The notes under the pieces: generated by a model
Seen by the model: the letters and a program-made list of their open reading frames with translations, nothing else
Database searches by the model: none
Told to the model about the DNA's origin: nothing
NCBI RefSeq assembly: GCF_000382705.1
Contig: NZ_ARQE01000001.1
Span: 415,551-479,550, forward strand
Reading direction: 5' to 3'
DNA length: 64,000 nt
Source: Aureimonas ureilytica DSM 18598 = NBRC 106430
GTDB lineage: Bacteria; Pseudomonadota; Alphaproteobacteria; Rhizobiales; Rhizobiaceae
Shown here: in pieces, positions 1 to 64,000 of the stretch
Position numbering within the stretch: the stretch's first letter is position 1
Layout of the letters: each line of letters opens with the position of its first letter
Translations under genes and position numbers: made by a program

Positions 1-2
1 TT

Positions 3-929
3 CTCGCCCTTCCGGCCTGGACCGGGGAGCCGGTCTCGCCCGCCCTTCTCGTCGCGCCGCCCGTGGCGCTGGCCTTCCTGTGCGGCGCGCCGCTGCCGGA
101 CGCCTGGAGCCGGATGGCGGCCGGGGCCTTCACGCTCGCGTCGATCCTCGCCGCGCTGGTGGTTCTGCCGGGTGCGTCGGCCTTGACCTTCGGCCTCGGC
201 ATGGCGGCGCTCTGGGGCGCGCAGCGGCGGATTCGCGAACGCCTTGGCAGCCTGCGCCGCGAAAGCTTTCTCCTGCGCCGTCAGGTCCGGCTTCAGAACG
301 AAGCGGCCTCCGCCGAGCGGGCCGCCATGGAGCGCCTCGCCAAGGTGGACGCGCTGACCGGCATTCCCAACCGGCGCGCCTTCGACGCCCAGCTGATCGA
401 GCATCTCGTGCGCGCCCGGCCGAGCCGCCCGGTCTGCGTGGCCTTGCTCGACATCGACTATTTCAAGGCGCTCAACGACGCGGCGGGCCATCTCTCGGGC
501 GACGAATGCCTGCGCCGCGTCGCCGGGGCGCTGCGCAAGGCGGCGGGCGAGGCCTTGGTGGCGCGCTATGGCGGCGAGGAATTCGCGGTTCTGTTCGAGG
601 CGGACGAGGAGCCGGCCCTGAGCGAGCGGCTGGAGCGCCTGCGAGAGGCGGTGCTCGCGCTCGACATCGCCCATCCCGGCCGCCGGGGCGAGCGCCTGAC
701 GATCAGTCTGGGCGCGGCCACGGCGACGGAAGCCGAGAACAGCCGCGTCGTCTTGGACCGCGCCGACACGGCGCTCTACCGCGCCAAGAACGAGGGACGC
801 AACCGCGTGGCCTTCGAGCCGAAGGCGGTGCCCGTGCCGGACACGGCCGATCTGCGACGCCTGCTCGACATCGCGCGGGACGAGCGCGGAGCGGTGCCGG
901 CAGAGGGCAGGGCGCGCGCGCAAGCGTGA
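3..929 (+). CDS. GGDEF diguanylate cyclase, 5'-truncated by window edge
   Basis: The reading frame is open from base 3 with no stop upstream, so the true start lies outside the window; the GTG at 63 is only the first in-window start codon. The visible part begins with hydrophobic segments (end of a membrane region), then a short charged helix, then a GGDEF domain with DxLTGxxNRRAF at its N-terminal edge and a GGEEF signature at nt 570-584. GGEEF is an accepted active variant, so synthesis of cyclic di-GMP from two GTP at the inner membrane is likely. The position normally holding the RxxD inhibitory site, nine to six residues before GGEEF, reads GEAL-like and lacks it, so product inhibition may be absent. 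An Ala/Arg-rich tail ends the protein. Confidence 0.85.
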   Translation, partial: LALPAWTGEPVSPALLVAPPVALAFLCGAPLPDAWSRMAAGAFTLASILAALVVLPGASALTFGLGMAALWGAQRRIRERLGSLRRESFLLRRQVRLQNEAASAERAAMERLAKVDALTGIPNRRAFDAQLIEHLVRARPSRPVCVALLDIDYFKALNDAAGHLSGDECLRRVAGALRKAAGEALVARYGGEEFAVLFEADEEPALSERLERLREAVLALDIAHPGRRGERLTISLGAATATEAENSRVVLDRADTALYRAKNEGRNRVAFEPKAVPVPDTADLRRLLDIARDERGAVPAEGRARAQA

Positions 930-993
930 GCCGTCCCGCCCGTCCCGCACAGGTCTGCATGCGGCGAGGCGGCCTGGATCGCGATTCGGGCGA

Positions 994-1257
994 TCAGTTC
1001 AACCGGCCGCTGCGGCAGCGCGCATAGGCGCGCCGGCCCGAATCCTCGGCCTGCTGGCGCGTCAGAAGCCGCGAACCCAGCGAATCCCCGGCGTCGATCT
1101 GGTTCTCGTAGGTGTTGCGGGCGGTCTGGTCCGCATAGTTCTCGCAACCCGCGCGGACGGGCGGGCGGTAGGATTCGGGCGCGAGCCCGATCGGCGGTTC
1201 CGTCGCGACGCAGCCGGCGAGCGGCGCGGCGAGAAGAAGAACGAGAAGAGGACGCAT
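994..1257 (-). CDS. small outer-membrane-type lipoprotein, function unknown
   Basis: This is an 87-residue protein with a clear lipoprotein signal: MRP, a leucine-rich core, then the lipobox LAGC with the modified cysteine at residue 16. The mature part is short, polar and Arg/Tyr-rich, with two further cysteines (in RAGCEN and ARCRSG) that could form a disulfide. No enzyme motif is visible. It lies downstream of the TraB-like gene on the same strand, about 140 bases away. The residue after the lipid cysteine is valine, not aspartate, which by the usual rule predicts outer-membrane sorting. The family was not recognised beyond being a small lipoprotein. Confidence 0.7.
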   Translation of the reverse strand: MRPLLVLLLAAPLAGCVATEPPIGLAPESYRPPVRAGCENYADQTARNTYENQIDAGDSLGSRLLTRQQAEDSGRRAYARCRSGRLN

Positions 1258-1396
1258 GAAACCCTCCCGAGGGTCCGACAGCGGACAGGAAGGGAAGCGG
1301 TGCCAGGGCCGGAAGGTTCCCGCGCCGAGCGGCCCGCAAGAGGCCGCGATGCGCTCGGCTTGGGAGCGCTCACCTCTTGCGCGTCCGGTGTCGGCG

Positions 1397-2425
1397 TCAG
1401 TCCGCCCGCGTCACCGTCCATCCCGTGCGGCGCAGGCTCTCCACGAGGCCCGTTTCGCCCGGCAGATGCAGCGCGCCGACGGCCACGAAGAGGCCGCCCT
1501 TCGTCAGGAGCGGCTGAAGCCGTTCGCTCATCACCGCATTGCGGCGGTCCACCACCGCCTCGTCGAAGCGCTGCGTCACCTCGATCGAGCGCGCCTCGTC
1601 GGTTCCCGCCGGCGCGAGCGCCGAGGTGGCGGGCTCGATCAGCGCGATGCGGCCGCTGAGATAGAGATCGGTCATGGTCTCGAAGAGATCGGGCAGCTCG
1701 TCCACGAGATCGAGCGTCGCGGCGAGATTGTCCACCTGAAGATCGAGCGGCATGGAGGCGAGGGCTTCGAGCTGCTCGGTCGCCTTTTCCAGACCTTCCA
1801 CCGGCTTGCCGCTGTCCTTCGCATCCTGCGCGAGGGCGAGGTCGAGCACTTTGGCGCCCTCCTTCATGCGCGCGGCCTCGCAGGGCGCGACGAGAAGCTG
1901 GGTTGCGAGAAACCAGGGCTGCAGCGTCTGCACGGCGGCGAGCGGCATGGCGCGCTTCTCGAGCTGGGGCGCGAGCTGCTTCATCTCGTCGGGGGGAACC
2001 AGCGTCTCCAGCGTCTGGCCGGCCGGCAGGGTGGTGAGGTCGGGGCGCGACAGAAGCGCCGTCGCCATGATCGTGGGGTCGAGCACGTCGGTGGTCTCGA
2101 TCACGAGGCCGGAGGCCGCCTCGAAGGCCGCTTTGGCCGGCGGCGGCAGGGTCAGGACGCGCGGGTCGGTGAGATGCATCGTGCCGAACAGGAAGGACGG
2201 GGCGACGCCCGCGCGCTCGACGCGAAACAGCTTGCCCTCGCCGTTCGGCACGTTCGCCGCCTCCGCCTCCGCCTCGGCGAGCTGGCCGCTGCGCTCCAGG
2301 GCGGGAAGCGCGCTCGTCCCCGGCGCACAGGCGGCGGGGGCGGGCGTTTGGGCGAAAGCCGGCGCGCCGAGAAGCGCCACGAGAAGGCCCGGAGCCAGGA
2401 GACGGGACAGGAAGCGAGGCGGCAT
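1397..2425 (-). CDS. TraB/GumN (PrgY-like) family protein, exported
   Basis: The 342-residue product starts with a signal peptide (Arg residues, a long Leu/Ala core, then AFAQT as the probable cleavage site). The mature domain carries hallmarks of the TraB/PrgY/GumN family: SFLFGTMHLTDPRV near residue 95 and the C-terminal GALHLPGETGLVE block. These GxxH motifs place the conserved histidines of a fold proposed to be metal-dependent and peptidase-like. Family members in bacteria are mostly uncharacterised, so only an envelope or periplasmic hydrolase-like role can be suggested. It sits 98 bases downstream of xerC on the same strand. The start at ATG 2425 gives a complete signal peptide. Confidence 0.8.
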   Translation of the reverse strand: MPPRFLSRLLAPGLLVALLGAPAFAQTPAPAACAPGTSALPALERSGQLAEAEAEAANVPNGEGKLFRVERAGVAPSFLFGTMHLTDPRVLTLPPPAKAAFEAASGLVIETTDVLDPTIMATALLSRPDLTTLPAGQTLETLVPPDEMKQLAPQLEKRAMPLAAVQTLQPWFLATQLLVAPCEAARMKEGAKVLDLALAQDAKDSGKPVEGLEKATEQLEALASMPLDLQVDNLAATLDLVDELPDLFETMTDLYLSGRIALIEPATSALAPAGTDEARSIEVTQRFDEAVVDRRNAVMSERLQPLLTKGGLFVAVGALHLPGETGLVESLRRTGWTVTRAD

Positions 2426-2523
2426 GGCGGCGATCCGGAAGGGCGGCAGGGACGGGAGCTTTGGGGCGGAGCTTTTAGGGCAGGGGCTTGGCGGCGGGGA
2501 GAGCGGAAGATAGGGCGCTCGGG

Positions 2524-3480
2524 TCAGGCGGCACCGCGCCGGGCGCGGGGATGGGCGTCGTCGTAGATCTGGAGAAGCCGGTTGCCCTCGATGGCGGTGT
2601 AGATCTGCGTCGAGGAAAGCGAGGCATGGCCGAGAAGATCCTGGATCGCTCTGAGGTCGCCGCCCTTGGCGAGGAGATGGGTGGCGAAGGAATGGCGCAG
2701 CGCGTGCGGCGTCGCCGAATCCGGCAGGCCGAGATAGCCGCGCAGCCGCTGCATCTCGCGCTGGATGATGCCGGGGCCGAGCGCCCCGCCGCGCGCGCCG
2801 CGAAACAGCGGCTTGTCGGCCGAGAGCGCATAGGGGCAGAGACGGCGATAATCGGCGGCGGCCTCAAGCACGGCGGGCAGGAGCGGCACGAGGCGCTGCT
2901 TGTTGCCCTTGCCGGTGATGGTCATGGAGCGCGCCGTGCGGTCGGCCAACGCATCGCCCGGCAGGTTCAGCGCCTCGGAAATGCGCAGGCCGCAGCCATA
3001 GAGCAGCGTCAGGACGGCGACGTTGCGCGCCGCGATCCAGGGCTCGGAGGCGGTCGCGCCGGCTTCCTCGGTGACGGCCAGCGCATCGGGCACGCTGAGC
3101 GGGCGGGGGAGGGATTTCGGCCGCTTGGGCGCGCGCATGGAGGCCGCGCCCGCGCCCGAGGCCAGGCCCTCGCGCTCCAGATGGCGCACGAAGGAGCGCA
3201 CGCCCGACAGATGCCGCCCGAGCGAGCGTGCGCCCGCGCCCTCGCGCCGGCGATCGGCCAGAAAGGCGCGGAACTCGGCGGGCTTCAGATCGGCGAGATC
3301 CTCCGGCGCGACGGGCCGCCCCTGATAGGCCGCGAAGAAGAGAAGAAACTGCCTGAGGTCCCGCTCATAGGCCTCGATCGTCAGCGGCGAGGCGCGGCGC
3401 TCCACTTCCAGGCGGCGCAGCCATTCGGCCTTGAGGGCGAGAAGCGGCGCCGTCGCCGACACGAGAACGGGGGCACTCAT
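2524..3480 (-). CDS. xerC: site-specific tyrosine recombinase XerC
   Basis: Core-type tyrosine recombinase of 318 residues, which with its partner XerD resolves chromosome dimers at dif. An N-terminal SAM-like core-binding domain (about 15-105) is followed by the catalytic domain with all expected residues: Arg166 (GLRISEAL), Lys191 (GKGNKQR), His259 and Arg262 (HALRHSF), His285 (LLGHASL) and nucleophile Tyr294 (QIYTAI). The start at 3480 is preferred because AAGGAAGG lies eight bases upstream; an in-frame ATG 24 bases earlier has no such site. The YGCGLRISEALNL block and the DDAHPRA C-terminus look more like XerC than XerD, but the distinction rests on memory of the families. Confidence 0.87.
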   Translation of the reverse strand: MSAPVLVSATAPLLALKAEWLRRLEVERRASPLTIEAYERDLRQFLLFFAAYQGRPVAPEDLADLKPAEFRAFLADRRREGAGARSLGRHLSGVRSFVRHLEREGLASGAGAASMRAPKRPKSLPRPLSVPDALAVTEEAGATASEPWIAARNVAVLTLLYGCGLRISEALNLPGDALADRTARSMTITGKGNKQRLVPLLPAVLEAAADYRRLCPYALSADKPLFRGARGGALGPGIIQREMQRLRGYLGLPDSATPHALRHSFATHLLAKGGDLRAIQDLLGHASLSSTQIYTAIEGNRLLQIYDDAHPRARRGAA

Positions 3481-3773
3481 GCTCAGAGCCTTCCTTGCGA
3501 CCATCGAAGCGGGCCGGCGCCCCTGCGCGCTCGGCCGGAGGCGATCGGGGAACCCGCCCGGCGCCTGCTTCGCGCGAGGCGTCGCGGCGTCCACTCTCGC
3601 CGCACTTTCGTAAATGAAGCGTTGCGAGGCTGGAAACCCCGTGGCCCTGCCCCACAACCTTGCCGGGACGCTTCGCGCGCGACCGGATGTCCGGCGTGCG
3701 TGAGCCAACTCATGGGCGCAAAGCCCGACGGGACGGCGGGCCGCGCCGCCCGGTCCATTCGAAGGAGACGATC

Positions 3774-4211
3774 ATGAAGCGTCATGCAACCGCGATCTGG
3801 AACGGCGCGCTGGCGACCGGCAAGGGGGCTCTGACCACCCAGTCCGGCGCGCTCGACAACCACGGCTATTCCTTCAAGGCCCGGTTCGAGGACGAATCCG
3901 GCAAGTCCGGCACCAATCCGGAAGAGCTTCTGGCCGCCGCCCATGCCGGCTGCTTCGCCATGCAGCTGTCGCATTTCCTGGCCGAGAACGGCACGCCCGC
4001 CGACGAGCTGAAGGCGCGCGCCGTGGTCAGCGTCGAACAGGCCGCCGCTGGCGGCTTCGAGGTCCGCTCCAGCGCCATCACGCTGGAAGCCAAGGTGCCC
4101 GGCATCGACGACGGCACGTTCCAGTCGCTCGCCACCAAGGCCAAGGAAGGCTGCCCGATCTCGAAGGCGCTCGGCGCGATCGAGGTCTCGCTGGACGCCA
4201 AACTCGTCTGA
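3774..4211 (+). CDS. osmC: OsmC-type organic hydroperoxide reductase
   Basis: This 145-residue protein is an OsmC-family peroxidase that reduces organic hydroperoxides using two cysteines. The reactive Cys60 sits in AAHAGCFAMQLSH and the resolving Cys127 in KEGCPISKALG, both in the standard family positions. The N-terminus (MKRHATAIWNG) matches the OsmC subgroup and differs from the Ohr protein encoded further along this window at 16385. ATG 3774 is preceded by GAAGGAGA six to seven bases upstream; longer in-frame forms starting at 3660 lack support. It is transcribed alone and is followed by a hairpin at 4220-4248. The substrate is inferred from the family. Confidence 0.9.
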   Translation: MKRHATAIWNGALATGKGALTTQSGALDNHGYSFKARFEDESGKSGTNPEELLAAAHAGCFAMQLSHFLAENGTPADELKARAVVSVEQAAAGGFEVRSSAITLEAKVPGIDDGTFQSLATKAKEGCPISKALGAIEVSLDAKLV

Positions 4212-4219
4212 CAAGTCCG

Positions 4220-4248
4220 AAGGGGCTCGCCGCGCCGGCGGGCCTCTT
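4220..4248 (+). terminator. hairpin terminator behind osmC
   Basis: A 13-bp stem (AAGGGGCTCGCCG pairing with CGGCGGGCCTCTT, two G-U pairs as RNA) closes a three-base loop nine bases after the osmC stop. The T-run is only TCTT, so termination may be weak or bidirectional with the convergent mur gene. Confidence 0.5.
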
Positions 4249-4285
4249 CGCCCGGGCGGTCCACGAGCCGGCTGAGCCGCCGCGC

Positions 4286-4711
4286 TCAGTCCGGCCGCTT
4301 GCGCCCGTAGAGTTCGAGCCGGTGGAAGACGATCTCGTAGCCGAGTTCGCGGGCGATCTCGTCCTGCAGCGCCTCGATCCGGTCGGAGCGGAATTCGATC
4401 ACCGCCCCCGTGTCCATGTCGATCAGATGATCGTGATGGGCGCTGTCCGCCTGTTCGAAGCGCGAGGGGCCGTTGGCGAAGGCGTGGCGATGGATCGCAC
4501 CCTTCTCCTCCAGAAGCCGCATGGTGCGATAGACGGTGGACAGCGAGATCGAGGGATCGACGGCCGAGGCGCGGCGGAAGATTTCCAGCGCGTCGGGGTG
4601 ATCGCCGCCTTCGCTGAGAATGCGCAGGATCGTCTTGCGCGGCCGTGTGATGCGCACACCCGCCTCGCGCAACAGGGTCTCGTAGTCGAGCGCTTCGTTC
4701 GCCGTGGTCAT
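4286..4711 (-). CDS. mur: Fur-family manganese regulator Mur
   Basis: A 141-residue Fur-superfamily repressor. The winged-helix DNA-binding half carries [14 protein letters not shown] and the recognition region [16 protein letters not shown]; the dimer/metal half carries the His cluster [16 protein letters not shown]. In Hyphomicrobiales the Fur homologue of this form (Mur) senses Mn2+ and represses manganese importers, while Irr and RirA handle iron. The context fits this: it is divergently transcribed from mntH across 211 bases that contain a palindromic candidate operator (4843-4857). Binding to its own promoter is less clear, because only a weak GCAAACTGCA-like stretch occurs at 4727-4736. 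Classical Fur is the alternative reading and cannot be excluded by sequence alone. Confidence 0.85.
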
Positions 4712-4842
4712 GTTCGCTCTCTACAAGCAAACTGCATCGGGCGCGAGACGTCTCGCATCGCCGGCAGGCTCGCGCGGCGCCTTTCCACCGGACGCGCGAA
4801 CCCGGCCCGGCTTCGACGCGACGGTCTGACTCCACCTATTTC

Positions 4843-4863
4843 TGCAAATCATTTGCATTTGCA
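4843..4863. promoter_or_regulatory. candidate Mur operator and mntH promoter
   Basis: TGCAAAT-C-ATTTGCA is a perfect 7-1-7 inverted repeat at 4843-4857, followed immediately by a third ATTTGCA half-site ending at 4863. A -35-like TTGACC begins at 4864 and a weak -10-like TTAGCT lies 16 bases later, so a repressor bound here would touch the -35 region of mntH (start 4923). The AT-rich TGCAAAT half-site resembles manganese-responsive Mur sites known from rhizobia; that match is from memory. Confidence 0.65.
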
Positions 4864-4922
4864 TTGACCGATCACGAGTTTGCGATTAGCTCTGCCCCCA
4901 GTCCAGTCGAGGATCGTTTTCC

Positions 4923-6305
4923 ATGTCGCGTCAGGCCGAGGCCGAGATCGCCCCTTCGCACGCCAACCCGCCCGATCAGCAGGGCTTTGCGCAGGGTCGC
5001 GGCGAGGGGTCGCTGCACCAGTCCTTCCGCAGCGTGAGCATCGGCGAGGGCGGGACGTTCTTCCGGCGTTTCCTCGCCTTTCTCGGCCCCGGCTATCTCG
5101 TGGCCGTCGGCTATATGGACCCCGGCAACTGGGCGACCTCGCTCGCGGGCGGCTCGGAGTTCGGCTACACGCTGCTCTTCGCGGTGCTTCTGTCCTCGCT
5201 GATGGCGATCGTCCTGCAGGCGCTCTGCGCGCGCCTCGCCATCGCCACGGGCCGCGACCTCGCGCAGGCCTGCCGCGACGCCTATCCCAAGCCCGTGTCC
5301 TTCGGTCTCTGGCTTCTGGCCGAACTCGCCATCGTCGCGACCGATCTCGCCGAGGTGATCGGCACGGCGATCGCGCTGAAGCTCCTGTTCGGCCTGCCGC
5401 TGGAATGGGGCGTCGTCGTCACCGCGCTCGACGTCTTCGTGATCCTCTGGCTCCAGTCGCGCGGCTTTCGCTATGTCGAGGCCTTCGTGGCGACCATGAT
5501 CCTGGTGATCGCGATCTGCTTCGTCGGCCAGCTTTTCCTGGCCCAACCCTCGATCGCGGCGATCGCGGCCGGCTTCCTGCCCTCCTCCTCGATCGTCACC
5601 GACGAGCGGCAGCTCTATCTCGCGCTCGGCATTCTCGGCGCGACCGTCATGCCGCACAATCTCTACCTGCACACCGGCATCGTGCAGACCCGCGCCTATC
5701 GCGAGGACGAGGCGGGCAAGCGCGAGGCGATCCGCTTCGCCACCGCCGATTCCACCCTGGCGCTCGGCTTCGCGCTGCTCGTCAACGCCTCGATCCTGAT
5801 CCTGGCGGCCGCCGCCTTCCACGCCAGCGGTCATGGGACGGTGGGCGATCTGGAGGAGGCCCACGCGCTTCTGGCGCCGCTGCTCGGCGCCGCGCTCGCC
5901 CCGATCCTCTTTGCGGTCGCGCTCCTGGCCTCCGGCCTGTCCTCCACGGTGACGGCGACGCTGGCCGGCCAGATCGTCATGGAGGGCTTCCTGCGGCTGC
6001 GCATCTCGCCGGTTCTGCGCCGGCTGGTGACGCGCGGCCTCGCGATCGTGCCGGCGGCCGGCATCATCATCGCCTATGGCGAGGCGAGCGCCGGCGAGCT
6101 TCTCGTGTTCAGCCAGGTCGTCCTGTCGATGCAGCTTCCCTTCGCCGTCGTGCCGCTCGTCCTCATGTCGCGCGACCGCCGGAAGATGGGCGCGTTCCGC
6201 GCGCCGGCCTGGCTTCTGGCCATCGCCGTCCTGATCGCGACCCTGATCGTGGTGCTGAACCTGAAGCTCGTGTTCGACTTCGCCCGTCTCGGGTTCGGCG
6301 GCTGA
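4923..6305 (+). CDS. mntH: NRAMP-family Mn2+/H+ symporter MntH
   Basis: Inner-membrane divalent metal transporter of 460 residues, 11 to 12 hydrophobic segments. The first transmembrane helix has the metal-binding DPGN motif (Asp66-Asn69) and helix 6 has MPHNLYLHT near residue 243; both are diagnostic for NRAMP proton-coupled manganese importers. The 45-residue cytosolic N-terminal extension is hydrophilic. The gene is divergent from mur and preceded by the palindrome at 4843-4857, so repression by Mn-loaded Mur is expected. ATG 4923 closely follows the putative promoter. It is monocistronic: a stable hairpin follows at 6323-6344. Confidence 0.93.
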
Positions 6306-6322
6306 GACGATCCAGAACGAAA

Positions 6323-6344
6323 ACGGCGCCCGCAAGGGCGCCGT
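6323..6344. terminator. bidirectional hairpin between mntH and asd
   Basis: ACGGCGCCC and GGGCGCCGT form a perfect 9-bp stem with a GCAA loop. Read on the minus strand the stem is followed by TTTTCGTTCT, so it serves best as the asd terminator and less well for mntH. Confidence 0.75.
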
Positions 6345-6396
6345 CCTTCATTCAGCTGAGCGTTCCCGCGGCTCAGGCCGCCTTCTTGCCTGCGGT

Positions 6397-7428
6397 TCAG
6401 GCCGCCTTCTTGGCGCCGAGCAGCTTGCGGTTGACGAGAAGCTCGGCGATCTGGATCGCGTTGAGCGCGGCACCCTTGCGCAGATTGTCGGCGACGACCC
6501 ACATGTTGAGGCCGTTCTCCAAGGTCTGGTCCTCGCGGATGCGCGAGATATAGGTCGCGTCCTCGCCCGCCGTGTCGATCGGCGTCGCATAGGCGCCGTC
6601 CTCGTGCTTGTCGATCACGAGGCAGCCCGGGGCTTCCCGCAGGATCTCGCGCGCCTCGTCGGCGGTGATCGGGTTCTCGAACTCGATGTTCACCGACTCG
6701 GAGTGACCGATGAAGACAGGCACGCGCACGGCCGTGCAGGTGACCTTGATCTTCGGGTCGAGCATCTTCTTGGTCTCGGCCATGACCTTCCACTCTTCCT
6801 TGGTCGTGCCGTCTTCCATGAAGACGTCGATATGGGGAATGACGTTGAAGGCGATGCGCTTGGTGAACTTCTTGGCGCTGACGGGGTCGGCCACGAACAC
6901 GGCGCGGCTCTGCTCGAACAGCTCGTCCATGCCTTCCTTGCCCGCGCCCGAAACGGACTGGTAGGTCGAGACCACGACGCGCTTGATCTTGGCCTTCTCG
7001 TGCAGCGGCTTCAGCGCCACGACGAGCTGCGCGGTGGAGCAGTTCGGATTGGCGATGATGTAGCGCTGCGTGAAGCCGGTCACGGCGTCGGCGTTCACTT
7101 CCGGCACGATCAGCGGCACGTCGGAATCGTAGCGGAAGGCCGAGGAATTATCGATCACGACGCAGCCCTGCGCGCCGATCTTGGGCGCCCATTCCTTGGC
7201 GACCGAGCCGCCGGCGGACATGAGGCAGATATCGACGTCGGAGAAGTCGAAGAGTTCGAGCGCCTTGACCTTCAGGGTCTTGTCGCCGAACGAAACCTCG
7301 GTGCCCTGGCTGCGGCGGGACGCGAGCGCCACTACTTCGTCGGCCGGGAAGCCGCGTTCGTCCAGGATGTTGAGCATTTCGCGGCCGACATTGCCCGTCG
7401 CGCCGACCACTGCAACCTTGTAACCCAT
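6397..7428 (-). CDS. asd: aspartate-semialdehyde dehydrogenase
   Basis: Converts L-aspartyl-4-phosphate and NADPH to aspartate semialdehyde, the branch point for lysine/diaminopimelate, threonine and methionine. The 343-residue protein begins MGYKVAVVGATGNVG (NADP-binding GxTGxxG) and has the active-site Cys130 in ANPNCSTAQ plus the SGAGKEGMDEL region. The start at 7428 matches the conserved N-terminus; an ATG at 7446 (MEQVRP) and a TTG at 7458 are in-frame alternatives, and the first of these has GAGGGG just ahead of it. The gene ends with AKKAA-stop, and the bases just past the stop contain a second copy of the same stretch (see findings). Confidence 0.93.
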   Translation of the reverse strand: MGYKVAVVGATGNVGREMLNILDERGFPADEVVALASRRSQGTEVSFGDKTLKVKALELFDFSDVDICLMSAGGSVAKEWAPKIGAQGCVVIDNSSAFRYDSDVPLIVPEVNADAVTGFTQRYIIANPNCSTAQLVVALKPLHEKAKIKRVVVSTYQSVSGAGKEGMDELFEQSRAVFVADPVSAKKFTKRIAFNVIPHIDVFMEDGTTKEEWKVMAETKKMLDPKIKVTCTAVRVPVFIGHSESVNIEFENPITADEAREILREAPGCLVIDKHEDGAYATPIDTAGEDATYISRIREDQTLENGLNMWVVADNLRKGAALNAIQIAELLVNRKLLGAKKAA

Positions 7429-7640
7429 GGGTCTGACCTGTTCCATCGCCCCCCTCAAGAACTCGTCATGCGCTTCTAGCCCCGTTCCGGGGGCGAGCGG
7501 AACGAGGGTCAGGGCGTAATCGTGGTTTTGGTCAAAAGCGCGGACATGGGTTCCTCATGCGCCAGCCCGCTCGCCCTGTCAATCGTCCCGAATGCGCGAA
7601 GCGGGTTTCAGGCTTGCGGCCGGCTTTGGAATGGGTCTAT

Positions 7641-7658
7641 GTAATATTATAACATTAC
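7641..7658. promoter_or_regulatory. candidate Zur box upstream of zigA
   Basis: GTAATATTATAACATTAC is an almost perfect 18-bp palindrome (one central asymmetric pair on each side). It lies directly before the ribosome-binding site AGAGGAG and ends 13 bases before the zigA start. It resembles the GTAATgTTATAACaTTAC-type Zur operators of alphaproteobacteria, so repression of zigA under zinc sufficiency is inferred. Confidence 0.75.
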
Positions 7659-7671
7659 AGAGGAGACCCGC

Positions 7672-8904
7672 ATGGGCCGCTATCGCTGCGAAGAGGTGCC
7701 GACCGATACCCGCCTTCCCGTCACCGTCCTGTCCGGCTTTCTCGGGGCGGGCAAGACGACGCTGCTCAACCACATCCTCAACAATCGCGAGGGGCGGCGC
7801 GTCGCCGTCATTGTCAACGACATGAGCGAGGTGAATATCGACGCCGATCTCGTGCGCGAGGGCGGGGCCGACCTGTCGCGCACCGACGAGACGCTGGTGG
7901 AGATGACGAACGGCTGCATCTGCTGCACGCTGCGCGGCGATCTGATGGAGGAGGTGAAACGCCTCACCGAGGAAGGGCGCTTCGACTATCTCCTGATCGA
8001 GGGCACGGGCATCGCCGAGCCGCTGCCCGTGGCGGCCACCTTCTCGTTCCGCGACGAGGCGGGCGAGAGCCTGTCGGACCGCGCGCGGCTCGACACGATG
8101 GTGACGGTGGTGGACGCCTCCAGCTTGCTGCGCGACTACGGCTCGCACCAGCTCCTCGCCGAGCGCGGCGAAACGGCGGGCGACGGGGACGAGCGCACGC
8201 TGGTCGATCTCCTCGTGGAGCAGATCGAGTTCGCCGACGTCGTCGTCATCAACAAGGCCTCCGAGGTCGACAAGCTGACGCTCGGCGCGGTGCGCTCCGT
8301 GGTGAAGGGGCTGAACCCGACCGCTCGCCTCGTGGAAACCGATTTCGGCCGCGTGCCCTTGGATCAGGTGCTCGACACCGGCCTCTTCCACGAGGAAACC
8401 GCGCAGACGCATCCGCTCTGGTACAAGGAGCTTTACGAGCCCGAGGCGCACAAGCCCGAAACCGAGGAATACGGCGTTTCGAGCTTCGTCTACCGGGCGC
8501 GCCGGCCTTTCGACCCCCAGCGCTTCGACGCTTTCGTGAAGGCGACCTGGCCGGGTCTCATCCGCGCCAAGGGCCATTTCTGGCTGGCGACGCGGCCGGA
8601 CTGGGTGGGCGAGTTCTCGCTGGCCGGGGCGGTGGCGCGCGTGTCGGGCCTCGGGCGCTGGTGGGCGGCGGTGCCGCGCGAGCGCTGGCCCGATGTGCCG
8701 GAATGGCAGGACCTCCTGCGCCGCAACTGGTCCGCGCCCTGGGGCGACCGGCGGCAGGAACTCGTCTTCATCGGTGCGGGCATGGACGAGGCGGCGATCC
8801 GCGCGGCGCTGGACGATTGCCTCGTCGGCCCGGCGGACGCGTTCGAGGCCTCCCGCTTCCGCGCCTTGCCCGACCCGTTCCCGCAATGGGGCCGCGCGGC
8901 CTGA
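7672..8904 (+). CDS. zigA: zinc-responsive COG0523 GTPase (ZigA/CobW-like metallochaperone)
   Basis: A 410-residue G3E-family P-loop GTPase. Walker A is GFLGAGKTT (residues 22-30), the metal-binding CxCC signature is GCICC (Cys82, Cys84, Cys85), Walker B is [10 protein letters not shown] and the guanine-specificity motif is NKASEVD near residue 200. A CobW C-terminal domain follows. Proteins of this subgroup deliver zinc to target enzymes or help the cell survive zinc starvation. The palindrome at 7641-7658 immediately upstream of the Shine-Dalgarno sequence supports Zur control and hence a zinc rather than cobalt role. Only the subgroup name is inferred; the GTPase family is certain. A UUCG-loop terminator follows. 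Confidence 0.9.
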
Positions 8905-8916
8905 GGCGCATCAAAA

Positions 8917-8955
8917 AAGGCCGGCCTCGCTTCGGGCGAGACCGGCCTTCGTTTT
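8917..8955. terminator. hairpin terminator between zigA and the 41-residue gene
   Basis: AAGGCCGG-CTCGC pairs with GCGAG-CCGGCCTT across a TTCGG loop, with one mismatch, and is followed by CGTTTTT. On the opposite strand the stem is followed by TTTTTTGA, so it can end transcription from both convergent genes. Confidence 0.85.
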
Positions 8956-8969
8956 TCAGCGTCTCAGGA

Positions 8970-9095
8970 TCAGACGCGGCGATCGGGATAGGGCGTGCCG
9001 GCCGGCTGCGGCGTCGCCGAGCGACGGGCGCCGCGCTGGGCGATCTTCTTGGTGACCCAACCCACGAACAGGGCCTTGATGATGCTGCGGATCAT
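8970..9095 (-). CDS. 41-residue basic peptide, hypothetical
   Basis: ATG 9095 opens a 41-codon frame encoding a short hydrophobic N-terminal helix (MIRSIIKALFVGWV) followed by a strongly basic, Pro-rich tail ending PYPDRRV. A strong Shine-Dalgarno sequence GGAGGAA lies seven bases upstream, and the convergent terminator at 8917-8955 sits just past the stop; together these support a real gene. It may be a membrane-anchored small protein with a cytosolic basic tail. No family was recognised with confidence. Its frame continues into a long open stretch antisense to the downstream transporter, which is a high-GC artefact. Confidence 0.55.
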   Translation of the reverse strand: MIRSIIKALFVGWVTKKIAQRGARRSATPQPAGTPYPDRRV

Positions 9096-9311
9096 GAGAT
9101 GTTCCTCCAGAGAGCGATGCAGTGCGTTGGAGGCAGAATGCGGCCAAGCTCTTGAGGTTCCTGCACAAGCACGCGGATCGCGTTCCCGTGATCGATCATG
9201 AATTGTGTCCGGAAAGGGGCGGTGCAACTTCCCATTTCTTAAAAATGGGTTAGCCTCTTCGACCGGCGCTGGGAGGCGCCGCCGCCGTTTCGCGGCCAGG
9301 GAGGACAACGC

Positions 9312-11015
9312 GTGAGCACTTATTCCAGGAGCGCCGATCCGGCGCTCGAACGCCAACCCATGACGAAGCGCGAGCGCAAGGTGATCATCGCCTCCTCGCT
9401 CGGCACCGTCTTCGAGTGGTACGACTTCTATCTCTACGGAACGCTGGCCGCGATCATCGGCAAGCAGTTCTTCTCGCAGTTTCCGCCGGCGACGCAGGCC
9501 ATCTTCGCGCTTCTGACCTTCGCGGCGGGCTTCCTCGTGCGCCCCTTCGGCGCGCTGGTCTTCGGGCGCCTCGGCGATCTCGTGGGGCGTAAATACACGT
9601 TCCTTCTGACGATCCTGATCATGGGCCTGTCGACCTTCGCGGTCGGCCTCCTGCCGGGCTACGAGCAGATCGGCATCGCCGCGCCCATCATCCTCGTCGC
9701 GCTGCGCATGGCGCAGGGGTTGGCGCTCGGCGGCGAATATGGCGGCGCGGTGGTCTATGTGGCCGAGCATTCGCCGCGCAACCGGCGCGGCTTCTACACG
9801 GCCTGGATTCAGACCACGGCGACCATGGGTCTTCTCCTGTCGCTCTTCGTGATCGTGACGCTGCGCATCAATCTGGGCGAAGACGCCTTCCAGACCTCGC
9901 AGCCGCTGTTCTTCGGGCTGACGGGCGGCTGGCGCATTCCCTTCCTCCTGTCGATCGTCCTGCTTCTGATCTCGATCTATATCCGTCTTCAGATGCACGA
10001 ATCGCCGATCTTCCAGAAGATGAAGGAAGAGGGCACCCAGTCCAAGGCGCCGCTCTCGGAAGCCTTCGGCAACTGGAAGAACGGCAAGATCGTCCTGATC
10101 GCGCTGTTCGGCCTCGTGATCGGTCAGGCCGTGGTCTGGTACACCGGCCAGTTCTACGCGCTGTTCTTCCTCCAGACGGTCCTCAAGATCGACCTTCTGA
10201 CGGCGAACGTCCTGATCGCCTGGGCGCTGATCATCGCCACGCCCTTCTTCCTCGTGTTCGGCTCGCTGTCGGACCGGATCGGACGCAAGCCGGTGATCCT
10301 CGCCGGCTGCCTGCTCGCGGCGGCGACCTACTTCCCGCTGTTCAACGCGCTGACCAACGCGGCCAACCCGACCTATGCCAACGCGATCCAGACCGTGCGG
10401 GCCGAGGTCGTCGCCGATCCCGCCACCTGCGGCTCGCTGTTCGATCCGGTCGGCATCCGCACCTTCACCAGCCCCTGCGATGTCATGCGCCGCACCATGT
10501 CGCAGCAGGCCTTCCGCTACACGCAGGTCAACGCCCCGGCCGGCACGCCGACGCAACTCGTCGTCAACGGCGGCGCGCCGATCGCCTTCACCGACGCCAA
10601 GAGCTTCTCCGAAGCGCTCGGCCCGGCCATGGTCGCGGCCGGCTATCCCGCCGCCAACGATCCGGCCAAGGTCAAGATCGACGGCTTCTTCTCCGCGCTC
10701 GGCTCGGCCCAGGCGCTGAAGGTCATCGCGATCCTGACGGTGATGGTGATCTACGTGACCATCGTCTACGGCCCGATCGCCGCCGCGCTCGTGGAGTTCT
10801 TCCCGACGCGCATCCGCTACACCGCCATGTCCTTGCCCTATCATATCGGCAACGGCTGGTTCGGCGGCCTGCTGCCGGCGACCTCCTTCGCGATCGTCGC
10901 CTCCACGGGCGATATCTTCGCGGGGCTCTGGTACCCGGTCTTCTTTGCGCTTCTGACCGTCGTCATCGGCGTGATCTTCGTGCGCGAAAAGAAGGGCGTC
11001 GATCTCGCCGACTGA
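9312..11015 (+). CDS. MHS-family (metabolite:H+ symporter) MFS transporter
   Basis: Twelve-helix inner-membrane permease of 567 residues. The first helix region carries the MHS signature SSLGTVFEWYDFYLYG; the loop 2-3 motif is GRLGDLVGRKYTF and helix 4-5 contains GEYGGAVVYVAE. Such carriers import organic acids or osmolytes (the family includes citrate, alpha-ketoglutarate, shikimate and proline/betaine carriers); the substrate here cannot be read from sequence. It is longer than typical (about 430-450) because a polar stretch of roughly 115 residues, with two cysteines, interrupts the C-terminal half around residues 345-460. GTG 9312 is preceded by AGGGAGGA six bases away. It is followed by a strong terminator at 11046. 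Confidence 0.88.
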   Translation: MSTYSRSADPALERQPMTKRERKVIIASSLGTVFEWYDFYLYGTLAAIIGKQFFSQFPPATQAIFALLTFAAGFLVRPFGALVFGRLGDLVGRKYTFLLTILIMGLSTFAVGLLPGYEQIGIAAPIILVALRMAQGLALGGEYGGAVVYVAEHSPRNRRGFYTAWIQTTATMGLLLSLFVIVTLRINLGEDAFQTSQPLFFGLTGGWRIPFLLSIVLLLISIYIRLQMHESPIFQKMKEEGTQSKAPLSEAFGNWKNGKIVLIALFGLVIGQAVVWYTGQFYALFFLQTVLKIDLLTANVLIAWALIIATPFFLVFGSLSDRIGRKPVILAGCLLAAATYFPLFNALTNAANPTYANAIQTVRAEVVADPATCGSLFDPVGIRTFTSPCDVMRRTMSQQAFRYTQVNAPAGTPTQLVVNGGAPIAFTDAKSFSEALGPAMVAAGYPAANDPAKVKIDGFFSALGSAQALKVIAILTVMVIYVTIVYGPIAAALVEFFPTRIRYTAMSLPYHIGNGWFGGLLPATSFAIVASTGDIFAGLWYPVFFALLTVVIGVIFVREKKGVDLAD

Positions 11016-11045
11016 TCGGCGCGTTGGAGGAGAAGCCTCAAACGA

Positions 11046-11079
11046 AAACCGCCGCCCCGGGAGACCGGGGCGGCGGTTT
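11046..11079. terminator. bidirectional terminator between transporter and leuB
   Basis: A perfect 15-bp stem (AAACCGCCGCCCCGG with its complement) with a GAGA loop lies between the two convergent genes. A short T-run occurs on both sides of the stem (GGTTTCG and GGTTTTCG). Confidence 0.85.
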
Positions 11080-11102
11080 CGTCTTGCGGGCAGGGAAGAG
11101 GA

Positions 11103-12215
11103 TCAGGCGGCGAGCTTGCGGCGGAACGCGTCGAGCACCGCGTCGCCCATCTCGGTCGTGCCGACCTCGCGGCAGCCCGGCGCCATGATGTCGCCGGTGC
11201 GCGTGCCCGATTCCAGAACCTCGGCGATCGCCGCTTCCAGCTTGTCGGCCTCGTCCACCATCGCGAAGGAATAGCGCAGCATCATCGCGAAGGAGGCGAT
11301 CATGGCGATCGGGTTGGCGATGCCCCGGCCGGCGATGTCGGGGGCCGAGCCGTGCACCGGCTCGTACATGGCGCGGCGCTGGCCGCTCGTCTCGTCCGGG
11401 GCGCCGAGCGAAGCGGAGGGCAGCATGCCGAGCGAGCCGGTCAGCATGGCCGCGATGTCGGACAGCATGTCGCCGAAGAGATTGTCGGTGACGATGACGT
11501 CGAACTGCTTGGGCGCGCGCACGAGCTGCATGCCGCCGGCATCCGCCAGCATGTGGTCGAGCGCGACGTCCGCGTAGCCCTTGTGGGTTTCGGTCACGAC
11601 CTGGTTCCACAGGACGCCCGACTTCATGACGTTGCGCTTTTCCATGGACGTCACCTTGCCCCGGCGCGTGCGGGCGAGCTCGAAGGCGACCTTCGCGATG
11701 CGCTCGATCTCGTAGGTGTCGTAGATCTGCGTGTCGATGCCGCGCTTCTGGCCGTTGCCGAGATCCACGATCTCCTTGGGCTCGCCGAAATACACGCCGC
11801 CCGTCAGCTCGCGCACGATCAGGATGTCGAGCCCGTCCACCAGCTCGCGCTTGAGCGAGGAGGCTTCGGCGAGCGCCGGATAGCAGATGGCGGGGCGCAG
11901 GTTGGCGAACAGCGCCATGTCCTTGCGCAGGCGCAGGAGGCCCGCCTCGGGGCGCTTCTCGTAAGCGACGCCGTCCCATTTCGGGCCGCCGACCGCGCCG
12001 AAGAGCACGGCGTCCGCGCCCATGGCGAGCGCCATGTCCTCGTCCGAGATCGGCACGCCATGGGCGTCCAGCGCCGCGCCGCCGACAAGGCCCTTCTGCG
12101 TCTCGAAACCGGCCGCGCGCTCGGCGTTCAGGAGGGAGACGAGCTTTTCGACCTCGGTCATGGCCTCCGGTCCGATACCGTCGCCGGGAAGAAGAAGAAG
12201 CTTGCGCGTGGTCAT
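11103..12215 (-). CDS. leuB: 3-isopropylmalate dehydrogenase
   Basis: Catalyses NAD-dependent oxidative decarboxylation of 3-isopropylmalate in leucine synthesis. The 370-residue protein begins [19 protein letters not shown] and has the substrate-binding Arg block ([16 protein letters not shown]), the catalytic Tyr/Lys regions ([23 protein letters not shown]), the metal-binding [25 protein letters not shown] and the NAD site [18 protein letters not shown]. Length is normal. leuD lies on the same strand 2.8 kb upstream but is separated by an oppositely oriented chemoreceptor gene, so the two are not co-transcribed. No leuC is in the window. Confidence 0.96.
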
Positions 12216-12465
12216 GAGGGTCCCCCAAAGGCTCCAGGCCGCCGGTCCTGCGGCGCGTCGTCCGGGTCGTAGCGGCAGGCCCCGCCGACCGCAAGCGCCG
12301 AGCCCCTCCCGCCGATATTCGCCGAGGCCTTCAGGCTTTCTTGACTCCGTTTGGAAGGCACTTGTCGCGGCGGCGGTCCATCAATGTCTTTGCAACTAAG
12401 AAAGGCGAACCATCGACCGAACGATGCCGGCAGAAGCATTGCGGGGCAGCGAGAGAGAGGGTGCC

Positions 12466-14724
12466 TTGAAACTCAGCATTAAAACCAAGCTGGCCATGGG
12501 GTTTGGCTCCGTTCTTCTCATGTTCGCCGCCACGGGGGTGATCGGCCTCGGCGAACTCGGTCGCTCCAACGAGCAGACGGGAGCCTTCACGCAGGGTCCC
12601 TTCCAGCAGGTGCAGCGTCTCGGCCAGCTCTATGCCGATCAGGGCCTCGCGCGCAGCGACCTTCAGACCATGATCCTCAGCCAGAAGCCGGAAGAGCTTC
12701 AGGGCCTCGGCGAGCGCCTCGACGCGCATGTCCAGTCGATGCGGACGGTGCTGGCCGCCTATGTCGCCGCCCTGCCGGAGGCGCGCCGCGCGGCGGCGGG
12801 CGATCTCGAGACGCTTCTCGGCCAGCTGACCGGCGCCTTCGACGAGGCACGGCCCTTCGCCTCCACCACGTTCCGCAGCGATGCGATCAAGGCGATGAGC
12901 AAGGCCGAGCCGATCGGCATCGAGATCACCAACGTCCTGCAGCAGCTTCAAAGCACCTTCCGCGCCGCGCCGCAGACACCGCTGATGACGATCTCCATCA
13001 ACACATTGTCGGACATGCGGGCGCGCTTTCCCGAAATGCGGATGATCGCCAATCAGGTCCTGGTGGAAAACGACGACGCCAAGCTGAAGGCGCTGTCGCA
13101 GCTCCTCACCGCGCGTCAGGCGCAGTTCGGCGCCTTCATCACCCAGCTGAAATCGGCGACGCCGGAAAACTTCCAGCCCAAGCTCGCTTCGCTGGAAAAG
13201 CGCTGGGGCCAGTTCAAGGAGGCGATGGACGGCTGGGTGTCGGGCGGCGTCGCCAATGACAGCGGCCGGGCCCGCACCCTCTTCAACACCAAGATCGTGC
13301 CCCTGGCGCAGGCGTTCGAAACGCGCCTGTCCGAACAGAAGAAGGTCGAGGCCGACACCGCCGCCGCCGTGGTCGAAAGCGGCAACAAGGCTTTTGCGGA
13401 AACGCGCCTGTTCCTGGTCGCGGTGATCGGCGGCGCGATCCTTCTGGGTCTCGGCATCGCCGCCTGGCTCGGCCTGTCGATCTCGCGCGGCCTGTCGCGC
13501 TCGGTGACGCTCGCCCGCCAGATCGGCTCGGGCGACCTGACGCACCGGATCGAGGCCAAGGGACGCGACGAGATCGCCGAGTTGCAGCGGGCGATGAGCG
13601 ACATGACCGTGAAGCTCTCCGAAATCGTCTCGGGCGTGCGGAACTCGTCCTCGCTGGTCGCCGCCGGTTCCGCCCGCTCGGCCGAGACCGCCGAGCGCCT
13701 GTCGTCGGGATCGACCGAACAGGCCGCCGCGTCCGAGCAGGCCTCTGCCGCGATCGAGGAAATGTCGGCCAATATCCGTCAGAACGCAGACAACGCCTCC
13801 ACGACCGAGAAGATCGCGGCGCAGGCCGCCGAGCATGCCGGAACGACCGGCGAGGCCGTGGCGCAGTCCACGAAGGCGATGCGCGCAATCGCCGAGAAGA
13901 TCGCGGTGGTGCAGGAGATCGCGCGCCAGACCGACCTTTTGGCGCTGAACGCCGCCATCGAAGCCGCCCGTGCCGGCCAGCATGGCAAGGGCTTTGCGGT
14001 GGTCGCGTCCGAAGTGCGCAAGCTCGCCGAGCGCAGCCAAGCGGCCGCGAGCGAGATCGGGGAACTGTCCACCAAGACCCTCGTCGTCGCCGAGGAAGCG
14101 GGCACGCGTCTGGAACGGCTGGTGCCGGATATCCGAAAGACGGCGGAACTCGTGTCCGAGATTTCGGCGGCCTGCCGCGAGCAGTCGATCGGCGTCGAGC
14201 AGATCAACCAGGCGATCCAGCAGCTCGATCAGGTGACGCAGGCCAATGCCGGCGCGGCCGGCGAGATGACGGCGACCGCCGAGCAGCTCGCGGCGGAAGC
14301 GGGGCGGCTGGAAGAGCGCGCGGGCTATTTCCGCATGACGGATGCCGAGCGCGAGCATCTTCTCCAGGCGGAAGCGGCCGAAATCGAAGCGACGAACCGG
14401 CAGATGGAGCGCGAAAAGGCGCGGCGCGTCGAGGCCCCCACGAAGTCCGCGTCCTCCAAATCCGCCTCTTCCAAGCCGGCTTCCGCCAAGTCCGCCCCCG
14501 CCAAGCCGGTCGCGGCGGCCCCGTCCAAGCCGGTCCGCGCAGCGAAGGCGCCGGTCGCGGCGGTGGCGGATGACGATCTCTTCGCGGATGGCGGCGACAA
14601 CCCCGTCCATTCGCTCCAGGCCAAGGCGGCGGACTTCGCGGCGCGCCCGAGCAGCGGGACGTCCAAGGGCGGCTTCGCGCTGGATCTCGGCGGCGACGAC
14701 GGCTTCGAGCGCATGAGCCGCTAA
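12466..14724 (+). CDS. methyl-accepting chemotaxis protein
   Basis: Transmembrane chemoreceptor of about 752 residues. TM1 lies near residues 10-30, then a mostly helical periplasmic sensor of about 280 residues (possibly helical-bimodular), TM2 near 315-338, HAMP, and the cytoplasmic signalling hairpin whose tip ([18 protein letters not shown], about residue 490) contacts CheA/CheW. After the bundle comes a Ser/Ala/Lys/Pro linker with repeated KSASSK/KSAPAK units, ending GFERMSR. TTG 12466 is chosen because it aligns with the start of the paralogue at 50098 and has AGAGAGGG upstream; ATG 12424 would add 14 polar residues. The ligand is unknown. It sits between leuB and leuD. Confidence 0.87.
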
Positions 14725-14753
14725 GGGCTCGCGAGCCCCGTTCCAGGACACGA

Positions 14754-14783
14754 AAGCCCGGCGCGACCGCTCGCGCCGGGCTT
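14754..14783 (+). terminator. terminator behind the chemoreceptor gene
   Basis: AAGCCCGGCGCGA and TCGCGCCGGGCTT form a perfect 13-bp stem around CCGC, 30 bases after the stop. The 3' side lacks a true T-tract (CTGTCAT). It may also end the leuD transcript from the other side. Confidence 0.65.
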
Positions 14784-14806
14784 CTGTCATGAGAGGGCTC
14801 GGCGGG

Positions 14807-15008
14807 TCAGTCGGCGCGGCGCGCCGTCGCCTCGATCTCGACCTTCATTTCGGGGCGGATCAGCCCGGCCACGATCATGGTGGCGGCGGGCCGGATCTCC
14901 GCGAACCAGCGCCCCGTCCCCTCGCAGACCGGCCCGAGCGCGACGGCGCGGCTGTAGCCCGCCTCGTCTCGAAGGGCGAGCCCGTCGAGACGGCCGGCGA
15001 TCCGCCAT
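14807..15008 (-). pseudogene. decayed ridA (YjgF/RidA family) remnant behind leuD
   Basis: Reading downstream of the leuD stop, an ATG two bases later starts MADRR; another frame then reads VSTGSPFE, and a third reads DEAGYSRAVALGP and continues without a stop as RWFAEIRPAATMIVAGLI to KVEIEATARRAD-stop. These pieces correspond, in order, to the start and end of RidA-family imine/enamine deaminases. About 60 residues of the middle are missing and two frameshifts separate the N-terminal pieces. The last piece happens to be in the leuD frame. A functional protein is not possible from this arrangement. The identification is by recalled motifs and not by alignment. Confidence 0.7.
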
Positions 15009-15010
15009 CG

Positions 15011-15616
15011 TCACGCCCAGGGGCGCTCTGCGCCGACGCGCTCTTCGAAGCCGGTGATCGAGGCTTCGCGCTCCAGCGTCAGGCCGATATCGTCGAGCCC
15101 GTTGATGAGGCAGTGCTTGCGGAACGGGTCCATCTCGAAATGAACCGTGCCGCCGTCCGGCCGGCGGATTTCCTGCGCTTCGAGATCGACGCTGAGCGTG
15201 GCGTTGGAGCCCTTCTCGGCGTCGCCCATCAGCGCGTCCAGCTCGGCCTGGCTGACGCGGATCGGCAGAATGCCGTTCTTGAAGCAGTTGTTGTAGAAGA
15301 TGTCGGCAAAGGACGTGGAGATCACGCAGCGGATGCCGAAGTCGAGCAGCGCCCAGGGCGCGTGCTCGCGCGAGGAGCCGCATCCGAAATTGTCGCCCGC
15401 CACCAGGATCTCGGCCTTGCGATAGGCCGGGCGGTTGAGGACGAAGCTTTCGTCTTCCGACCCGTCTTCCTTGTAGCGCAGATTGGCGAAGAGGCCGACG
15501 CCGAGGCCCGTGCGCTTGATCGTCTTCAGATAGTCCTTGGGAATGATCATGTCGGTGTCGACATTGAGGATCGGAAGCGGCGCGGCCACGCCGGTCAGTT
15601 GGTCGAACTTCTGCAT
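15011..15616 (-). CDS. leuD: 3-isopropylmalate dehydratase small subunit
   Basis: Small swivelling subunit of isopropylmalate isomerase, which with LeuC interconverts 2- and 3-isopropylmalate. The 201-residue protein shows the family start [27 protein letters not shown], the substrate-loop block [17 protein letters not shown] and the [17 protein letters not shown] segment. Length is normal. It is divergent from ohrR. The ancestral transcript probably continued into ridA, now a pseudogene starting two bases after the stop. Confidence 0.95.
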
Positions 15617-15755
15617 GGCTTCGATCCTTTCCTGTTCGCTCGCGCGCTGCTCTTCAACGCTGCGCTAGGGTCCGTCCCGTTCGTTACACCTCCCGGGCGT
15701 CCCGGTCCAAGCGCTTTCGCACAACGCGATCGAGCGCTGGCCCTCGCAAAAATCG

Positions 15756-15765
15756 TATCGCGATA
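15756..15765. promoter_or_regulatory. distal OhrR operator candidate
   Basis: TATCGCGATA is a perfect 10-bp palindrome whose centre is exactly 30 bp from the centre of the larger palindrome at 15783-15798. Both lie in the leuD-ohrR divergent region, so OhrR dimers could occupy nearly the same helix face. Confidence 0.55.
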
Positions 15766-15782
15766 GAAAAACATGTTGCATT

Positions 15783-15798
15783 AATTATCGCGATAATT
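15783..15798. promoter_or_regulatory. proximal OhrR operator candidate
   Basis: AATTATCGCGATAATT is a perfect 16-bp palindrome about 30 bases before the ohrR start. It contains the same TATCGCGATA core as the site at 15756-15765. The AT-rich, CG-centred dyad is typical of MarR/OhrR operators; the assignment follows from position. Confidence 0.7.
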
Positions 15799-15828
15799 TA
15801 TTGAGGGCGTCAACAAAGGATCTGCCCC

Positions 15829-16278
15829 ATGACCCGCTCCTCTTCGCATCTCACCCTGGACGAAAAGCTCTGCTTCTCGCTCTATGGTGCGTCCATGGCG
15901 GTGGGGCGCACCTACAAGCCGATCCTCGACCAGCTGGGCCTCACCTATCCGCAATATCTGGTTCTCTCGGTTCTCTGGGAGAAGGACGGCATGGCGGTGG
16001 GCGCCATCGCGGATCGGCTCGATCTGGAGCCGAGCACGGTGACGCCGCTGGTGAAGCGGCTGGAAGCGGCCGGCTTCGTCACGCGCCGCCGCAATCCGGC
16101 CGACGAGCGGCAGGTCACGGTGTCGCTCACCGATCGCGGCCGGGCCATGCGCACTGAGAGCACCTGTCTCGCCGATGCGCTGGTGGCGGGCTCGGGCCTG
16201 ACGCTGGAACGGCTCGCCGCGCTGAACCGCGAGGTCCGCGCCCTGCGCGAGGCGCTGGCCGAGAAGGTCGAGCCCTGA
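15829..16278 (+). CDS. ohrR: organic-hydroperoxide-sensing MarR-family repressor OhrR
   Basis: A 149-residue winged-helix repressor. It carries the OhrR sensing cysteine Cys15 in LDEKLCFSLYGAS and a second Cys113 in TESTCLADAL, so it looks like the two-cysteine class in which hydroperoxides create an intersubunit disulfide and release DNA. The recognition helix region is LDLEPSTVTPLVKRLEAAG and the wing is RRRNPADERQVTVSLT. The ohr gene follows 106 bases downstream, the classic target. Two palindromes upstream (15756-15765 and 15783-15798) are probable operators for autoregulation and may also affect leuD. ATG 15829 matches the conserved start. Confidence 0.92.
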   Translation: MTRSSSHLTLDEKLCFSLYGASMAVGRTYKPILDQLGLTYPQYLVLSVLWEKDGMAVGAIADRLDLEPSTVTPLVKRLEAAGFVTRRRNPADERQVTVSLTDRGRAMRTESTCLADALVAGSGLTLERLAALNREVRALREALAEKVEP

Positions 16279-16384
16279 GCGAGCCGGCCTGATTTCGTTC
16301 AACGGTCCGCTGATGGGCGGGCCGATCCCTCTCCCAACCGGGCCGTGTTCGGCCCCTGTTTCGAAGTCCCAAGGAGACAAGTCC

Positions 16385-16813
16385 ATGCCTGTTGACGTCA
16401 TCTACAAGACCAAGGCCACGGCAAATGGCGGCGGCCGCGACGGTGCGGCGCGTTCGGACGACGGTTCGGTCGACGTCAAGCTCGTGGTTCCCAAGGAAAT
16501 GGGCGGCCCCGGCGGCGTCGGCGCCAATCCCGAGAAGCTCTTTGCCGCCGGCTATTCGGCCTGCTTCCTCGGCGCCATGCGCGCGGTCTCGTCCAAGGTC
16601 GGGGTCAAGGTTCCGGCCGAGGCGACGGTGACGGCCGAAGTCGGCTTCGGCCCGCGCTCGGAAGGCGGCTACGGCATCACCGCGGACCTCACGATCGACC
16701 TGCCGGGCGTCGATCGCGCCGAGGCCAAGAAGCTGATCGCCGCCGCGCACGAGGTCTGCCCCTATTCCAACGCCACGCGCAACAATGTCGATGTCGGCCT
16801 GACGCTCGCCTGA
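16385..16813 (+). CDS. ohr: organic hydroperoxide resistance protein Ohr
   Basis: A 142-residue Ohr-subgroup thiol peroxidase that reduces fatty-acid and other organic hydroperoxides using lipoyl or dithiol donors. Catalytic Cys60 is in GYSACFLGAM and resolving Cys125 in HEVCPYSNATRNN; the conserved arginine region GRDGAARSDDG is present near residue 20. It starts MPVDVIYKTKATA, typical of Ohr and distinct from the OsmC at 3774. AAGGAGA precedes the ATG by seven bases. No separate OhrR-type palindrome is visible in the 106-base ohrR-ohr gap, so co-transcription from the ohrR promoter is likely. A tandem repeat begins in the stop codon. Confidence 0.93.
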   Translation: MPVDVIYKTKATANGGGRDGAARSDDGSVDVKLVVPKEMGGPGGVGANPEKLFAAGYSACFLGAMRAVSSKVGVKVPAEATVTAEVGFGPRSEGGYGITADLTIDLPGVDRAEAKKLIAAAHEVCPYSNATRNNVDVGLTLA

Positions 16814-16879
16814 GCGCGAAGCTCGACCAAGCGCGAAGCTCGACCGAGCGCGAAGCTTGGCTGAGTGCGAAGCTTGGCT
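16812..16879. repeat. 17-bp tandem repeat, four copies
   Basis: Four head-to-tail 17-mers begin inside the ohr stop codon. Copies 1 and 2 are (G/A)AGCGCGAAGCTCGACC; copies 3 and 4 are GAG(C/T)GCGAAGCTTGGCT. All share GCGAAGCT. The array lies between ohr and its terminator at 16906. Confidence 0.85.
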
Positions 16880-16905
16880 GAGCCCTCATCGCCGAGCCCG
16901 ATCCG

Positions 16906-16937
16906 AGGCCGGGGCGCATTCGCGCTCCGGCCTTTTT
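16906..16937 (+). terminator. rho-independent terminator of ohrR-ohr
   Basis: AGGCCGGGGCGC pairs with GCGCTCCGGCCT (one G-U pair) across a four-base ATTC loop and runs straight into TTTTCG. It is the best-formed terminator for the ohr transcript and lies beyond the tandem repeats. Confidence 0.85.
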
Positions 16938-16999
16938 CGTGCCCCTCCCGGTCGCGCCCGCCTTGAACCGGCCGAGGGGATCGGGCAGACCTTCACGCC

Positions 17000-17884
17000 A
17001 TGACCGAAGCCGAGCCGCTCCTGCGATCCGTTCTCTTCGTGCCCGCCGCCAATGGCCGGGCGCTCGACAAATCGATCAGCCTGACCGCCGACGCGCTGAT
17101 CTTCGATCTGGAGGATTCCGCCGCCGACGAGGAAAAGGACGCCGCGCGCGAGCGCCTGCGCGCCCATCTCCTCGCCCGGCCCCAAGGCCGAGCCTTGCGC
17201 GTCGTGCGCATCAACCCGCTCGCCACGCGGCACGGCACGGAAGACCTCCTGATGGCCCGCGCGGCCCGCGTCGACGTCGTTCTCCTGCCCAAGGTCGAGA
17301 GCCCGCGCCAGTTGCACGAGGCCGACGACGCGCTGGTGGAAACCGACGCGCCGGAGCGCCTCCGGCTCTGGGCCATGGTGGAAACGCCGAAGGGCGTGCG
17401 CCATGCCGCCGAGATCGCCGAGGCGCGGCTGCGCCACCGGCTCGGCGCGCTCGCGATCGGGCCGAACGATCTCGTCTCGGCCGCCGATCTCCAGCTCTCG
17501 TCCGGCCGGCCCGAACTCATGCCCTGGCTTGGGCCCGCTCTCGTCGCCGGCAAGGCGGCGGGCGTTCCCGTGCTCGACGGCGTCTGGTCCGATCTCGCCG
17601 ATATCAGGGGCTTCGAAGCCGAATGCGCGCAGGCGCGCCGCATGGGCTTTGCCGGCAAAACGCTGATTCATCCCGCGCAGATCGCGGGCGCCAACGCCGC
17701 CTTCGCGCCCTCGCAAGACGAGATCGAGCGGGCCCGTCGCCTCGTCGCCGCCTTTGCCGCGCCGGAACAGGCCGGGCGCGGTGTCATTCGCCACGAAGGG
17801 CGGATGGTGGAACTCTTGCATTTGCACGCGGCCGAGCGCCTTCTTGCCCGCGCCGCCTCGATCGAGGAAAGGACCGATCCTTGA
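17000..17884 (+). CDS. HpcH/HpaI (CitE-like) CoA-ester lyase
   Basis: A 294-residue TIM-barrel protein of the citrate-lyase-beta family. The N-terminus RSVLFVPAANGRALDKS, the acidic metal-site region IFDLEDSAADEEKDAAR, VVLLPKVESP, the conserved catalytic-glutamate motif WAMVETPKG and the C-terminal GFAGKTLIHPAQI segment are all typical. CitE-like stand-alone proteins act as malyl-CoA, methylmalyl-CoA or citramalyl-CoA lyases or thioesterases; the exact CoA ester cannot be read here. It heads a tightly coupled set: its TGA overlaps the TTG of the next gene by three bases. Confidence 0.87.
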   Translation: MTEAEPLLRSVLFVPAANGRALDKSISLTADALIFDLEDSAADEEKDAARERLRAHLLARPQGRALRVVRINPLATRHGTEDLLMARAARVDVVLLPKVESPRQLHEADDALVETDAPERLRLWAMVETPKGVRHAAEIAEARLRHRLGALAIGPNDLVSAADLQLSSGRPELMPWLGPALVAGKAAGVPVLDGVWSDLADIRGFEAECAQARRMGFAGKTLIHPAQIAGANAAFAPSQDEIERARRLVAAFAAPEQAGRGVIRHEGRMVELLHLHAAERLLARAASIEERTDP

Positions 17885-18087
17885 AGCTTTATCGCCTGCT
17901 CACCGGCGTCGACGACGCCGCCTTCTGCCACCGGGTCTCGCTCGCCCTCTCCAAGGGCTGGGAGCTCGCCGGCAGCCCGGCCTATGCGTTCGACGCCAAG
18001 GAAGGCGTGATGAAATGCGCCCAGCCGATGACCAAGGTCGTCGAGGGCAAGGAGTACGATCCCTCCATGAAGCTCGGCGAGCAATGA
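17881..18087 (+). CDS. DUF1737-type small protein
   Basis: TTG 17881 overlaps the stop of the lyase gene (TTGA) and opens a 68-residue frame: KLYRLLTGVDDAAFCHRVS, LSKGWELAGSPAYAFDAKE, then MKCAQPMTKVVEGKEYDP. This is the DUF1737 pattern, in which a small alpha/beta domain ends with a Gln-rich or similar motif; its function is unknown. The gene is too short to have been found by a 70-residue cut-off and depends on a TTG start, but both junctions are four-base overlaps typical of translational coupling. Its steady pairing with CitE-like lyases elsewhere was not checked. Confidence 0.75.
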   Translation: MKLYRLLTGVDDAAFCHRVSLALSKGWELAGSPAYAFDAKEGVMKCAQPMTKVVEGKEYDPSMKLGEQ

Positions 18088-18428
18088 ACCCGCTCCGCTT
18101 CGGCCAGCTCGGTCTCCAGGCCGGGCGCGAGGGGTTACGGCATGGCGAAGCCGCGCTTCGCCAGAGCGAAGCCGGCTTGCGCCGGGCGGAAACCACCTTG
18201 CGCGCGCTCGGCGCGCTCAAGGGCGCGCCGTTCGACAGGGGAGCCGAAGCGCTGCGCCGGGCCGGCGACGCGGTTCAGGTCGGCCGGGACGCCCTCAGCC
18301 GGGGCGAGGCGGGCCTTGCGCGCGGCGAAGAAGGGCTTCGCCGGGGCGAAGAAGGCCTCCGTCGGGGCGAAGCGGCGCTGCGCCAAGCCGAAGAGCGGCT
18401 GCGGCGCAGAAGCGCGCGCCCTTCTTGA
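18084..18428 (+). CDS. heptad-repeat protein of unknown function
   Basis: ATG 18084 overlaps the previous stop (ATGA), and its own stop overlaps the next TTG (TTGA). The 114-residue product is almost entirely seven-residue units of the form R-G-E-x-(G/A)-L-R, for example RGEEGLRRGEEGLR and HGEAALRQSEAGLRR, mirrored by 21-bp DNA repeats at 18300-18400. Leucine every seventh residue with Arg/Glu on the flanks predicts one long amphipathic helix or a coiled coil; the glycines make it unusual. There is no signal peptide, cysteine or enzyme motif. No family was recognised. The double overlap makes it likely a real gene and not repeat DNA between genes. Confidence 0.6.
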   Translation: MNPLRFGQLGLQAGREGLRHGEAALRQSEAGLRRAETTLRALGALKGAPFDRGAEALRRAGDAVQVGRDALSRGEAGLARGEEGLRRGEEGLRRGEAALRQAEERLRRRSARPS

Positions 18429-19114
18429 GGCGCTGGGGTCAGGCGCTTCTCGCCGCGCCGCTCGCGCTCGCCGCGAGCCTTATGGGCCTCGCGCTTCTGG
18501 CGCTCGCCATCCCGCGCGCGCCCGAAGCCCGCTTTCCGCCACCCGAAGCCGGCAACGAGCGGGTCGTGCTTCTGGCCGCCAACCCGATCCACACCGACAT
18601 TCTCCTGCCCGCGACGCCCGACATCCTCGCGCGCTTCGCTTTTCTCTCCGGCGACGGGCTGCCGCTCGACGACCCGCGCGTCGGCGCGATCGCGATCGGC
18701 TGGGGCGGGCGCGCCTTCTACACGCAGACGCCGGAATGGCGCGACCTGACGCCGGGCGCGGTCTGGCACTCCGTCACCTACGACCGCTCGGTGCTGCATC
18801 TCTCGCTCGCCCCGGCGCTGACCGGCGAGGAGCCGGGCCTGCGCCGCCTGACATTGAGTGAGCCGGCTTTCCAGGCGCTCCTGCGCTTCATCGAGGCGAG
18901 CTTCGCGCGCACCCCATCCGGCGCGCCCGATATCCTGCCCGGCTTTTCCTACGGCCCCTATGACCGCTTCTACGAAGCACGCGGCGGCTTCAATCTCCTG
19001 TTCGGCTGCAACACCTGGACCGCCGAGGCCTTGCGCCAAGCCGGCCTCACCACCAGCCTCTGGTCCCCCTTGCCCCCGCTTCTGCTCTGGGGGCTGGACT
19101 GGCATGAGGGGTGA
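18425..19114 (+). CDS. DUF2459/TIGR02117 family envelope protein
   Basis: A TTG start overlapping the upstream stop gives a 229-residue protein with one N-terminal membrane anchor (ALLAAPLALAASLMGLALLALAI). The remainder carries the TIGR02117/DUF2459 pattern: NPIHTDILLP, IAIGWGGRAFYTQTPEW, VWHSVTYDRSVLHLSLAP and FGCNTWTAEALRQAGL. The fold is thought to resemble NlpC/P60-like or urease-region associated proteins, with a conserved His near the start and Cys in the NTW block, but no activity is established. It is the last of four overlapping genes and is probably exposed to the periplasm. No terminator is evident before the next gene. Confidence 0.75.
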   Translation: MRRWGQALLAAPLALAASLMGLALLALAIPRAPEARFPPPEAGNERVVLLAANPIHTDILLPATPDILARFAFLSGDGLPLDDPRVGAIAIGWGGRAFYTQTPEWRDLTPGAVWHSVTYDRSVLHLSLAPALTGEEPGLRRLTLSEPAFQALLRFIEASFARTPSGAPDILPGFSYGPYDRFYEARGGFNLLFGCNTWTAEALRQAGLTTSLWSPLPPLLLWGLDWHEG

Positions 19115-19197
19115 GGCTTCAGCCCTTTCACGAAAGGAACCTGCGAGGACGCATCCAGCGCCCTATGCTAAGGATGACCCAAAGGCGGGAGTGCAGC

Positions 19198-19812
19198 ATG
19201 GAAGCGGCCGAGCGCGCAGAGGTCTCGACGGAGACGTTCCTCGGTTGGATCGCAACGCAGGAGGGGCGGTTCGAACTCGTCGATGGCCAGATCGTCGAGA
19301 TGATGGCGGGCGCCAAGCAGGGGCACAACGTCGTCGTCGCCAACATCGTCATGTCCGTGGGGCCGCAAGCCAAATCCGGCGGATGCCGGACGACGGCCAG
19401 CGACACGGCCGTTCAGACGGGTGCGAACACCATTCGCTATCCCGACATCGTCGTGGATTGCGGGCCGCCCGACCCGGACGCCACGATCGCCGAGAATCCC
19501 AAGCTGGTGGTGGAGGTCTCGTCCCCCGGCACGAGCCTCGTCGACACGACCGACAAGCTGGACGAATATCAGCGCCATCCCGCGATCCGGCTCATCCTGT
19601 TCGTCGAACCCACCCTTCTTTCCGTCAAGCTCTATAGACGGAGCGAGCAAGGGCGATGGGAGGCCGAGAAATACGAGAATCTCGACGCCGTGATCGACAT
19701 GCCGGAAATCGGGGCCGTTCTTGCCTTGCGGGACATCTACGACACGATCACGCCCCGTCCGCGCCCACGCTTGCAGGTGATCGACACGGCCGACGGTTCG
19801 ACGCCGCGTTGA
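19198..19812 (+). CDS. Uma2/DUF820-family PD-(D/E)xK nuclease-like protein
   Basis: A 204-residue protein of the Uma2 (DUF820) family. The core reads EGRFELVDGQIVEMM, a His region (AKQGHNVVVANI), IRYPDIVVDCGPP with the candidate catalytic Asp, and KLVVEVSSPGTSLVDTTDKLDEYQ with the E-x-V and lysine positions of a restriction-endonuclease-like fold. Such proteins are abundant in cyanobacteria and scattered elsewhere, frequently horizontally acquired; their biological role is unknown. ATG 19198 has GGGAG seven bases upstream; a GTG at 19111 would add 29 residues unlike the family. Composition resembles its neighbours, so recent transfer is not evident. Confidence 0.8.
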   Translation: MEAAERAEVSTETFLGWIATQEGRFELVDGQIVEMMAGAKQGHNVVVANIVMSVGPQAKSGGCRTTASDTAVQTGANTIRYPDIVVDCGPPDPDATIAENPKLVVEVSSPGTSLVDTTDKLDEYQRHPAIRLILFVEPTLLSVKLYRRSEQGRWEAEKYENLDAVIDMPEIGAVLALRDIYDTITPRPRPRLQVIDTADGSTPR

Positions 19813-19839
19813 TCCCAAGCGCGAGGCGCTCGCGCCCGA

Positions 19840-20262
19840 TCAATCCGCCTCGGCCTCCAGCGCTTCCATGTCTTCGTCGGACAGGCCGAAATGGTGGCCG
19901 ATCTCGTGGATCAGGACGTGGGAGACGAGGGCGCTGAGGGTTTCCTCGTGCTCGGCCCAATAGTCGAGGATCGGGCGGCGGTAGAGGAGGATGCGGTTGG
20001 GGAACTCGCCGGTGGCTCCGACCGCCATCTCGGCCACGGGCCGGCCTTCGAACAGGCCGAGAATGTCGAACGGGCTTTCGAGACTCATCGCCTCGACCAC
20101 CTCGTCCTCCGGGAAGTCGGCGACGTGGAAGCGGATCTCGCCCGACAGGGCGCGGAATTCGGGCGGCAGCTGCGCATAGGCGTCGAGCGCCAGCGCCTCG
20201 ATCTCCTCCAGGCTCGGCGCCATGCGCCGGCCCCAGTCCCCCGCCTGATCGAGCTGACCCAT
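19840..20262 (-). CDS. small metallopeptidase-like zincin (DUF1025 family)
   Basis: A 140-residue protein with the zincin motif HEIGHHFGLSDEDM near its C-terminus: two histidines and the glutamate of HExxH, plus a downstream acidic residue. The N-terminal half (SLEEIEALALDAYAQLPPEFR) and the central EFPNRILLYRRPILDYW block are typical of the predicted metallopeptidase family PF06262, cytosolic and of unknown substrate. ATG 20262 has GGGAG five bases upstream; GTG 20268 is an in-frame alternative. The C-terminus is acidic (EALEAEAD). It stands alone and is divergent from the imu cassette. Confidence 0.82.
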   Translation of the reverse strand: MGQLDQAGDWGRRMAPSLEEIEALALDAYAQLPPEFRALSGEIRFHVADFPEDEVVEAMSLESPFDILGLFEGRPVAEMAVGATGEFPNRILLYRRPILDYWAEHEETLSALVSHVLIHEIGHHFGLSDEDMEALEAEAD

Positions 20263-20485
20263 CCCCACTCCCTTTCCCGGTCCGACGCAGCCTTCGCCTG
20301 TCGTGGCATATCGCTTCGCGTGGGGCGAGCCCGCGCCGGCTCACGAATGCGCGCGGGGGTGCGTCTTTCCACATGAGCGAAAACAGGCGCCCGGTTTTCC
20401 ACAGGGGGCGCTCGGAGCTGTGCACAAGGAATGTAATCCTTGTCTTTGGCTGATTGACTCGAATCAGCCGCTCTGGAATTCATAG

Positions 20486-20500
20486 GAACATAGAGGGAAC
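20486..20500. promoter_or_regulatory. SOS (LexA) box of the imuA-imuB-dnaE2 cassette
   Basis: GAACATAGAGGGAAC is GAAC-N7-GAAC, the reverse-strand form of the alphaproteobacterial LexA direct repeat GTTC-N7-GTTC. It lies 58 bases before the imuA start, where LexA binding would block the promoter. Function and position agree with DNA-damage induction of this cassette. Confidence 0.85.
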
Positions 20501-20558
20501 AGATGCCGTTTCGGACGAAGCCGCGGGGCTGTCGAGGGTTTGTCCGAAGGAGACGTTC

Positions 20559-21641
20559 ATGTCGGGGGTCCAACCAAAAGCCGCCTTTGCCGCGCCTTGG
20601 GACGAGGGGGTGGCGTCGGATGAGACGCTGGATTTATCCAGACGAAACAACGCCGCGTCAAGTGTTTCGGCGATGTCTCCCTCTTCTGCCGACATGCAAG
20701 AGGCGAGCCCGGAGAAAGGGCGGCTCGAGACCTTGCGCGCCGCGATCCGCCGGATCGAGGATCGCCCGGCCGAGACGTGGGAGGCCCCTGGCAAGGCAGA
20801 GGCGGGCAGCCGGAGCCAGGCCGACACCCCAAAACGGCAAGAGGAATTTCGTCCTGTCCTGCCCGTTTGTCCGCTCGGCGCGGACGAGGTCGACCGAGCG
20901 CTCGGCGGCGGCTTTCCGGAAGCGGGCCTGTCGGAAGTGCGGGTCGAGACCGTGCGGGACGGAGGCGCGGGGCTCGGCTTCGCCCTGGCGCTCGCCGTGC
21001 GGCTTGGCGCGTCGCCTCAGCGCCCGCTCGTCTGGATCGCGCCCGCCACGACGCTGACCGATGCCGGCTATCCCTACCGGCCGGGGCTCGTCGCCTTCGG
21101 GCTCGACCCCGCCGCGCTGGTCGTGGTGCGGGCGCGCCGCTTGGAAGACGCGCTCTGGGCGGCGGAAGAGGCCGCGCGCTCCGGCGTGCCGGCGCTGACG
21201 CTTCTGGAAGTGCAGAACAACCCCGCCGCGCTCTCGCTGGAGGGCTCGCGGCGGCTCCATTGGCGCTCGCGCCATGCGGGGCGGCCGGTTCTCGTCCTGC
21301 GCCAGGGCGGATCGGCGGAAACCACCGCCGCGCCCCTGCGGCTTCGCCTGGCCGCCGCCCCGGCGGGCCGCGTGCCCGGTCTGGAGGCACAATCCTGCCT
21401 CGGCGCGCCGGCTTTCGCCCTCGGTGTCGAGAAATCCCGCGATGGCCGTCTTGGCCAATTCCATCTGGAGTGGAACGTCCATGAGCGTCGATTCGTCCAA
21501 GCCGAGCGTGCCGCCGCGCTTTCTCGCCCTGTTCTTCCCCCGCCTGCCGACGGACCGGCTGCGACGGCAGACATTCGGTCGCTCCTGGCGGCTCGAGACG
21601 GAGGGGGCCGACGGGCCGAGCCTCGCCGCCACGCCTCCTGA
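20559..21641 (+). CDS. imuA: ImuA, RecA-like factor of SOS mutagenesis
   Basis: ImuA is a RecA/SulA-related accessory protein that works with ImuB and DnaE2 in error-prone translesion synthesis. The 360-residue product has a variable, polar N-terminus, then PVCPLGADEVDRALGGGFP and SEVRVETVRDGGAGLGFALALAVR, a RecA-like core without a canonical Walker A, and LVWIAPATTLTDAGYPY. ATG 20559 is preceded by GAAGGAG seven bases away; upstream starts from 20454 lie across the SOS box and are unlikely. Its last 161 bases are also the beginning of imuB in another frame. The LexA box upstream implies SOS induction. Confidence 0.88.
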   Translation: MSGVQPKAAFAAPWDEGVASDETLDLSRRNNAASSVSAMSPSSADMQEASPEKGRLETLRAAIRRIEDRPAETWEAPGKAEAGSRSQADTPKRQEEFRPVLPVCPLGADEVDRALGGGFPEAGLSEVRVETVRDGGAGLGFALALAVRLGASPQRPLVWIAPATTLTDAGYPYRPGLVAFGLDPAALVVVRARRLEDALWAAEEAARSGVPALTLLEVQNNPAALSLEGSRRLHWRSRHAGRPVLVLRQGGSAETTAAPLRLRLAAAPAGRVPGLEAQSCLGAPAFALGVEKSRDGRLGQFHLEWNVHERRFVQAERAAALSRPVLPPPADGPAATADIRSLLAARDGGGRRAEPRRHAS

Positions 21642-23199
21642 CACCAGCGCCGGCACGCCGATCCTGACGCCGCGCCTCGGCGCGGGCAACGGCCATCGCC
21701 CGCCGGCGACCATGCCGCCCGCGACGCTTCGCCCTTCGCAGCGCGAGCCCGCGCCCGGCGCCGAGGCGCTGCGCCCGCTCGCCCTCACCGAGCGGCAGAA
21801 CGGGGCCGAGCGGCTCGTCGCGCTCTGCGATCTGGCGGCTCGGCTGGGCCTGCGCCCGGGGCTGGGCGTCGCCGAGGCGCGGGCGCGCTTTCCCGAACTG
21901 GACCTCGTGGAAAGCGACCGCGCGGCCGACCGACATCTTCTGGAAGCCTTGGCGGACGCGGCCGAGCGTTACACGCCGCTGGTCGCGCTGGATGGGCGGC
22001 AGGGCCTCGTTCTCGACATTTCCGGCTGCGCGCATCTCTTCGGCGGGGAAGGGGGCCTGTGCCGCGAGGTCGAGTTGCGCTTTCGCGCGCAGGGCTTCGC
22101 GCTCGGCTGGGGCCTCGCCTCGCATCCCGCGCTGGCCTCCGCCCTGGCGCGGCATCGGCCGGGTACATCCCTTGCCGAAGGGGCCGAGCCGCCCGTCGTC
22201 GCCGCGCTGCCGACCAGCGCGCTGCGGATCGGGGCGGAGGAACGCGGGCGGCTCGCCCGGCTGGGTCTCGTAACCGTCGGCGATCTCCTGGCGCTGTCGC
22301 GCGCGCAGCTCGCGCGCCGTTTCGGCTCGGGGCTTCTGAGCCGGCTCGACGCGCTGACCGGCCGCCATCGCCCGCCGATCGAGCCGCGCCGCTTCGTGGC
22401 GCCGCTGACGCGCGAACGCCTCCTGTTCGAGCCGGTGAGCCTGTCGGACGACATCCTGCGCATCGCGAACCATCTGGCGGGTCATCTCAAGCCCGAGCTG
22501 GAAGCGCGGGGGCAGGGGGCGCGGCGGCTGGAACTCACCCTGTTTCGCGTCGATGGAAAGGTGGAGCGGCTTCCCGTTCGCAGCGCCCGCCCCTTGCGCG
22601 ATCCCCGGCGCATCGAGCGGCTCTTCGCCGAGCGGCTGAAGGGGATCGGCGACGATCTCGATGTCGGCTTCGGCTACGATCTCCTGCGCCTCGCGGTGGT
22701 CGAGACGGAAGCGATGGGGGAGGCGCAGACGAGCCTTGCCGAGGAGGACAGCGCGCCCGAAGCCCTCGCCGAACTTCTCGACCGCCTGTCCACGCGGCTC
22801 GGCGAAACCGCGCTCTTCTCGCTGGAGCCGGACGAGAGCCACCGGCCCGAGCGCGCCCAGCACCGTGTTCAATGGCTGAGCGCGTCGCAGGCGAGCGCGG
22901 GCGACATGCCGCTCGCGCCCCGGCCCCTGCGCCTTCTCGTGCCGCCCGAGCCGGTGAGCGCCACGGCCGAGGTGCCGGACGGGCCGATCCGCCAGTTTCG
23001 CTGGCGGCGCGCGCATTACCGCGTCGAGCGGATCGAGGGGCCGGAGCGCATCGCGCCCGAATGGTGGCGCGAGGACGCCGCGCCGGAGCGCGACTATTTT
23101 CGCGTCGAGGACGAGGGCGGCCGGCGCTACTGGATGTTTCGCGAGGGCGCGCGGCCGGACGGCGCGTCCGGCTGGTTCCTGCACGGGCTCTTCGCGTGA
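21481..23199 (+). CDS. imuB: ImuB, catalytically inactive Y-family polymerase homologue
   Basis: A 572-residue Y-family DNA polymerase homologue that acts as the hub linking DnaE2 to the beta clamp. The N-terminus FLALFFPRLPTDRLRRQ occupies the place of the catalytic aspartates in DinB but has none, and LDISGCAHLFGGE follows in the palm/finger region, as usual for ImuB. Helix-hairpin-helix-like (ERGRLARLGLVTVGDLLAL) and little-finger regions follow, then a C-terminal extension. ATG 21481 begins 161 bases before the imuA stop; an earlier start at 21274 would add unlikely Pro/Arg sequence. GGAG lies ten bases upstream of the ATG. Its stop overlaps the dnaE2 start (GTGA). Confidence 0.87.
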   Translation: MSVDSSKPSVPPRFLALFFPRLPTDRLRRQTFGRSWRLETEGADGPSLAATPPDTSAGTPILTPRLGAGNGHRPPATMPPATLRPSQREPAPGAEALRPLALTERQNGAERLVALCDLAARLGLRPGLGVAEARARFPELDLVESDRAADRHLLEALADAAERYTPLVALDGRQGLVLDISGCAHLFGGEGGLCREVELRFRAQGFALGWGLASHPALASALARHRPGTSLAEGAEPPVVAALPTSALRIGAEERGRLARLGLVTVGDLLALSRAQLARRFGSGLLSRLDALTGRHRPPIEPRRFVAPLTRERLLFEPVSLSDDILRIANHLAGHLKPELEARGQGARRLELTLFRVDGKVERLPVRSARPLRDPRRIERLFAERLKGIGDDLDVGFGYDLLRLAVVETEAMGEAQTSLAEEDSAPEALAELLDRLSTRLGETALFSLEPDESHRPERAQHRVQWLSASQASAGDMPLAPRPLRLLVPPEPVSATAEVPDGPIRQFRWRRAHYRVERIEGPERIAPEWWREDAAPERDYFRVEDEGGRRYWMFREGARPDGASGWFLHGLFA

Positions 23200-26100
23200 C
23201 ATCGGGCTTTCTGCCCGCCGGCCCGGGCTTTTGCGAGATCGGCGCAGCCTCGACCTTTTCCTTTCTGCGCGGCGTGTCGCAGCCGGGCGAGATGGTGGTG
23301 GCCGCGCAGGCTCTCGGCTTGGGCGGCCTCGGCCTTGCCGATCGCAACAGCGTGGCCGGCGTGGTGCGCGCCTATGGGCAGGCCCAGCTGGTGCAGATGC
23401 CCTTTCGCGCCGGCACGCGCCTCGTGTTTCAGGACGAGACGCCGGACCTCTTCGCCTATGCGCGCGACCGCGCCGCCTGGGGCCGACTTTGCCGGCTTCT
23501 GACGGTTGGAAACCTGCGTGCGCCCAAGGGCGAATGCCATCTGACCTTGGCCGATCTTCTCGAATGGGGCGAAGGTCTGAGCTTGGCGCTGCTCGCGCCG
23601 GACGAACTCGGCGGCGACGGGCCAGAAGCGCAGGAGGCCGAACGCCGGCTCAGTCAGGCCTTGGCACCGCTCGTCTCGACCTTTCCCAAAGCCGTGCGCG
23701 TGGCGCTGGCCCCGCGCTTCGACGGCGGCGACCGGCGGCGGATCGAGCGCGCCGAGGCGCTGGCGCAACGCTTCAGGGCGCCGCTGCTGGCCACCAACGA
23801 CGCGCTCTACCATGGCACCGAGCGCCGGCCCCTGAGCGACGTCGTGACCGCCATTCGCGAGCATGTGCCGCTCGCGCAAGCCGGCTTTCGTCTCGCTCGC
23901 AATGCCGAGCGCCGGCTGAAACACGAGGGCGAGATGCTGCGCCTGTTTCGCGGGCACGAGGGGGCGATCCGCGAAGCGCGGCGCTTTTTCGAGGAGATCG
24001 AGTTCGACCTCGCCAGCCTCAGATACGACTATCCCGACGAGGCATTGGGCCTCTCCGTCACACCGGCCGAGGAGTTGCGGCGCCTCGCCTATGAAGGCGC
24101 GGCCTGGCGCTACCATCCCAAGCCCGTCCCCTCCGAGATTTTCGAGCGGATCGAAACGGAGATGAAGCTGATCGAGAAGAAGAAATACGAGCCCTATTTC
24201 CTCACCGTCCACCGCATCGTGCAGGCGGCGCGCGATATGAAAATCCTCTGCCAGGGGCGCGGCTCGGCGGCCAATTCGGTCGTCTGCTACTGCATCGGCG
24301 TGACGGAGGTTCATCCCGACAAGGCCGGCCTTCTCTTCGACCGCTTCATCTCCGAAGAGCGCGACGAGCCGCCCGATATCGACATCGACTTCGAGCACGA
24401 GCGGCGCGACGAGGTGATCCGCTGGATCTACGATTTCTACGGGCGGGACTCGGCCGCGATCGCCGCGACCGTCATCACCTATCGCGCCCGCTCGGCGGCG
24501 CGCGAGGTCGGCAAGTGCTTCGGCCTGTCGGAAGACGCCTTGAGTGCTCTCTCAGGTTCGGTCTGGGGCTATTCGGCGAGCGATCTCGGCGAGGCCGAGG
24601 CCGAGGCGGCGGGCCTTTCGGCCGGGGATCGCACGACGCGACATGTGCTCGACTTCGCTCATCAGCTCGCCGGCTTTCCGCGCCACCTGTCGCAGCATGT
24701 CGGCGGCTTCGTGCTGACGCGCGGGCGCGTGGACGAGACCGTGCCGGTGCTCAACACGGGCAGCAAGGGGCGCATCATCGTCGAGTGGGACAAGGACGAT
24801 CTCGACACGCTCGGCATCCTCAAGATCGACATTCTGGCGCTCGGCATGCTCTCCTGCCTGCGCCGCGCCTTCGAGATGCTGAACCGGCTTTATCCCGGCG
24901 AGGCGACGGGCGACGGGCGGGCGGCCTCGCTCGACACGCTGCCCGTCGAGCCGGAAAACGCGCCGGTCTGGCGCATGACGCACCGGGCCGACACGCTCGG
25001 CACGTTCCAGATCGAAAGCCGGGCGCAGATGACCATGCTGCCCAAGCTGAAGCCCAACGAGTTCTACGATCTCGTGATCCAGGTCGCCATCGTGCGACCC
25101 GGCCCGATCCAGGGCAACATGGTGCATCCCTATCTCCGGCGGCGCATGGGGCTGGAGGACGCGACCTATCCCAAGGACGAGTTGAAGGAAATTCTCTGGC
25201 GCACCTGCGGCGTTCCGCTGTTTCAGGAACAGGCCATGCGCATCGCCATGGTCGCGGCCGGCTTCACGGGCGCCGAGGCCGACAAGCTGCGCCGCGCCAT
25301 GGCGACCTTCAAGCGCTCGGGGCAGGTGACGCATTTCAAGGAGCGGATGATCTCCGGCATGATCGCCAAGGGGTACGAGCCGGAGTTCGCCGCGCGCTGC
25401 TTCAGCCAGATCGAGGGCTTCGGCGAATATGGCTTTCCCGAAAGCCATGCCGCCTCCTTCGCGCTGCTCGTCTACGCCTCGGCCTATATCAAGTGCCACT
25501 TCCCGGACGTCTTCGCCGCGAGCCTTCTCAACTCGCAGCCCATGGGCTTCTACGCCCCGGCGCAGATCGTGCGCGACGCGCGCGAGCACGGGGTGGAGGT
25601 GCGCGCCGTCTGCGTCAACCGCTCGCGCTGGGATTCGACGCTGGAGCCCGGCCGCTTCGACCCGCGCGACATGCACCCGCGCCATCGCGAGATGGCCGGC
25701 GCGATCCGCACGCGCCATGCGCTGCGCCTCGGCCTGCGGCAGGTGAAGGGCCTGGGCGAAGCGGAGATGACGCGGCTGGTCGAGGCGCGCGAAGGGAGCG
25801 GCCCGTTCCGCTCGCTTCACGACCTTCGCCAGCGCACCGGCCTGTCGCGCCGCGCCTTGGAGCGGCTGGCCGATGCCGACGCGTTTCAGGACATGGGTCT
25901 CAAGCGCCGCGCCGCGCTCTGGGCGGTGCAGGGGCTGGACGAGCCGGTGGAGGACCTGCCACTCTTCGCGGTGGCCAGGGGACCGGACCTGCGCCCCGAG
26001 GCGCCCGCCGCGCTGCCCGTGATGCCCGAAGGCGAGGAGGTGGTGAACGACTACCGCTTCCTGTCGCTCTCGCTGAAGGCGCACCCGATCTCCTTCCTGC

Positions 26101-26750
26101 GCGGACACTTGAGCGATCTCGGCATCGTCCAGACGGCGGCGCTGGATGACGTGAAGCCGGGGCGGCGGGTGGATGTGGCGGGGCTCGTCCTGATCCGCCA
26201 GCGGCCGGGCTCGGCCAAGGGCGTCGTCTTCATCACGGTGGAGGACGAAACGGGCGTCGCCAATATCGTGGTCTGGAAGAGCACCTTCGCGCGCTTCCGC
26301 TCCGTCGTGCTCGGCGCGCGCTTCATCCGCATTTCCGGCCGCATCCAGCGCGACCATGGCGTGCAGCATCTCGTCGCCGAACACCTGGAGGACCTGTCGC
26401 CGCTTCTGGCGCATCTCTCCAAGGGCGGGCTAGAGCGCACCAACACGCTGCAACCGGCCGACCATGTGCGCAAGCCCTTGCGCTATCACGGGACCGAGCG
26501 CGCGCTGAAGCGGCCCATTCCGGCCGATGTGGTGGAGGCGGCGAGCGCGCTCGGCGCGGTTCTCTCAAGGGCCGACGAGTTCCGCCGCCCGCAGCCCGAA
26601 GGCCGCGTCAACCTGCACCGAACCCCGCGCGAGGGCCGCACCATGCCGGACGTGCCCTGGGAGGAGCGATTGGGCGAGCGGCCGGGCGCGGTGGAGGACG
26701 AGGCGCGGCGCACCCATGCCGTCCTGCCCAAGGGGCGCAATTTCCACTGA
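23196..26750 (+). CDS. dnaE2: error-prone DNA polymerase III alpha subunit DnaE2
   Basis: A C-family DNA polymerase of about 1184 residues, the catalytic member of the SOS mutasome. Landmarks in order: PHP domain start (ASTFSFLRGVSQPGEMV, LGLADRNSVAGVV), the palm GRGSAANSVVCYCIGVTEV, catalytic acids in PPDIDIDFEHERRDE near residue 395, the fingers and PLFQEQAMRIAMVAAGF, helix-hairpin-helix and clamp-binding regions, and a C-terminal OB fold (RRVDVAGLVLIRQRPG). The GTG at 23196 overlaps the imuB stop, giving translational coupling. It is slightly longer than many homologues because of a C-terminal Pro/Arg tail. A large hairpin begins at the base after the stop codon. Confidence 0.93.
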   Translation: MTSGFLPAGPGFCEIGAASTFSFLRGVSQPGEMVVAAQALGLGGLGLADRNSVAGVVRAYGQAQLVQMPFRAGTRLVFQDETPDLFAYARDRAAWGRLCRLLTVGNLRAPKGECHLTLADLLEWGEGLSLALLAPDELGGDGPEAQEAERRLSQALAPLVSTFPKAVRVALAPRFDGGDRRRIERAEALAQRFRAPLLATNDALYHGTERRPLSDVVTAIREHVPLAQAGFRLARNAERRLKHEGEMLRLFRGHEGAIREARRFFEEIEFDLASLRYDYPDEALGLSVTPAEELRRLAYEGAAWRYHPKPVPSEIFERIETEMKLIEKKKYEPYFLTVHRIVQAARDMKILCQGRGSAANSVVCYCIGVTEVHPDKAGLLFDRFISEERDEPPDIDIDFEHERRDEVIRWIYDFYGRDSAAIAATVITYRARSAAREVGKCFGLSEDALSALSGSVWGYSASDLGEAEAEAAGLSAGDRTTRHVLDFAHQLAGFPRHLSQHVGGFVLTRGRVDETVPVLNTGSKGRIIVEWDKDDLDTLGILKIDILALGMLSCLRRAFEMLNRLYPGEATGDGRAASLDTLPVEPENAPVWRMTHRADTLGTFQIESRAQMTMLPKLKPNEFYDLVIQVAIVRPGPIQGNMVHPYLRRRMGLEDATYPKDELKEILWRTCGVPLFQEQAMRIAMVAAGFTGAEADKLRRAMATFKRSGQVTHFKERMISGMIAKGYEPEFAARCFSQIEGFGEYGFPESHAASFALLVYASAYIKCHFPDVFAASLLNSQPMGFYAPAQIVRDAREHGVEVRAVCVNRSRWDSTLEPGRFDPRDMHPRHREMAGAIRTRHALRLGLRQVKGLGEAEMTRLVEAREGSGPFRSLHDLRQRTGLSRRALERLADADAFQDMGLKRRAALWAVQGLDEPVEDLPLFAVARGPDLRPEAPAALPVMPEGEEVVNDYRFLSLSLKAHPISFLRGHLSDLGIVQTAALDDVKPGRRVDVAGLVLIRQRPGSAKGVVFITVEDETGVANIVVWKSTFARFRSVVLGARFIRISGRIQRDHGVQHLVAEHLEDLSPLLAHLSKGGLERTNTLQPADHVRKPLRYHGTERALKRPIPADVVEAASALGAVLSRADEFRRPQPEGRVNLHRTPREGRTMPDVPWEERLGERPGAVEDEARRTHAVLPKGRNFH

Positions 26751-26805
26751 GAGCCCGTCCGAAAAGTCCGCCGGGTCGGCTCGGCGGTGCTTTCCGGACG
26801 GGCTC
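26751..26805. terminator. 55-base hairpin between dnaE2 and hisC
   Basis: GAGCCCGTCCG pairs with CGGACGGGCTC, then after one mismatch AAAG pairs with CTTT, and an inner CCGCC/GGCGG stem closes a GC-rich loop. It fills nearly the whole space between the convergent genes but has no T-tract. It may stop both transcripts; a short mobile palindrome is an alternative. Confidence 0.6.
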
Positions 26806-26821
26806 TGAGGGCGTCGGGGTA

Positions 26822-27889
26822 TCAGGCGTTCCGCGCCAAAATCTCCCGCAGCGCTTCCACCAGCCGCTCGCATTCGGCCGGCGTGCCGACCGTGATGCGC
26901 AGGAAGTCCGCGATGCGCGGGCGTGCGAAATGGCGCACCAGAATGGCCCGCTCGCGCAGCGCCCGCGCGAGCGCCGCGCCCGGCCGCGCCGGGTGGCGCG
27001 CGAAGAGGAAATTGGCCTGCGAGGGCAGAACCTCGAAGCCGAGCGCGCCGAGCGCTCCCGAGAGCTCGTCCCGCGCGGCGATGGTGAGCGCCGTGTGGTG
27101 CTCGAACCAGTCCCGGTCCTGCCAGGAGGCGAGCGCGCCGGCCTGCGCGGTGCGGCCGAGCGGATAGGAGTTGAAACTGTCCTTCACGCGTTCCAGCGCC
27201 TCGATCAATTCGCGCTGGCCGAGCGCGAAGCCGACGCGCAGGCCCGCCAGCGAGCGCGACTTGGAAAAGGTCTGCACCACCAGAAGGTTGGGATAAGCGC
27301 GGATGAGACCGGCCGCGCTCTCGGCGCCGAAATCCACATAGGCCTCGTCGATGACCACGGGCTGGTCGGGGTGATCCTCCAACAGCTGGCTTATCGCCGA
27401 CAGCGGCAGGGCGGTGCCGGTCGGCGCGTTGGGATTGGGCAGGATGATCGCGCCGCAGGCCCGGCGGTAATCCAGGGTCCGTACGCCGAACTTCTCGTCC
27501 AGCGCCACGGTCTCGTAAGGAATGCCGAAGAGCCGGGCATAGGTCGGATAGAAGGCATAGGTAAGGTCGGGGAAGAGAAGCGGCCGCTCGTGGTTCAGAA
27601 GCCCTTGGAAGACATGGGCCAGAACCTCGTCCGACCCGTTGCCGACGAAGACCTCGCCCGCCGACAGGCCGAAGCTTCCGCCGATCGCCTCGCGCAGCGC
27701 CAGCGAGGACGGGTCGGGATAGAGCCGCAGATCGTCCGAGGTCGCCGCGCGGATCGCCTCCAGCGCGCGGGGCGAGGGGCCGTAGGGGCTCTCGTTCGTG
27801 TTCAGCTTCAGAAGATCGGCAACGCGCGGCTGCTCGCCCGGCACATAGGGCTCCAGCGTGTGGACGATCCGGCTCCAGAAACGGCTCAT
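26822..27889 (-). CDS. hisC: histidinol-phosphate aminotransferase
   Basis: PLP-dependent class I/II aminotransferase of 355 residues that converts imidazole-acetol phosphate to L-histidinol phosphate. Characteristic blocks are [54 protein letters not shown] (PLP pyridine-binding Asp) and the Schiff-base lysine in [17 protein letters not shown]; the C-terminal arginine is in FLRITVGT. Length is normal. ATG 27889 starts [18 protein letters not shown], the conserved N-terminus. Some homologues of this clade also transaminate aromatic amino acids. It is followed by the shared hairpin with dnaE2. Confidence 0.93.
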
Positions 27890-28439
27890 GAGGCGACAGC
27901 TCCCCGCGTTGCGCGCGCCCTTGATAGACCGGCGAGGCGTGCACTGGCGAGGGGCGCGGATCGCTTCGCCGCGACGGAGGGGGACGTTCCGCGAGAGCCC
28001 GTCCCGGCAAGGTTTCGGCGGGGGATCGGCGAGGCTTTCGTCGCGCCCGAGCCGTTGAACAGGCGCGATGCGAGGGGGCGGCTGCGTTCGACAAGGACGA
28101 GGGCTTTGAGATGATCCGGCAGCCGGCGCGGCGGAGGTTTCAGGCGGGCTCTGGGGCGCCGGTCGAGGCTTCGGCGGCGGAGGGCCGGCGAGGGCTCTTC
28201 GGTGTCGCCGAAGGACCGTCACGACGGGCGAGGCCCGTGGCCCGTTTCAGGACCGGAGCCGAGGCAGCGCAGGGTCGCGCATCGGCGGCGACGAAGAGCG
28301 GCGGACGGTGCCGGCGAGCCGACCGCCCGAACAGTCTGCCCCGGTTCCAGAAAAGGCCCGCACCCCTGCCGCCGCGCCGCCGTCGTCCGACGCTCACCCA
28401 ACCAGGCCCCGGGCCTGTTTACATCTCTGTGATGGGATC
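27890..28439. other. 550-base stretch without a supported gene
   Basis: No frame here has a family signature or a convincing ribosome-binding site. The DNA is rich in short GC palindromes and in recurring GGCGAGG-like words. A segment near 28168-28190 reads GGCGGAGGGCCGGCGAGG, which matches 17 of 18 bases of the element at 58308-58468, so a degraded copy of that dispersed repeat may lie here. The hisC promoter must be in the left part. Nothing else specific was seen. Confidence 0.5.
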
Positions 28440-28943
28440 GTGTCATGGTCGCGCGCCATCATTCGGAACGCGCGCTTGCTTTATCTCGTCCTGAAATATC
28501 TGCATGTCCTTGGCGCGACCGTCATTCTGGGAACGGGAACGGGCATCGCCTTCTTCATGCTGATGGCCCATCGCACGCGCGACGCCGCGTTCGTGGCGCG
28601 CACGGCCGGCGTGGTGGTGACCGCCGATCTCCTCTTCACCGCCTCCGCCGTCACGCTTCAGCCGATCACCGGCTATCTCCTGATGCGCGAAGCCGGCTAT
28701 GCCATGAGCGAGCCCTGGATCGTCGCCTCGCTGGCGCTCTATGGCGTCGCCGGCCTGTTCTGGCTGCCGGTCGTGTGGATTCAGGCGCGCATGCGCGATC
28801 TGGCGTGCGACGCCGCCGCGAGGGCCGAGCCGCTGCCCCCGCGCTATGACAGGCTGTTTCGCATCTGGTTCGTCTTCGGCTTTCCGGGCTTCGGCGCGGT
28901 CGTCGCCATCCTGTGGCTCATGATCGCCAAGCCGAGCCTCTAG
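28440..28943 (+). CDS. DUF2269 integral membrane protein
   Basis: A four-helix inner-membrane protein (about 155-167 residues) beginning LYLVLKYLHVLGATVILGTGTG and containing FFMLMAHRTRDAAFVA, TLQPITGYLLM and a final helix GFGAVVAILWLMI; this is the DUF2269 pattern. The function is unknown. The start is uncertain: GTG 28440 is used here, but TTG 28476 would give an N-terminus closer to remembered homologues. The next gene begins two bases after the stop and encodes an SDR/DoxX-like fusion, a neighbour pairing that implies a common process, perhaps redox balance at the membrane. Confidence 0.75.
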   Translation: MSWSRAIIRNARLLYLVLKYLHVLGATVILGTGTGIAFFMLMAHRTRDAAFVARTAGVVVTADLLFTASAVTLQPITGYLLMREAGYAMSEPWIVASLALYGVAGLFWLPVVWIQARMRDLACDAAARAEPLPPRYDRLFRIWFVFGFPGFGAVVAILWLMIAKPSL

Positions 28944-28945
28944 CC

Positions 28946-30256
28946 ATGACGCCGCTTCCGACCATAGCGATCCTCGGCGCCTCCGGCCTGATCGGCGAGG
29001 CGCTGGCGCGCCAGCTGCAAGGCGAAGGGTTTCCCGTTCTGGCGCTCGCCCGGCGCTTCACGGCGGCCCAGCGCCAGGCCCTCGGCCGCCCGATCGAGCG
29101 GCCGCTCATCGACGCGCCCGCCGCCGATCTCGCGCGGCTTCTGGCCGATGAAGGCGCCGCGATCGTCGTGAACTGCATCGGCGTGTTGCAGGACAGCGGC
29201 AAGGGCACGGCGCAGGCGGTGCACCGCGATTTCGCCGCCCGTCTGGTGGAGGCGACGCGGGGCCGGCTTCTCGTCCAGATCTCCATTCCCGGCCGCGAGG
29301 CGGACGACCACACGCCCTTCAGCACGACCAAGCGCGAGGCGGAGCGCGTCATCGCCGAAAGCGCCGAGGCCTTCGCGATCCTGCGCCCCGGCTTCGTCTG
29401 GGCTCCCGCGGCCTTCGGCGGCAGCGCGCTGGTCCGCGCGCTCGCCATGCTCCCCGTCGCCCTGCCGGCGCGCGAGGCCGCGAGCCCCTTCGCCGCGACG
29501 GATATGCGCGACATCGCCCGCACCGTGGCGTTCCTCGCCCAGCAATGGGCCGGCGGCCGGCGGGACTGGCGCGTGACATGGGACGTGATGGAGCGCCGGC
29601 CCGGCACGGTGGAAACCGTGGTGGAAGCCGTGCGGCGTCATCTCGGCGGCCCGCCCGCGCGGCTGCGCCTTCCCGGTTTTCTGATGGCGGCCGGCGCGCG
29701 CGCGGGCGATCTCGCCGCGCGGCTCGGCTGGTCGCCGCCCATCCGCACCACGGCGCTCACGGAAATGCGGCGCGGCGTTTCGGGTGATCCCGGCGCCTGG
29801 ATCGCCGCGACGGGCTTCGAGCCCGCGTCCCTCGATGATGCCCTGTCCCACACGCCCGCCACCGTCCAAGAGCGCTGGTTCGCGCGCCTCTACCTTCTCA
29901 AGGCTCTGGTTTTCACCATGCTCGTTCTGTTCTGGCTCGTGTCCGGCCTCGTCGCGCTCACGGTCTCCTTCGAAGCGGCTAGCGCGATCCTGATCGGGCT
30001 CGGCCTGCCGGTCGGCCTCGCCAAGGGCGCGACCGTCCTGACCAGCCTTCTGGACATCCAGATCGGCACGATGATCGCCACGCGGCGCACCGCGCGCCTC
30101 GGCCTCTGGTCGGCCATCGCCCTGTCGCTTCTCTACGTTCTCGGCGCGATCCTGTTCGACCCCGAACTCTGGCTCGACCCGCTCGGCGCGATGGTCAAGA
30201 CGCTGCCCGCCCTCGTCCTCACCCTCGTCGCCCTCGCGCTTCTGACGGAGCGCTAG
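28946..30256 (+). CDS. NAD(P)-binding SDR domain fused to DoxX-like membrane domain
   Basis: A 436-residue two-part protein. Residues 1-300 form an extended-SDR Rossmann domain with IAILGASGLIGEALARQL (GxxGxxG) near the N-terminus, VVNCIGVLQDSGKGT and a later STTKREAERVI block in place of a classical YxxxK, so catalytic dehydrogenase activity is doubtful. Residues 310-436 contain four hydrophobic helices resembling DoxX-like or DUF4267-type membrane domains. It overlaps nothing but starts two bases after the DUF2269 gene and is surely co-transcribed. A membrane-tethered NAD(P)-dependent epimerase or quinone-linked sensor are the plausible roles; neither can be shown here. Confidence 0.82.
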   Translation: MTPLPTIAILGASGLIGEALARQLQGEGFPVLALARRFTAAQRQALGRPIERPLIDAPAADLARLLADEGAAIVVNCIGVLQDSGKGTAQAVHRDFAARLVEATRGRLLVQISIPGREADDHTPFSTTKREAERVIAESAEAFAILRPGFVWAPAAFGGSALVRALAMLPVALPAREAASPFAATDMRDIARTVAFLAQQWAGGRRDWRVTWDVMERRPGTVETVVEAVRRHLGGPPARLRLPGFLMAAGARAGDLAARLGWSPPIRTTALTEMRRGVSGDPGAWIAATGFEPASLDDALSHTPATVQERWFARLYLLKALVFTMLVLFWLVSGLVALTVSFEAASAILIGLGLPVGLAKGATVLTSLLDIQIGTMIATRRTARLGLWSAIALSLLYVLGAILFDPELWLDPLGAMVKTLPALVLTLVALALLTER

Positions 30257-30511
30257 ACCTCCTCCGCTTCACGAACGGTCACGCGAGCGTGATCGCTTCC
30301 GACATCGGCGCCCGCATCGCCAAAAGCATCGCGCGCCATAAGTGTTTTCCCAACGAACGGTCTTCCGACGCCGCGAAGGGGCGGGGCGGCGGAAGGCGGG
30401 GCAGGGCGCGGCGCGCCCGGGGGAACGACGCTGAAACGGGCCATTTCATCCGATCCGAGACCGGGACGGCGAGGCATCACGCCTTTCCGGCGCATTGCGC
30501 ATCCGCGAGGC

Positions 30512-31540
30512 GTGTCACGCCCGCATAGCCTGACGCGCCTGCGAGGCGGCGCGATCCTGCGGGGGCTGGCGCTGCTTCCCCTCGTGGCGCTCACCGCCTG
30601 CCAGGGTCCGCAATCCGCCTTCGCCCCGGCGGGCATGGAGACCGACCGCGTGCTCGGCCTGTTCTGGGTCATGCTCGCGGGGGCCGTCGCCATCTGGCTC
30701 TTCGTCATGGGCATTTCGGTCTATGCCACGCGCAGCGAAAGCCGGCCCCTGAGCGACAAGGCCGGCCAGCGCTTCATCCTCTGGGGCGGCGTCGCCTTTC
30801 CGGTCGTGGTGCTGACCGCGCTTCTCGTCTTCGGCCTGCGCCTCATGCCCGAGTTCCGCGCCCCGGCCGATGGCCCGCGCATCGCCGTCTCGGGCGAGCG
30901 CTTCTGGTGGCGCGTGCATTACAACACGCCCGATACGCCGGGCGTCGCCAAGTCCCTGTCGGGCGAGGGCGTGCCGTCCGCCAACGAAATCTGGCTGCCG
31001 GTGAACCGGCGCTCGGAACTGCTGCTCGGCTCGCCCGACGTCATCCACTCCTTCTGGGTGCCCAATATCGCGGGCAAGACGGACACGATCCCCGGCCGCA
31101 TCAACCGGCTCGTGGTGGAGCCGACCAAGCTTGGGCTCTACAACGGCATCTGCGCCGAGTTCTGCGGCACGGCCCATGCGCAGATGCTGTTTCGCGTGCG
31201 CGTCGTCAGCCAGGAAGAGTTCGACGCCAAGGTCGCGGCGGAAGCCGCCCCGGCGACGCTTCTCGACCATCCCGGCCGGATCGCCTTCGAGCGCAATGGC
31301 TGCGGCGCCTGCCATGCCGTGCGCGGAACCGAGTCCGCCGGGCTCGTCGGACCCGATCTCACGCATCTCGCCAGCCGCCAGACGCTCGGCGCCGGCATTC
31401 TGGACATGAACCCCGACAACATCATGCGCTTCGTCGCGCTCACCGAACACGAGAAGCCGGGCGTTCAGATGCCGTCCTTTTCCATGCTGCCGCCGGACGA
31501 CATCCGGCAGATCGCCGAATGGCTGGGGGCGCTGAAATGA
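30512..31540 (+). CDS. coxB: caa3-type cytochrome c oxidase subunit II with fused cytochrome c
   Basis: A 342-residue subunit II. A lipoprotein signal ends at LTAC (Cys30), two membrane helices follow, then the periplasmic cupredoxin domain with the CuA ligands in CAEFCGTAHAQM and DVIHSFWVP. After residue 240 a cytochrome c domain carries CGACH with a distal Met in VQMPSF. The fused haem domain and lipid anchor mark the caa3/ba-like terminal oxidase branch and not the aa3 enzyme. GTG 30512 is chosen by the signal peptide; the ribosome-binding site is weak. It heads the operon, and its stop overlaps the next ATG (ATGA). Confidence 0.93.
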   Translation: MSRPHSLTRLRGGAILRGLALLPLVALTACQGPQSAFAPAGMETDRVLGLFWVMLAGAVAIWLFVMGISVYATRSESRPLSDKAGQRFILWGGVAFPVVVLTALLVFGLRLMPEFRAPADGPRIAVSGERFWWRVHYNTPDTPGVAKSLSGEGVPSANEIWLPVNRRSELLLGSPDVIHSFWVPNIAGKTDTIPGRINRLVVEPTKLGLYNGICAEFCGTAHAQMLFRVRVVSQEEFDAKVAAEAAPATLLDHPGRIAFERNGCGACHAVRGTESAGLVGPDLTHLASRQTLGAGILDMNPDNIMRFVALTEHEKPGVQMPSFSMLPPDDIRQIAEWLGALK

Positions 31541-34098
31541 GCATGGCGGCCGAACTCAACGCGATGCGCCGCCCCGAGGACCCGGACCAGGAGGACGAAT
31601 CCGTCCGCAAGGGACAGGCCGAGCGCCTGATCGCCGTCTGGGACTCGCCGAAGGGCTGGCGCTACTGGTCCGACGTCAACAACACGACGGTCGGCGTCTG
31701 GTACACGGCGACGGCCTTCGCCTTCATGCTGTTTGCCGGCGTGCTCGGCCTGATGATCCGCGTGCAGCTGGTCGCGCCCGACACCGACTTCCTGTCGGCG
31801 ACCATGTACAATCAGGTCTATACGCTACACGGCACGGTGATGATGTTCCTCTTCGCCGTCCCGATCTTCGAGGCGGTGGCGGTGATCCTCCTGCCGCAGA
31901 TGCTCGGCGCGCGCGACCTGCCCTTTCCGCGCCTGTCGGCCTTCGGCTACTGGTGCTTCCTGATCGGCGGCATCTTCGTCTGCGGCTCGATCTTCTTCGG
32001 GCAGGCCCCCAATTCCGGCTGGTTCATGTACCCGCCGCTGACCACGCAGGCGCGCTTCACGCCGGGTTATGGCGCGGATATCTGGCTGCTCGGCCTGTCC
32101 TTCATCGAGGTCGCCTCGATCGCCGCCGCCGTGGAACTCATCGTCGGCGCGCTGAAGTGCCGCCCGCCCGGCATGAAGCTGAACCTCATGCCGCTCTACG
32201 CCTGGTATGTCCTCGTGGTCGCGGCGATGATCCTCTTCGCCTTTCCGCCGCTGATCGCCGGCGACATCCTGTTCGAGATGGAGCGCCTGTTCGACTGGCC
32301 CTTCTTCGACCCGACGCGCGGCGGCGATCCGATGCTCTGGCAGCATCTGTTCTGGATCTTCGGCCATCCGGAGGTCTACATCATCTTCCTGCCGACCATC
32401 GCGCTCTTTGCGATGATCATCCCGACCTTCGCGCGCCGCCCGCTGATCGGCTATTCCTGGATCGTGCTGGCAGCGGTCGGCACCGGCTTCCTGTCTTTCG
32501 GCCTGTGGGTCCACCACATGTTCACGACAGGCCTGCCGGCCATGTCGCTCGGCTTCTTCTCGGCGGCCTCGGAAGCGGTCGCGATCCCGACCGGGGTGCA
32601 GATCTTCGTGTTCCTCGCGACCTGCCTTGCCGGCCGCGTCATCTTCGCCGTGCCCATGCTCTTCGTGTCCGGCTCGCTCGGCATTTTCGTGCTGGGCGGT
32701 CTCACCGGCGTCATGGTGGCGATCGCGCCCTTCGACTGGCAGGTGCACGACACCTATTTCGTCGTCGCCCATCTCCATTACGTCATCATCGGCGGCGTCC
32801 TGTTTCCGATCGTCGCCGGCCTCTACTACTACTGGCCGATCGTCTCCTCGCGCAAACTCTCGGACCGCTGGGGCAAGATCGCCTTCTGGCTGATGTTCGT
32901 CGGCTTCAATGTCGGCTTCTTCCCGATGCACTATTCCGGCATGATCGGCATGCCGCGCCGCGTCTACACCTATCCGGCGGCGCTCGGGCTGGAACTCCCG
33001 AACCTCATCTCGACAATCGGCGCCTTCATCTTCGCCGCCGGCTTCCTGATCGTGGTGGCCGACATGCTGCGCCCCCGCAAGGACCCTTATGCCGATCGCA
33101 ATGTCTGGAACGCCGGCACGCTGGAATGGGCGGGCGAGGTGCCGGACCAGCCCTGGGGCGTGCGCTCCGTCCCGATCATCCGCTCGCGCTATCCGCTCTG
33201 GGACCAGCCGGGCTTCGTGGACGATATCGATAAGGGCCGCTTCTATCTGCCCGACGCGCAGGAGGGGAAACGCGAAACGCTGGTGACGAGCGTGCTCGAC
33301 GCCGAGCCGATCCAGTGCCTGCGCGTGCCCGGCCCCTCCTTCGTGCCGATGGGCGCGGCGGTCTTCCTTGGCGCCTGCTTCATCGCCGCGACCTTCCACT
33401 ATTGGACGCTGACCATCGCCTCGCTCGTGATCGCGATCTTCGTGATCATGTTCTGGCTCTGGAAGGCGACCGCCGTCATCCCCGAGAAGGACGAGAAATA
33501 TGTCGGCCTCGGCCTGACCCTGCCGACCTACATGTCCGGTCCGCATTCGGTGTCCTGGTGGGCCATGTTCATCACCATGATCGGCGATGCCACGGCCTTC
33601 CTGTCCCTGGTGTTCGGCTATTATTTCTTCTTCACGATCCACGAGAACTTCCCCCCGCCGGGCGACACAGGTCCCGGCCAGTTCTGGCCGAGCGTCTCGC
33701 TGGCGCTCTTCGCGCTCGGCTGGGGCGCGACACTCCTGTCGCATCGCGTGTTGAAGCGCGGCGGCGCGATGTTCGCCCGCGCCCTGATGGCGCTGGGGCT
33801 CGTGGCGTTCCTCGGTGCCGGCGCGGCGCTTCTCTGGGCGCCGCATGTGACCGGGCTTCAGCCGACCGTCCATGTCTATCCCGCGACCGTCTGGATTCTC
33901 TGCATCTGGACGGCGATCCACGCGGGCGTCGGGTCGCTGATGCTGGCTTACTGTCTGGCGCGCTCCTTCGCGGGCAAGCTCACGGGGCGCTACGACATCG
34001 ATCTCGCCAATGTCGCGCTCTACACGCATTTTGCGGCCGCGACCGGCCTCGTGACGGTGCTCACCGTCGGCTGGTTCCCTCTCGTGGCGGGAGGGTAG
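31537..34098 (+). CDS. coxAC: cytochrome c oxidase subunits I and III, fused
   Basis: An 853-residue membrane protein joining subunit I (about 1-560) to a subunit III domain (about 590-853). Subunit I has the haem a ligand region YTLHGTVMMF, the CuB/Tyr cross-link block WIFGHPEVY, the CuB histidines in VHHMF, and HDTYFVVAHLHY with the haem a3 and haem a ligands. The subunit III part has seven or so helices, including ALYTHFAAATGLVTVLTVGWF. Fused I+III is a known arrangement of caa3-type oxidases. With coxB it forms the proton-pumping terminal oxidase of the respiratory chain. The stop codon TAG is immediately joined to the palindromic element at 34097-34260. Confidence 0.93.
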   Translation: MSMAAELNAMRRPEDPDQEDESVRKGQAERLIAVWDSPKGWRYWSDVNNTTVGVWYTATAFAFMLFAGVLGLMIRVQLVAPDTDFLSATMYNQVYTLHGTVMMFLFAVPIFEAVAVILLPQMLGARDLPFPRLSAFGYWCFLIGGIFVCGSIFFGQAPNSGWFMYPPLTTQARFTPGYGADIWLLGLSFIEVASIAAAVELIVGALKCRPPGMKLNLMPLYAWYVLVVAAMILFAFPPLIAGDILFEMERLFDWPFFDPTRGGDPMLWQHLFWIFGHPEVYIIFLPTIALFAMIIPTFARRPLIGYSWIVLAAVGTGFLSFGLWVHHMFTTGLPAMSLGFFSAASEAVAIPTGVQIFVFLATCLAGRVIFAVPMLFVSGSLGIFVLGGLTGVMVAIAPFDWQVHDTYFVVAHLHYVIIGGVLFPIVAGLYYYWPIVSSRKLSDRWGKIAFWLMFVGFNVGFFPMHYSGMIGMPRRVYTYPAALGLELPNLISTIGAFIFAAGFLIVVADMLRPRKDPYADRNVWNAGTLEWAGEVPDQPWGVRSVPIIRSRYPLWDQPGFVDDIDKGRFYLPDAQEGKRETLVTSVLDAEPIQCLRVPGPSFVPMGAAVFLGACFIAATFHYWTLTIASLVIAIFVIMFWLWKATAVIPEKDEKYVGLGLTLPTYMSGPHSVSWWAMFITMIGDATAFLSLVFGYYFFFTIHENFPPPGDTGPGQFWPSVSLALFALGWGATLLSHRVLKRGGAMFARALMALGLVAFLGAGAALLWAPHVTGLQPTVHVYPATVWILCIWTAIHAGVGSLMLAYCLARSFAGKLTGRYDIDLANVALYTHFAAATGLVTVLTVGWFPLVAGG

Positions 34099-34260
34099 AG
34101 TGACTTTCGAAACCTCACAGGGTCGGCTGGCGGAGGCTTTTCGCCGCCGGGCATCGTTGCCAATCCTCGCCGATGCCGCCGGCATCGACTGCGGTCGGCG
34201 CCTTGCCGACGACCAAAATCCTTCCACCATCCTCCGCCCGGAGGTCTCGAAAGTCACTCT
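34097..34260. repeat. 164-bp palindromic intergenic element, copy 1
   Basis: The ends AGAGTGACTTTCGA and TCGAAAGTCACTCT are perfect inverted repeats, extended by ACCTC/GAGGT after one mismatch. The centre contains a second hairpin (CGATGCCG-C-CGGCATCG, 34171-34187). The internal part aligns with the reverse complement of 58308-58468, sharing GGGTCG, CATCGTTGCC, CTCGCCGATGC, GCATCG, TCGGCGCCTTGCCG and AAAAT in order. It exactly fills the coxAC-to-next-gene gap. No target-site duplication or coding capacity was found. Confidence 0.8.
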
Positions 34261-34263
34261 GCG

Positions 34264-34644
34264 ATGTTCGGCCTAAGGCGCGGCACGCGCGACAGTCTCA
34301 TCACCATGATCGCGACGCCCACGGTCTGGGCGCTGCATTTCCTCCTGTCCTATGTCTGGGTGGCGAGCGCCTGCGCGCCCAACGAGGACGTGTTCAAGTC
34401 GATCACCCCGGCGCGGATCGGGGTCGCCATCGCCACGGTTCTGGCGCTCGCCTTCTGCTTCTTTGCCGGCTTGCGCGCGTGGCGCGAATGGCGGGCCGAA
34501 GGCGGCGAGCCGCCGCACGACAAGCCGACCCAGTTCGACCGCGAGCGGCAGATGGAGATCGCCTCCGTGCTTCTGTCGGGCCTGTCCTTCCTCGCCATCA
34601 TCTTCACGGCGCTGCCCGTGCTTCTCGTCTGGGATTGCCGATGA
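34264..34644 (+). CDS. small membrane protein of the oxidase operon
   Basis: A 126-residue protein with three hydrophobic helices (TPTVWALHFLLSYVWVASA, RIGVAIATVLALAFCFFAGL and IASVLLSGLSFLAIIFTALPVLLV). The HFLLSY segment and a cysteine pair position (SACAP, VWDC) recur in remembered proteins encoded next to caa3 oxidases, but no catalytic motif is present. It is likely an oxidase assembly or accessory factor. Its stop overlaps the ctaG ATG (ATGA). The 164-bp palindromic element lies just before the ATG, leaving no room for an independent promoter and only a weak ribosome-binding site. Confidence 0.7.
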   Translation: MFGLRRGTRDSLITMIATPTVWALHFLLSYVWVASACAPNEDVFKSITPARIGVAIATVLALAFCFFAGLRAWREWRAEGGEPPHDKPTQFDRERQMEIASVLLSGLSFLAIIFTALPVLLVWDCR

Positions 34645-35291
34645 CCTCCGCCGCGCTTCGGCGGCACGGACCGCTCGGCCTCGCCCTCCTGCTTCTCGCC
34701 GTGCTCTGGATCGGCCCCTTGCCGGCGCGGGCCGAGACCTCGTTTGCCGCGCATATGGTGCTTCATATGGGCGTGGTGGCGCTGGCCGCGCCGCTCCTGG
34801 CCTTCTCGCTCGGGCGATCGGGACTTTTGCCGGCGAGCGCCGCGACCGGGCGCTTCGTCCTGCCGGCCGCGCTTCTGGAATTCCTGCTCATCTGGGGCTG
34901 GCACGCCCCGGCGCTGCATGACGCCGCGCGCCAGCATGTCGGCCTGTTCGCGCTGGAACAGGGCTCATTCCTGCTCGCCGGCCTGTTTCTCTGGACGACG
35001 GCGCTTGGAAGTCTCGGCAGCCGGCAGACCGGAGCGCGCGCGGCCGGGGCGGCGGGTCTGCTTCTCACCTCCATGCACATGACGCTGCTCGGCGCGCTTC
35101 TGCTTCTCGCCCCGCGCCCGCTCTATCGCTGCGGCACGCTCTGCTCGCCGCTGGCGACGCTCACCCCGCTGGAGGACCAGCAGCTCGGCGGCACCTTGAT
35201 GCTGCTCGTCGGCGGCGCGGCCTATCTCGCGGGCGGCATCGCGCTGCTCGCCGGCGTCCTGAGATTACCAAAGGTCGAGGCGCGCCCATGA
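34641..35291 (+). CDS. ctaG: CtaG-type cytochrome c oxidase assembly protein (caa3 class)
   Basis: A 216-residue polytopic protein of the Caa3_CtaG family (PF09678), needed for CuB or haem insertion in caa3 oxidases; it is unrelated to the Cox11-type CtaG. Visible blocks include SFAAHMVLHMGVVALAAPLLA, LLIWGWHAPALHDAAR, LLTSMHMTLLGALLLLAPRPLY and LTPLEDQQLGGTLMLLVGG. Conserved histidines in the HMVLHM and WHAPAL segments are likely metal ligands. The ATG overlaps the stop of the upstream gene, and its stop overlaps the next ATG, so translation is coupled through this part of the operon. Confidence 0.87.
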   Translation: MTSAALRRHGPLGLALLLLAVLWIGPLPARAETSFAAHMVLHMGVVALAAPLLAFSLGRSGLLPASAATGRFVLPAALLEFLLIWGWHAPALHDAARQHVGLFALEQGSFLLAGLFLWTTALGSLGSRQTGARAAGAAGLLLTSMHMTLLGALLLLAPRPLYRCGTLCSPLATLTPLEDQQLGGTLMLLVGGAAYLAGGIALLAGVLRLPKVEARP

Positions 35292-36616
35292 AGCGGACCA
35301 TCAAGATCACCTGGACCCGCCTCGCGCTTCTGCCCGTCATCGGCGTCGCGGGCGCGCTTCTCGTCGGCGGCTCCGGCCTTGTGTCCATTGCCGCCTCGTC
35401 GGGCCATTTCGCGCCGGTCGAATGGTTCCTCCATTGGACCTTCAACCGCGCCGTCTCGACGCAGTCGCTGCCCATTTCGGTGCCGGACGGCGTCGATCTG
35501 AAGGACCCCATTCTGATCCAGCGCGCGGCCGGCCATTTCGCCAGCGGCTGCGCGCCCTGCCATGGCGCGCCGGGGGAGCTTCAGTCGCCGCTGACGGCCC
35601 ATATGGTGCCGCCGCCGCCCCGGCTCGAGGAGCGCGTCGGCGAGTGGAAGGACCGCGAGCTTTATTGGCTCGGCCTGCATGGCATCAAATATTCCGGCAT
35701 GCCCTCCTGGACCACGCAGACGCGGCCGGACGAAATCTGGTCGCTCGTCGCCTTTCTACGCGCCCTGCCCGACATGACGCCTGAAACCTATGCCGATCTG
35801 GCGCTCGGCGGCGCGGGCGGCGGCATGGGTGGCGCGCCCGTCCCGGCGGCTTTGAAGCCGGCGCTGGCGGGCCTCGGGCAGAAAAGCGTGCCGGCGCTCG
35901 CCGACTGCGCGCGTTGCCATGGCTATGACGGGCGCGGCCGCGGCGCGGAAGGCGCCTTCCCCAACATCGCCGGCCAGCCGGAAGCCTATCTCGCGGAAAC
36001 GCTGATCGCCTATGCCAATGGCACGCGCGAAAGCGGCATCATGACGCCCGCCGCCGGCATCCACGATCAGGCGGTCTTGCGCGAACTCGCCGCCTGGTAT
36101 GCCCGTCAGGACCCCGGTCCGGCGCCCGGCGGGGACATTCCGCCGCCCTCGGGCGTCACGATTGGCTACGAGGGCTCGACGCGCCTGCCGCGCGGCAGCG
36201 TCGGCCCGAATGCGCCCGCGACGGAGCCCCCCGCCAGCGGCTCGGCCGCCGAGGTGGACCACGCCGCCGCGCACGGTCCGCCCTACAGCGCGACCGGCCT
36301 TCTGGAACTCGGCCAGCGTCTTGCGGAGGAAGGCCTGCCCGACCGCAAGCTCGCCGCCTGCGACACCTGCCACGGCGCGGCGGGTCGCGAGAAGAACCCG
36401 CATTACCCGCGCCTCGCCGGCCAGCCCGAATGGTTCCTCGCCACCCAGCTCCAGCTCTGGAAGGACGAGCACCGGGGCGGCACGCCGTTCAACCATGTGA
36501 TGACCCCGATCGCGATCAACCTGACCGAGGAGCAGATCGACGCGCTGGCGCTCTGGTATTCGCGCGCCGACCCGGCCGGCGGCGCGCCTCTTTCCAGCGC
36601 GGCGGCGGGGCGCTAA
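35288..36616 (+). CDS. membrane-anchored tri-haem cytochrome c
   Basis: A 442-residue periplasmic electron carrier with one N-terminal membrane anchor (LALLPVIGVAGALLVGGSGLV) and three haem c sites: CAPCH near residue 91, CARCH near 206 and CDTCH near 360. Each haem domain has a downstream methionine candidate ligand (KYSGMPSW, SGIMTPAAG, FNHVMTPIA). The layout resembles the cytochrome c subunits that deliver electrons to caa3 or alternative oxidases, or the haem subunits of membrane dehydrogenases. It is the last gene of the oxidase operon, overlapping ctaG by four bases. A Pro/Ser-rich linker separates the second and third domains. Confidence 0.87.
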   Translation: MKRTIKITWTRLALLPVIGVAGALLVGGSGLVSIAASSGHFAPVEWFLHWTFNRAVSTQSLPISVPDGVDLKDPILIQRAAGHFASGCAPCHGAPGELQSPLTAHMVPPPPRLEERVGEWKDRELYWLGLHGIKYSGMPSWTTQTRPDEIWSLVAFLRALPDMTPETYADLALGGAGGGMGGAPVPAALKPALAGLGQKSVPALADCARCHGYDGRGRGAEGAFPNIAGQPEAYLAETLIAYANGTRESGIMTPAAGIHDQAVLRELAAWYARQDPGPAPGGDIPPPSGVTIGYEGSTRLPRGSVGPNAPATEPPASGSAAEVDHAAAHGPPYSATGLLELGQRLAEEGLPDRKLAACDTCHGAAGREKNPHYPRLAGQPEWFLATQLQLWKDEHRGGTPFNHVMTPIAINLTEEQIDALALWYSRADPAGGAPLSSAAAGR

Positions 36617-36671
36617 GCCGGCCTTTCTGATGGGTCGGTGCGCCTGTGCCGGCCTGCAAGGGAAAGCCACC

Positions 36672-37589
36672 ATGCCGCTTCACATCGAGACGCCGCTCGT
36701 TCCGTCCTCGCCCCTCTCGCGCGAGGGGCTGGAGGTCTGGCTGAAGCTCGAAGCGCTCCAGCCGCCGGGCTCCTTCAAGATCCGGGGCATCGGGCATGCC
36801 TGCGAGCGCCATGCGCAAGCCGGCAAACGGCGCTTCGTCTCCTCCTCGGGCGGCAATGCCGGGCTCGCCGTCGCCTATGCCGGGCGCCGTCTCGGCCTGC
36901 CCGTCACGGTGGTCGTGCCGGAAACCACGAGCGCCCGCGCCCGGGCCCTGATCGAGGCGGAAGGGGCGGAGCTGCGCGTCCACGGCGCGGCGTGGCACGA
37001 GGCCAACGCGCTGGCGCTGTCCCTCGTGGACGAGACGACGGCGTTCCTTCACCCCTTCGACGATCCGCTTCTCTGGGAAGGCCATGCCAGCCTGATCGAC
37101 GAGGCGCTGCGACAGGGCGCGCGCTTCGACGCCGTGGTGCTCTCGGTCGGCGGCGGCGGGCTTCTGGCCGGCGTCGTGGAAGGGCTGAAGCGCAACGGAT
37201 TGAGCACGCCCGTCTTCGCGGTGGAGACGCACGGCGCGGCCTCGCTGGCGCGCTCGGTGGAGGCCGGGCAGCGGGTGGAACTTTCGGAGATCGCGACCGT
37301 CGCCACCTCGCTTGCCGCCCGTCAGGTCTGCGAACAGGCCTTCGAGCTGACCAAGCGCCACGACATCCGCCCGGTTCTCGTCAGCGACCGCGCGGCGCTC
37401 CAGGCCTGCGAGCGCTTTCTGGACGATCACCGGCTTCTGGTGGAGCCCGCCTGCGGCGCGGCGCTGGCGGCGCTGGAGGTGGCCGATCTCACGGCCTTCC
37501 GCTCGGTTCTGGTCGTGGTCTGCGGCGGGGCGGTGGCGACGATCGACACGATCCGCGCGGCGAGCGCCGCGCTCGCCCCGGCCGCCTGA
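36672..37589 (+). CDS. PLP-dependent serine/threonine dehydratase-like enzyme
   Basis: A 305-residue fold-type II PLP enzyme. The Schiff-base lysine is Lys36 in QPPGSFKIRGIGH, the phosphate loop is VSSSGGNAGLAVAY and the glycine-rich loop is LSVGGGGLLAGVVEG. This matches L-serine/L-threonine deaminases (animal SDH-like), which yield pyruvate or 2-oxobutyrate and ammonia. The absence of an ACT-type regulatory domain argues for a catabolic enzyme over IlvA. A serine residue near the cofactor cannot be assigned without alignment. ATG 36672 follows AAGGGAAAG. It stands between the oxidase operon and the kinase gene without overlap. Confidence 0.83.
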   Translation: MPLHIETPLVPSSPLSREGLEVWLKLEALQPPGSFKIRGIGHACERHAQAGKRRFVSSSGGNAGLAVAYAGRRLGLPVTVVVPETTSARARALIEAEGAELRVHGAAWHEANALALSLVDETTAFLHPFDDPLLWEGHASLIDEALRQGARFDAVVLSVGGGGLLAGVVEGLKRNGLSTPVFAVETHGAASLARSVEAGQRVELSEIATVATSLAARQVCEQAFELTKRHDIRPVLVSDRAALQACERFLDDHRLLVEPACGAALAALEVADLTAFRSVLVVVCGGAVATIDTIRAASAALAPAA

Positions 37590-37670
37590 CCGGCCTTGCC
37601 TTTTCGCGCCCTGCCTCTCGCCACCCGCGCCCTCTCCGCGCATGATCGCCCCTGATTCGGGGGAGCCTGC

Positions 37671-38558
37671 ATGAGCATCGTGTTTCTGGGGATCGACGCG
37701 GGCGGCACCTCTTGCCGCGCGCGGCTGATCGACGAGAGCGGAACCCTGTTCGGCGAGGGCGCGGCCGGTCCGGCCTCCGCGCGGCTCGGCGTGGAAACCG
37801 TGTTCGACGCCCTGATGAGCGCGGCGCGCGAGGCTTGGCGCGCGGCAGGGCTCGGCCCCTTCGCCTTCGGCCGGGTGCGCGCGGCGGCCGGGATAGCCGG
37901 CTATCTGCGCGAGGGCGTGGCCGACAGTTTCGCCGCGCGGCCCCATCCGTTCGAAAGCCTGACGCTGACCGACGACGGCACGATCGCCTGCCTCGGCGCC
38001 CATGGCGGGGCCGATGGCGGCGTGGTGATCGCCGGCACGGGCTCCATCGCCTATGCCCGGCAGAACGGGCGAACGCTGCGCTTCGGCGGCTACGGCTTTC
38101 CGGCCTCGGACGAAGGCTCGGGCGCGCGGCTCGGCCTTGCCGCGATGGAAGCCGCCTTCCAGGCGCTCGACGGCCGGCTGCAGCCGACCCCATTGACCGA
38201 AGCGCTGCTCGATCGGTTCGGCGGCCGCGCCCCGGCCATGACGCTCTGGTGCGAGGGCGCGACGCCGACCGACTACGGGAGCCTCGCTCCGCTCGTGACC
38301 CTTCATGCCGAGCGCGGCGACAAGGTGGCCCAGCTTCTGATGGAAAGCGCGGGCGACGCGCTGGCCGCGCTCGCCGCGACGCTGGAGGCGGCGGGCTGCG
38401 CGCGCGTCGCGCTGACCGGCGGCCTGTCCTCGGCGATCCAGCCCTACCTGCCGCAGGCGCTCGCCCGCCGCCTCGCCGAGCCGATGGGCGACGCGCTGGA
38501 CGGTGCGCTCGCGCTGGCGGGCCTGCCGCTCGCCCCCGCCATGTCGGATGCACGCTGA
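37671..38558 (+). CDS. BadF/BcrA-family ATPase, N-acetylglucosamine kinase-like
   Basis: A 295-residue ASKHA-fold protein with the phosphate-1 loop [14 protein letters not shown] at the N-terminus, the adenosine/connect regions [15 protein letters not shown] and [12 protein letters not shown], and [10 protein letters not shown] in the C-terminal half. This is the BadF/BadG/BcrA/BcrD domain; short single-domain members such as this are mostly glucosamine or N-acetylglucosamine kinases, which phosphorylate amino sugars recovered from peptidoglycan or chitin. No sugar transporter or nagA/nagB homologue is next to it, so the substrate stays inferred. ATG 37671 fits the conserved start. Confidence 0.8.
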
Positions 38559-38664
38559 CGCTTGTCGCTCCGGTGGTGGCGCGAGAGGCCTTCCTTCGTG
38601 TATCGAAGGCACGACGACAAACGCCGCGCGGCACAGGCGCGGCTCGGGATGGGATGCGAAGACG

Positions 38665-39777
<1,113 letters not shown>

Positions 39778-39779
39778 GC

Positions 39780-40250
39780 GTGAGCGCAGGAGACTGGCTC
39801 TGGCGCCGGTTCGACGAACTGACGGCGCGAGAGCTGCATGACGTGTTGAAGCTGCGCTGCGACGTCTTCGTCGTGGAGCAGCGCTGCGCCTTCGCCGAGA
39901 TCGACGGGCAGGACCCGGCAGCGCTCCACCTCCTGTATCGGGAGGGGGAGGCGCTCGCCGGGTGCCTGCGCGTGTTCGCGCCACAGGGCCCTAGCGACGC
40001 GGCGCGCATCGGGCGCGTCGCCACCTCGCCCGATCATCGCGGCGGCGGGCTCGGCCATCGTCTGATGGGTGAGGCCGTGCGTTTTTGCGCCGAGCATTGG
40101 CCGCAAGCCGCGATCGACCTCTCGGCGCAAAGCCATCTTCAACCTTTTTACGGCAAGCACGGCTTCCAGCCCGTGTCGGAAACCTATCTCGAAGACGACA
40201 TTCCTCATGTCGATATGCGACGCCGCGCGGGCGCCGCGTCTCATCCCTGA
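39780..40250 (+). CDS. elaA: ElaA-like GNAT acetyltransferase
   Basis: A 156-residue GNAT protein close to ElaA. The N-terminus WRRFDELTARELHDVLKLRCDVFVVEQ is the ElaA hallmark; the acetyl-CoA loop is RVATSPDHRGGGLGHRLM, followed by IDLSAQSHLQPFYGKHGFQPVSE. The physiological acceptor of ElaA-type enzymes is unknown. GTG 39780 is two bases after the adhC stop, so the gene is probably read with adhC despite a weak ribosome-binding site. It separates the two formaldehyde-oxidation genes adhC and fghA. Confidence 0.83.
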   Translation: MSAGDWLWRRFDELTARELHDVLKLRCDVFVVEQRCAFAEIDGQDPAALHLLYREGEALAGCLRVFAPQGPSDAARIGRVATSPDHRGGGLGHRLMGEAVRFCAEHWPQAAIDLSAQSHLQPFYGKHGFQPVSETYLEDDIPHVDMRRRAGAASHP

Positions 40251-40278
40251 TCGCTTTTCGCGCAAGGACCTTTGACCC

Positions 40279-41121
40279 ATGCCGCTCGATATCGTTTCCA
40301 CCGCGAAGGCCCATGGCGGCACCCAGGGCGTATACCGCCACCACTCGCGGTCGACCGACACGCAGATGACCTTCGCCGTCTTCGTGCCGCCGCAGGCGAG
40401 CGAAGGGCGCGTTCCCGTTCTCTGGTATCTTTCGGGCCTCACCTGCTCGCACCAGAACGCCATGGACAAGGCGGAATACCGGCGGCTCGCCGCCGAGCTC
40501 GGCCTGATGATCGTCCTTCCCGACACCAGCCCGCGCGGCGCGGACGTGCCGGACGAGAAGGACAATTGGCAGTTCGGCTCGGGCGCGGGCTTCTATGTGG
40601 ACGCGACGCGCGAGCCCTATGCCGAGAACTACCGCATGTACACCTACGTGACGGACGAGCTGCCCGGCTATCTCGCCACGCATTTCCCGGCCGACATGAA
40701 GCGCCAGGGCATCTTCGGCCATTCCATGGGCGGCCATGGCGCGCTCACCATCGCGCTGCGCAACCCCGAGACCTACCGCTCGGCCTCGGCCTTCGCGCCG
40801 ATCGTGCAGCCGACCACGGCCGACTGGTCGAAGCCCGCGCTCGACAAGTATCTGGGCGTCGGCGCCAAGTCGCAGCGTCTCTACGATGCCACGGCGCTGA
40901 TCGAGGACGGGCACCGCTTCCCGGAATTCCTGGTGGATCAGGGCACGGCCGACAGCTTCCTCGAAACGGGCCTGCGCCCGCAGCTTCTGAAGGCGGCCTG
41001 CGAGCGCGCCGGCATCAAGCTGACCCTCAACATGCGCGAGGGCTACGACCATTCCTACAATTTCATCTCGACCTTCATGGACGATCATCTGCGCTATCAC
41101 GCGGACCGTCTAAAGGCCTGA
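40279..41121 (+). CDS. fghA: S-formylglutathione hydrolase
   Basis: An alpha/beta-hydrolase (esterase D type) of 280 residues that releases formate and glutathione from S-formylglutathione. The nucleophile is Ser149 in GHSMGGHGAL; the Asp/His partners are in the DQGTAD and GYDHSYNFI regions, and the N-terminal block WYLSGLTCSHQNAMDKAEYRR carries the family cysteine. It completes the glutathione-dependent formaldehyde pathway started by adhC at 38665. ATG 40279 lies 28 bases after the elaA stop. Confidence 0.94.
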   Translation: MPLDIVSTAKAHGGTQGVYRHHSRSTDTQMTFAVFVPPQASEGRVPVLWYLSGLTCSHQNAMDKAEYRRLAAELGLMIVLPDTSPRGADVPDEKDNWQFGSGAGFYVDATREPYAENYRMYTYVTDELPGYLATHFPADMKRQGIFGHSMGGHGALTIALRNPETYRSASAFAPIVQPTTADWSKPALDKYLGVGAKSQRLYDATALIEDGHRFPEFLVDQGTADSFLETGLRPQLLKAACERAGIKLTLNMREGYDHSYNFISTFMDDHLRYHADRLKA

Positions 41122-41210
41122 CAAGCGTGGGGCGTCGGAGCGATCCGGGGCCCCTTTTCACGATGAGGACAGGCGGCAGGTGGGATGCCGCGACAGGGGG
41201 ACAGGACAGG

Positions 41211-42638
41211 ATGAGCGATCAACAAGCCGATCTCGGCGTGCTCGGCATGGGCACGATGGGTGCCAATCTGGCGCTGAACTTCGCCGACAATGGCGGCTTC
41301 ACCGTGGCCCTCGGCAATCGCACGGTGGAAAAGGCCTATGGCGTGCGCGAGAGCAATCCGGCGCTGGCCGAGCGCCTCGTGCCGACCGATTCCATCGAGC
41401 ATTTCATTTCGACGCTGAAGAGCCCGCGCGTCGTGGTTCTCATGGTCAATGCCGGCAAGCCGGTGGACGATCAGATCGCGCTCGTCCTGCCGCATCTCGA
41501 ACCCGGCGACATCCTGATCGACGCCGGCAATGCCGATTTCAACGACACGGTGCGCCGCGAGAAGGACGTGAAGCCGACCGGCATCCACTTCGTCGGCATG
41601 GGGGTGTCGGGCGGCGAGGAAGGCGCGCGCCATGGTCCCTCGATCATGGTGGGCGGCGACGAGAAGGTCTGGGAGCGCCTGAAGCCGCTTCTGGAGCCGA
41701 TCTCCGCCAAGTTCGACAAAACGCCCTGCGTCGACTGGCTGGGCGCGGACGGCGCGGGCCATTTCGTCAAGACGATCCACAACGGCATCGAATATGCCGA
41801 CATGCAGATGATCGCCGAGGTCTACGGCGTGCTGCGCGACGGCATCGGCCTGTCCGCCGGCGAGATCGGCGACATCTTCGGCGACTGGAACACGCGCGGT
41901 CTCCAGTCCTATCTGATCGAGATCACCGCCGTGACGCTCGCCGAGAAGGACCCAGAGACCGGCAAGCCGCTGGTGGACGTGATCGTCGACGAAGCCGGCC
42001 AGAAGGGGACGGGCCGCTGGTCCGTCATCGAGGCGCAGAAGCTCGGCGTCGGAGCGACCACGCTGGAAGCCGCCGTTTCGGCGCGCGGCATCTCCTCGCG
42101 CCGCGGTGAGCGCGCCGAGGCGGAAAGGCTCTTCGGCGACGTCCAGACCGCGCGGGCCGAGTTCCACGCCGATCAAAGCGGGCTTACCGAGCTGGAAGCC
42201 GCGCTCGAGACCGCCAAGATCATCGCCTATGCGCAGGGCTACGCTGTCATGAGCGAGGCCAGCCGCGAATATGGGTGGAACCTGCCGCTCGGCGGCATCG
42301 CCCGCATCTGGCGCGCCGGCTGCATCATCCGCTCGCGCTTCCTCGACGACATCACGCAGGCCTACGAGGCGGGCGAGGTGGTCAATCTCCTCCAGTCGCC
42401 GCATTTCGCGACCCGCGTTCGCGAGGGGCAGGCGAGCCTTCGCCGCGTCGTCGCCAAGGCCGCGCTCGCCGGCCTGCCCGTGCCGGCGCTCTCCGCCGCG
42501 CTCGCCTATTTCGACGATTACCGCCGGGCGCGCGGCACGACCAACCTCACGCAGGCGCAGCGCGACCTCTTCGGCGCGCACACGTTCCACCGGCTCGACC
42601 GCGAGGGCACGTTCCACCACAAATGGCCGCAGGTCTGA
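41211..42638 (+). CDS. gnd: 6-phosphogluconate dehydrogenase (decarboxylating)
   Basis: Catalyses NADP-dependent oxidative decarboxylation of 6-phosphogluconate to ribulose 5-phosphate in the oxidative pentose phosphate path. The 475-residue protein has the dinucleotide motif LGMGTMGANLALN, VDMVNAGKP-like cofactor binding (VLMVNAGKPVDD), the substrate signature GVSGGEEGARHGPSIMVGG, the catalytic KTIHNGIEYADMQ and the C-terminal LPLGGIARIWRAGCIIRS. This is the long (470-residue) class. ATG 41211 follows GACAGGACAGG. A terminator with six T residues follows at 42660-42686. Confidence 0.95.
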   Translation: MSDQQADLGVLGMGTMGANLALNFADNGGFTVALGNRTVEKAYGVRESNPALAERLVPTDSIEHFISTLKSPRVVVLMVNAGKPVDDQIALVLPHLEPGDILIDAGNADFNDTVRREKDVKPTGIHFVGMGVSGGEEGARHGPSIMVGGDEKVWERLKPLLEPISAKFDKTPCVDWLGADGAGHFVKTIHNGIEYADMQMIAEVYGVLRDGIGLSAGEIGDIFGDWNTRGLQSYLIEITAVTLAEKDPETGKPLVDVIVDEAGQKGTGRWSVIEAQKLGVGATTLEAAVSARGISSRRGERAEAERLFGDVQTARAEFHADQSGLTELEAALETAKIIAYAQGYAVMSEASREYGWNLPLGGIARIWRAGCIIRSRFLDDITQAYEAGEVVNLLQSPHFATRVREGQASLRRVVAKAALAGLPVPALSAALAYFDDYRRARGTTNLTQAQRDLFGAHTFHRLDREGTFHHKWPQV

Positions 42639-42659
42639 GCGGATTTCCAAAAATTGCTA

Positions 42660-42686
42660 AAGGGCTCGCGCAAGCGGGCCTTTTTT
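42660..42686 (+). terminator. rho-independent terminator of gnd
   Basis: AAGG-CTCGC pairs with GCGGGCCTT (one bulged G, one G-U) across a GCAA loop and is followed by six T residues, 21 bases after the gnd stop. Confidence 0.88.
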
Positions 42687-42844
42687 CGTTGAAAGGCGCA
42701 TGGGTCGGGCGCGCGGCAGACAATCGCGCGAACACGGACGGATCACATCGGCGGGAAACCGGTTGTTGGGCAGCTCACGAACGCCAATTGGCGGGTCGAG
42801 AGCGGTCGGAGAGCCGCTGACCCCAACTCGTGAGACCCGACCCG

Positions 42845-44140
42845 ATGCGCTCGTCATCCCGCCTTCTCGCCGTGCTTCTCGCTTCCACGCTTCTCGGCGC
42901 CGCCCCGGCCTTCGCCCAGGGCGAGGGCTCCGAGGCCGACCGCCTGTCGCATGTCGACGGCAACCTGCCGGACGCCGGCAACGCCGCCGGCCAGCCCGCC
43001 GAAACCGCCGAGGCCAACGCGCCCCAGCAGGAGCCGGCCTTCGAGAACCAGACCCGCGCGCCGCAGCCGGCCGAGCTCGCCAAGGTCGAGACCGCCACGA
43101 TCGCCGAAGGCCTGCCGCATCTCTGGGCCATGGAGTTCCTGCCCGATGGCCGGATGCTCGTCACCGCCAAGAAGGGCCAGATGATGGTGCTCTCGGCCGA
43201 CGGCCAGACGCGCACCGACGTCTCGGGCGTGCCGGAGGTGGACGCGCGCGAGCAGGGCGGCCTTCTCGACGTCGCGCTCGGCCCGAACTACGCCACCGAT
43301 GGCATGATCTATTTCACCTTCTCCGAGCCGCGCGGCGCGGAGGGCAACGGCACGGCGCTCGCCAGCGCCAAGCTGACCCTGGGCGACGGCTCGGCCAAGC
43401 TGGAGGACGTGAAGGTCCTCTTCCAGCAGATGCCGAGCTACGAGGGCAACAAGCATTTCGGCTCGCGCATCGTCTTCGACAACGAGGGCAAGCTGTTCCT
43501 GGGCGTCGGCGAGCGCTCGGACGACCCGATCCGCAACCAGGCGCAGGAGCTGAATTCGGGCCTCGGCAAGGTCTTCCGCATCAATGCCGACGGCTCGATC
43601 CCAGAGGATAATCCGTTCGTCGGCCGGGAGAACGCGCAGGATGCGATCTGGAGCTACGGCCACCGCAACATCCAGTCCGCGACGCTCGGCCCGGACGGCC
43701 GCCTTTGGACGATCGAGCACGGGCCGCGCGGCGGCGACGAGCTGAACCGGCCGGAAGCGGGCAAGAACTACGGCTGGCCGGTGATCACCTACGGCATCGA
43801 GTATGGCGGTTCGGAGGTCAACGAGGGCATCACCGCCAAGGACGGCATGGAGCAGCCCGTCTATTACTGGGACCCGGTGATCGGCCCCTCGGGCCTCGCG
43901 CTCTACAAGGGCGACGAGTTTCCGGGCTGGCAGAACGCCCTGATCATCGGCGGTCTCGTGACGCAAGGGCTCGTGGTCGTGCATCTCGACGGCGACAAGG
44001 TGAAGACCGAGGAGCGCGTGCCGATGGAAGCGCGCGTGCGCGACGTGAAGGTCGGCCCGGACGGCGCGGTCTATGCGGTGACGGAAAACCGCGAGGGCGA
44101 GGGCTCCTCCACGATCCTGCGCGTGACGGCGGCCGACTGA
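42845..44140 (+). CDS. soluble PQQ-type aldose sugar dehydrogenase (YliI/Asd-like)
   Basis: A periplasmic six-bladed beta-propeller of about 431 residues with a signal peptide (SRLLAVLLASTLLGAAPAFAQ) and an acidic, Ala/Pro-rich linker. The propeller shows GLPHLWAMEFLPDGRMLVTAKKG, NKHFGSRIVFDNEGKLFLGVGER, GHRNIQSATLGPDGRLWTIEHGPRGGDELN and YYWDPVIGPSGLALY, the PQQ- and Ca-binding pattern of soluble glucose/aldose dehydrogenases. It oxidises aldoses with PQQ and passes electrons to an unidentified acceptor. No PQQ synthesis genes are here. GTG 42830 is an in-frame alternative start. A perfect palindrome CGCCAATTGGCG lies at 42782-42793. Confidence 0.87.
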   Translation: MRSSSRLLAVLLASTLLGAAPAFAQGEGSEADRLSHVDGNLPDAGNAAGQPAETAEANAPQQEPAFENQTRAPQPAELAKVETATIAEGLPHLWAMEFLPDGRMLVTAKKGQMMVLSADGQTRTDVSGVPEVDAREQGGLLDVALGPNYATDGMIYFTFSEPRGAEGNGTALASAKLTLGDGSAKLEDVKVLFQQMPSYEGNKHFGSRIVFDNEGKLFLGVGERSDDPIRNQAQELNSGLGKVFRINADGSIPEDNPFVGRENAQDAIWSYGHRNIQSATLGPDGRLWTIEHGPRGGDELNRPEAGKNYGWPVITYGIEYGGSEVNEGITAKDGMEQPVYYWDPVIGPSGLALYKGDEFPGWQNALIIGGLVTQGLVVVHLDGDKVKTEERVPMEARVRDVKVGPDGAVYAVTENREGEGSSTILRVTAAD

Positions 44141-44163
44141 GCCACACCTTAAATCCGAACACG

Positions 44164-44189
44164 AAGGCCGGCTCGAAAGGGCCGGCCTT
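44164..44189. terminator. bidirectional terminator between the sugar dehydrogenase and fhuC
   Basis: AAGGCCGGC and GCCGGCCTT form a perfect 9-bp stem with an eight-base loop, six bases past the end of the convergent fhuC gene. T-richness is modest (CCTCGTTC). Confidence 0.7.
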
Positions 44190-44195
44190 CCTCGT

Positions 44196-45035
44196 TCAAA
44201 GCGGAAAGGCGATCGGATCGCCCGAGCCGGGATGGGCGATCACGCTCATGTCGAGCCCGTAGATGCGCTTCAACGGTTCGGGCGCGACCACCTCGCCGGG
44301 GAGCCCGCGCGCCACGACCCGCCCGCCCTTCAAGGCCAGGATCTCGTCGCAGAAGCGCGCGGCCATGTTGACCTCGTGCAGGACGGCGATGACGCCGACG
44401 CCCTTTTCGTGGCTGAGCCGGCGGATGAGCGCCAGAATCTCGATCTGGTGGGCGATGTCGAGCGCCGAGATCGGCTCGTCCAGAAGCAGGCAGCGCGCGT
44501 CCTGCGCCACCAGCATGGCGAGCCAGACGCGCTGGCGCTCGCCGCCCGACAAGGCGTCCACCACCCGGTCGCCCATCCCGCCCGTGTCGGTGAGGTCCAG
44601 CGCCTCGGTGACTTTCTGCCGATCCGCCTCGCGAAAGCGGCCGAACGGTCCGTGCCAGGGGTAGCGGCCGAGCGCGACGAGCTCGCGCACCGTCATGCCG
44701 GGCGCTGAGGGCGTCGATTGCGGCAGATAGGCGACGGCGCGGGCGAAGTCGCGCGCGCCCCATTGGGCGAGGTCTCGCCCGCCGAACAGAAGACGCCCCG
44801 CGCTCGGGCTTTCCTGCCGCGCCAGAAGCTTCAGCAGCGTGGACTTGCCCGAGCCGTTGTGACCGACGAGACCGACGACGCGCCCGGCCGGCAGATCGAG
44901 CGTGATGGCGTCGAGAAGCCGGCGCCCCGGCACGTCGAAGGCGACGTCCTGCAGCGAGAAGCCGGCTTGCGACAGGCCGGGCGCCGCAGCGCCATCGGGC
45001 CGGGGGGCGGGTGTGTCGAGCATGGAGGGCCTCAT
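44196..45035 (-). CDS. fhuC: hydroxamate siderophore ABC transporter ATPase
   Basis: A 279-residue ABC ATPase energising iron-siderophore import. Walker A is VGHNGSGKSTLLKLL, the Q-loop AYLPQSTPSAPG, the signature DALSGGERQRVWLAM, Walker B CLLLDEPISALD and the switch histidine in VLHEVNMAARF. The GRYPWHGPFGRF block is typical of FhuC/FecE-type proteins. An ATGA overlap with fhuB selects the start at 45035; an internal ATG at 45023 is possible. Last gene of fhuDBC. Confidence 0.92.
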   Translation of the reverse strand: MRPSMLDTPAPRPDGAAAPGLSQAGFSLQDVAFDVPGRRLLDAITLDLPAGRVVGLVGHNGSGKSTLLKLLARQESPSAGRLLFGGRDLAQWGARDFARAVAYLPQSTPSAPGMTVRELVALGRYPWHGPFGRFREADRQKVTEALDLTDTGGMGDRVVDALSGGERQRVWLAMLVAQDARCLLLDEPISALDIAHQIEILALIRRLSHEKGVGVIAVLHEVNMAARFCDEILALKGGRVVARGLPGEVVAPEPLKRIYGLDMSVIAHPGSGDPIAFPL

Positions 45036-47059
45036 GCGGAGCGGCGGTTGAGAAGCAGCATCAGGGCCGGCGCGCCGATCAGCGCGGCGACGATGCCGGT
45101 CGGCATCTGCCAGGGATAGGCGAGCGTCCGGCCGAGCCAGTCGGCCGCCACGAGCAGGAGCGCGCCCGACAGGGCCGAGACGAGAAGCGCGGGCGCGGCG
45201 CGGTGAACGCCGAGAAGCCGCGCGGCGTGAGGGGCCATCAAGCCGGCAAAGGTGAGCGGCCCGACGATCGGCGTGGCGGCGGCGGTGAGGGCGGCGGCGA
45301 GCACGAACAGGAAGAGCCGCGCGCGGTTCAGGCGCAGGCCGAGCGCGCTGGCACTCGCCGCGCCGAGCGGTAGGAGTGCGAGCGGCCGCACGGCCAGAAG
45401 CGCCAGCGCCGTGAACAGGACCGCGCCGCCCGCTGCCGCGAGCGCCGCCGAAGCATCGATGCCGCTGGTGGAGCCGGCCATCCAGGCAAACAGCATGAGC
45501 GCGCGCGGGTCGCCTGTCGCGGAGAGAACGCCCACCACCGCGTCGAGCAGCGCGTTCAGCGCGATGCCGGCGAGCAGCACGCGCTCGGGCTGGAAGCCGG
45601 AGCGCCGGCCGAGCGCCAGGATCGCGCCGATCACCGCGAGGCTGCCGCCTGTCGCCATGAGGCCGACCAGCGAGGCGTGCGGCGTCGCCGTCAGAAACAG
45701 CGACAGCGCGGCGGCGAAGGCCGCGCCGGCGCTGACGCCGAGCACTTCGGGGCTCGCCATCTCGTTGCCGGTGAGGCGCTGGAGGATGAAGCCGGCCAGC
45801 CCCAGCATGGCCCCCGCCGACGCCGCGCCGACCATGCGCGGCCAGCGCCAGGGCAGGATTTCGGCAAAGCGCGAGGGGGAGAGCCATTCCCAGGCGCCGG
45901 TCAGGGCGTCGCGACCGAGGCAGAGGGCGAGCGCGACGAGAAGCAGGGCTGCGCCGAGAACCAGCAGCCGGCTCGCGCCGGGCGAAAGGCGCGAGGCGCC
46001 GGCCGCAAGCGCGGCGCCGAGCGGCGGGCGCTCGGCCTTGGGCAGGCGCTGGAGGAGAAGGAGAAGCAGCGGCGAGCCGAGAAGCGCGGTGACGGCGCCG
46101 GTCGGCAGAAAGGCGTCCGACGCGCCGGCCAGAAGCTGCACGCCGCAATCGGCGAGAAGCAGGAGCAGCGCGCCGATCAGCGCGGCGCCGAGAAGCCGGC
46201 CGCCGAAGCCGCGCGCGCCGGCGAGCCGCGACAGGATGGGCGCGACGAGGCCGATGAAGCCGACGACCCCGACCGCGCTCACCACGAAGGCGGACATCGC
46301 GACCGCCAGAAGCACGGCGAGCGCGCGCAGCCGCCCGGCCTCCAGCCCGCGCGCCCGGGCGCTGGCGTCGTCGAGATCGAGAAGCGACAGGGGGCGCACG
46401 ATCAGAAGCGCGAAGGGCAGAAGCAGCGCGAGCCGCAGGGCGAGCTGCAGGAGCGGCTCCCAGCTTTGCTGGCTGAGCGAGCCGGCGCCCCAGATGAAGA
46501 GCGAGGCGAGATAGCGCTCGTTGAGAAGCGTCAGCAGCGCCGACAGCGCGCCGGCATAGAGCCCGACCACCAACCCTGCGAGGATCAGCGTCACGGCGGC
46601 AAAGCCCCGCCGGCGCACGAGGGCGAAGACGAGAAGCGTCGACAGGCCTGAGCCGCCGAGCGCCACGAGATCGCGCCCCAGACCCAGAAGGCCGGGCGCC
46701 CAGAGGGTGGCGACGGCGAGCGCCAGCCGCCCGCCGGCATCGATGCCGAGCGTGGTCGGCGAGGCCAGCGGATTGCGCAACGCCTGCTGCAACAGGGCGC
46801 CGGACGCGCCGAGCGCCGCGCCGCACAGAAGCGCCATGCCGGCGCGCGGCAGCGTGGCGTAGAGAAACACCATGCGATCCGGATCGTAGCCGGCTGCCGC
46901 CGACGCGCCGCCCTGCCAGAGCTGGACGAGCGGCGGCCCGAGCAGGGCGGCGGCTGCAAGAAGCGTCAGGGCGAGGAGCGGCAGGATCACCGAGGCCGCG
47001 CCAAGCCGGCTTACCCCCGAGCCTCCCCCGTTCGCGCGCGAGGCGGCGGGCGCGCTCAT
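45032..47059 (-). CDS. fhuB: hydroxamate siderophore permease, fused double-length FhuB
   Basis: A 675-residue permease consisting of two tandem FecCD-type halves, each with about ten helices, as in enterobacterial FhuB. Each half has its own core: LCGAALGASGALLQQALRNPLASPTTLG and LGLAGFILQRLTGNEMASPEVLG, and VGFIGLVAPILSRLAG and VGPLTFAGLMAPHAARLLG, the latter pair being the EAA-like ATPase contacts. One gene therefore supplies both membrane subunits. It overlaps fhuD (47056) and fhuC (45035) by four bases each. Confidence 0.93.
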   Translation of the reverse strand: MSAPAASRANGGGSGVSRLGAASVILPLLALTLLAAAALLGPPLVQLWQGGASAAAGYDPDRMVFLYATLPRAGMALLCGAALGASGALLQQALRNPLASPTTLGIDAGGRLALAVATLWAPGLLGLGRDLVALGGSGLSTLLVFALVRRRGFAAVTLILAGLVVGLYAGALSALLTLLNERYLASLFIWGAGSLSQQSWEPLLQLALRLALLLPFALLIVRPLSLLDLDDASARARGLEAGRLRALAVLLAVAMSAFVVSAVGVVGFIGLVAPILSRLAGARGFGGRLLGAALIGALLLLLADCGVQLLAGASDAFLPTGAVTALLGSPLLLLLLQRLPKAERPPLGAALAAGASRLSPGASRLLVLGAALLLVALALCLGRDALTGAWEWLSPSRFAEILPWRWPRMVGAASAGAMLGLAGFILQRLTGNEMASPEVLGVSAGAAFAAALSLFLTATPHASLVGLMATGGSLAVIGAILALGRRSGFQPERVLLAGIALNALLDAVVGVLSATGDPRALMLFAWMAGSTSGIDASAALAAAGGAVLFTALALLAVRPLALLPLGAASASALGLRLNRARLFLFVLAAALTAAATPIVGPLTFAGLMAPHAARLLGVHRAAPALLVSALSGALLLVAADWLGRTLAYPWQMPTGIVAALIGAPALMLLLNRRSA

Positions 47060-47955
47060 GCCGCGCCGTCCACGGCGAGGCGATCCAGAAGCCGCGCGAA
47101 GCGCAGCGCCGAGGGCAGGGTTCCGAACATCAGCGAAGCGGGCATGGTGGCGACGCGCCCCTCGCGCACGAAGGGAAGCTCGCGCCAGAGCGGCGAGCGG
47201 GCGAGCGCCGGCCAGATGTCGGGCGCGACCGGCTCGATCGCCACGCATGTGGCTTCGCCCACTCCGGCCAGTTCCTCGATGCCGACCGTGGCAAAGCCCC
47301 AGCTATTGCCCTCGCCGGCCCAGGCGTTGGACAAGCCGAGCCGGGCGAGCACGTCGCCGTAAAGGCCCTTGCGGCCGTAAACGCGCACATGGCGCGGGTC
47401 GAGAAAGGACAGGAAGAGAAGCGGGCGCGTGAAACGCGGGCGCAGCCGCTCCCCGAGCGCGGCGATCTCGCTATCGAAGGCGGCGATCGCTCGGGTTGCC
47501 TCCGCTTCGCGGCCCGTCAGCTGGCCGAGCCGCCGCGTCACCTCCACCGAGCGTTTGAGCGGATCGTAGCCTTCCTCGTTGCCATGGACCGTCAGGCGCT
47601 CCACGGGCGCGATGCGCCGCAGCGTCGGCTCGGCCATGGCGACATAGCTCGTGGTCAGGATGAGGTCCGGCTTCAAGGCCGCGAGCCGCTCGAAATTGGG
47701 CTCCACCGAGGCGCCGAGATCGGCGACCGTCGGGGGCAAGGGCGGCTCCACCACCCAGATCTTCCAGTCCTCGGCCGACATGACCGCGATCGGCGTGACG
47801 CCGATCAGCATCAGCGCTTCGGCGAGGCCATAGTCGATCACCGCAATGCGCTCCGGGAAGGGCGCGGCACGGGCGGCCGAGGGGAGGGCCGCAAGGCTCG
47901 CCGCCGCCCAACACAAGCGAGCGAAGCTCCGGCGCGTCAGCGCGTTGCGGCTCAT
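47056..47955 (-). CDS. fhuD: hydroxamate siderophore-binding protein, Tat-exported
   Basis: A 299-residue substrate-binding protein (class III, helical-backbone TroA/FhuD fold). The N-terminus has a twin-arginine motif TRRSFARL and an Ala-rich core, so folded export by Tat is likely. RIAVIDYGLAEALMLIGVTPIAV and LAALKPDLILTTSYVAMAEP are the standard FhuD blocks. It delivers ferric hydroxamates to FhuBC; the exact siderophore is not determinable. No TonB-dependent receptor gene is adjacent. The iron-responsive motif at 47967-47981 sits 12 bases before the ATG, so repression in iron excess is expected. Confidence 0.9.
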   Translation of the reverse strand: MSRNALTRRSFARLCWAAASLAALPSAARAAPFPERIAVIDYGLAEALMLIGVTPIAVMSAEDWKIWVVEPPLPPTVADLGASVEPNFERLAALKPDLILTTSYVAMAEPTLRRIAPVERLTVHGNEEGYDPLKRSVEVTRRLGQLTGREAEATRAIAAFDSEIAALGERLRPRFTRPLLFLSFLDPRHVRVYGRKGLYGDVLARLGLSNAWAGEGNSWGFATVGIEELAGVGEATCVAIEPVAPDIWPALARSPLWRELPFVREGRVATMPASLMFGTLPSALRFARLLDRLAVDGAA

Positions 47956-47966
47956 TTTTATAATCC

Positions 47967-47981
47967 TGACTTTTTATTTCA
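47967..47981. promoter_or_regulatory. iron-responsive (IRO/RirA-type) box upstream of fhuD
   Basis: TGACTTTTTATTTCA is TGA-N9-TCA, the Iron-Rhodo box found at RirA-controlled promoters of rhizobia and relatives. It has an AT-rich centre and lies 12 bases from the fhuD start in an otherwise GC-rich gap. The consensus has only six fixed bases, so chance occurrence is possible. Confidence 0.6.
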
Positions 47982-48054
47982 TGTTTCTCCTAGCGAGGGC
48001 GGGAAGCCCGTTCAAGGGGCTGGTTCCCGAGCGTGCGAAAGGGCGGATACGAAA

Positions 48055-48075
48055 AAGGGCCGGAAACCGGCCCTT
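48055..48075 (-). terminator. terminator of the second chemoreceptor gene
   Basis: AAGGGCCGG and CCGGCCCTT form a perfect 9-bp stem with a three-base loop; on the minus strand it runs into TTTTTCG, 38 bases past the stop of the chemoreceptor gene. Confidence 0.8.
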
Positions 48076-48112
48076 CTCATGAGGATGACACGGGGAGGGG
48101 AGGCGGGCGCCG

Positions 48113-50098
48113 TCAGGCGCTGAGGCGCTCCCATTCGCCCGCCTCGGGGCGCGGCGGGGCCGCGCGCGTGGGCGCGCGCAGCGGCGTGACACCAGCTGGC
48201 GCTTGCGCGGCGACGGGCGCGGACTGGCCGGCGGCAGGCGCTTGCGGTGCGGCGCGGTCGAGCCGGAAGAAATGCGAGCGCTCGTTGAGGCCGGCGGCCT
48301 CGGCCTGGAGCTGCGCGGCGGTGGCCGACATGTTGCCGGCGGCGGCCGCGTTCATCTGCGTCACCTGTTCGAGCTGCTGGATCGCCTGATTGATCTGCTG
48401 CGCGCCGAGATTCTGCTCGTTGCAGGCGGCGGAAATCTCGCTGACCAGCTCCGCCGTGCGATGGATGCCCGGCACGAGATCGCGCAGGAGGCTGCCCGCT
48501 TCCTGCGAGGTCGCGAGCGAGGTGCCGGACAGGTCGGCGATCTCGGCGGCGGTGCGCTGGGAGCGCTCGGCGAGCTTGCGCACTTCCGAGGCGACGACCG
48601 CAAAGCCCTTGCCATGCTGGCCGGCGCGGGCGGCCTCGATCGCGGCGTTCAGCGCCAGAAGATCGGTCTGGCGCGCGATTTCGCCGACTTCGCCGATCTT
48701 GCTGGCGATTTCGCGCATGGCCACCAGCGAATCGGCCACGGCCTTTTCGCTGCGTTCGGCATGGGCGCTGGTCTGCGAGGCGACCTGTTCGGTCTGGCGG
48801 GCATTGTCGGCGGTCTGGCGGATGGTCGCCGACATTTCCTCCATCGCGGCGGAAGCCTGCTCGGTGGCCGCCGCCTGTTCGCTGGCGCCCTGGTTCAGCT
48901 GTTCGGCCGTGTCGGCCGACAGATGCGAGCCTTCCGCGACCTGACCCGCCGACTGGCGCACGCCCGAGACGGTGTCGCGCAGCTGGCCGACCATGTCGTT
49001 CATCGCCCGCTGCAGGGCGGCGATCTCGTCGCTTCCGCGCGTCTCGACCGTCTGCGACAGGTCGCCCTCGCCGATGGCGCGGGCGAAATTCGCCGAGCGC
49101 GACAGGGCACGGGAAATCGACAGGGAGATCCACAGCGCGGCCGCGCTTCCCAGAACGATCGCGCCCGCCACGAGGGCAAGGAGCGTGACACGCATCGTTT
49201 CGGTGCGGTTGCGCGAGTCCGCGACATATTGCGCGCTGACCTCCTGGGCCCGCGCGACGAGATGCGCGACCTCGGTGGAAACGGCCTTGGCCTTGGGAAT
49301 GGTGTTGTTGTTCAGATAGTCGAACATCGCCATGTCCGCGCGGTTCACCGCGTCCTCAGTGACCCCCCGTCCGGTCAGGAAGAGCGACCGGGCGCTGCTC
49401 TCGATGTCCGACAGCGCGTCGGGGGCGAGGCCCGGCAGGTCGCGCAGGGCGGGGAGCCTGGTTGTGAAGGCGCTTTCGGCGCTGGCAAGATCCTGGCTGG
49501 CCTCCTGGCGCAGGGCCGGATCGGCGCTGGCGAAGGCGGCGGCCGTGGCCAGGCGTGCCGCGCCCGCCGCACGGGCGAGTTCGGACGGGACGGGGCTTGC
49601 GGGATATCGCGCCTGCAAGGCGTCGAGGCGCTTGCTCAGGGCTTCGAAATCGCCGGCCGTGCGCGCGAGGCCGGTGGCGACCGGGGTCTTGTCCTGCGCC
49701 AGGATTAGGGCCAGCGATCGGTCGAGGGTCTCGCGATAGGACGCGATCAAGGGCATGAGATTGGCGACTTCGCCCTTCCGCTCGGGAGGAAGGGCGGCGA
49801 CGAACTCCTGGATATCGCGCTCGATGGACGCCCAGCTCTTGGCCAGATCCTTCTGGGTCGCGGCCTGGCTCGCGGCGTCCTGGTAGACCAGGAGAGCCAG
49901 AAGCTGACGGCGCGTCGTCATCACGTCCGTGTCCAGCGCCGTGATCTGGCGCAGTTGCTCCAGCGGCTGAGCGGCGAGGGTCTCCATGGATGCGTTGCTC
50001 TGCGACAGGCTCGACACCCCGGCATAGCCGGCTATGCCCGTGAGAAGCAGGAGGCTCCCGAAGGAAGCGAGGAGTTTGGCCTTGATGGTCACGCGCAT
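48113..50098 (-). CDS. methyl-accepting chemotaxis protein
   Basis: Chemoreceptor of 661 residues, paralogous to the one at 12466. TM1 ([20 protein letters not shown]), a helical periplasmic sensor of about 270 residues, TM2 ([21 protein letters not shown], near 305-327), HAMP and the signalling hairpin with [18 protein letters not shown] near residue 475. The bundle is followed by an Ala/Pro-rich tail ending GEWERLSA, reminiscent of the xWxxF tether for CheR/CheB. The start at 50098 (MRVTIKAKL) aligns with the paralogue. Ligand unknown; the sensor domains of the two receptors differ in sequence, so their ligands probably differ. Confidence 0.9.
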
Positions 50099-50665
50099 GA
50101 TCGGTCTGCCTTGCTGGATTCGCTTCCGTCGCGTGGGGACGCCTCGTGCCTCCCGGCCCCGCCGCATGGGTCTGATGGAAGGGATTGCGCCCTTCTCTCA
50201 CCCGTCGGTATTCCTTAGGCGTTTAAGGAATCACCTGATCCCCGCTGAAAATGCTCTGAATGACGCCGTTCGCAGGTCAGGTATGCAATTTTGGGTGGAC
50301 TCGGATGCGAGGGGGGATGCGCTGATGGAAAGGCCAGGCGCCTTCGGATAACGATATGGCCGCCGGAAGTACGCATATGAACGCGTGTTTGTTCGCCGGC
50401 TTAGCTCGAGCCGAAGGGGTTGGGGCGAAGGAGACTCCGCTCGCGCCAGCGCCGCCGCTCGAAGGCGTGGCTGTGGAAAGCCCAGGGCATGGAAAGGGCT
50501 GGGGCGCGCGGCGGGGAAGACGACGTCGGAGGGGTCGCGCCGTCGCGCGTGGAGATCCCCGCATCCGGACAGGGCGTCGGCTGGGTGCCCTCCGCCCTGG
50601 GAGGCCCGCCGGGCAGGGCCGTGCCGTCCGCGCCGGGCCCGCCGCCTTGGCGCGCTAAACCTGCG
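50099..50665. other. 567-base region without a supported gene
   Basis: Between the divergently placed chemoreceptor start and the end of the diguanylate cyclase gene, no frame shows family motifs. Several open frames exist on the plus strand but they are Arg/Gly/Pro-rich, as expected of random GC-rich DNA. An AT-richer patch at 50215-50300 probably holds the chemoreceptor promoter. A CCTCC/GGGAGG pair at about 50600 could form a hairpin behind the cyclase gene. Confidence 0.5.
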
Positions 50666-51823
50666 TCAGGCGACGTCGGCGGCCGGGACCGATTCGTCCC
50701 GGGCGGTTTCCTCGTCCGAGCGATGCCCAAGGACGCAGGTCCCCTTGCCGGACGCCTTGGCCCGGTAGAGCGCCCGATCCGCCCGGCGCAGCATGTCGCG
50801 GAGCGCCGCGCCGTCGCCCGCGTCGCTCACGACCCCGACGCTCGCGCCGACGCTGGCAAGCACATGGTCGCCGAGCCGATAGGGCACGCAGAGAGAGGCG
50901 ATGAGACGACGGCCGAGATGTTGCGCCTCGTCGGCCGAGAGCCGTTCCGCCAGGATGACGAACTCGTCGCCGCCCAGCCGGCACAGGAGCGGCTCGGGCC
51001 CCGCGACGTCGCGCATCCGCGCCGCCACCTGCCGCAGGAGCTCGTCGCCCGCGTCGTGGCCGAAGCGATCATTGGTCTTCTTGAAGTCGTCGAGATCGAG
51101 ATAGAGCAGGCTGCGCATCGCGCCGGCCGATGCACTCTTGCTGAAAGCGTCTTCGAGGCCGCGCCGGTTGGCCAGACCCGTCAGGCTGTCGGTCACGGAG
51201 CGCTCGCGGCTTTCGATCTCGCCAAGGAGCGCTTTGGTGGTCGTCGCATGTTGCTGGTGCAGGATCTTGACGCTGATCAGAACGAAGACGACGGCCTGGA
51301 TCGTCACGAGCGGCCAATATTCCGGATAGCGCCACAGGAAGGATATCTTGAAGCAACCGTCGATCAGGAGAACCTGAAGCAGCGCATAGCGCGGCGCGGC
51401 GAAATTGCGCCCGATGATGCCGCCCACCGTGGCGAAGGCCGAGGAGACCACGAGCACCGTCAGGGCCGGATCGCCCGAGGACACGACGAGACACACGGTG
51501 GCGCCCTGCAGAAGGGCGAAGAGAAGGCCGCCGGCGAAGATCGGACCCGAGGGCGCGCGGGTGCGCAGCTGAAGCAGGAGGCGAACCACGACGAGGATGC
51601 AATCGAGGCCGGCGATGACGGCCAGGGGGAAGAGGCCGGTGTGGAGCCAGGCGATCGTCGCCACCACGCAGGAATTCACGCTTCCCAGAATGATGGGCGC
51701 CTTGGACGTGAAGAAGACGGATCGAAGCTGGCGCTGCACGTCCGCCGGCAGGTTGGAGCCGGTGTCGCCGATCCAGCGCAGAATGGTATTTCCGGGAGGG
51801 GGATATGCACTGCGTCCTGGCAT
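50666..51823 (-). CDS. membrane diguanylate cyclase (GGDEF)
   Basis: A 385-residue protein with about six hydrophobic segments (residues 40-210) followed by a GGDEF domain: DSLTGLANRRGLEDAF, YLDLDDFKKTNDRFGHDAGDEL and the intact RLGGDEFVILAE. It should make cyclic di-GMP at the membrane in response to an unknown signal. As in the cyclase at the left edge, no RxxD inhibitory site is present before GGDEF (the position reads GPEP). ATG 51823 (MPGRSAYPPPG) is chosen because GAGGA lies six bases upstream; starts at 51841, 51847 and 52045 are in-frame alternatives. Confidence 0.88.
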   Translation of the reverse strand: MPGRSAYPPPGNTILRWIGDTGSNLPADVQRQLRSVFFTSKAPIILGSVNSCVVATIAWLHTGLFPLAVIAGLDCILVVVRLLLQLRTRAPSGPIFAGGLLFALLQGATVCLVVSSGDPALTVLVVSSAFATVGGIIGRNFAAPRYALLQVLLIDGCFKISFLWRYPEYWPLVTIQAVVFVLISVKILHQQHATTTKALLGEIESRERSVTDSLTGLANRRGLEDAFSKSASAGAMRSLLYLDLDDFKKTNDRFGHDAGDELLRQVAARMRDVAGPEPLLCRLGGDEFVILAERLSADEAQHLGRRLIASLCVPYRLGDHVLASVGASVGVVSDAGDGAALRDMLRRADRALYRAKASGKGTCVLGHRSDEETARDESVPAADVA

Positions 51824-52012
51824 AGGGTCCTCACGGAGCATCGTCATGCCCAAACTGGCACGAAGCCCGTAAAGGAAGACGGAATCGGAGGGACGACTTT
51901 TGACGAGCTCAACAATCGAAGGCCCAAGCCCGACGAGAAAGCGGCGTCGATGGACCAGAACGATACGGTAACCGAGGTCTCGTTTCTGCCGTTCAGCCCC
52001 GGAGACCGCAAA

Positions 52013-52037
52013 GTCTACTTGCGGTCTGGGACAATCC
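52013..52037. terminator. hairpin behind the emrA gene
   Basis: AGACCGCAA and TTGCGGTCT form a perfect 9-bp stem with a seven-base loop, 37 bases beyond the emrA stop. There is no T-tract, so it may be a terminator, or a regulatory site for the cyclase gene that starts nearby. Confidence 0.5.
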
Positions 52038-52073
52038 GTCGGCATCCCGCGAGCGGTGGAGGCCGAGCCCGGC

Positions 52074-53144
52074 TCAGCCCCCGTTGGCGGAGGCCTGCCG
52101 CGTGTCCGGCTCGGCCGCCGTGTCCACGAAGACCACGACCGACAAGCCGGGCGACAGGTCGTCCATGCGCGGCTGGCCGGGGTCGATGCGAATGCGCACG
52201 GGCACGCGCTGGGCGACCTTGGTGAAGTTGCCGGTGGCGTTGTCGGGGCGCAGCACGGCGAATTCCGAGCCCGTGGCGGGCGCGAAGCGCTCGATATGTC
52301 CGGTCATCTCGCGGCCGCCGAAGGCATCCACCGTGAAGCGCACGGGCTGGCCGACCTGCATGCCGGGAAGCTGCGTTTCCTTGAAATTGGCGACCACCCA
52401 GATGGCGTCCGGCACGACGCTGGTGAGCTGCGTTCCGGCCTGGACATATTGCCCGGCCTTGACGCCGACTTCGCCGAGCTGGCCGGCGCGGGGGGCCAGG
52501 ATGCGCGTGTTGGCGAGATCGATCTCGGCGAGCTTCACGGCGGCCTCGGCATTGTCCACCGCCGCTTCCAGCGTCTGGCGATTGACGATCACGGTCTGCA
52601 GGTCCTGCCGGGCGACTTCGAGCTGCGCCTTGGCCTGATCGAGCGCGGCCTCGGCCTGGCTGTTCTGGCGGGTGGCCACGTCGAGATCGCTGCCCGGCAC
52701 GTAGCCCTGGCGGGCCAGCGGCTGGACGCGGGCGAAGTTGGCGCTGGCGTTCTCGGCGGCCGAGGCCGCGCTCTTCACCGCCGCCTCGCTGGCCGCGATC
52801 TTGGCGAGACTCGACTGGCGCTGCTGCTGCGAATTGGCGAGCGCGGCCTTCTGGCCGGCGAGGCCCGCACGGGCCTGCGCGACGCGCTGCGCGAAGATGC
52901 GGTCGTCGAGCCGGGCGATGAGCTGGCCGGCCTCCACGGTCTCGTAGTCCTGCACCGCGACCTCGGCGACGATGCCGGCGAGCTGCGGGGCGATCACCGT
53001 CACCTGCCCGCGCACATAGGCGTCGTTGGTGCGCTCGACGCTGCTGTCGAAGGGCGGCAGGCGCCAGGCATAAAGGGCGAGAAACACGCCGGCGAGGCCG
53101 ACGAACAGCGCGACATAGGTGCCGAGGGAGCGAAACGGGCGCAT
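52074..53144 (-). CDS. emrA: HlyD/EmrA-type membrane fusion protein
   Basis: Periplasmic adaptor of 356 residues with one N-terminal membrane helix (LGTYVALFVGLAGVFLALYAW). The lipoyl/barrel-sandwich halves flank a long alpha-hairpin rich in Ala/Gln/Glu heptads (about 95-215), and the beta-barrel domain has VVANFKETQLPGMQVGQPVRF. It joins the EmrB-like pump encoded just upstream to an outer-membrane channel not encoded here. The gap to the upstream emrB stop is 21 bases, so the two are co-transcribed, with the MarR repressor gene first. Confidence 0.9.
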   Translation of the reverse strand: MRPFRSLGTYVALFVGLAGVFLALYAWRLPPFDSSVERTNDAYVRGQVTVIAPQLAGIVAEVAVQDYETVEAGQLIARLDDRIFAQRVAQARAGLAGQKAALANSQQQRQSSLAKIAASEAAVKSAASAAENASANFARVQPLARQGYVPGSDLDVATRQNSQAEAALDQAKAQLEVARQDLQTVIVNRQTLEAAVDNAEAAVKLAEIDLANTRILAPRAGQLGEVGVKAGQYVQAGTQLTSVVPDAIWVVANFKETQLPGMQVGQPVRFTVDAFGGREMTGHIERFAPATGSEFAVLRPDNATGNFTKVAQRVPVRIRIDPGQPRMDDLSPGLSVVVFVDTAAEPDTRQASANGG

Positions 53145-53165
53145 GGCGAAACCGAAAAAGAGGGT

Positions 53166-54926
53166 TCAGGCCTCGACCGGCGCGGCGGGGGCGGAGCCCG
53201 CGCGCAGCCGGTCGACGGCGAGGTGGAGAAGAAGAAACAGGAGGGCGAGGGCGGCCGCCGCCGCCGTCACGAGGAAGGCGTCGTTATAGGCGAGGATATT
53301 GGCCTCGCGCGTCGCTTGGCTGCCGAGGAGCGCTAGCCCCTCCGCCTGCCGCAGGGCCGGGTCGGCGAGAGTGGCGCGGTAGCTGTTGCCGAGCGCGGCG
53401 ATGCGGGCGGCGACGATCGGATCGGCAAGGGTGATGTTCTCGGCGATCTGGCTCGAATGGAACTTCTCGCGGATCGTGACGAAGGTGCGGAACAGCGCCG
53501 CGCCCATCGCCCCGCCCAGCGCCTGCGTGGTCAGGAAGATGATCAGGAAGGACAGGATGTAGTTCATGCCCTTCTTCATGGCCGAGGCGAAGCCCTGCGC
53601 CATGGCCGGCGGCAGGAAGAGCGTGCCCGCCGCCGCGATCAGGCCCTGGCTGAGATACATCTGCTCGGGCCGGGTCAGCGAGGTCGCCTTAGCGTCCAGA
53701 AGCGCGCCGGCGATCAGGAACAGGAGCGCGACGATGTGGATATAGGGCGCGCGGCCGGGCTTCAGGATCGAGGCGCAGACGAGCCCCGCCGTGATCGAGG
53801 AGCCGAGCATCACGAGATAAAGCACCACCATCTGCTCGTTGCGCAGGCCCAGCACCTGGAAGAAACCCGACGCGCCGCTCGTCTGCTCCGACAGGAGAAG
53901 CCGGAACAGGAGGATGACGCCGGCAAAGTGCAGGATTTCCTTGGAGGTGATCCAGCGCAGATCGACGAGCGGATTGGTGCGGTTCAGCTCGATCACGGCG
54001 GCGACGGTGAGGCTGAGCGCCCCGCCGGCCAGCGTCCAGCCGATCCAGGGCGCTTCCAGCCACCAGTCGAAGGGGCCGAGCGTCACGGCCACGGCGATGG
54101 CACCGAGGCCCGTCGCGATGAAGGCGTAGGACACGAGGTCGAGCCGCTCGATCACCGGCGTCTTGGGCGGCGAGTTGAGCGGCAGGAGGCGGATCGCGCA
54201 GAAGCTCATCAGCGCCAGCGCTGCTTCCAGCGCGAAGAGGCCGTTCCAGTCGCCGATGTCGAGAAGGCCGGGCGAGACGAGGCGCGCCAATGTGGGCGCG
54301 ATCGCCGTGTTGGTGAGCGCAAGGCTCATGCCGATCGAGAGCTTCTTCTCGGGCGGAAAGCTTTCCAGCATGTAGAGAAAGCCGAGCGAGGACATGGGCG
54401 AGGCGGCCGCGCCCGCGAAGAAGCGCACCACCAGCGCCGACTGGAGATCGTCCACGAAGAGATGCAGCAGCGTCACCGCGACGAAGCCGGCGATCGCCCA
54501 TTCGGCGAAATTGCGCAGGCCGAACTGGGCGCGCATCTTGGTCAGAAGCAGGGTCAGGCTGACATTGGGCGCCAGATAGGCCGCGCTCAGCCACACGGTC
54601 TCGTTCACGGTGGAGCCGAGCGGGCCTTGCAGCTGGTAGAGATTGGCGGAGATGAGGTTGAGGCCGAGTCCCTGCGTCGCCGCGATCAGGATCGAGGCGA
54701 GAATATAGAGCGCCATCAGGGCGGGCGGCTTGCGCACATAGGGCGCGGGCGCGGGCATGGGCGCGCCGCGCCGGCGCGGCGGGGCCACCGGGCCGCCGTC
54801 GATTTGGGTGTCCCGCGGCGCGTCGCCGCCGAGCGAGGCGGTCGCAGCATGGGGTGCGGGGGAGGGCGCGGGGGAGGGCGCGGCCCTGGTCGGCGCGGGG
54901 GCCGGGCGCGCCGTGTCATCCCGCAT
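53166..54926 (-). CDS. emrB: EmrB/QacA-type (DHA2) drug efflux MFS transporter
   Basis: A 586-residue major facilitator of the 14-helix DHA2 family. After a Pro/Ala-rich cytosolic N-terminus of about 80 residues come the helices; NETVWLSAAYLAPNVSLTLLL and FFAGAAASPMSSLGFLYML are typical, as is LGGAMGAALFRTFVTIREKFHS near the end. It expels hydrophobic toxicants through the EmrA adaptor. ATG 54926 overlaps the marR stop by 11 bases, so translation is coupled to the repressor. The classical WxxxxYxL motif C is less clear than in Gram-positive QacA. Substrates are unknown. Confidence 0.87.
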   Translation of the reverse strand: MRDDTARPAPAPTRAAPSPAPSPAPHAATASLGGDAPRDTQIDGGPVAPPRRRGAPMPAPAPYVRKPPALMALYILASILIAATQGLGLNLISANLYQLQGPLGSTVNETVWLSAAYLAPNVSLTLLLTKMRAQFGLRNFAEWAIAGFVAVTLLHLFVDDLQSALVVRFFAGAAASPMSSLGFLYMLESFPPEKKLSIGMSLALTNTAIAPTLARLVSPGLLDIGDWNGLFALEAALALMSFCAIRLLPLNSPPKTPVIERLDLVSYAFIATGLGAIAVAVTLGPFDWWLEAPWIGWTLAGGALSLTVAAVIELNRTNPLVDLRWITSKEILHFAGVILLFRLLLSEQTSGASGFFQVLGLRNEQMVVLYLVMLGSSITAGLVCASILKPGRAPYIHIVALLFLIAGALLDAKATSLTRPEQMYLSQGLIAAAGTLFLPPAMAQGFASAMKKGMNYILSFLIIFLTTQALGGAMGAALFRTFVTIREKFHSSQIAENITLADPIVAARIAALGNSYRATLADPALRQAEGLALLGSQATREANILAYNDAFLVTAAAAALALLFLLLHLAVDRLRAGSAPAAPVEA

Positions 54927-55377
54927 GGCCGCGATCCCGCTCCAGCGCCTCGGACACGCGAAGGAGAACCCCGAGCGCGACCTCGACATCGGCGGCCGGC
55001 ACGTCGCGCAGCACGAGGTCGCGCAGCTCGCGCGACACGCCCGCGACGATCTCCGCCGCTTCGCGCCCCTTTGCCGTCAGCTCGATCCGCTTGACGCGCC
55101 GGTCGCCCTCGACGGCGGTGCGGCGCAGAAGGCCGAGCGCTTCCATCCCGTCGAGAAGGCGCACCACGGTCGGCCCTTCGAGTTCCAGATCGTCAGCCAG
55201 TTCTCGCTGGGTCATGGCCTGGCGGCTGAGCGCGGCCAGCGCCCGGGCGCGGGGATAGGTGAGCCCCCGCGCCACCACCCGCGCGTCGAAACGCGTGCGC
55301 AGCTTACGCGCCGTCTTGATCAGCGTTTCGGCGAAGCGGGCGTGAAGAAGGCGATCGGCATCGGTCATGGCGCCCAT
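54916..55377 (-). CDS. MarR-family repressor of the efflux operon
   Basis: A 153-residue winged-helix MarR protein: the DNA-binding region reads QAMTQRELADDLELEGPTVVRLLDGMEALGLLRR with wing EGDRRVKRIELTAKG. It is the first gene of an operon with emrB and emrA, the common layout in which a ligand-responsive MarR protein represses the pump. No cysteine is present, so a redox mechanism as in OhrR is unlikely. The start could be ATG 55377 or ATG 55368. A small palindrome CTTAGTAAG at 55392-55400, close to the start, is a possible operator half. Confidence 0.85.
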   Translation of the reverse strand: MGAMTDADRLLHARFAETLIKTARKLRTRFDARVVARGLTYPRARALAALSRQAMTQRELADDLELEGPTVVRLLDGMEALGLLRRTAVEGDRRVKRIELTAKGREAAEIVAGVSRELRDLVLRDVPAADVEVALGVLLRVSEALERDRGHAG

Positions 55378-55391
55378 ATAGATAGAGGGCT

Positions 55392-55400
55392 CTTAGTAAG
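55392..55400. promoter_or_regulatory. possible MarR operator in the marR upstream gap
   Basis: CTTA-G-TAAG is a 4-1-4 dyad in an AT-rich patch 15 bases before the marR start. The MarR family binds short dyads of this type, but the match is too small to be specific. It also lies between divergent genes. Confidence 0.35.
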
Positions 55401-55496
55401 CAAGGCATTGCAAATCGATTGGGCTCGTTCGGCTTGACGGGGTCGGACGGCTGTCGTCACAAGTTCCGAACGCCTCGGCCGACGAAGGATGCCACC

Positions 55497-55781
55497 ATGC
55501 CGGATGCCGCCTCTCCCCGCATCACGATCCGCTACTGCACCCAGTGCCAGTGGCTCCTGCGCTCGGCCTGGCTGGCGCAGGAACTTCTGTCCACCTTCGG
55601 CCCGGACCTCGGCGAGGTCGCGCTGATTCCCGGAACGGGCGGCGTGTTCGAAGTGCATTGCGACGACGCACTGATCTGGGAGCGCAAGGCCGATGGCGGC
55701 TTTCCCGAGGCCAAGATCCTCAAACAGCGGGTCCGCGACATCATGGACCCCGAGCGCAGCCTCGGGCACAGCGACCGCTAG
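55497..55781 (+). CDS. SelT/SelW/SelH-like thioredoxin-fold protein
   Basis: A 94-residue protein of the Rdx family (PF10262). The N-terminal RITIRYCTQCQWLLRSAWLAQELL has the CxxC redox motif (Cys14-Cys17) that corresponds to CxxU in selenoproteins; here both are cysteines. GTGGVFEVHCDDALIWERKADGGFPE continues the fold. Such proteins bind glutathione or act as small oxidoreductases, with the role in bacteria unknown. ATG 55497 fits the family start and is preceded by GAAGGATG. A large hairpin follows. Confidence 0.85.
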   Translation: MPDAASPRITIRYCTQCQWLLRSAWLAQELLSTFGPDLGEVALIPGTGGVFEVHCDDALIWERKADGGFPEAKILKQRVRDIMDPERSLGHSDR

Positions 55782-55787
55782 GAGACG

Positions 55788-55829
55788 GATCGGGCCGCCT
55801 CTTCCTCTGAAGGAAGACGCGGCCCGATC
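55788..55829 (+). terminator. hairpin behind the SelW-like gene
   Basis: GATCGGGCCGC pairs with GCGGCCCGATC (11 bp), and after a C-C mismatch TCTTCCT pairs with AGGAAGA around a CTGA loop. There is no T-tract. It separates this gene from the convergent DUF1236 gene. Confidence 0.65.
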
Positions 55830-55891
55830 TCATCGGATGGAGCGGGCTGACGCGCCGGGGCGCTCGTCAGCGCTCGCCTGTCGAGACGCTC

Positions 55892-56326
55892 TTAGCGCTC
55901 GACATAGGTGACCACGCGGCGGTCGGCCTTGGAGACGATCACCGGACGGTCGTTGTTGTAGAAATAGACATAGTCGGGGTTGGACGGGACCGGCGTCAGG
56001 ACGACGCTCTCGGGAACGACGTAGCCGGTCTTCACCTCGCCCTCGACCACGACCGGATTCACCGGATTGGCGATGACATACTGCTGCACGTCGTCGGGCG
56101 CGGAGGCCGCGCCGCCGATCACCGTGCCGGCGACGCCGCCGACCACGGCCCCGACCGGGCCGCCGACGAGAGCGCCCGCCACGGCGCCGGCGCCCGTGCC
56201 GGCCAGCGTGCCGGCGGCGCGTTCACCGTCGCTCTTCGGCTCGGTCGTGGTGACGACGGCGGTCTGGGCCAGCGCGGGGCCGGCAAGGATCGCGAGAGCG
56301 GCGGAAGCGAGAAGAATCTTACGCAT
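55892..56326 (-). CDS. DUF1236 periplasmic protein with glycine zipper
   Basis: A 144-residue exported protein: signal peptide (ILLASAALAILAGPALAQ), then a Gly/Ala-rich stretch (GTLAGTGAGAVAGALVGGPVGAVVGG) of the glycine-zipper type, and the C-terminal DUF1236 domain with VVVEGEVKTGYVVPESVVLTPVP and YVYFYNNDRPVIV. DUF1236 proteins are common in rhizobia and of unknown function; the glycine zipper can insert in or associate with membranes. No partner gene is obvious. The start at 56326 gives a complete signal peptide. Confidence 0.82.
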   Translation of the reverse strand: MRKILLASAALAILAGPALAQTAVVTTTEPKSDGERAAGTLAGTGAGAVAGALVGGPVGAVVGGVAGTVIGGAASAPDDVQQYVIANPVNPVVVEGEVKTGYVVPESVVLTPVPSNPDYVYFYNNDRPVIVSKADRRVVTYVER

Positions 56327-56433
56327 GGGTTCTAGGTCCTGAAAAAATGTCCCTCGCCGTCACAATTCGCGATCGCTCATTGCGTTCCCGCGTTGCGAGC
56401 CGGGTTGCGTGTTGCGGCGCGAAGGCAGGTGGC

Positions 56434-56790
56434 TCAGCGATCTTCGGCGACGGCGATCCGCACCTTGTCGGGATAGAAGGCGAGATGGCCGGCAATGGCG
56501 CGCGCGGCGTCCTTCGGCTGTTCGTAGCTCCACACGGCGTTGTCCGCGCCGTAGCCTTCCGCCGAGATCGACCAGTAGCGCGCCTCGCCCTTGTAGGGGC
56601 AGGTCGTCGAGCGGTCGGTCTCGTGCAGGAAGGCCATCTCCACATGCTCGCGCGGGATGTAGTAGACGGGCTCGCGGCCGCTTTCGACGAGTTTCAAGGC
56701 GTCGTTGGTGGACGCGATCACCGCGTCGTGGAACAGGACCTGGACGGCGCGGGGCTCGCGCTCGATGCGGATGCGGTCGGTGTCGGACAT
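56434..56790 (-). CDS. DUF427 domain protein
   Basis: A 118-residue cytosolic protein that is essentially one DUF427 (NTP_transf_9) domain, with REPRAVQVLFHDAVIAST, EPVYYIPREHVEMAFL, STTCPYKGEARYWSI and a C-terminal ending in AFYPDKVRIAVAEDR. The fold is a small beta-rich barrel and the function is not established. ATG 56790 matches the family start (MSDTDRIRIE). It is read leftwards towards the DUF1236 gene 107 bases away. It may be co-regulated with the adjacent ECF sigma factor genes, but nothing in sequence shows that. Confidence 0.8.
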   Translation of the reverse strand: MSDTDRIRIEREPRAVQVLFHDAVIASTNDALKLVESGREPVYYIPREHVEMAFLHETDRSTTCPYKGEARYWSISAEGYGADNAVWSYEQPKDAARAIAGHLAFYPDKVRIAVAEDR

Positions 56791-56962
56791 GGTCTGGCTC
56801 TCCCTTGGGCGTGCGAGCGGGCAGGGGCCGGCGCGCATCTTGATCGAAACAAAGCCGCCGGCGCGCCGCTCGGTTCCCGCCCGGCGGCGGGAGCGACGAG
56901 GCGGCGCGGTTGACAAGCCGGCTTCGGTTCTGTTCGGTGCCCGCGCCTCGGGGGAATGACGG

Positions 56963-57535
56963 ATGCCGCCACGATCGACGCCGAACGACCCGCGCGAGCA
57001 TCTCGCCCGGTGCCTCGCCGAGGTCGCGGCCGGGCGCCGCGAGGCGCTGCGCGAAGTCTATGATCTCACCTCGGCGAAGCTTTTCGGCATTTGCCTTCGT
57101 ATCTTGGAAGACAGGGTCGAGGCCGAGGACGTGTTGCAGGAAGTCTATCTCGCGGTGTGGAACAAGGCGGGGCGGTTCGAGCCCGAGCGGGCGAGCCCGA
57201 TCACCTGGCTCGCAACGATCGCGCGCAACCGCGCCATCGACCGCTTGCGGGCGCTTGGGCCCACGCGCACCGCGCGCCGCGACCTCGACGCCGCCGAGAC
57301 CGTGGCGGACGAAGCGCCCGACGCGCTCGCGCGGCTGGAAGCGCAGGGCGAGACGGCGCGGCTGCGCGCCTGCCTCGAGCAATTGGAAGCGCGCGCGAGA
57401 GAGGCGATCGTCAGCGCCTTCTATGGCGGGCGCACCTATGACGATCTGGCCGAACAAGCGGGGGTTCCGCTCGGAACGATGAAGAGTACGATCAGGCGCG
57501 GCCTGATCCGGTTGAAAGGATGCCTCGGCGAATGA
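56963..57535 (+). CDS. ECF sigma factor (SigK-like)
   Basis: A 190-residue extracytoplasmic-function sigma factor. Region 2 reads YDLTSAKLFGICLRILEDRVEAEDVLQEVYLAVW and PITWLATIARNRAIDRLRA; region 4 reads REAIVSAFYGGRTYDDLAEQAGVPLGTMKSTIRRGLIRLK. It directs polymerase to a stress regulon when released by the anti-sigma factor encoded next, whose ATG overlaps its stop. The SigK/RskA-like pairing and a nearby fasciclin gene recur in bacteria and suggest an envelope or oxidative stress signal. ATG 56963 follows GGGGGAATG. No clear autoregulated promoter consensus was recognised. Confidence 0.9.
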   Translation: MPPRSTPNDPREHLARCLAEVAAGRREALREVYDLTSAKLFGICLRILEDRVEAEDVLQEVYLAVWNKAGRFEPERASPITWLATIARNRAIDRLRALGPTRTARRDLDAAETVADEAPDALARLEAQGETARLRACLEQLEARAREAIVSAFYGGRTYDDLAEQAGVPLGTMKSTIRRGLIRLKGCLGE

Positions 57536-58293
57536 AGGGCGATGCCGATCCCGAAGGCGAGGGCTGGCTGGCGGCGGAATACGCGCTGGGCGTCCTGACG
57601 CAGCCCGAGCGCCTCCAGGCGGAGCGCCGCGCCCGGCAGGACGCCGCGTTCGCGGCCGAGATGGCGGATTGGTCCGAGCGCCTCGCGCCGCTCGGCGAAG
57701 CCGTGCGCCCGCAAGCGCCGCCGCCGCTCCTGTGGGAGGCGATCGAGCGCGAGCTGTTCCCGGCCGCCCGCGCCTCCGCCGACGCGGCGCGCGCCGATGC
57801 CCCTCGCGCGCCGCTTGCCCGCGCACCGGCCGCCCGGCCCGAGCGGGGCGTGTCCTCCTTCTGGCGCGTCCTGGCGCTCGGCTCCAGCGGCCTTCTGGCG
57901 GCCAGCCTCGCGCTGCTCGCGGTTCTCGCCCAGCGCCCCGGCCCGGCGCCCGCCATGATGGCCTCCGTCGCCTCGCAGAACGGCGCGGCGCTTCTCACCG
58001 CCGTGTTCGATCCCGCGACCGGCCATGCCATGCTGATGCCGGCGACGATGGCGATGCCCGAAGGGCGGGTGCCCGAGCTGTGGATCATCCCGGAGGGCAA
58101 GGCGCCGATCTCGCTCGGCCTTCTCGACCCCGACCGCCCCTTGCGCCTCGAACTGCGCCGGCCGGGCATGCCGATGGGCATGATGAAGCCAGGCGCGGCG
58201 ACGCTCGCCATTTCCGCCGAGCCGGCCGGCGGCTCGCCCACCGGCCAGCCCACCGGCCCCGTTCTCGGCACCGGCGCGCTGCGTTCGATCTGA
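57532..58293 (+). CDS. RskA-type anti-sigma factor, membrane-bound
   Basis: A 253-residue anti-sigma factor. The cytosolic N-terminal part (GWLAAEYALGVLTQPERLQAERR, about 10-75) binds the sigma factor; one membrane helix (LGSSGLLAASLALLAVLA, about 118-136) follows, and the periplasmic RskA domain reads AALLTAVFDPATGHAMLMPATMA, RVPELWIIPEGKAPISLGLL and ISAEPAGGSPTGQPTGPVLGTG. The ATG overlaps the sigma-factor stop, ensuring equimolar synthesis. Signal-dependent proteolysis would free the sigma factor. No zinc-binding HxxxCxxC motif is present, so it is not of the ZAS class. Confidence 0.88.
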   Translation: MKGDADPEGEGWLAAEYALGVLTQPERLQAERRARQDAAFAAEMADWSERLAPLGEAVRPQAPPPLLWEAIERELFPAARASADAARADAPRAPLARAPAARPERGVSSFWRVLALGSSGLLAASLALLAVLAQRPGPAPAMMASVASQNGAALLTAVFDPATGHAMLMPATMAMPEGRVPELWIIPEGKAPISLGLLDPDRPLRLELRRPGMPMGMMKPGAATLAISAEPAGGSPTGQPTGPVLGTGALRSI

Positions 58294-58307
58294 CGGGCGG
58301 CGTTCTA

Positions 58308-58468
58308 AGAGCCGGGGACAGAACCCTGCGGCGGAGAGCCGGCGAGGAATTTTCGTTCCCGGCAAGGCGCCGAGCGGAGGCGATGCAGCGCATCGGCGAG
58401 CATCGGCAACGATGATCGGGGGCGGAAAGACCCGGCGGATCGACCCAAAGGGTTTTGTCCCAGGCTCT
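58308..58468. repeat. 161-bp palindromic intergenic element, copy 2
   Basis: AGAGCC-GGGACA-AACCCT at the left end pairs with AGGGTT-TGTCCC-GGCTCT at the right end with single mismatches between blocks. The interior, read on the minus strand, matches the element at 34097-34260 over about 100 bases (CATCGTTGCC, CTCGCCGATGC, GCATCG, CTCGGCGCCTTGCCG, AAAAT). The terminal arms of the two copies differ but each pairs with its own partner. CTAAGAGCC occurs at both borders. Confidence 0.8.
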
Positions 58469-58595
58469 AAGAGCCGCCGCCCCTAAAAAGCACCGCCCGC
58501 AAAAAAAGATCGGCCGGCCCTGCATCCGCCGGCCATCCCGCCCTCGTAGCTCTTCCCGACCCGCCCGGCCGTGGCGGGCGTTCAGGGAGAGTTCC

Positions 58596-59171
58596 ATGCT
58601 TCGCCAGTCCTTCGCCGCTCTTCTTCTCGCCGGTTCGCTCGCCGCGTCCGGCGCGGCTTTCGCGCAGTCGCCCGTCATGGTCGGCGGCGCGCCGATGTAT
58701 GCCAACAAGACCATCGCCCAGAACGCGCCCGAAGCGCCCAACCTGAAGACGCTGGTCGCCGCCGTGAAGGCTGCGGGCCTCGTCGACACGCTGGCCTCCA
58801 AGGGTCCCTTCACGGTCTTCGCGCCCACCGACGCCGCCTTCGCCAAGCTGCCCAAGGGCACGGTGGAAACGCTGGTGAAGCCCGAGAACAAGGCGACCCT
58901 CACCAAGATCCTGACCTATCACGTCGTGGCCGGCGATTATTCCGCCGAGCGCCTGATGCGCGACGCGCGCCGCAATGGCGGCGAGGTGCATCTCAAGACC
59001 GTCGAGGGCGAGCCGCTGACCGTCAAGATGAGCGGCAAGAAGCTCGTGGTCATCGACCGCACCGGCAAGGCCGCCTCGATCCAGACGCCTGACGTCAAGC
59101 AGGCCAATGGCGTCGTGCATGTGATCGGCTCGGTGCTGATGCCCAAGGCCAAGTCCGGCAAGATGGGCTGA
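58596..59171 (+). CDS. fasciclin (FAS1) domain secreted protein
   Basis: A 191-residue exported protein: signal peptide (SFAALLLAGSLAASGAAFAQ), then a single FAS1 domain with NLKTLVAAVKAAGLVDTLASKGPFTVFAPTDAAFAKLP, ILTYHVVAGDYSAERL and the C-terminal ANGVVHVIGSVLMP. FAS1 domains mediate adhesion or protein-protein contact at the cell surface; single-domain bacterial forms are often members of ECF sigma regulons, and one lies 300 bases upstream here. ATG 58596 follows AGGGAGAG. The palindromic element 58308-58468 and a GC-rich gap separate it from rskA, so it has its own promoter. Confidence 0.9.
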   Translation: MLRQSFAALLLAGSLAASGAAFAQSPVMVGGAPMYANKTIAQNAPEAPNLKTLVAAVKAAGLVDTLASKGPFTVFAPTDAAFAKLPKGTVETLVKPENKATLTKILTYHVVAGDYSAERLMRDARRNGGEVHLKTVEGEPLTVKMSGKKLVVIDRTGKAASIQTPDVKQANGVVHVIGSVLMPKAKSGKMG

Positions 59172-59196
59172 TCGCCCGTCGTCCTCCTGCGCCTTC

Positions 59197-59230
59197 CGAA
59201 AGGCCCGGACCGCCCCGTCCGGGCCTTTCG
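59197..59230 (+). terminator. terminator behind the fasciclin gene
   Basis: CGAAAGGCCCGGAC and GTCCGGGCCTTTCG form a perfect 14-bp stem with a six-base loop, 25 bases past the stop. Confidence 0.8.
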
Positions 59231-59304
59231 CCTGCCCGGGCCTTGCATGATCCCCTTTCCGCCGAAATGCTCTATGAGGAGCGCCGGAGGCACCGTCGGC
59301 GCGC

Positions 59305-59463
59305 ATGAACAAGCTCTTTTCCTTTCTCGTCATCCTCGTGATGGCCTTCCACATCTGGCGGCCGCTCGGCCTGCCGGGCCTTCGCCGGCGCGGCGATTTC
59401 TGGAAGATCGCCATCGCCGCCATGGTCCTGTTCGGCCTCGACGTCGTGCTGCGCGGCCATTGA
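59305..59463 (+). CDS. 52-residue two-helix membrane protein
   Basis: ATG 59305 encodes MNKLFSFLVILVMAFHIWRP, then LGLPGLRRRGDFWK, then a second helix IAIAAMVLFGLDVVLRGH-stop. Two hydrophobic helices joined by a basic loop, together with an absence of frameshifts or rare composition, make it a credible small inner-membrane protein. It lies upstream of murA on the same strand, 190 bases away. A comparable small protein is remembered beside murA in related genomes, but not checked. GGAGG occurs 15 bases upstream, a little far for an ideal ribosome-binding site. Confidence 0.6.
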   Translation: MNKLFSFLVILVMAFHIWRPLGLPGLRRRGDFWKIAIAAMVLFGLDVVLRGH

Positions 59464-59611
59464 GAGCCCTCTCGGCCCTTGCGCTTCACCACGAAAAAGC
59501 TTTGTTGCGGTGCCAGAGGCGGCGTCGAGCCGGGCGGGACCCCATCGGCAAGGCGGGCGAACGATTTGCCCCCGAGGGCCGGCTCATGTAGAGCAGCGGG
59601 CTTGCGCCGGC

Positions 59612-59643
59612 GCCGCTGCACGTCTTGGCCGCTGCACGTCTTG
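59612..59643. repeat. 16-bp perfect tandem duplication before murA
   Basis: GCCGCTGCACGTCTTG occurs twice in direct succession (59612-59627 and 59628-59643), ending just before the murA ribosome-binding site GAGGGG. Confidence 0.85.
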
Positions 59644-59653
59644 AGGGGATTTC

Positions 59654-60943
59654 ATGGATCGGATTCGCATTCGCGGCGGTAACGCCCTCAACGGCACGAT
59701 CGCGATTTCGGGCGCCAAGAACGCCGCGCTTCCGCTGATGATCGCCTCGCTCCTGACCGACGACACGCTGACGCTGGAAAACGTGCCGCATCTGGCCGAC
59801 GTCGAACAGCTCATCCGCATTCTCGGCAATCACGGCGTCGATTATTCCGTGTCCGGCAAGCGTCTCGCCACGACGCTCGGCTCGGGCCGCACCATTCACT
59901 TCAACGCCCGCACCATCGTGGACACGACCGCCCCTTACGAGCTGGTCTCGAAGATGCGCGCGAGCTTCTGGGTCATCGGCCCGCTTCTGGCGCGCATGCG
60001 CCGCTGCCGCGTTTCGCTGCCGGGCGGCTGCGCCATCGGCACGCGGCCGGTGGATCTCTTCATCGACGGCCTGCGCGCGCTCGGCGCCGAGATCGACATC
60101 GAGGCCGGCTATGTGGTGGCCGAAGCGCCCAAGGGGCTGGTGGGCACGCGCTTCAGCTTCCCCAAGGTCTCGGTCGGGGCGACGCATGTCCTGATGATGG
60201 CCGCGACGCTCGCCAAGGGCGAGACGATCCTCGAAAACGCCGCGCGCGAGCCGGAAGTGCAGGATCTCGCCGCCTGCCTCAACGCCATGGGCGCGCGCAT
60301 CACGGGCGCGGGCACGTCGACGATCACGATCGAGGGCGTCGAGGCCCTGTCGGGCGCGCGCCACCGCGTCCTGCCCGATCGCATCGAGACCGGCACCTAT
60401 GCCATGGCCGTCGCCATGACCGGCGGCGACGTGACGCTGGAAGGCACGAATGGCGACCTTCTGCGCAACGCGCTGGTCGCGCTGGGCGACGCGGGCGCCG
60501 AGATCACCGACGTGCCGAACGGCATCCGCATTCATCGCAACGGCAACGGCATTCGCCCGGTGGATGTCGTCACCGACCCGTTCCCCGGCTTCCCGACCGA
60601 TCTCCAGGCGCAGTTCATGGCGCTGATGACGCGTGCCGACGGCGTCTCGCACATCACCGAGACGATCTTCGAGAACCGCTTCATGCATGTGCAGGAACTC
60701 GCCCGTCTCGGCGCGAAGATCTCGCTCTCGGGCCAGATGGCGCGCATCGAGGGCGTGCCGCGCCTGGCCGGCGCGCCGGTCATGGCCACCGACCTGCGCG
60801 CCTCCGTGTCGCTCGTCATCGGCGGGCTCGCGGCGGAAGGCGAGACCACGGTCAACCGCGTCTATCATCTCGATCGCGGCTTCGAGCGATTGGAAGAAAA
60901 GCTCGGGGCCTGCGGCGCCGAGATCGAGCGCATCTCCTCCTGA
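59654..60943 (+). CDS. murA: UDP-N-acetylglucosamine 1-carboxyvinyltransferase
   Basis: First committed enzyme of peptidoglycan synthesis: transfers enolpyruvate from PEP to UDP-GlcNAc. The 429-residue protein begins [29 protein letters not shown], and the active-site Cys126 is in [16 protein letters not shown], so the enzyme is of the fosfomycin-sensitive Cys type. [28 protein letters not shown] and [32 protein letters not shown] are typical. Length is normal. ATG 59654 is preceded by GAGGGGATTTC. The tandem duplication upstream may affect its promoter or leader. Confidence 0.96.
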
Positions 60944-61145
60944 CGCCGCACTCCCGGCCCCTTCGGGCGGGCCGGGCCGCACCGTGCCGGAGAGCGCGCC
61001 TTGTCGGAAACGCTTGCTTTTTGGCGGGCGAAGACCGATCTAGGGCGCGAATTCACCGATCAGACCTGCCGAAGGCGGGCCGTATCCTTTTTCAAAGGGG
61101 CGGGGTCCGATCCCGCTGCCCCGTTCATCCGAGGTCAACAGACGC

Positions 61146-61364
61146 ATGGCGAAAGAAGAAGTTCTCGAGTTTCCGGGAGTCGTCACCGAACTCCTGCCGA
61201 ACGCGACGTTCCGCATCAAGCTCGAGAACGACCATGAGATCATCGCGCACACCGCGGGTCGCATGAGAAAGAACCGCATCCGCGTGCTCACCGGCGACAA
61301 GGTGCTCGTGGAAATGACGCCCTACGATCTGACGAAGGGCCGAATCACCTATCGCTTCAAGTAA
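61146..61364 (+). CDS. infA: translation initiation factor IF-1
   Basis: A 72-residue OB-fold protein that occupies the ribosomal A site during initiation. [62 protein letters not shown] is the canonical sequence. ATG 61146 is the conserved start. It lies 202 bases after murA and 12 bases before maf, suggesting a shared transcript with maf and yacG. Confidence 0.97.
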
Positions 61365-61376
61365 GGCGGACACGCG

Positions 61377-62003
61377 ATGAAGGCGCCGAGCGCCCTCGTT
61401 CTGGCGTCGGCCTCGCCGCGCCGTCTCGAACTCCTGCAGCAGGCCGGGATCGAACCCGAGCGCCTTCTGCCATCCGACGTGGACGAGACGCCCGAGCGCT
61501 CCGAGCACCCCCGCCACCTCGCCAAGCGCCTCGCGCGGCTCAAGGCCCTGAAGGCCTACGAGGCCCTGAAAGGGCGCGGCGAAACGCAGGGGCGCTTCAC
61601 GCTCGGCGCCGATACGGTGGTGGCGGTCGGCCGGCAGATCCTGCCCAAAGCCGAGATCGAGGACGAGGCGATCGAATCGCTGCGCCTTCTGTCGGGCCGC
61701 ACGCATCGCGTCTTCACGGGCGTCTGCGTCGTCTCGCCGAACGGCCGGGTGCGCGAGAAGCTGTCGGAAACCCGCGTGCGCTTCAAGCGCCTGTCGCGCG
61801 ACGACCTGTCCCGCTACATCGATTCGGGCGAATGGCAGGGCAAGGCGGGCGGCTACGCCATCCAGGGGCTCGCTGGCGCCTTCGTCGTCCGGCTCATCGG
61901 CTCCTATACGGGCGTCGTCGGCCTGCCGCTCTACGAGACGCTGGCGCTTCTGCAGGGCGAGGGCTTCGTTCTCGGCCCGCTCGCGGCCGACGCCTCCGTC
62001 TGA
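61377..62003 (+). CDS. maf: Maf-family nucleotide pyrophosphatase
   Basis: A 208-residue Maf protein that hydrolyses non-canonical or modified nucleoside triphosphates (housecleaning). It starts [23 protein letters not shown], has the conserved Glu/Asp site in [17 protein letters not shown], the [13 protein letters not shown] block and the [27 protein letters not shown] motif near the C-terminus. Starts 12 bases after infA; yacG follows 16 bases later. Confidence 0.92.
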
Positions 62004-62019
62004 ACGGGAGGGTGACGCC

Positions 62020-62226
62020 GTGAGCGCCTCGATCACGCCGCTTCGCCAGAAGCGCAAATGCCCCGAATGCGGCCGGCCCTCCTCGCAGGCCGACTTCCCC
62101 TTCTGCTCGCCCCGCTGCAAGGCGGTGGACCTCAACCGCTGGCTGTCGGGCGGCTATGTGATCCCCGGCCCGGCGGACGAACCCGACGCCTCGCCGGGTG
62201 GCGGCGGCAGCGGCGAGGAGCGCTGA
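62020..62226 (+). CDS. yacG: DNA gyrase inhibitor / zinc-binding YacG
   Basis: A 68-residue zinc-ribbon protein: KCPECGRP and [25 protein letters not shown] give the C-x2-C...C-x3-C ligands. YacG binds GyrB and inhibits its ATPase and supercoiling. A Gly/Ser/Asp-rich tail follows. GTG 62020 has GGGAGGGTG upstream. Its last 73 bases are antisense to the C-terminus of the AraC gene. Confidence 0.92.
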
Positions 62227-63179
62227 AGCGGCGCGGATCGCATCCGCCCCGGCGCCGCGCCGACGATGCGCTTGAAGGCGCGGCTGAACGAGGCTTCCGA
62301 ATCGTAGCCGAGCCGGTGCGCCGCTTCCGCGATGCGCATGCCGTCGCGGCCGATCCATTGCCGGGCCTGATGCATCCGCACCTCGGCGACGTAGCGCGCC
62401 GGGGTCGAGCCGACGATGGCGGTGAACTTCGCCGCGAAGCCCGACCGCGACACGCCCATGCGCTCGGCGAGATCGGCGACCGTCCAGTCGCGCTCCGGCT
62501 CGGCATGGATGGCGGCCAGAACCCGACCAATCTGCGGATCGCGCACCGCCGCGAGCCAGCCCTTGGCCTCGCCGCAGCCCCGCTCCACCCAGGAGCGGAT
62601 GATCTGCGCGGCCATCACGTCCGCCAGCCGCGCGAGAATGCCGCTGGCCCCGACGCGGTTCATGGCGCATTCGGCGACCATGGCCTCCAGAAGATGCGGA
62701 ATGGTCGGCTCGCTCACCATGAGTTCCTGCGCCCGCATGAGATCGGGCATCAGCTGGAGAAGCGGATGCAGCCCGTCGAGATTGAAGCGCATGGAGCCGC
62801 AGAACAGGAGCGCGGCGTCGCCCTCGCCCTCCTCGGCATAGTCGAAGACGCTTTCGCAGATCGCCTGACAGTCGCGGCGCGGAAAGGGGCGCGGCTCCAG
62901 CCCCGGCCGGCTCGCCAGCGTATGCGCCGCCCCGCGCGGCACGAGCACGGCGTCGCCCGCCGTCAGCTCGCTCCAGCGCCCGTCCGGCCCCTGGAGCCAG
63001 CAGCCCTTGCCGGCGACGAAGTGGAAATAGGCGTGCGGCTGCGCGCCGTAATGGAAGCTCCAGTCGCCCGACAAGCGGCAGCGGCCATAGTCCACGCCGT
63101 CGAGCCGCAGGCCGCGCAGCATGTCGGTCAGCGGATCGACGCTCGAAGAAGCGGTGGTTTTGGACGATCGGTCAAACAT
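62154..63179 (-). CDS. AraC-family regulator with cupin sensor
   Basis: A 341-residue AraC protein. The N-terminal cupin-like domain ([40 protein letters not shown]) resembles the AraC_binding_2/cupin_6 group. The C-terminal DNA-binding part has two helix-turn-helix units: [21 protein letters not shown] and [26 protein letters not shown]. The divergent MFS exporter gene is its probable target. ATG 63179 is the start closest to the divergent promoter. Its 3' end reaches 73 bases into yacG, so its last 24 residues are Pro/Ser/Gly-rich antisense coding. Confidence 0.9.
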
Positions 63180-63182
63180 ATC

Positions 63183-63205
63183 GGCGTTTCTAGCATGGAA
63201 ACGCC
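63183..63205. promoter_or_regulatory. inverted repeat between araC-type gene and MFS exporter
   Basis: GGCGTTTC and GAAACGCC form an 8-bp inverted repeat with a seven-base spacer, four bases before the AraC-type start and 58 bases before the MFS start. The location fits an operator used by the AraC regulator, or a leader hairpin. Confidence 0.5.
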
Positions 63206-63262
63206 AAGGCTGCGAGCGTAGGTTCGCGCCATCTTGCACTGCATCATTCTCGGAGGACGTCG

Positions 63263-64000
63263 ATGTCCGACACGATCTGCACTCCCCCGCCGCTCTCGGC
63301 GGACCTCGGCTCCGGTGACGAGGCGGAAAGCCGGGCGGCCTGGCCCGCGGTCTTCTCGCTGTCCTTCGGCGTCTTCGGCCTCGTGACGTCGGAATTCCTG
63401 CCGGTCAGCCTGCTGACGCCGATGGCCGCCGATCTCGGCGTCTCCAACGGCGCGGTGGGGCAGGCGATCACGGCGACCGCCGTGGTGGCCGCCTTTGCCG
63501 GCCCGCTTCTGGTTCTCGGCTCCGGCCGGCTCGACCGGCGCACCATCCTCTTCGCCCTGATGGCGCTCCTGATCGTCTCCGGCATCATGGCGGGTCTGGC
63601 GACCAGCATCACCATGCTTCTCGTCGCGCGCGGGCTTCTCGGCTTCGCGCTCGGCGGCTACTGGGCGATGATGACGGCGCTGGCGCTGCGCCTCGTGCCC
63701 TCCTCGCAAGTGCCACGGGCCATGTCGATCATCATCATGGGCGTCTCGGTCGCCACCGTCTTCGCCGCGCCCCTCGGCTCGGCACTCGGCGATCTCTGGG
63801 GCTGGCGCGCGACCTTCATCGCCGCGTCCGGCATCGGCACGGCCGCGCTCCTCGTGCAGATCGCGACGCTTCCCTCCATGCCCTCGGCTCGGGCGCCCGG
63901 CCTCGCCGCCTTCGGCGCCGCCCTGTCGCGCCGCGCCGTGGTGATCGGCCTCGCCACCGTGGTGATCGTGGTCTCCGGCCATTTCGCCGGCTTCACCTTC
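63263..64000 (+). CDS. MFS (DHA1) exporter, truncated at the right window edge
   Basis: ATG 63263 (after CGGAGGA) opens a frame that runs to the window end without a stop; the visible 246 residues are the N-terminal half of a 12-helix DHA1 major facilitator. AVFSLSFGVFGLVTSEFLPVSLLTPMAADLGVSNGAVGQAI and GSGRLDRRTILFALM (motif A) place it near the sugar-efflux/purine-efflux (AraJ, PbuE, YdhP) group. RGLLGFALGGYWAMM is the motif B region. It is divergent from the AraC gene, which likely controls it. The substrate is unknown; family members export arabinose-like sugars, purines or drugs. Confidence 0.85.
   Translation, partial: MSDTICTPPPLSADLGSGDEAESRAAWPAVFSLSFGVFGLVTSEFLPVSLLTPMAADLGVSNGAVGQAITATAVVAAFAGPLLVLGSGRLDRRTILFALMALLIVSGIMAGLATSITMLLVARGLLGFALGGYWAMMTALALRLVPSSQVPRAMSIIIMGVSVATVFAAPLGSALGDLWGWRATFIAASGIGTAALLVQIATLPSMPSARAPGLAAFGAALSRRAVVIGLATVVIVVSGHFAGFTF

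Follow-up and report, generated by a model that had tools for sequence, protein, structure and literature searches.

Two palindromic copies in the window

The window analysed here, a stretch of 64,000 nucleotides from Aureimonas ureilytica, holds two imperfect palindromes of 159-162 bp that have a core in common and carry different self-complementary arms, as an earlier note had proposed and direct reading confirmed. Copy 1 occupies positions 34098-34259 on the forward strand (162 bp, GAG...CTC) between a cytochrome-oxidase ORF (PF00115 COX1) on one side and the next ORF on the other, and the G that closes the upstream TAG stop codon doubles as the first base of the copy. Its left terminal arm (34098..34115, forward strand), GAGTGACTTTCGAAACCT, returns as an inverted repeat in the right arm (34242..34259), and the target-site duplication (TSD) expected at its borders has degraded to GTA on the left (34095..34097) and TGC on the right (34260..34262). 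Copy 2 lies on the reverse strand at 58309..58467 (159 bp, GAG...CTC) between an anti-sigma ORF (PF10099 RskA_C, 57520-58293, forward strand) and a fasciclin ORF (PF02469). In the orientation of the element, its left arm (58450..58467) reads GAGCCTGGGACAAAACCC and belongs to the GGGAC arm class, its right arm (58309..58326) reads GGGTTCTGTCCCCGGCTC, and both ends are bordered by a TTA duplication (58468..58470 on the left and 58306..58308 on the right). The intervals first proposed for the two copies, 34097-34260 and 58308-58468, take in one flanking base per side; the internal blocks named with them align in order. Within each copy the arms are complementary, and neither holds a transposase gene because 159-162 bp is too short for one.

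The conserved core was delimited with R1, a covariance model built from 46 hand-picked sequences of many genera. R1 matches 34141..34219 on the forward strand in copy 1 (74.4 bits, E 1e-20) and 58349..58424 on the reverse strand in copy 2 (71 bits, E 1.2e-19), scores that are not independent of the model since both copies are among its 46 sequences. When folded as DNA, copy 1 was better than all 200 of 200 dinucleotide shuffles (z -4.7) and copy 2 gave a weaker result (z -2.4), 2 of 200 shuffles being equally good.

Further copies, which the earlier note had suggested looking for, are plentiful in the same genome: 26 distinct places match copy 1 in a DNA search (E<=0.001) and the covariance model finds 32 copies, so that the resemblance of the two window copies is not a matter of chance. 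Copies of this genome measure 159-166 bp and have GAG...CTC ends. The element is not confined to its own genome or class either. A blastn search of 151 genomes of the family with copy 1 returned convincing copies in four, own genome included, the remaining 14 of 18 matches being short pieces of 22-51 bases. Within the genus, 13 genomes gave an R1 match and eight did not. Of 398 Pseudomonadota genomes sampled, 40 have the core; it reaches 17 copies in a Chelatococcus metagenome-assembled genome (MAG) and is present in many copies per genome in MAGs of Bacteroidota. A pair of ends 1 kb apart in a Saprospiraceae MAG (G151:C108) was considered as an autonomous element and proved to be a normal element beside a lone end. 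When plasmids were searched with L653, a copy of gammaproteobacterial type, no match was obtained. In the literature searched, which was available to us in part, we met no description of this element family outside the Gammaproteobacteria.

Insertion, turnover and the origin of the arms

Direct 3-bp TNA repeats (TTA, TAA, TGA or TCA) flank 16 of the 26 copies of the own genome and inverted 3-bp flanks none of them, and shuffled flanks gave a mean of 6.2 direct repeats and never more than 13 in 10,000 trials. With a looser end-finder applied to 87 copies the picture was less clean (36/87 direct, 6/87 inverted), and in the Saprospiraceae MAG 9 of 13 copies had direct flanks, a count within the range of shuffles (mean 7.4, max 11). 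Among 21 genomes of the genus, the locus of copy 1 was filled in four and empty in 14. The empty sites read TGA, which is the stop codon there, and the ortholog of copy 1 in one sister genome (G169) is bordered by TGA on both sides. Individual insertions are seldom common to sister genomes: just one of 28 own copies had both flanks in common with a copy of the sister genome G170 (31 of whose 39 copies were compared), despite 92-93% identity of the genes that flank the copy 1 locus, and individual copies are therefore not long-kept regulators. Short, with terminal inverted repeats (TIRs), TSDs and empty orthologous sites and without a transposase gene, the element behaves as a MITE, a non-autonomous DNA transposon, which bears out the description of a dispersed family of palindromic, intergenic, MITE-like elements whose centre is conserved and whose arms covary.

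Comparison of the arms with the ends of insertion sequences (ISs) pointed to the IS5 family. In 35 of 87 Aureimonas copies at least one arm matches an IS end at 11 or more of 13 bases (mean 0.05 and max 2 in 1000 arm shuffles), the other 52 having no partner IS at this cut, and the matched arms fall into three classes. Arms of GGGAC, CCTAAC and GTCCG type each have a matching IS5-family transposase. Six partner ISs were found in sister genomes and viral contigs: two of 842 and 857 bp in AU20, one of 911 bp in G163, one of 907 bp in G161 and two of 889 and 913 bp in IMG/VR. All six encode IS5-type domains (PF13340 and/or PF01609). Identical TNA flanks border three of them (TAA/TAA for the 842-bp element, TTA/TTA for those of 911 and 889 bp), and the flanks of the remaining three differ (TTA/TAA, TAA/TGA and TTT/TAA). 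In the left arm of copy 2, 11 of 13 bases agree with the TIR of an IS5-family element from AU20; for the arm class of copy 1 we found no partner. Within the own genome, no IS with matching ends was present among 13 PF13340 and 11 PF01609 matches, some of which are cut by contig ends. Outside Aureimonas, eight of 12 element-bearing genomes gave no PF13340 match, among them three of Bacteroidota (G151, G179 and G180) and the Chelatococcus MAG (G181); the other four hold ten PF13340 loci with no end matchable to the element, and the PF01609 matches of six Bacteroidota genomes likewise lack its ends. Scans of viral contigs for a GTAACA-type end yielded nothing convincing, and those for GAGCCTGTTTGGAAAC yielded four contigs, none with a paired end.

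ISs of the IS1031 group insert at TNA and make a 3-bp repeat, according to PMC12016507. The element resembles IS5-family MITEs of this group in its 3-bp TNA duplications, in terminal repeats that match IS ends and in the lack of a transposase gene, and differs from them in an inner sequence that was absent from every IS examined here and in the joining of one core to four or more arm classes, an IS match being found for three. Because the arms match the ends of IS5-family ISs, their covariation would mainly reflect ends suited to different transposases. Of the earlier proposal, a conserved fold of the core is supported; for the arms, many of which match TIRs of different IS5-family elements, there is a simpler main cause than compensatory mutation. 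Such a family offers a natural explanation of 'compensatory' arms that might otherwise be mistaken for RNA.

Fold and covariation of the core

The core, about 77 bp long, is conserved across phyla; its stems covary and its internal loops are kept. The covariation test advised in the earlier note was positive on the 46 sequences of R1: the stems covary strongly (0.476 against a shuffle mean of 0.144), and a second measurement of the core gave 0.625 against 0.163. Two-sided changes in the stems far outnumber one-sided ones. In an RNA helix selected as a transcript, either as a structured RNA or as an mRNA 3'-end or stability module, such covariation and such a conserved core would be welcome, as would the excess of convergent over divergent gene pairs around copies (22 versus 9) and the effect on mRNA levels reported for ERIC in Yersinia in PMC10969869 and PMC2229807. 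Yet G.T pairs in the helices are not commoner than A.C mismatches (12 versus 20 in alignment A2 and 14 versus 24 in A3), unlike in a tRNA control with 15 versus 0, where ARAGORN itself favours good stems. Nor do copies prefer an orientation in co-directional gene pairs (21 versus 22, with genes called by codon GC only), and the few sites common to sister genomes also speak against a transcript module. An Rfam scan of the window returned no family at gathering score. Both functions that the earlier note had entertained, structured RNA and a transcription or mRNA-stability module, hence find no support in these counts, and we regard an origin of the hairpin in selection on the transcript as improbable. 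The flank-pairing filter that helped choose the A2 sequences is loose, passing 36 of 300 random segments, and was not used as evidence.

The same rarity of G.T and dominance of two-sided changes is what templated correction would give, if template switching during replication copied one arm onto the other with no selection on folding. In one orthologous locus, 5 of 25 variable pairs had indeed changed on both sides in situ, but 18 of the 25 were no longer paired in one or more genomes after insertion. Neutral repair would moreover erase mismatched internal loops, which are kept from Aureimonas to Saprospiraceae, and it leaves the arm matches to IS ends unexplained; we consider it unlikely. The conserved mismatches of the hairpin and its broad range of hosts also call to mind REP-like elements, whose hairpin is recognised and moved by a RAYT, a tyrosine transposase of the HUH type. 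REP/BIME elements mobilised in this way make no target-site duplication, and neither direct TNA duplications nor DDE-type terminal inverted repeats are expected of HUH transposition. The element has clear TSDs and both of these features, which makes mobilisation by a RAYT very improbable.

We therefore favour, with good though not complete confidence, the reading that both copies are hairpin MITEs of about 160 bp with exchangeable ends of IS5-family type and a core kept as a DNA hairpin. Movement in trans would come from IS5-family transposases of IS1031-like type that recognise the arms, and the element may have spread by taking on ends that fit whichever IS5-family transposase is resident, so that both arms would change together. 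The core would be kept as folded DNA and not as RNA, probably because the hairpin, extruded or single-stranded, helps the element to move or persist. For a transposon, keeping the core and replacing the ends would be an uncommon means of outlasting its partners.

Kinship with ERIC

Typing by ERIC goes back decades, and to our knowledge no origin or mobilising enzyme has been established for it. A 2011 work by Zo concerns, by its title, ERIC in Gammaproteobacteria. The MITE review PMC10969869 places ERIC in Enterobacteriaceae and Vibrionaceae. Like the element, ERIC (also IRU or RU-1; 127 bp, in Enterobacterales and Vibrio) is a long imperfect palindrome that is intergenic, dispersed and strain-variable, and the two cores appear to present the same order of motifs, TGCGTTG, GCTC, an apical stem and CGCCTT. 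The covariance models match in both directions, each modestly, with E. coli copies below significance. R1 gave no match on E. coli ERIC and a broader model, R2, was therefore used, together with R3, which was built from enterobacterial ERIC alone. In four of seven ERIC loci (Rahnella twice, Citrobacter and Yersinia), the best in-locus match of R2 fell on ERIC in the same strand and register, at E 0.0054-0.13 in 4 kb. On E. coli ERIC, R2 scored 5.8 bits in register at L661, where this was its second match, and had no match in register at L660; in one locus, of Klebsiella (L666), the match was shifted out of register. With a cut-off of E 10, R3 had a single match in 119.5 kb, an R1 element in register at E 1.2e-4.

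Against kinship, GC-rich hairpins might have converged, leaving the Aureimonas element an unrelated MITE. The failure of R1 on E. coli ERIC fits this, as do the Klebsiella shift and the ERIC scores of R2, whose range of 9.7-14.4 bits takes in the 13.2 bits reached at best by chance (in 52.6 kb of other loci). R3 also found just one of 41 loci, none of the Aureimonas loci being matched. ERIC further differs in length, 127 bp against about 160 bp, and in its ends, which we read directly in L660 and L661: the table of PMC2229807 gives ERIC a 7-bp TIR and TA termini, whereas the element has GAG...CTC arms and TNA duplications. The in-register best matches of R2 and the one match of R3 count against convergence, which we hold to be doubtful. 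Because it measures 159-166 bp and has GAG...CTC ends, the element is not itself an ERIC, and the modest link through the models suggests that it may be a relative.

The reading we find best is that of a superfamily of palindromic MITEs, ERIC-like and spanning phyla, in which the DNA-hairpin core is conserved and the ends can be exchanged. A bolder version, which we put forward tentatively, is that an ancient hairpin core, that of ERIC included, spread over several phyla by repeated exchange of ends, parasitising whichever transposase is resident, and is itself a DNA device. A widely conserved putative factor would recognise this core in single-stranded or cruciform form, so that mismatched loops would be kept while ends are replaced; the conserved loops themselves point to such a candidate binder of DNA hairpins. 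With readable TSDs, empty sites and IS5-matched ends in a possible relative of ERIC, the question of mobility becomes directly testable.

Palindromic intergenic repeats of Alphaproteobacteria include RIME of Sinorhizobium, Bru-RS of Brucella and CIR of Caulobacter. The element is palindromic, intergenic and alphaproteobacterial as they are, a likeness by description. CIR is also tabulated in PMC2229807. Families such as R0 and R2 of Pseudomonas fluorescens are, again by description, dispersed hairpin MITE-like intergenic repeats, for which PMC2718517 reports a tail-to-tail bias and repeat deserts.

Two copies in the window and others across the genus

The window carries the element twice as an imperfect palindrome, with copy 1 at 34098-34259 on the forward strand (162 bp) and copy 2 at 58309-58467 on the reverse strand (159 bp), and the two align with their shared sequence blocks in the order that an earlier note had described. 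To the left of copy 1 a cytochrome-oxidase ORF (PF00115) ends at 34098, and to its right an ORF without Pfam match starts at 34264; copy 2 has an anti-sigma ORF (PF10099) ending at 58293 on one side and on the other a fasciclin ORF (PF02469) with its start placed by eye near 58596. An Rfam scan of the window returned no family at gathering score.

The further copies that would be expected of a dispersed family are present in the genome: blastn with copy 1 as query matched 26 distinct places (27 rows, one being copy 1 on the opposite strand), and R1, a covariance model of the core, matched 32. R1 also matched 58 places in Aureimonas sp. AU20, 39 in A. ureilytica NS365, 14 in genome G079 and 0-8 in each of the remaining 17 Aureimonas genomes, so that 13 of 21 have at least one match. 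On the 3.74-Mb AU20 chromosome (C1), 1.95-3.11 Mb contains no copy among those listed, and this 1.16-Mb stretch resembles the 'repeat deserts' reported in Pseudomonas fluorescens SBW25 (PMC2718517).

Insertion at TNA, site turnover and probable IS5-family partners

The element is a transposon, which inserts at TNA with duplication of the target, turns over at its sites and has a conserved fold. With ends placed at GAG...CTC via best arm complementarity, identical 3-bp direct repeats flank 16 of the 26 own copies, all of them TNA and mostly TTA or TAA, and inverted 3-bp repeats flank none of the 26; when right flanks were shuffled among copies, direct matches averaged 6.2 and never exceeded 13 in 10,000 trials. 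When a looser end-finder was applied to 87 copies from three genomes, among them decayed ones, it gave 36 direct and 6 inverted repeats.

Across 21 Aureimonas genomes, the copy 1 locus is filled in four (the window's own, AU20, G166 and G169) and empty in 14, while G168 matches through other element copies only and two have no match. At empty sites the oxidase gene stops with TGA, which lies a few bases 5' of the next ATG in NS365, G158 and G167 (CTGATCCC...ATG) and overlaps it in G160, G163, G079, G155 and others (TGATG). The filled site of G169 reads TGA/GAATGAC...GTCATTC/TGA; with TGA on both sides, the element thus inserted at TGA and duplicated it. NS365 is empty here, with flanks 92-93% identical to those of the own genome, although more distant genomes are filled; therefore loss or allele exchange also happened. 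Comparing 28 own copies (the 26 and two fetched later) with 31 of the 39 NS365 and 28 of the 58 AU20 copies, we found both flanks in common for one of 28 with each of these genomes, and one further own copy has one flank in common. Within 34085-34266, the insertion parts a likely Shine-Dalgarno sequence at the oxidase gene end from the downstream ATG, a spacing of 8-11 bases in the empty sites of NS365, G158 and G167; the right arm of copy 1 supplies another GGAGG at 34240-34244, 19 bases 5' of the ATG at 34264.

The IS1031 group of the IS5 family inserts at TNA with a 3-bp duplication, and a 17-bp end starting GAACCTGT is shown for it (PMC12016507). In sister genomes and IMG/VR contigs we found six IS5-family elements with ends of the same letters as the element arms, all six with IS5-type transposase domains: in AU20 one of 842 bp (ends GAGTTGGGGACAAAAC/GAGCTAGGGACAAAAC, TAA duplications) and its 857-bp relative (flanks TTA/TAA); in G163 one of 911 bp (GAGTCCGTCCGGAAAG/GAGCCCGTCCGGAAAC, TTA duplications); in G161 one of 907 bp (flanks TAA/TGA); and on IMG/VR contigs one of 889 bp (GAGCGCCTAACAAAAC/GAGCGCCTAACAATAG, TTA duplications) and one of 913 bp (flanks TTT/TAA). 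Judged by their letters, the arms of 35 of the 87 Aureimonas copies are equal or close to IS5-family ends: on at least one arm, no fewer than 11 of the 13 bases beyond the first three agree with an end pair from these six elements; shuffled arms gave a mean of 0.05 matching copies and a maximum of 2 in 1000. Cases of a candidate partner and a matching arm in the same genome are few: in AU20 a single copy (locus L686) carries a one-sided GGGAC arm (11/13), and in G163 one (L289) is GTCCG-armed by eye, its scripted ends lying two bases off and scoring 5/13. A search of the IS5-family transposase loci of the own genome found no matching partner, and the non-Aureimonas genomes searched yielded none with matchable ends. 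Locus L048 of the own genome (contig C14) holds at 1382-2783 a 1.4-kb IS-like element around a DDE transposase, whose ends, GAGGCTGTGTGGAAAC, resemble the TGTTT arm class only loosely.

We infer that the element would be mobilised in trans and would exchange its ends through selection for ends acceptable to the resident transposase; the folded DNA core may have a role in movement or survival.

A conserved core between differing arms

The covariation that the earlier note proposed to look for is present. In an alignment of 46 sequences hand-picked for diversity, 92.4% of cells pair, and covariation reaches 0.476, whereas shuffles average 0.144 and slid versions give 0.058-0.139. All 10 pairs outside the search pattern carry two-sided changes, a count reached in 31 of 500 shuffles, and the apical stem is nearly invariant by construction; among 68 model matches, which are fitted to the model, 16 of 16 pairs carry two-sided changes. 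The stems are separated by conserved, pyrimidine-rich internal loops, in which CTTCG or CTGCG faces CCTCG or CCTTG, and thus each strand has a rough direct repeat of one motif.

Such pairing would also suit the structured RNA or transcript module that had been suggested for the element, but the mismatches and orientations do not support it. G.T cells number 12 against 20 A.C cells in the first alignment and 14 against 24 in the second, compared with 15 against 0 in 17 distinct tRNAs from fetched loci (ARAGORN itself favours good stems). Among the 74 of 87 copies with both flanking genes callable by codon GC, 21 lie along and 22 against the genes, 22 between convergent and 9 between divergent genes. 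The fold is thus conserved, but these counts show no sign of its retention as a one-strand transcript.

The arms do covary, as previously noted; on our reading they look compensatory mainly because both must suit the same transposase. In the 73 of 87 Aureimonas copies whose ends are clean, mean inner identity is 0.73 for copies of one arm class and 0.63 for copies of different classes, and arm and inner similarity correlate only moderately (r 0.50); two own copies (L002 and L007), for example, have insides 83% and arms 46% identical. At the copy 1 locus in four genomes, 33 of 58 pairs are invariant, 5 show two-sided changes, 2 include G.T, and the other 18 are no longer paired in one or more of the genomes, hence copies decay after insertion.

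Relatives beyond Aureimonas and the likeness to ERIC

A GTDB scan with the core pattern (CTCGCCGATGC, 2-8 bases, GCATCGNCTNCG) matched at least 115 genome stretches. The 80 loci among the matches listed include Aureimonas, Jiella, Shinella, Neorhizobium, Sphingomonas and Plastoroseomonas, and many MAGs named Saprospiraceae, Bacteroidetes, Acidobacteria, Clostridia, Thermoleophilaceae, Burkholderiales and Oscillatoria. In convincing matches similarity extends past the pattern itself; those without shared flanks are probably chance. R1 gave from 1 to at least 150 matches in 22 genomes preselected for a pattern match, with the highest counts in G151 (at least 150), G184 (90), Plastoroseomonas (80) and G182 (63). 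The 1-2 copies in each of the Oscillatoria and Thermoleophilaceae genomes may be binning errors, and the convincing holders found outside Pseudomonadota are MAGs. In an evenly drawn Pseudomonadota sample, 40 of 398 genomes, the own included, have an R1 match at E<=0.001, 19 of them in one family (f38) and 8 in the own class or nearer.

In G184 and G151 (Saprospiraceae/Bacteroidetes MAGs) many contigs start or stop no more than ~100 bases from the element, so assembly apparently breaks at the repeat. Small-genome Pseudomonadota MAGs, mostly f38 (L640, L644, L646, L648, L653), carry it with ends of GTAACT type, a further arm class with no known partner IS. Arms of GAGCCCGTCT/GAGCCCGTCCGG or GAGACCGTTTGG type occur in a Rhizobiaceae MAG (L089, L143), Jiella (L093, L145) and Plastoroseomonas (L083), which suggests partner ISs common to several families.

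In the Pseudomonadota relatives the sequence runs CTGCGTTG-stem-GCTCGC-apical stem-CTGCG-stem-CGCCTTG, a motif order close to that of ERIC. R1 did not find the E. coli ERIC. With R2, built from the 68 matches, ERIC was the best match of its locus, on the same strand and in register, in four of seven ERIC-bearing loci (E referring to 4 kb: Rahnella 0.0054 and 0.014, Citrobacter 0.0085, Yersinia 0.13); the Klebsiella match lies on ERIC in a shifted register (E 0.05), the in-register match of L661 ranks second (E 1.8), and L660 has none in register. The 17 IS-bearing control loci (52.6 kb) gave E 0.16 at best, yet with a top score of 13.2 bits they reach the level of most ERIC scores (9.7-14.4 bits); the weight of this result therefore lies in the repeated position rather than in the scores. 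Conversely, when R3, a model of the seven ERICs, was run with default filters on 41 loci (119.5 kb), a single match appeared up to E 10, namely an R1 element (L653), in register, at E 1.2e-4, and none in the other 40, all 11 Aureimonas loci included. From these comparisons, kinship with ERIC appears likely, if distant; the element is itself not an ERIC, since its length and ends differ. We class it as a superfamily of palindromic MITEs whose core is ERIC-like and whose ends are exchangeable, and in the literature, chiefly its freely readable part, we found no description of the family outside Gammaproteobacteria or of ERIC relatives with IS5-family ends. Burkholderiales MAGs (L090, L107, L108, L124, L130, L138, L142) contain a dispersed, possibly related repeat with the same core-pattern apex in different surroundings, and one of them, G189, has 23 R1 matches.
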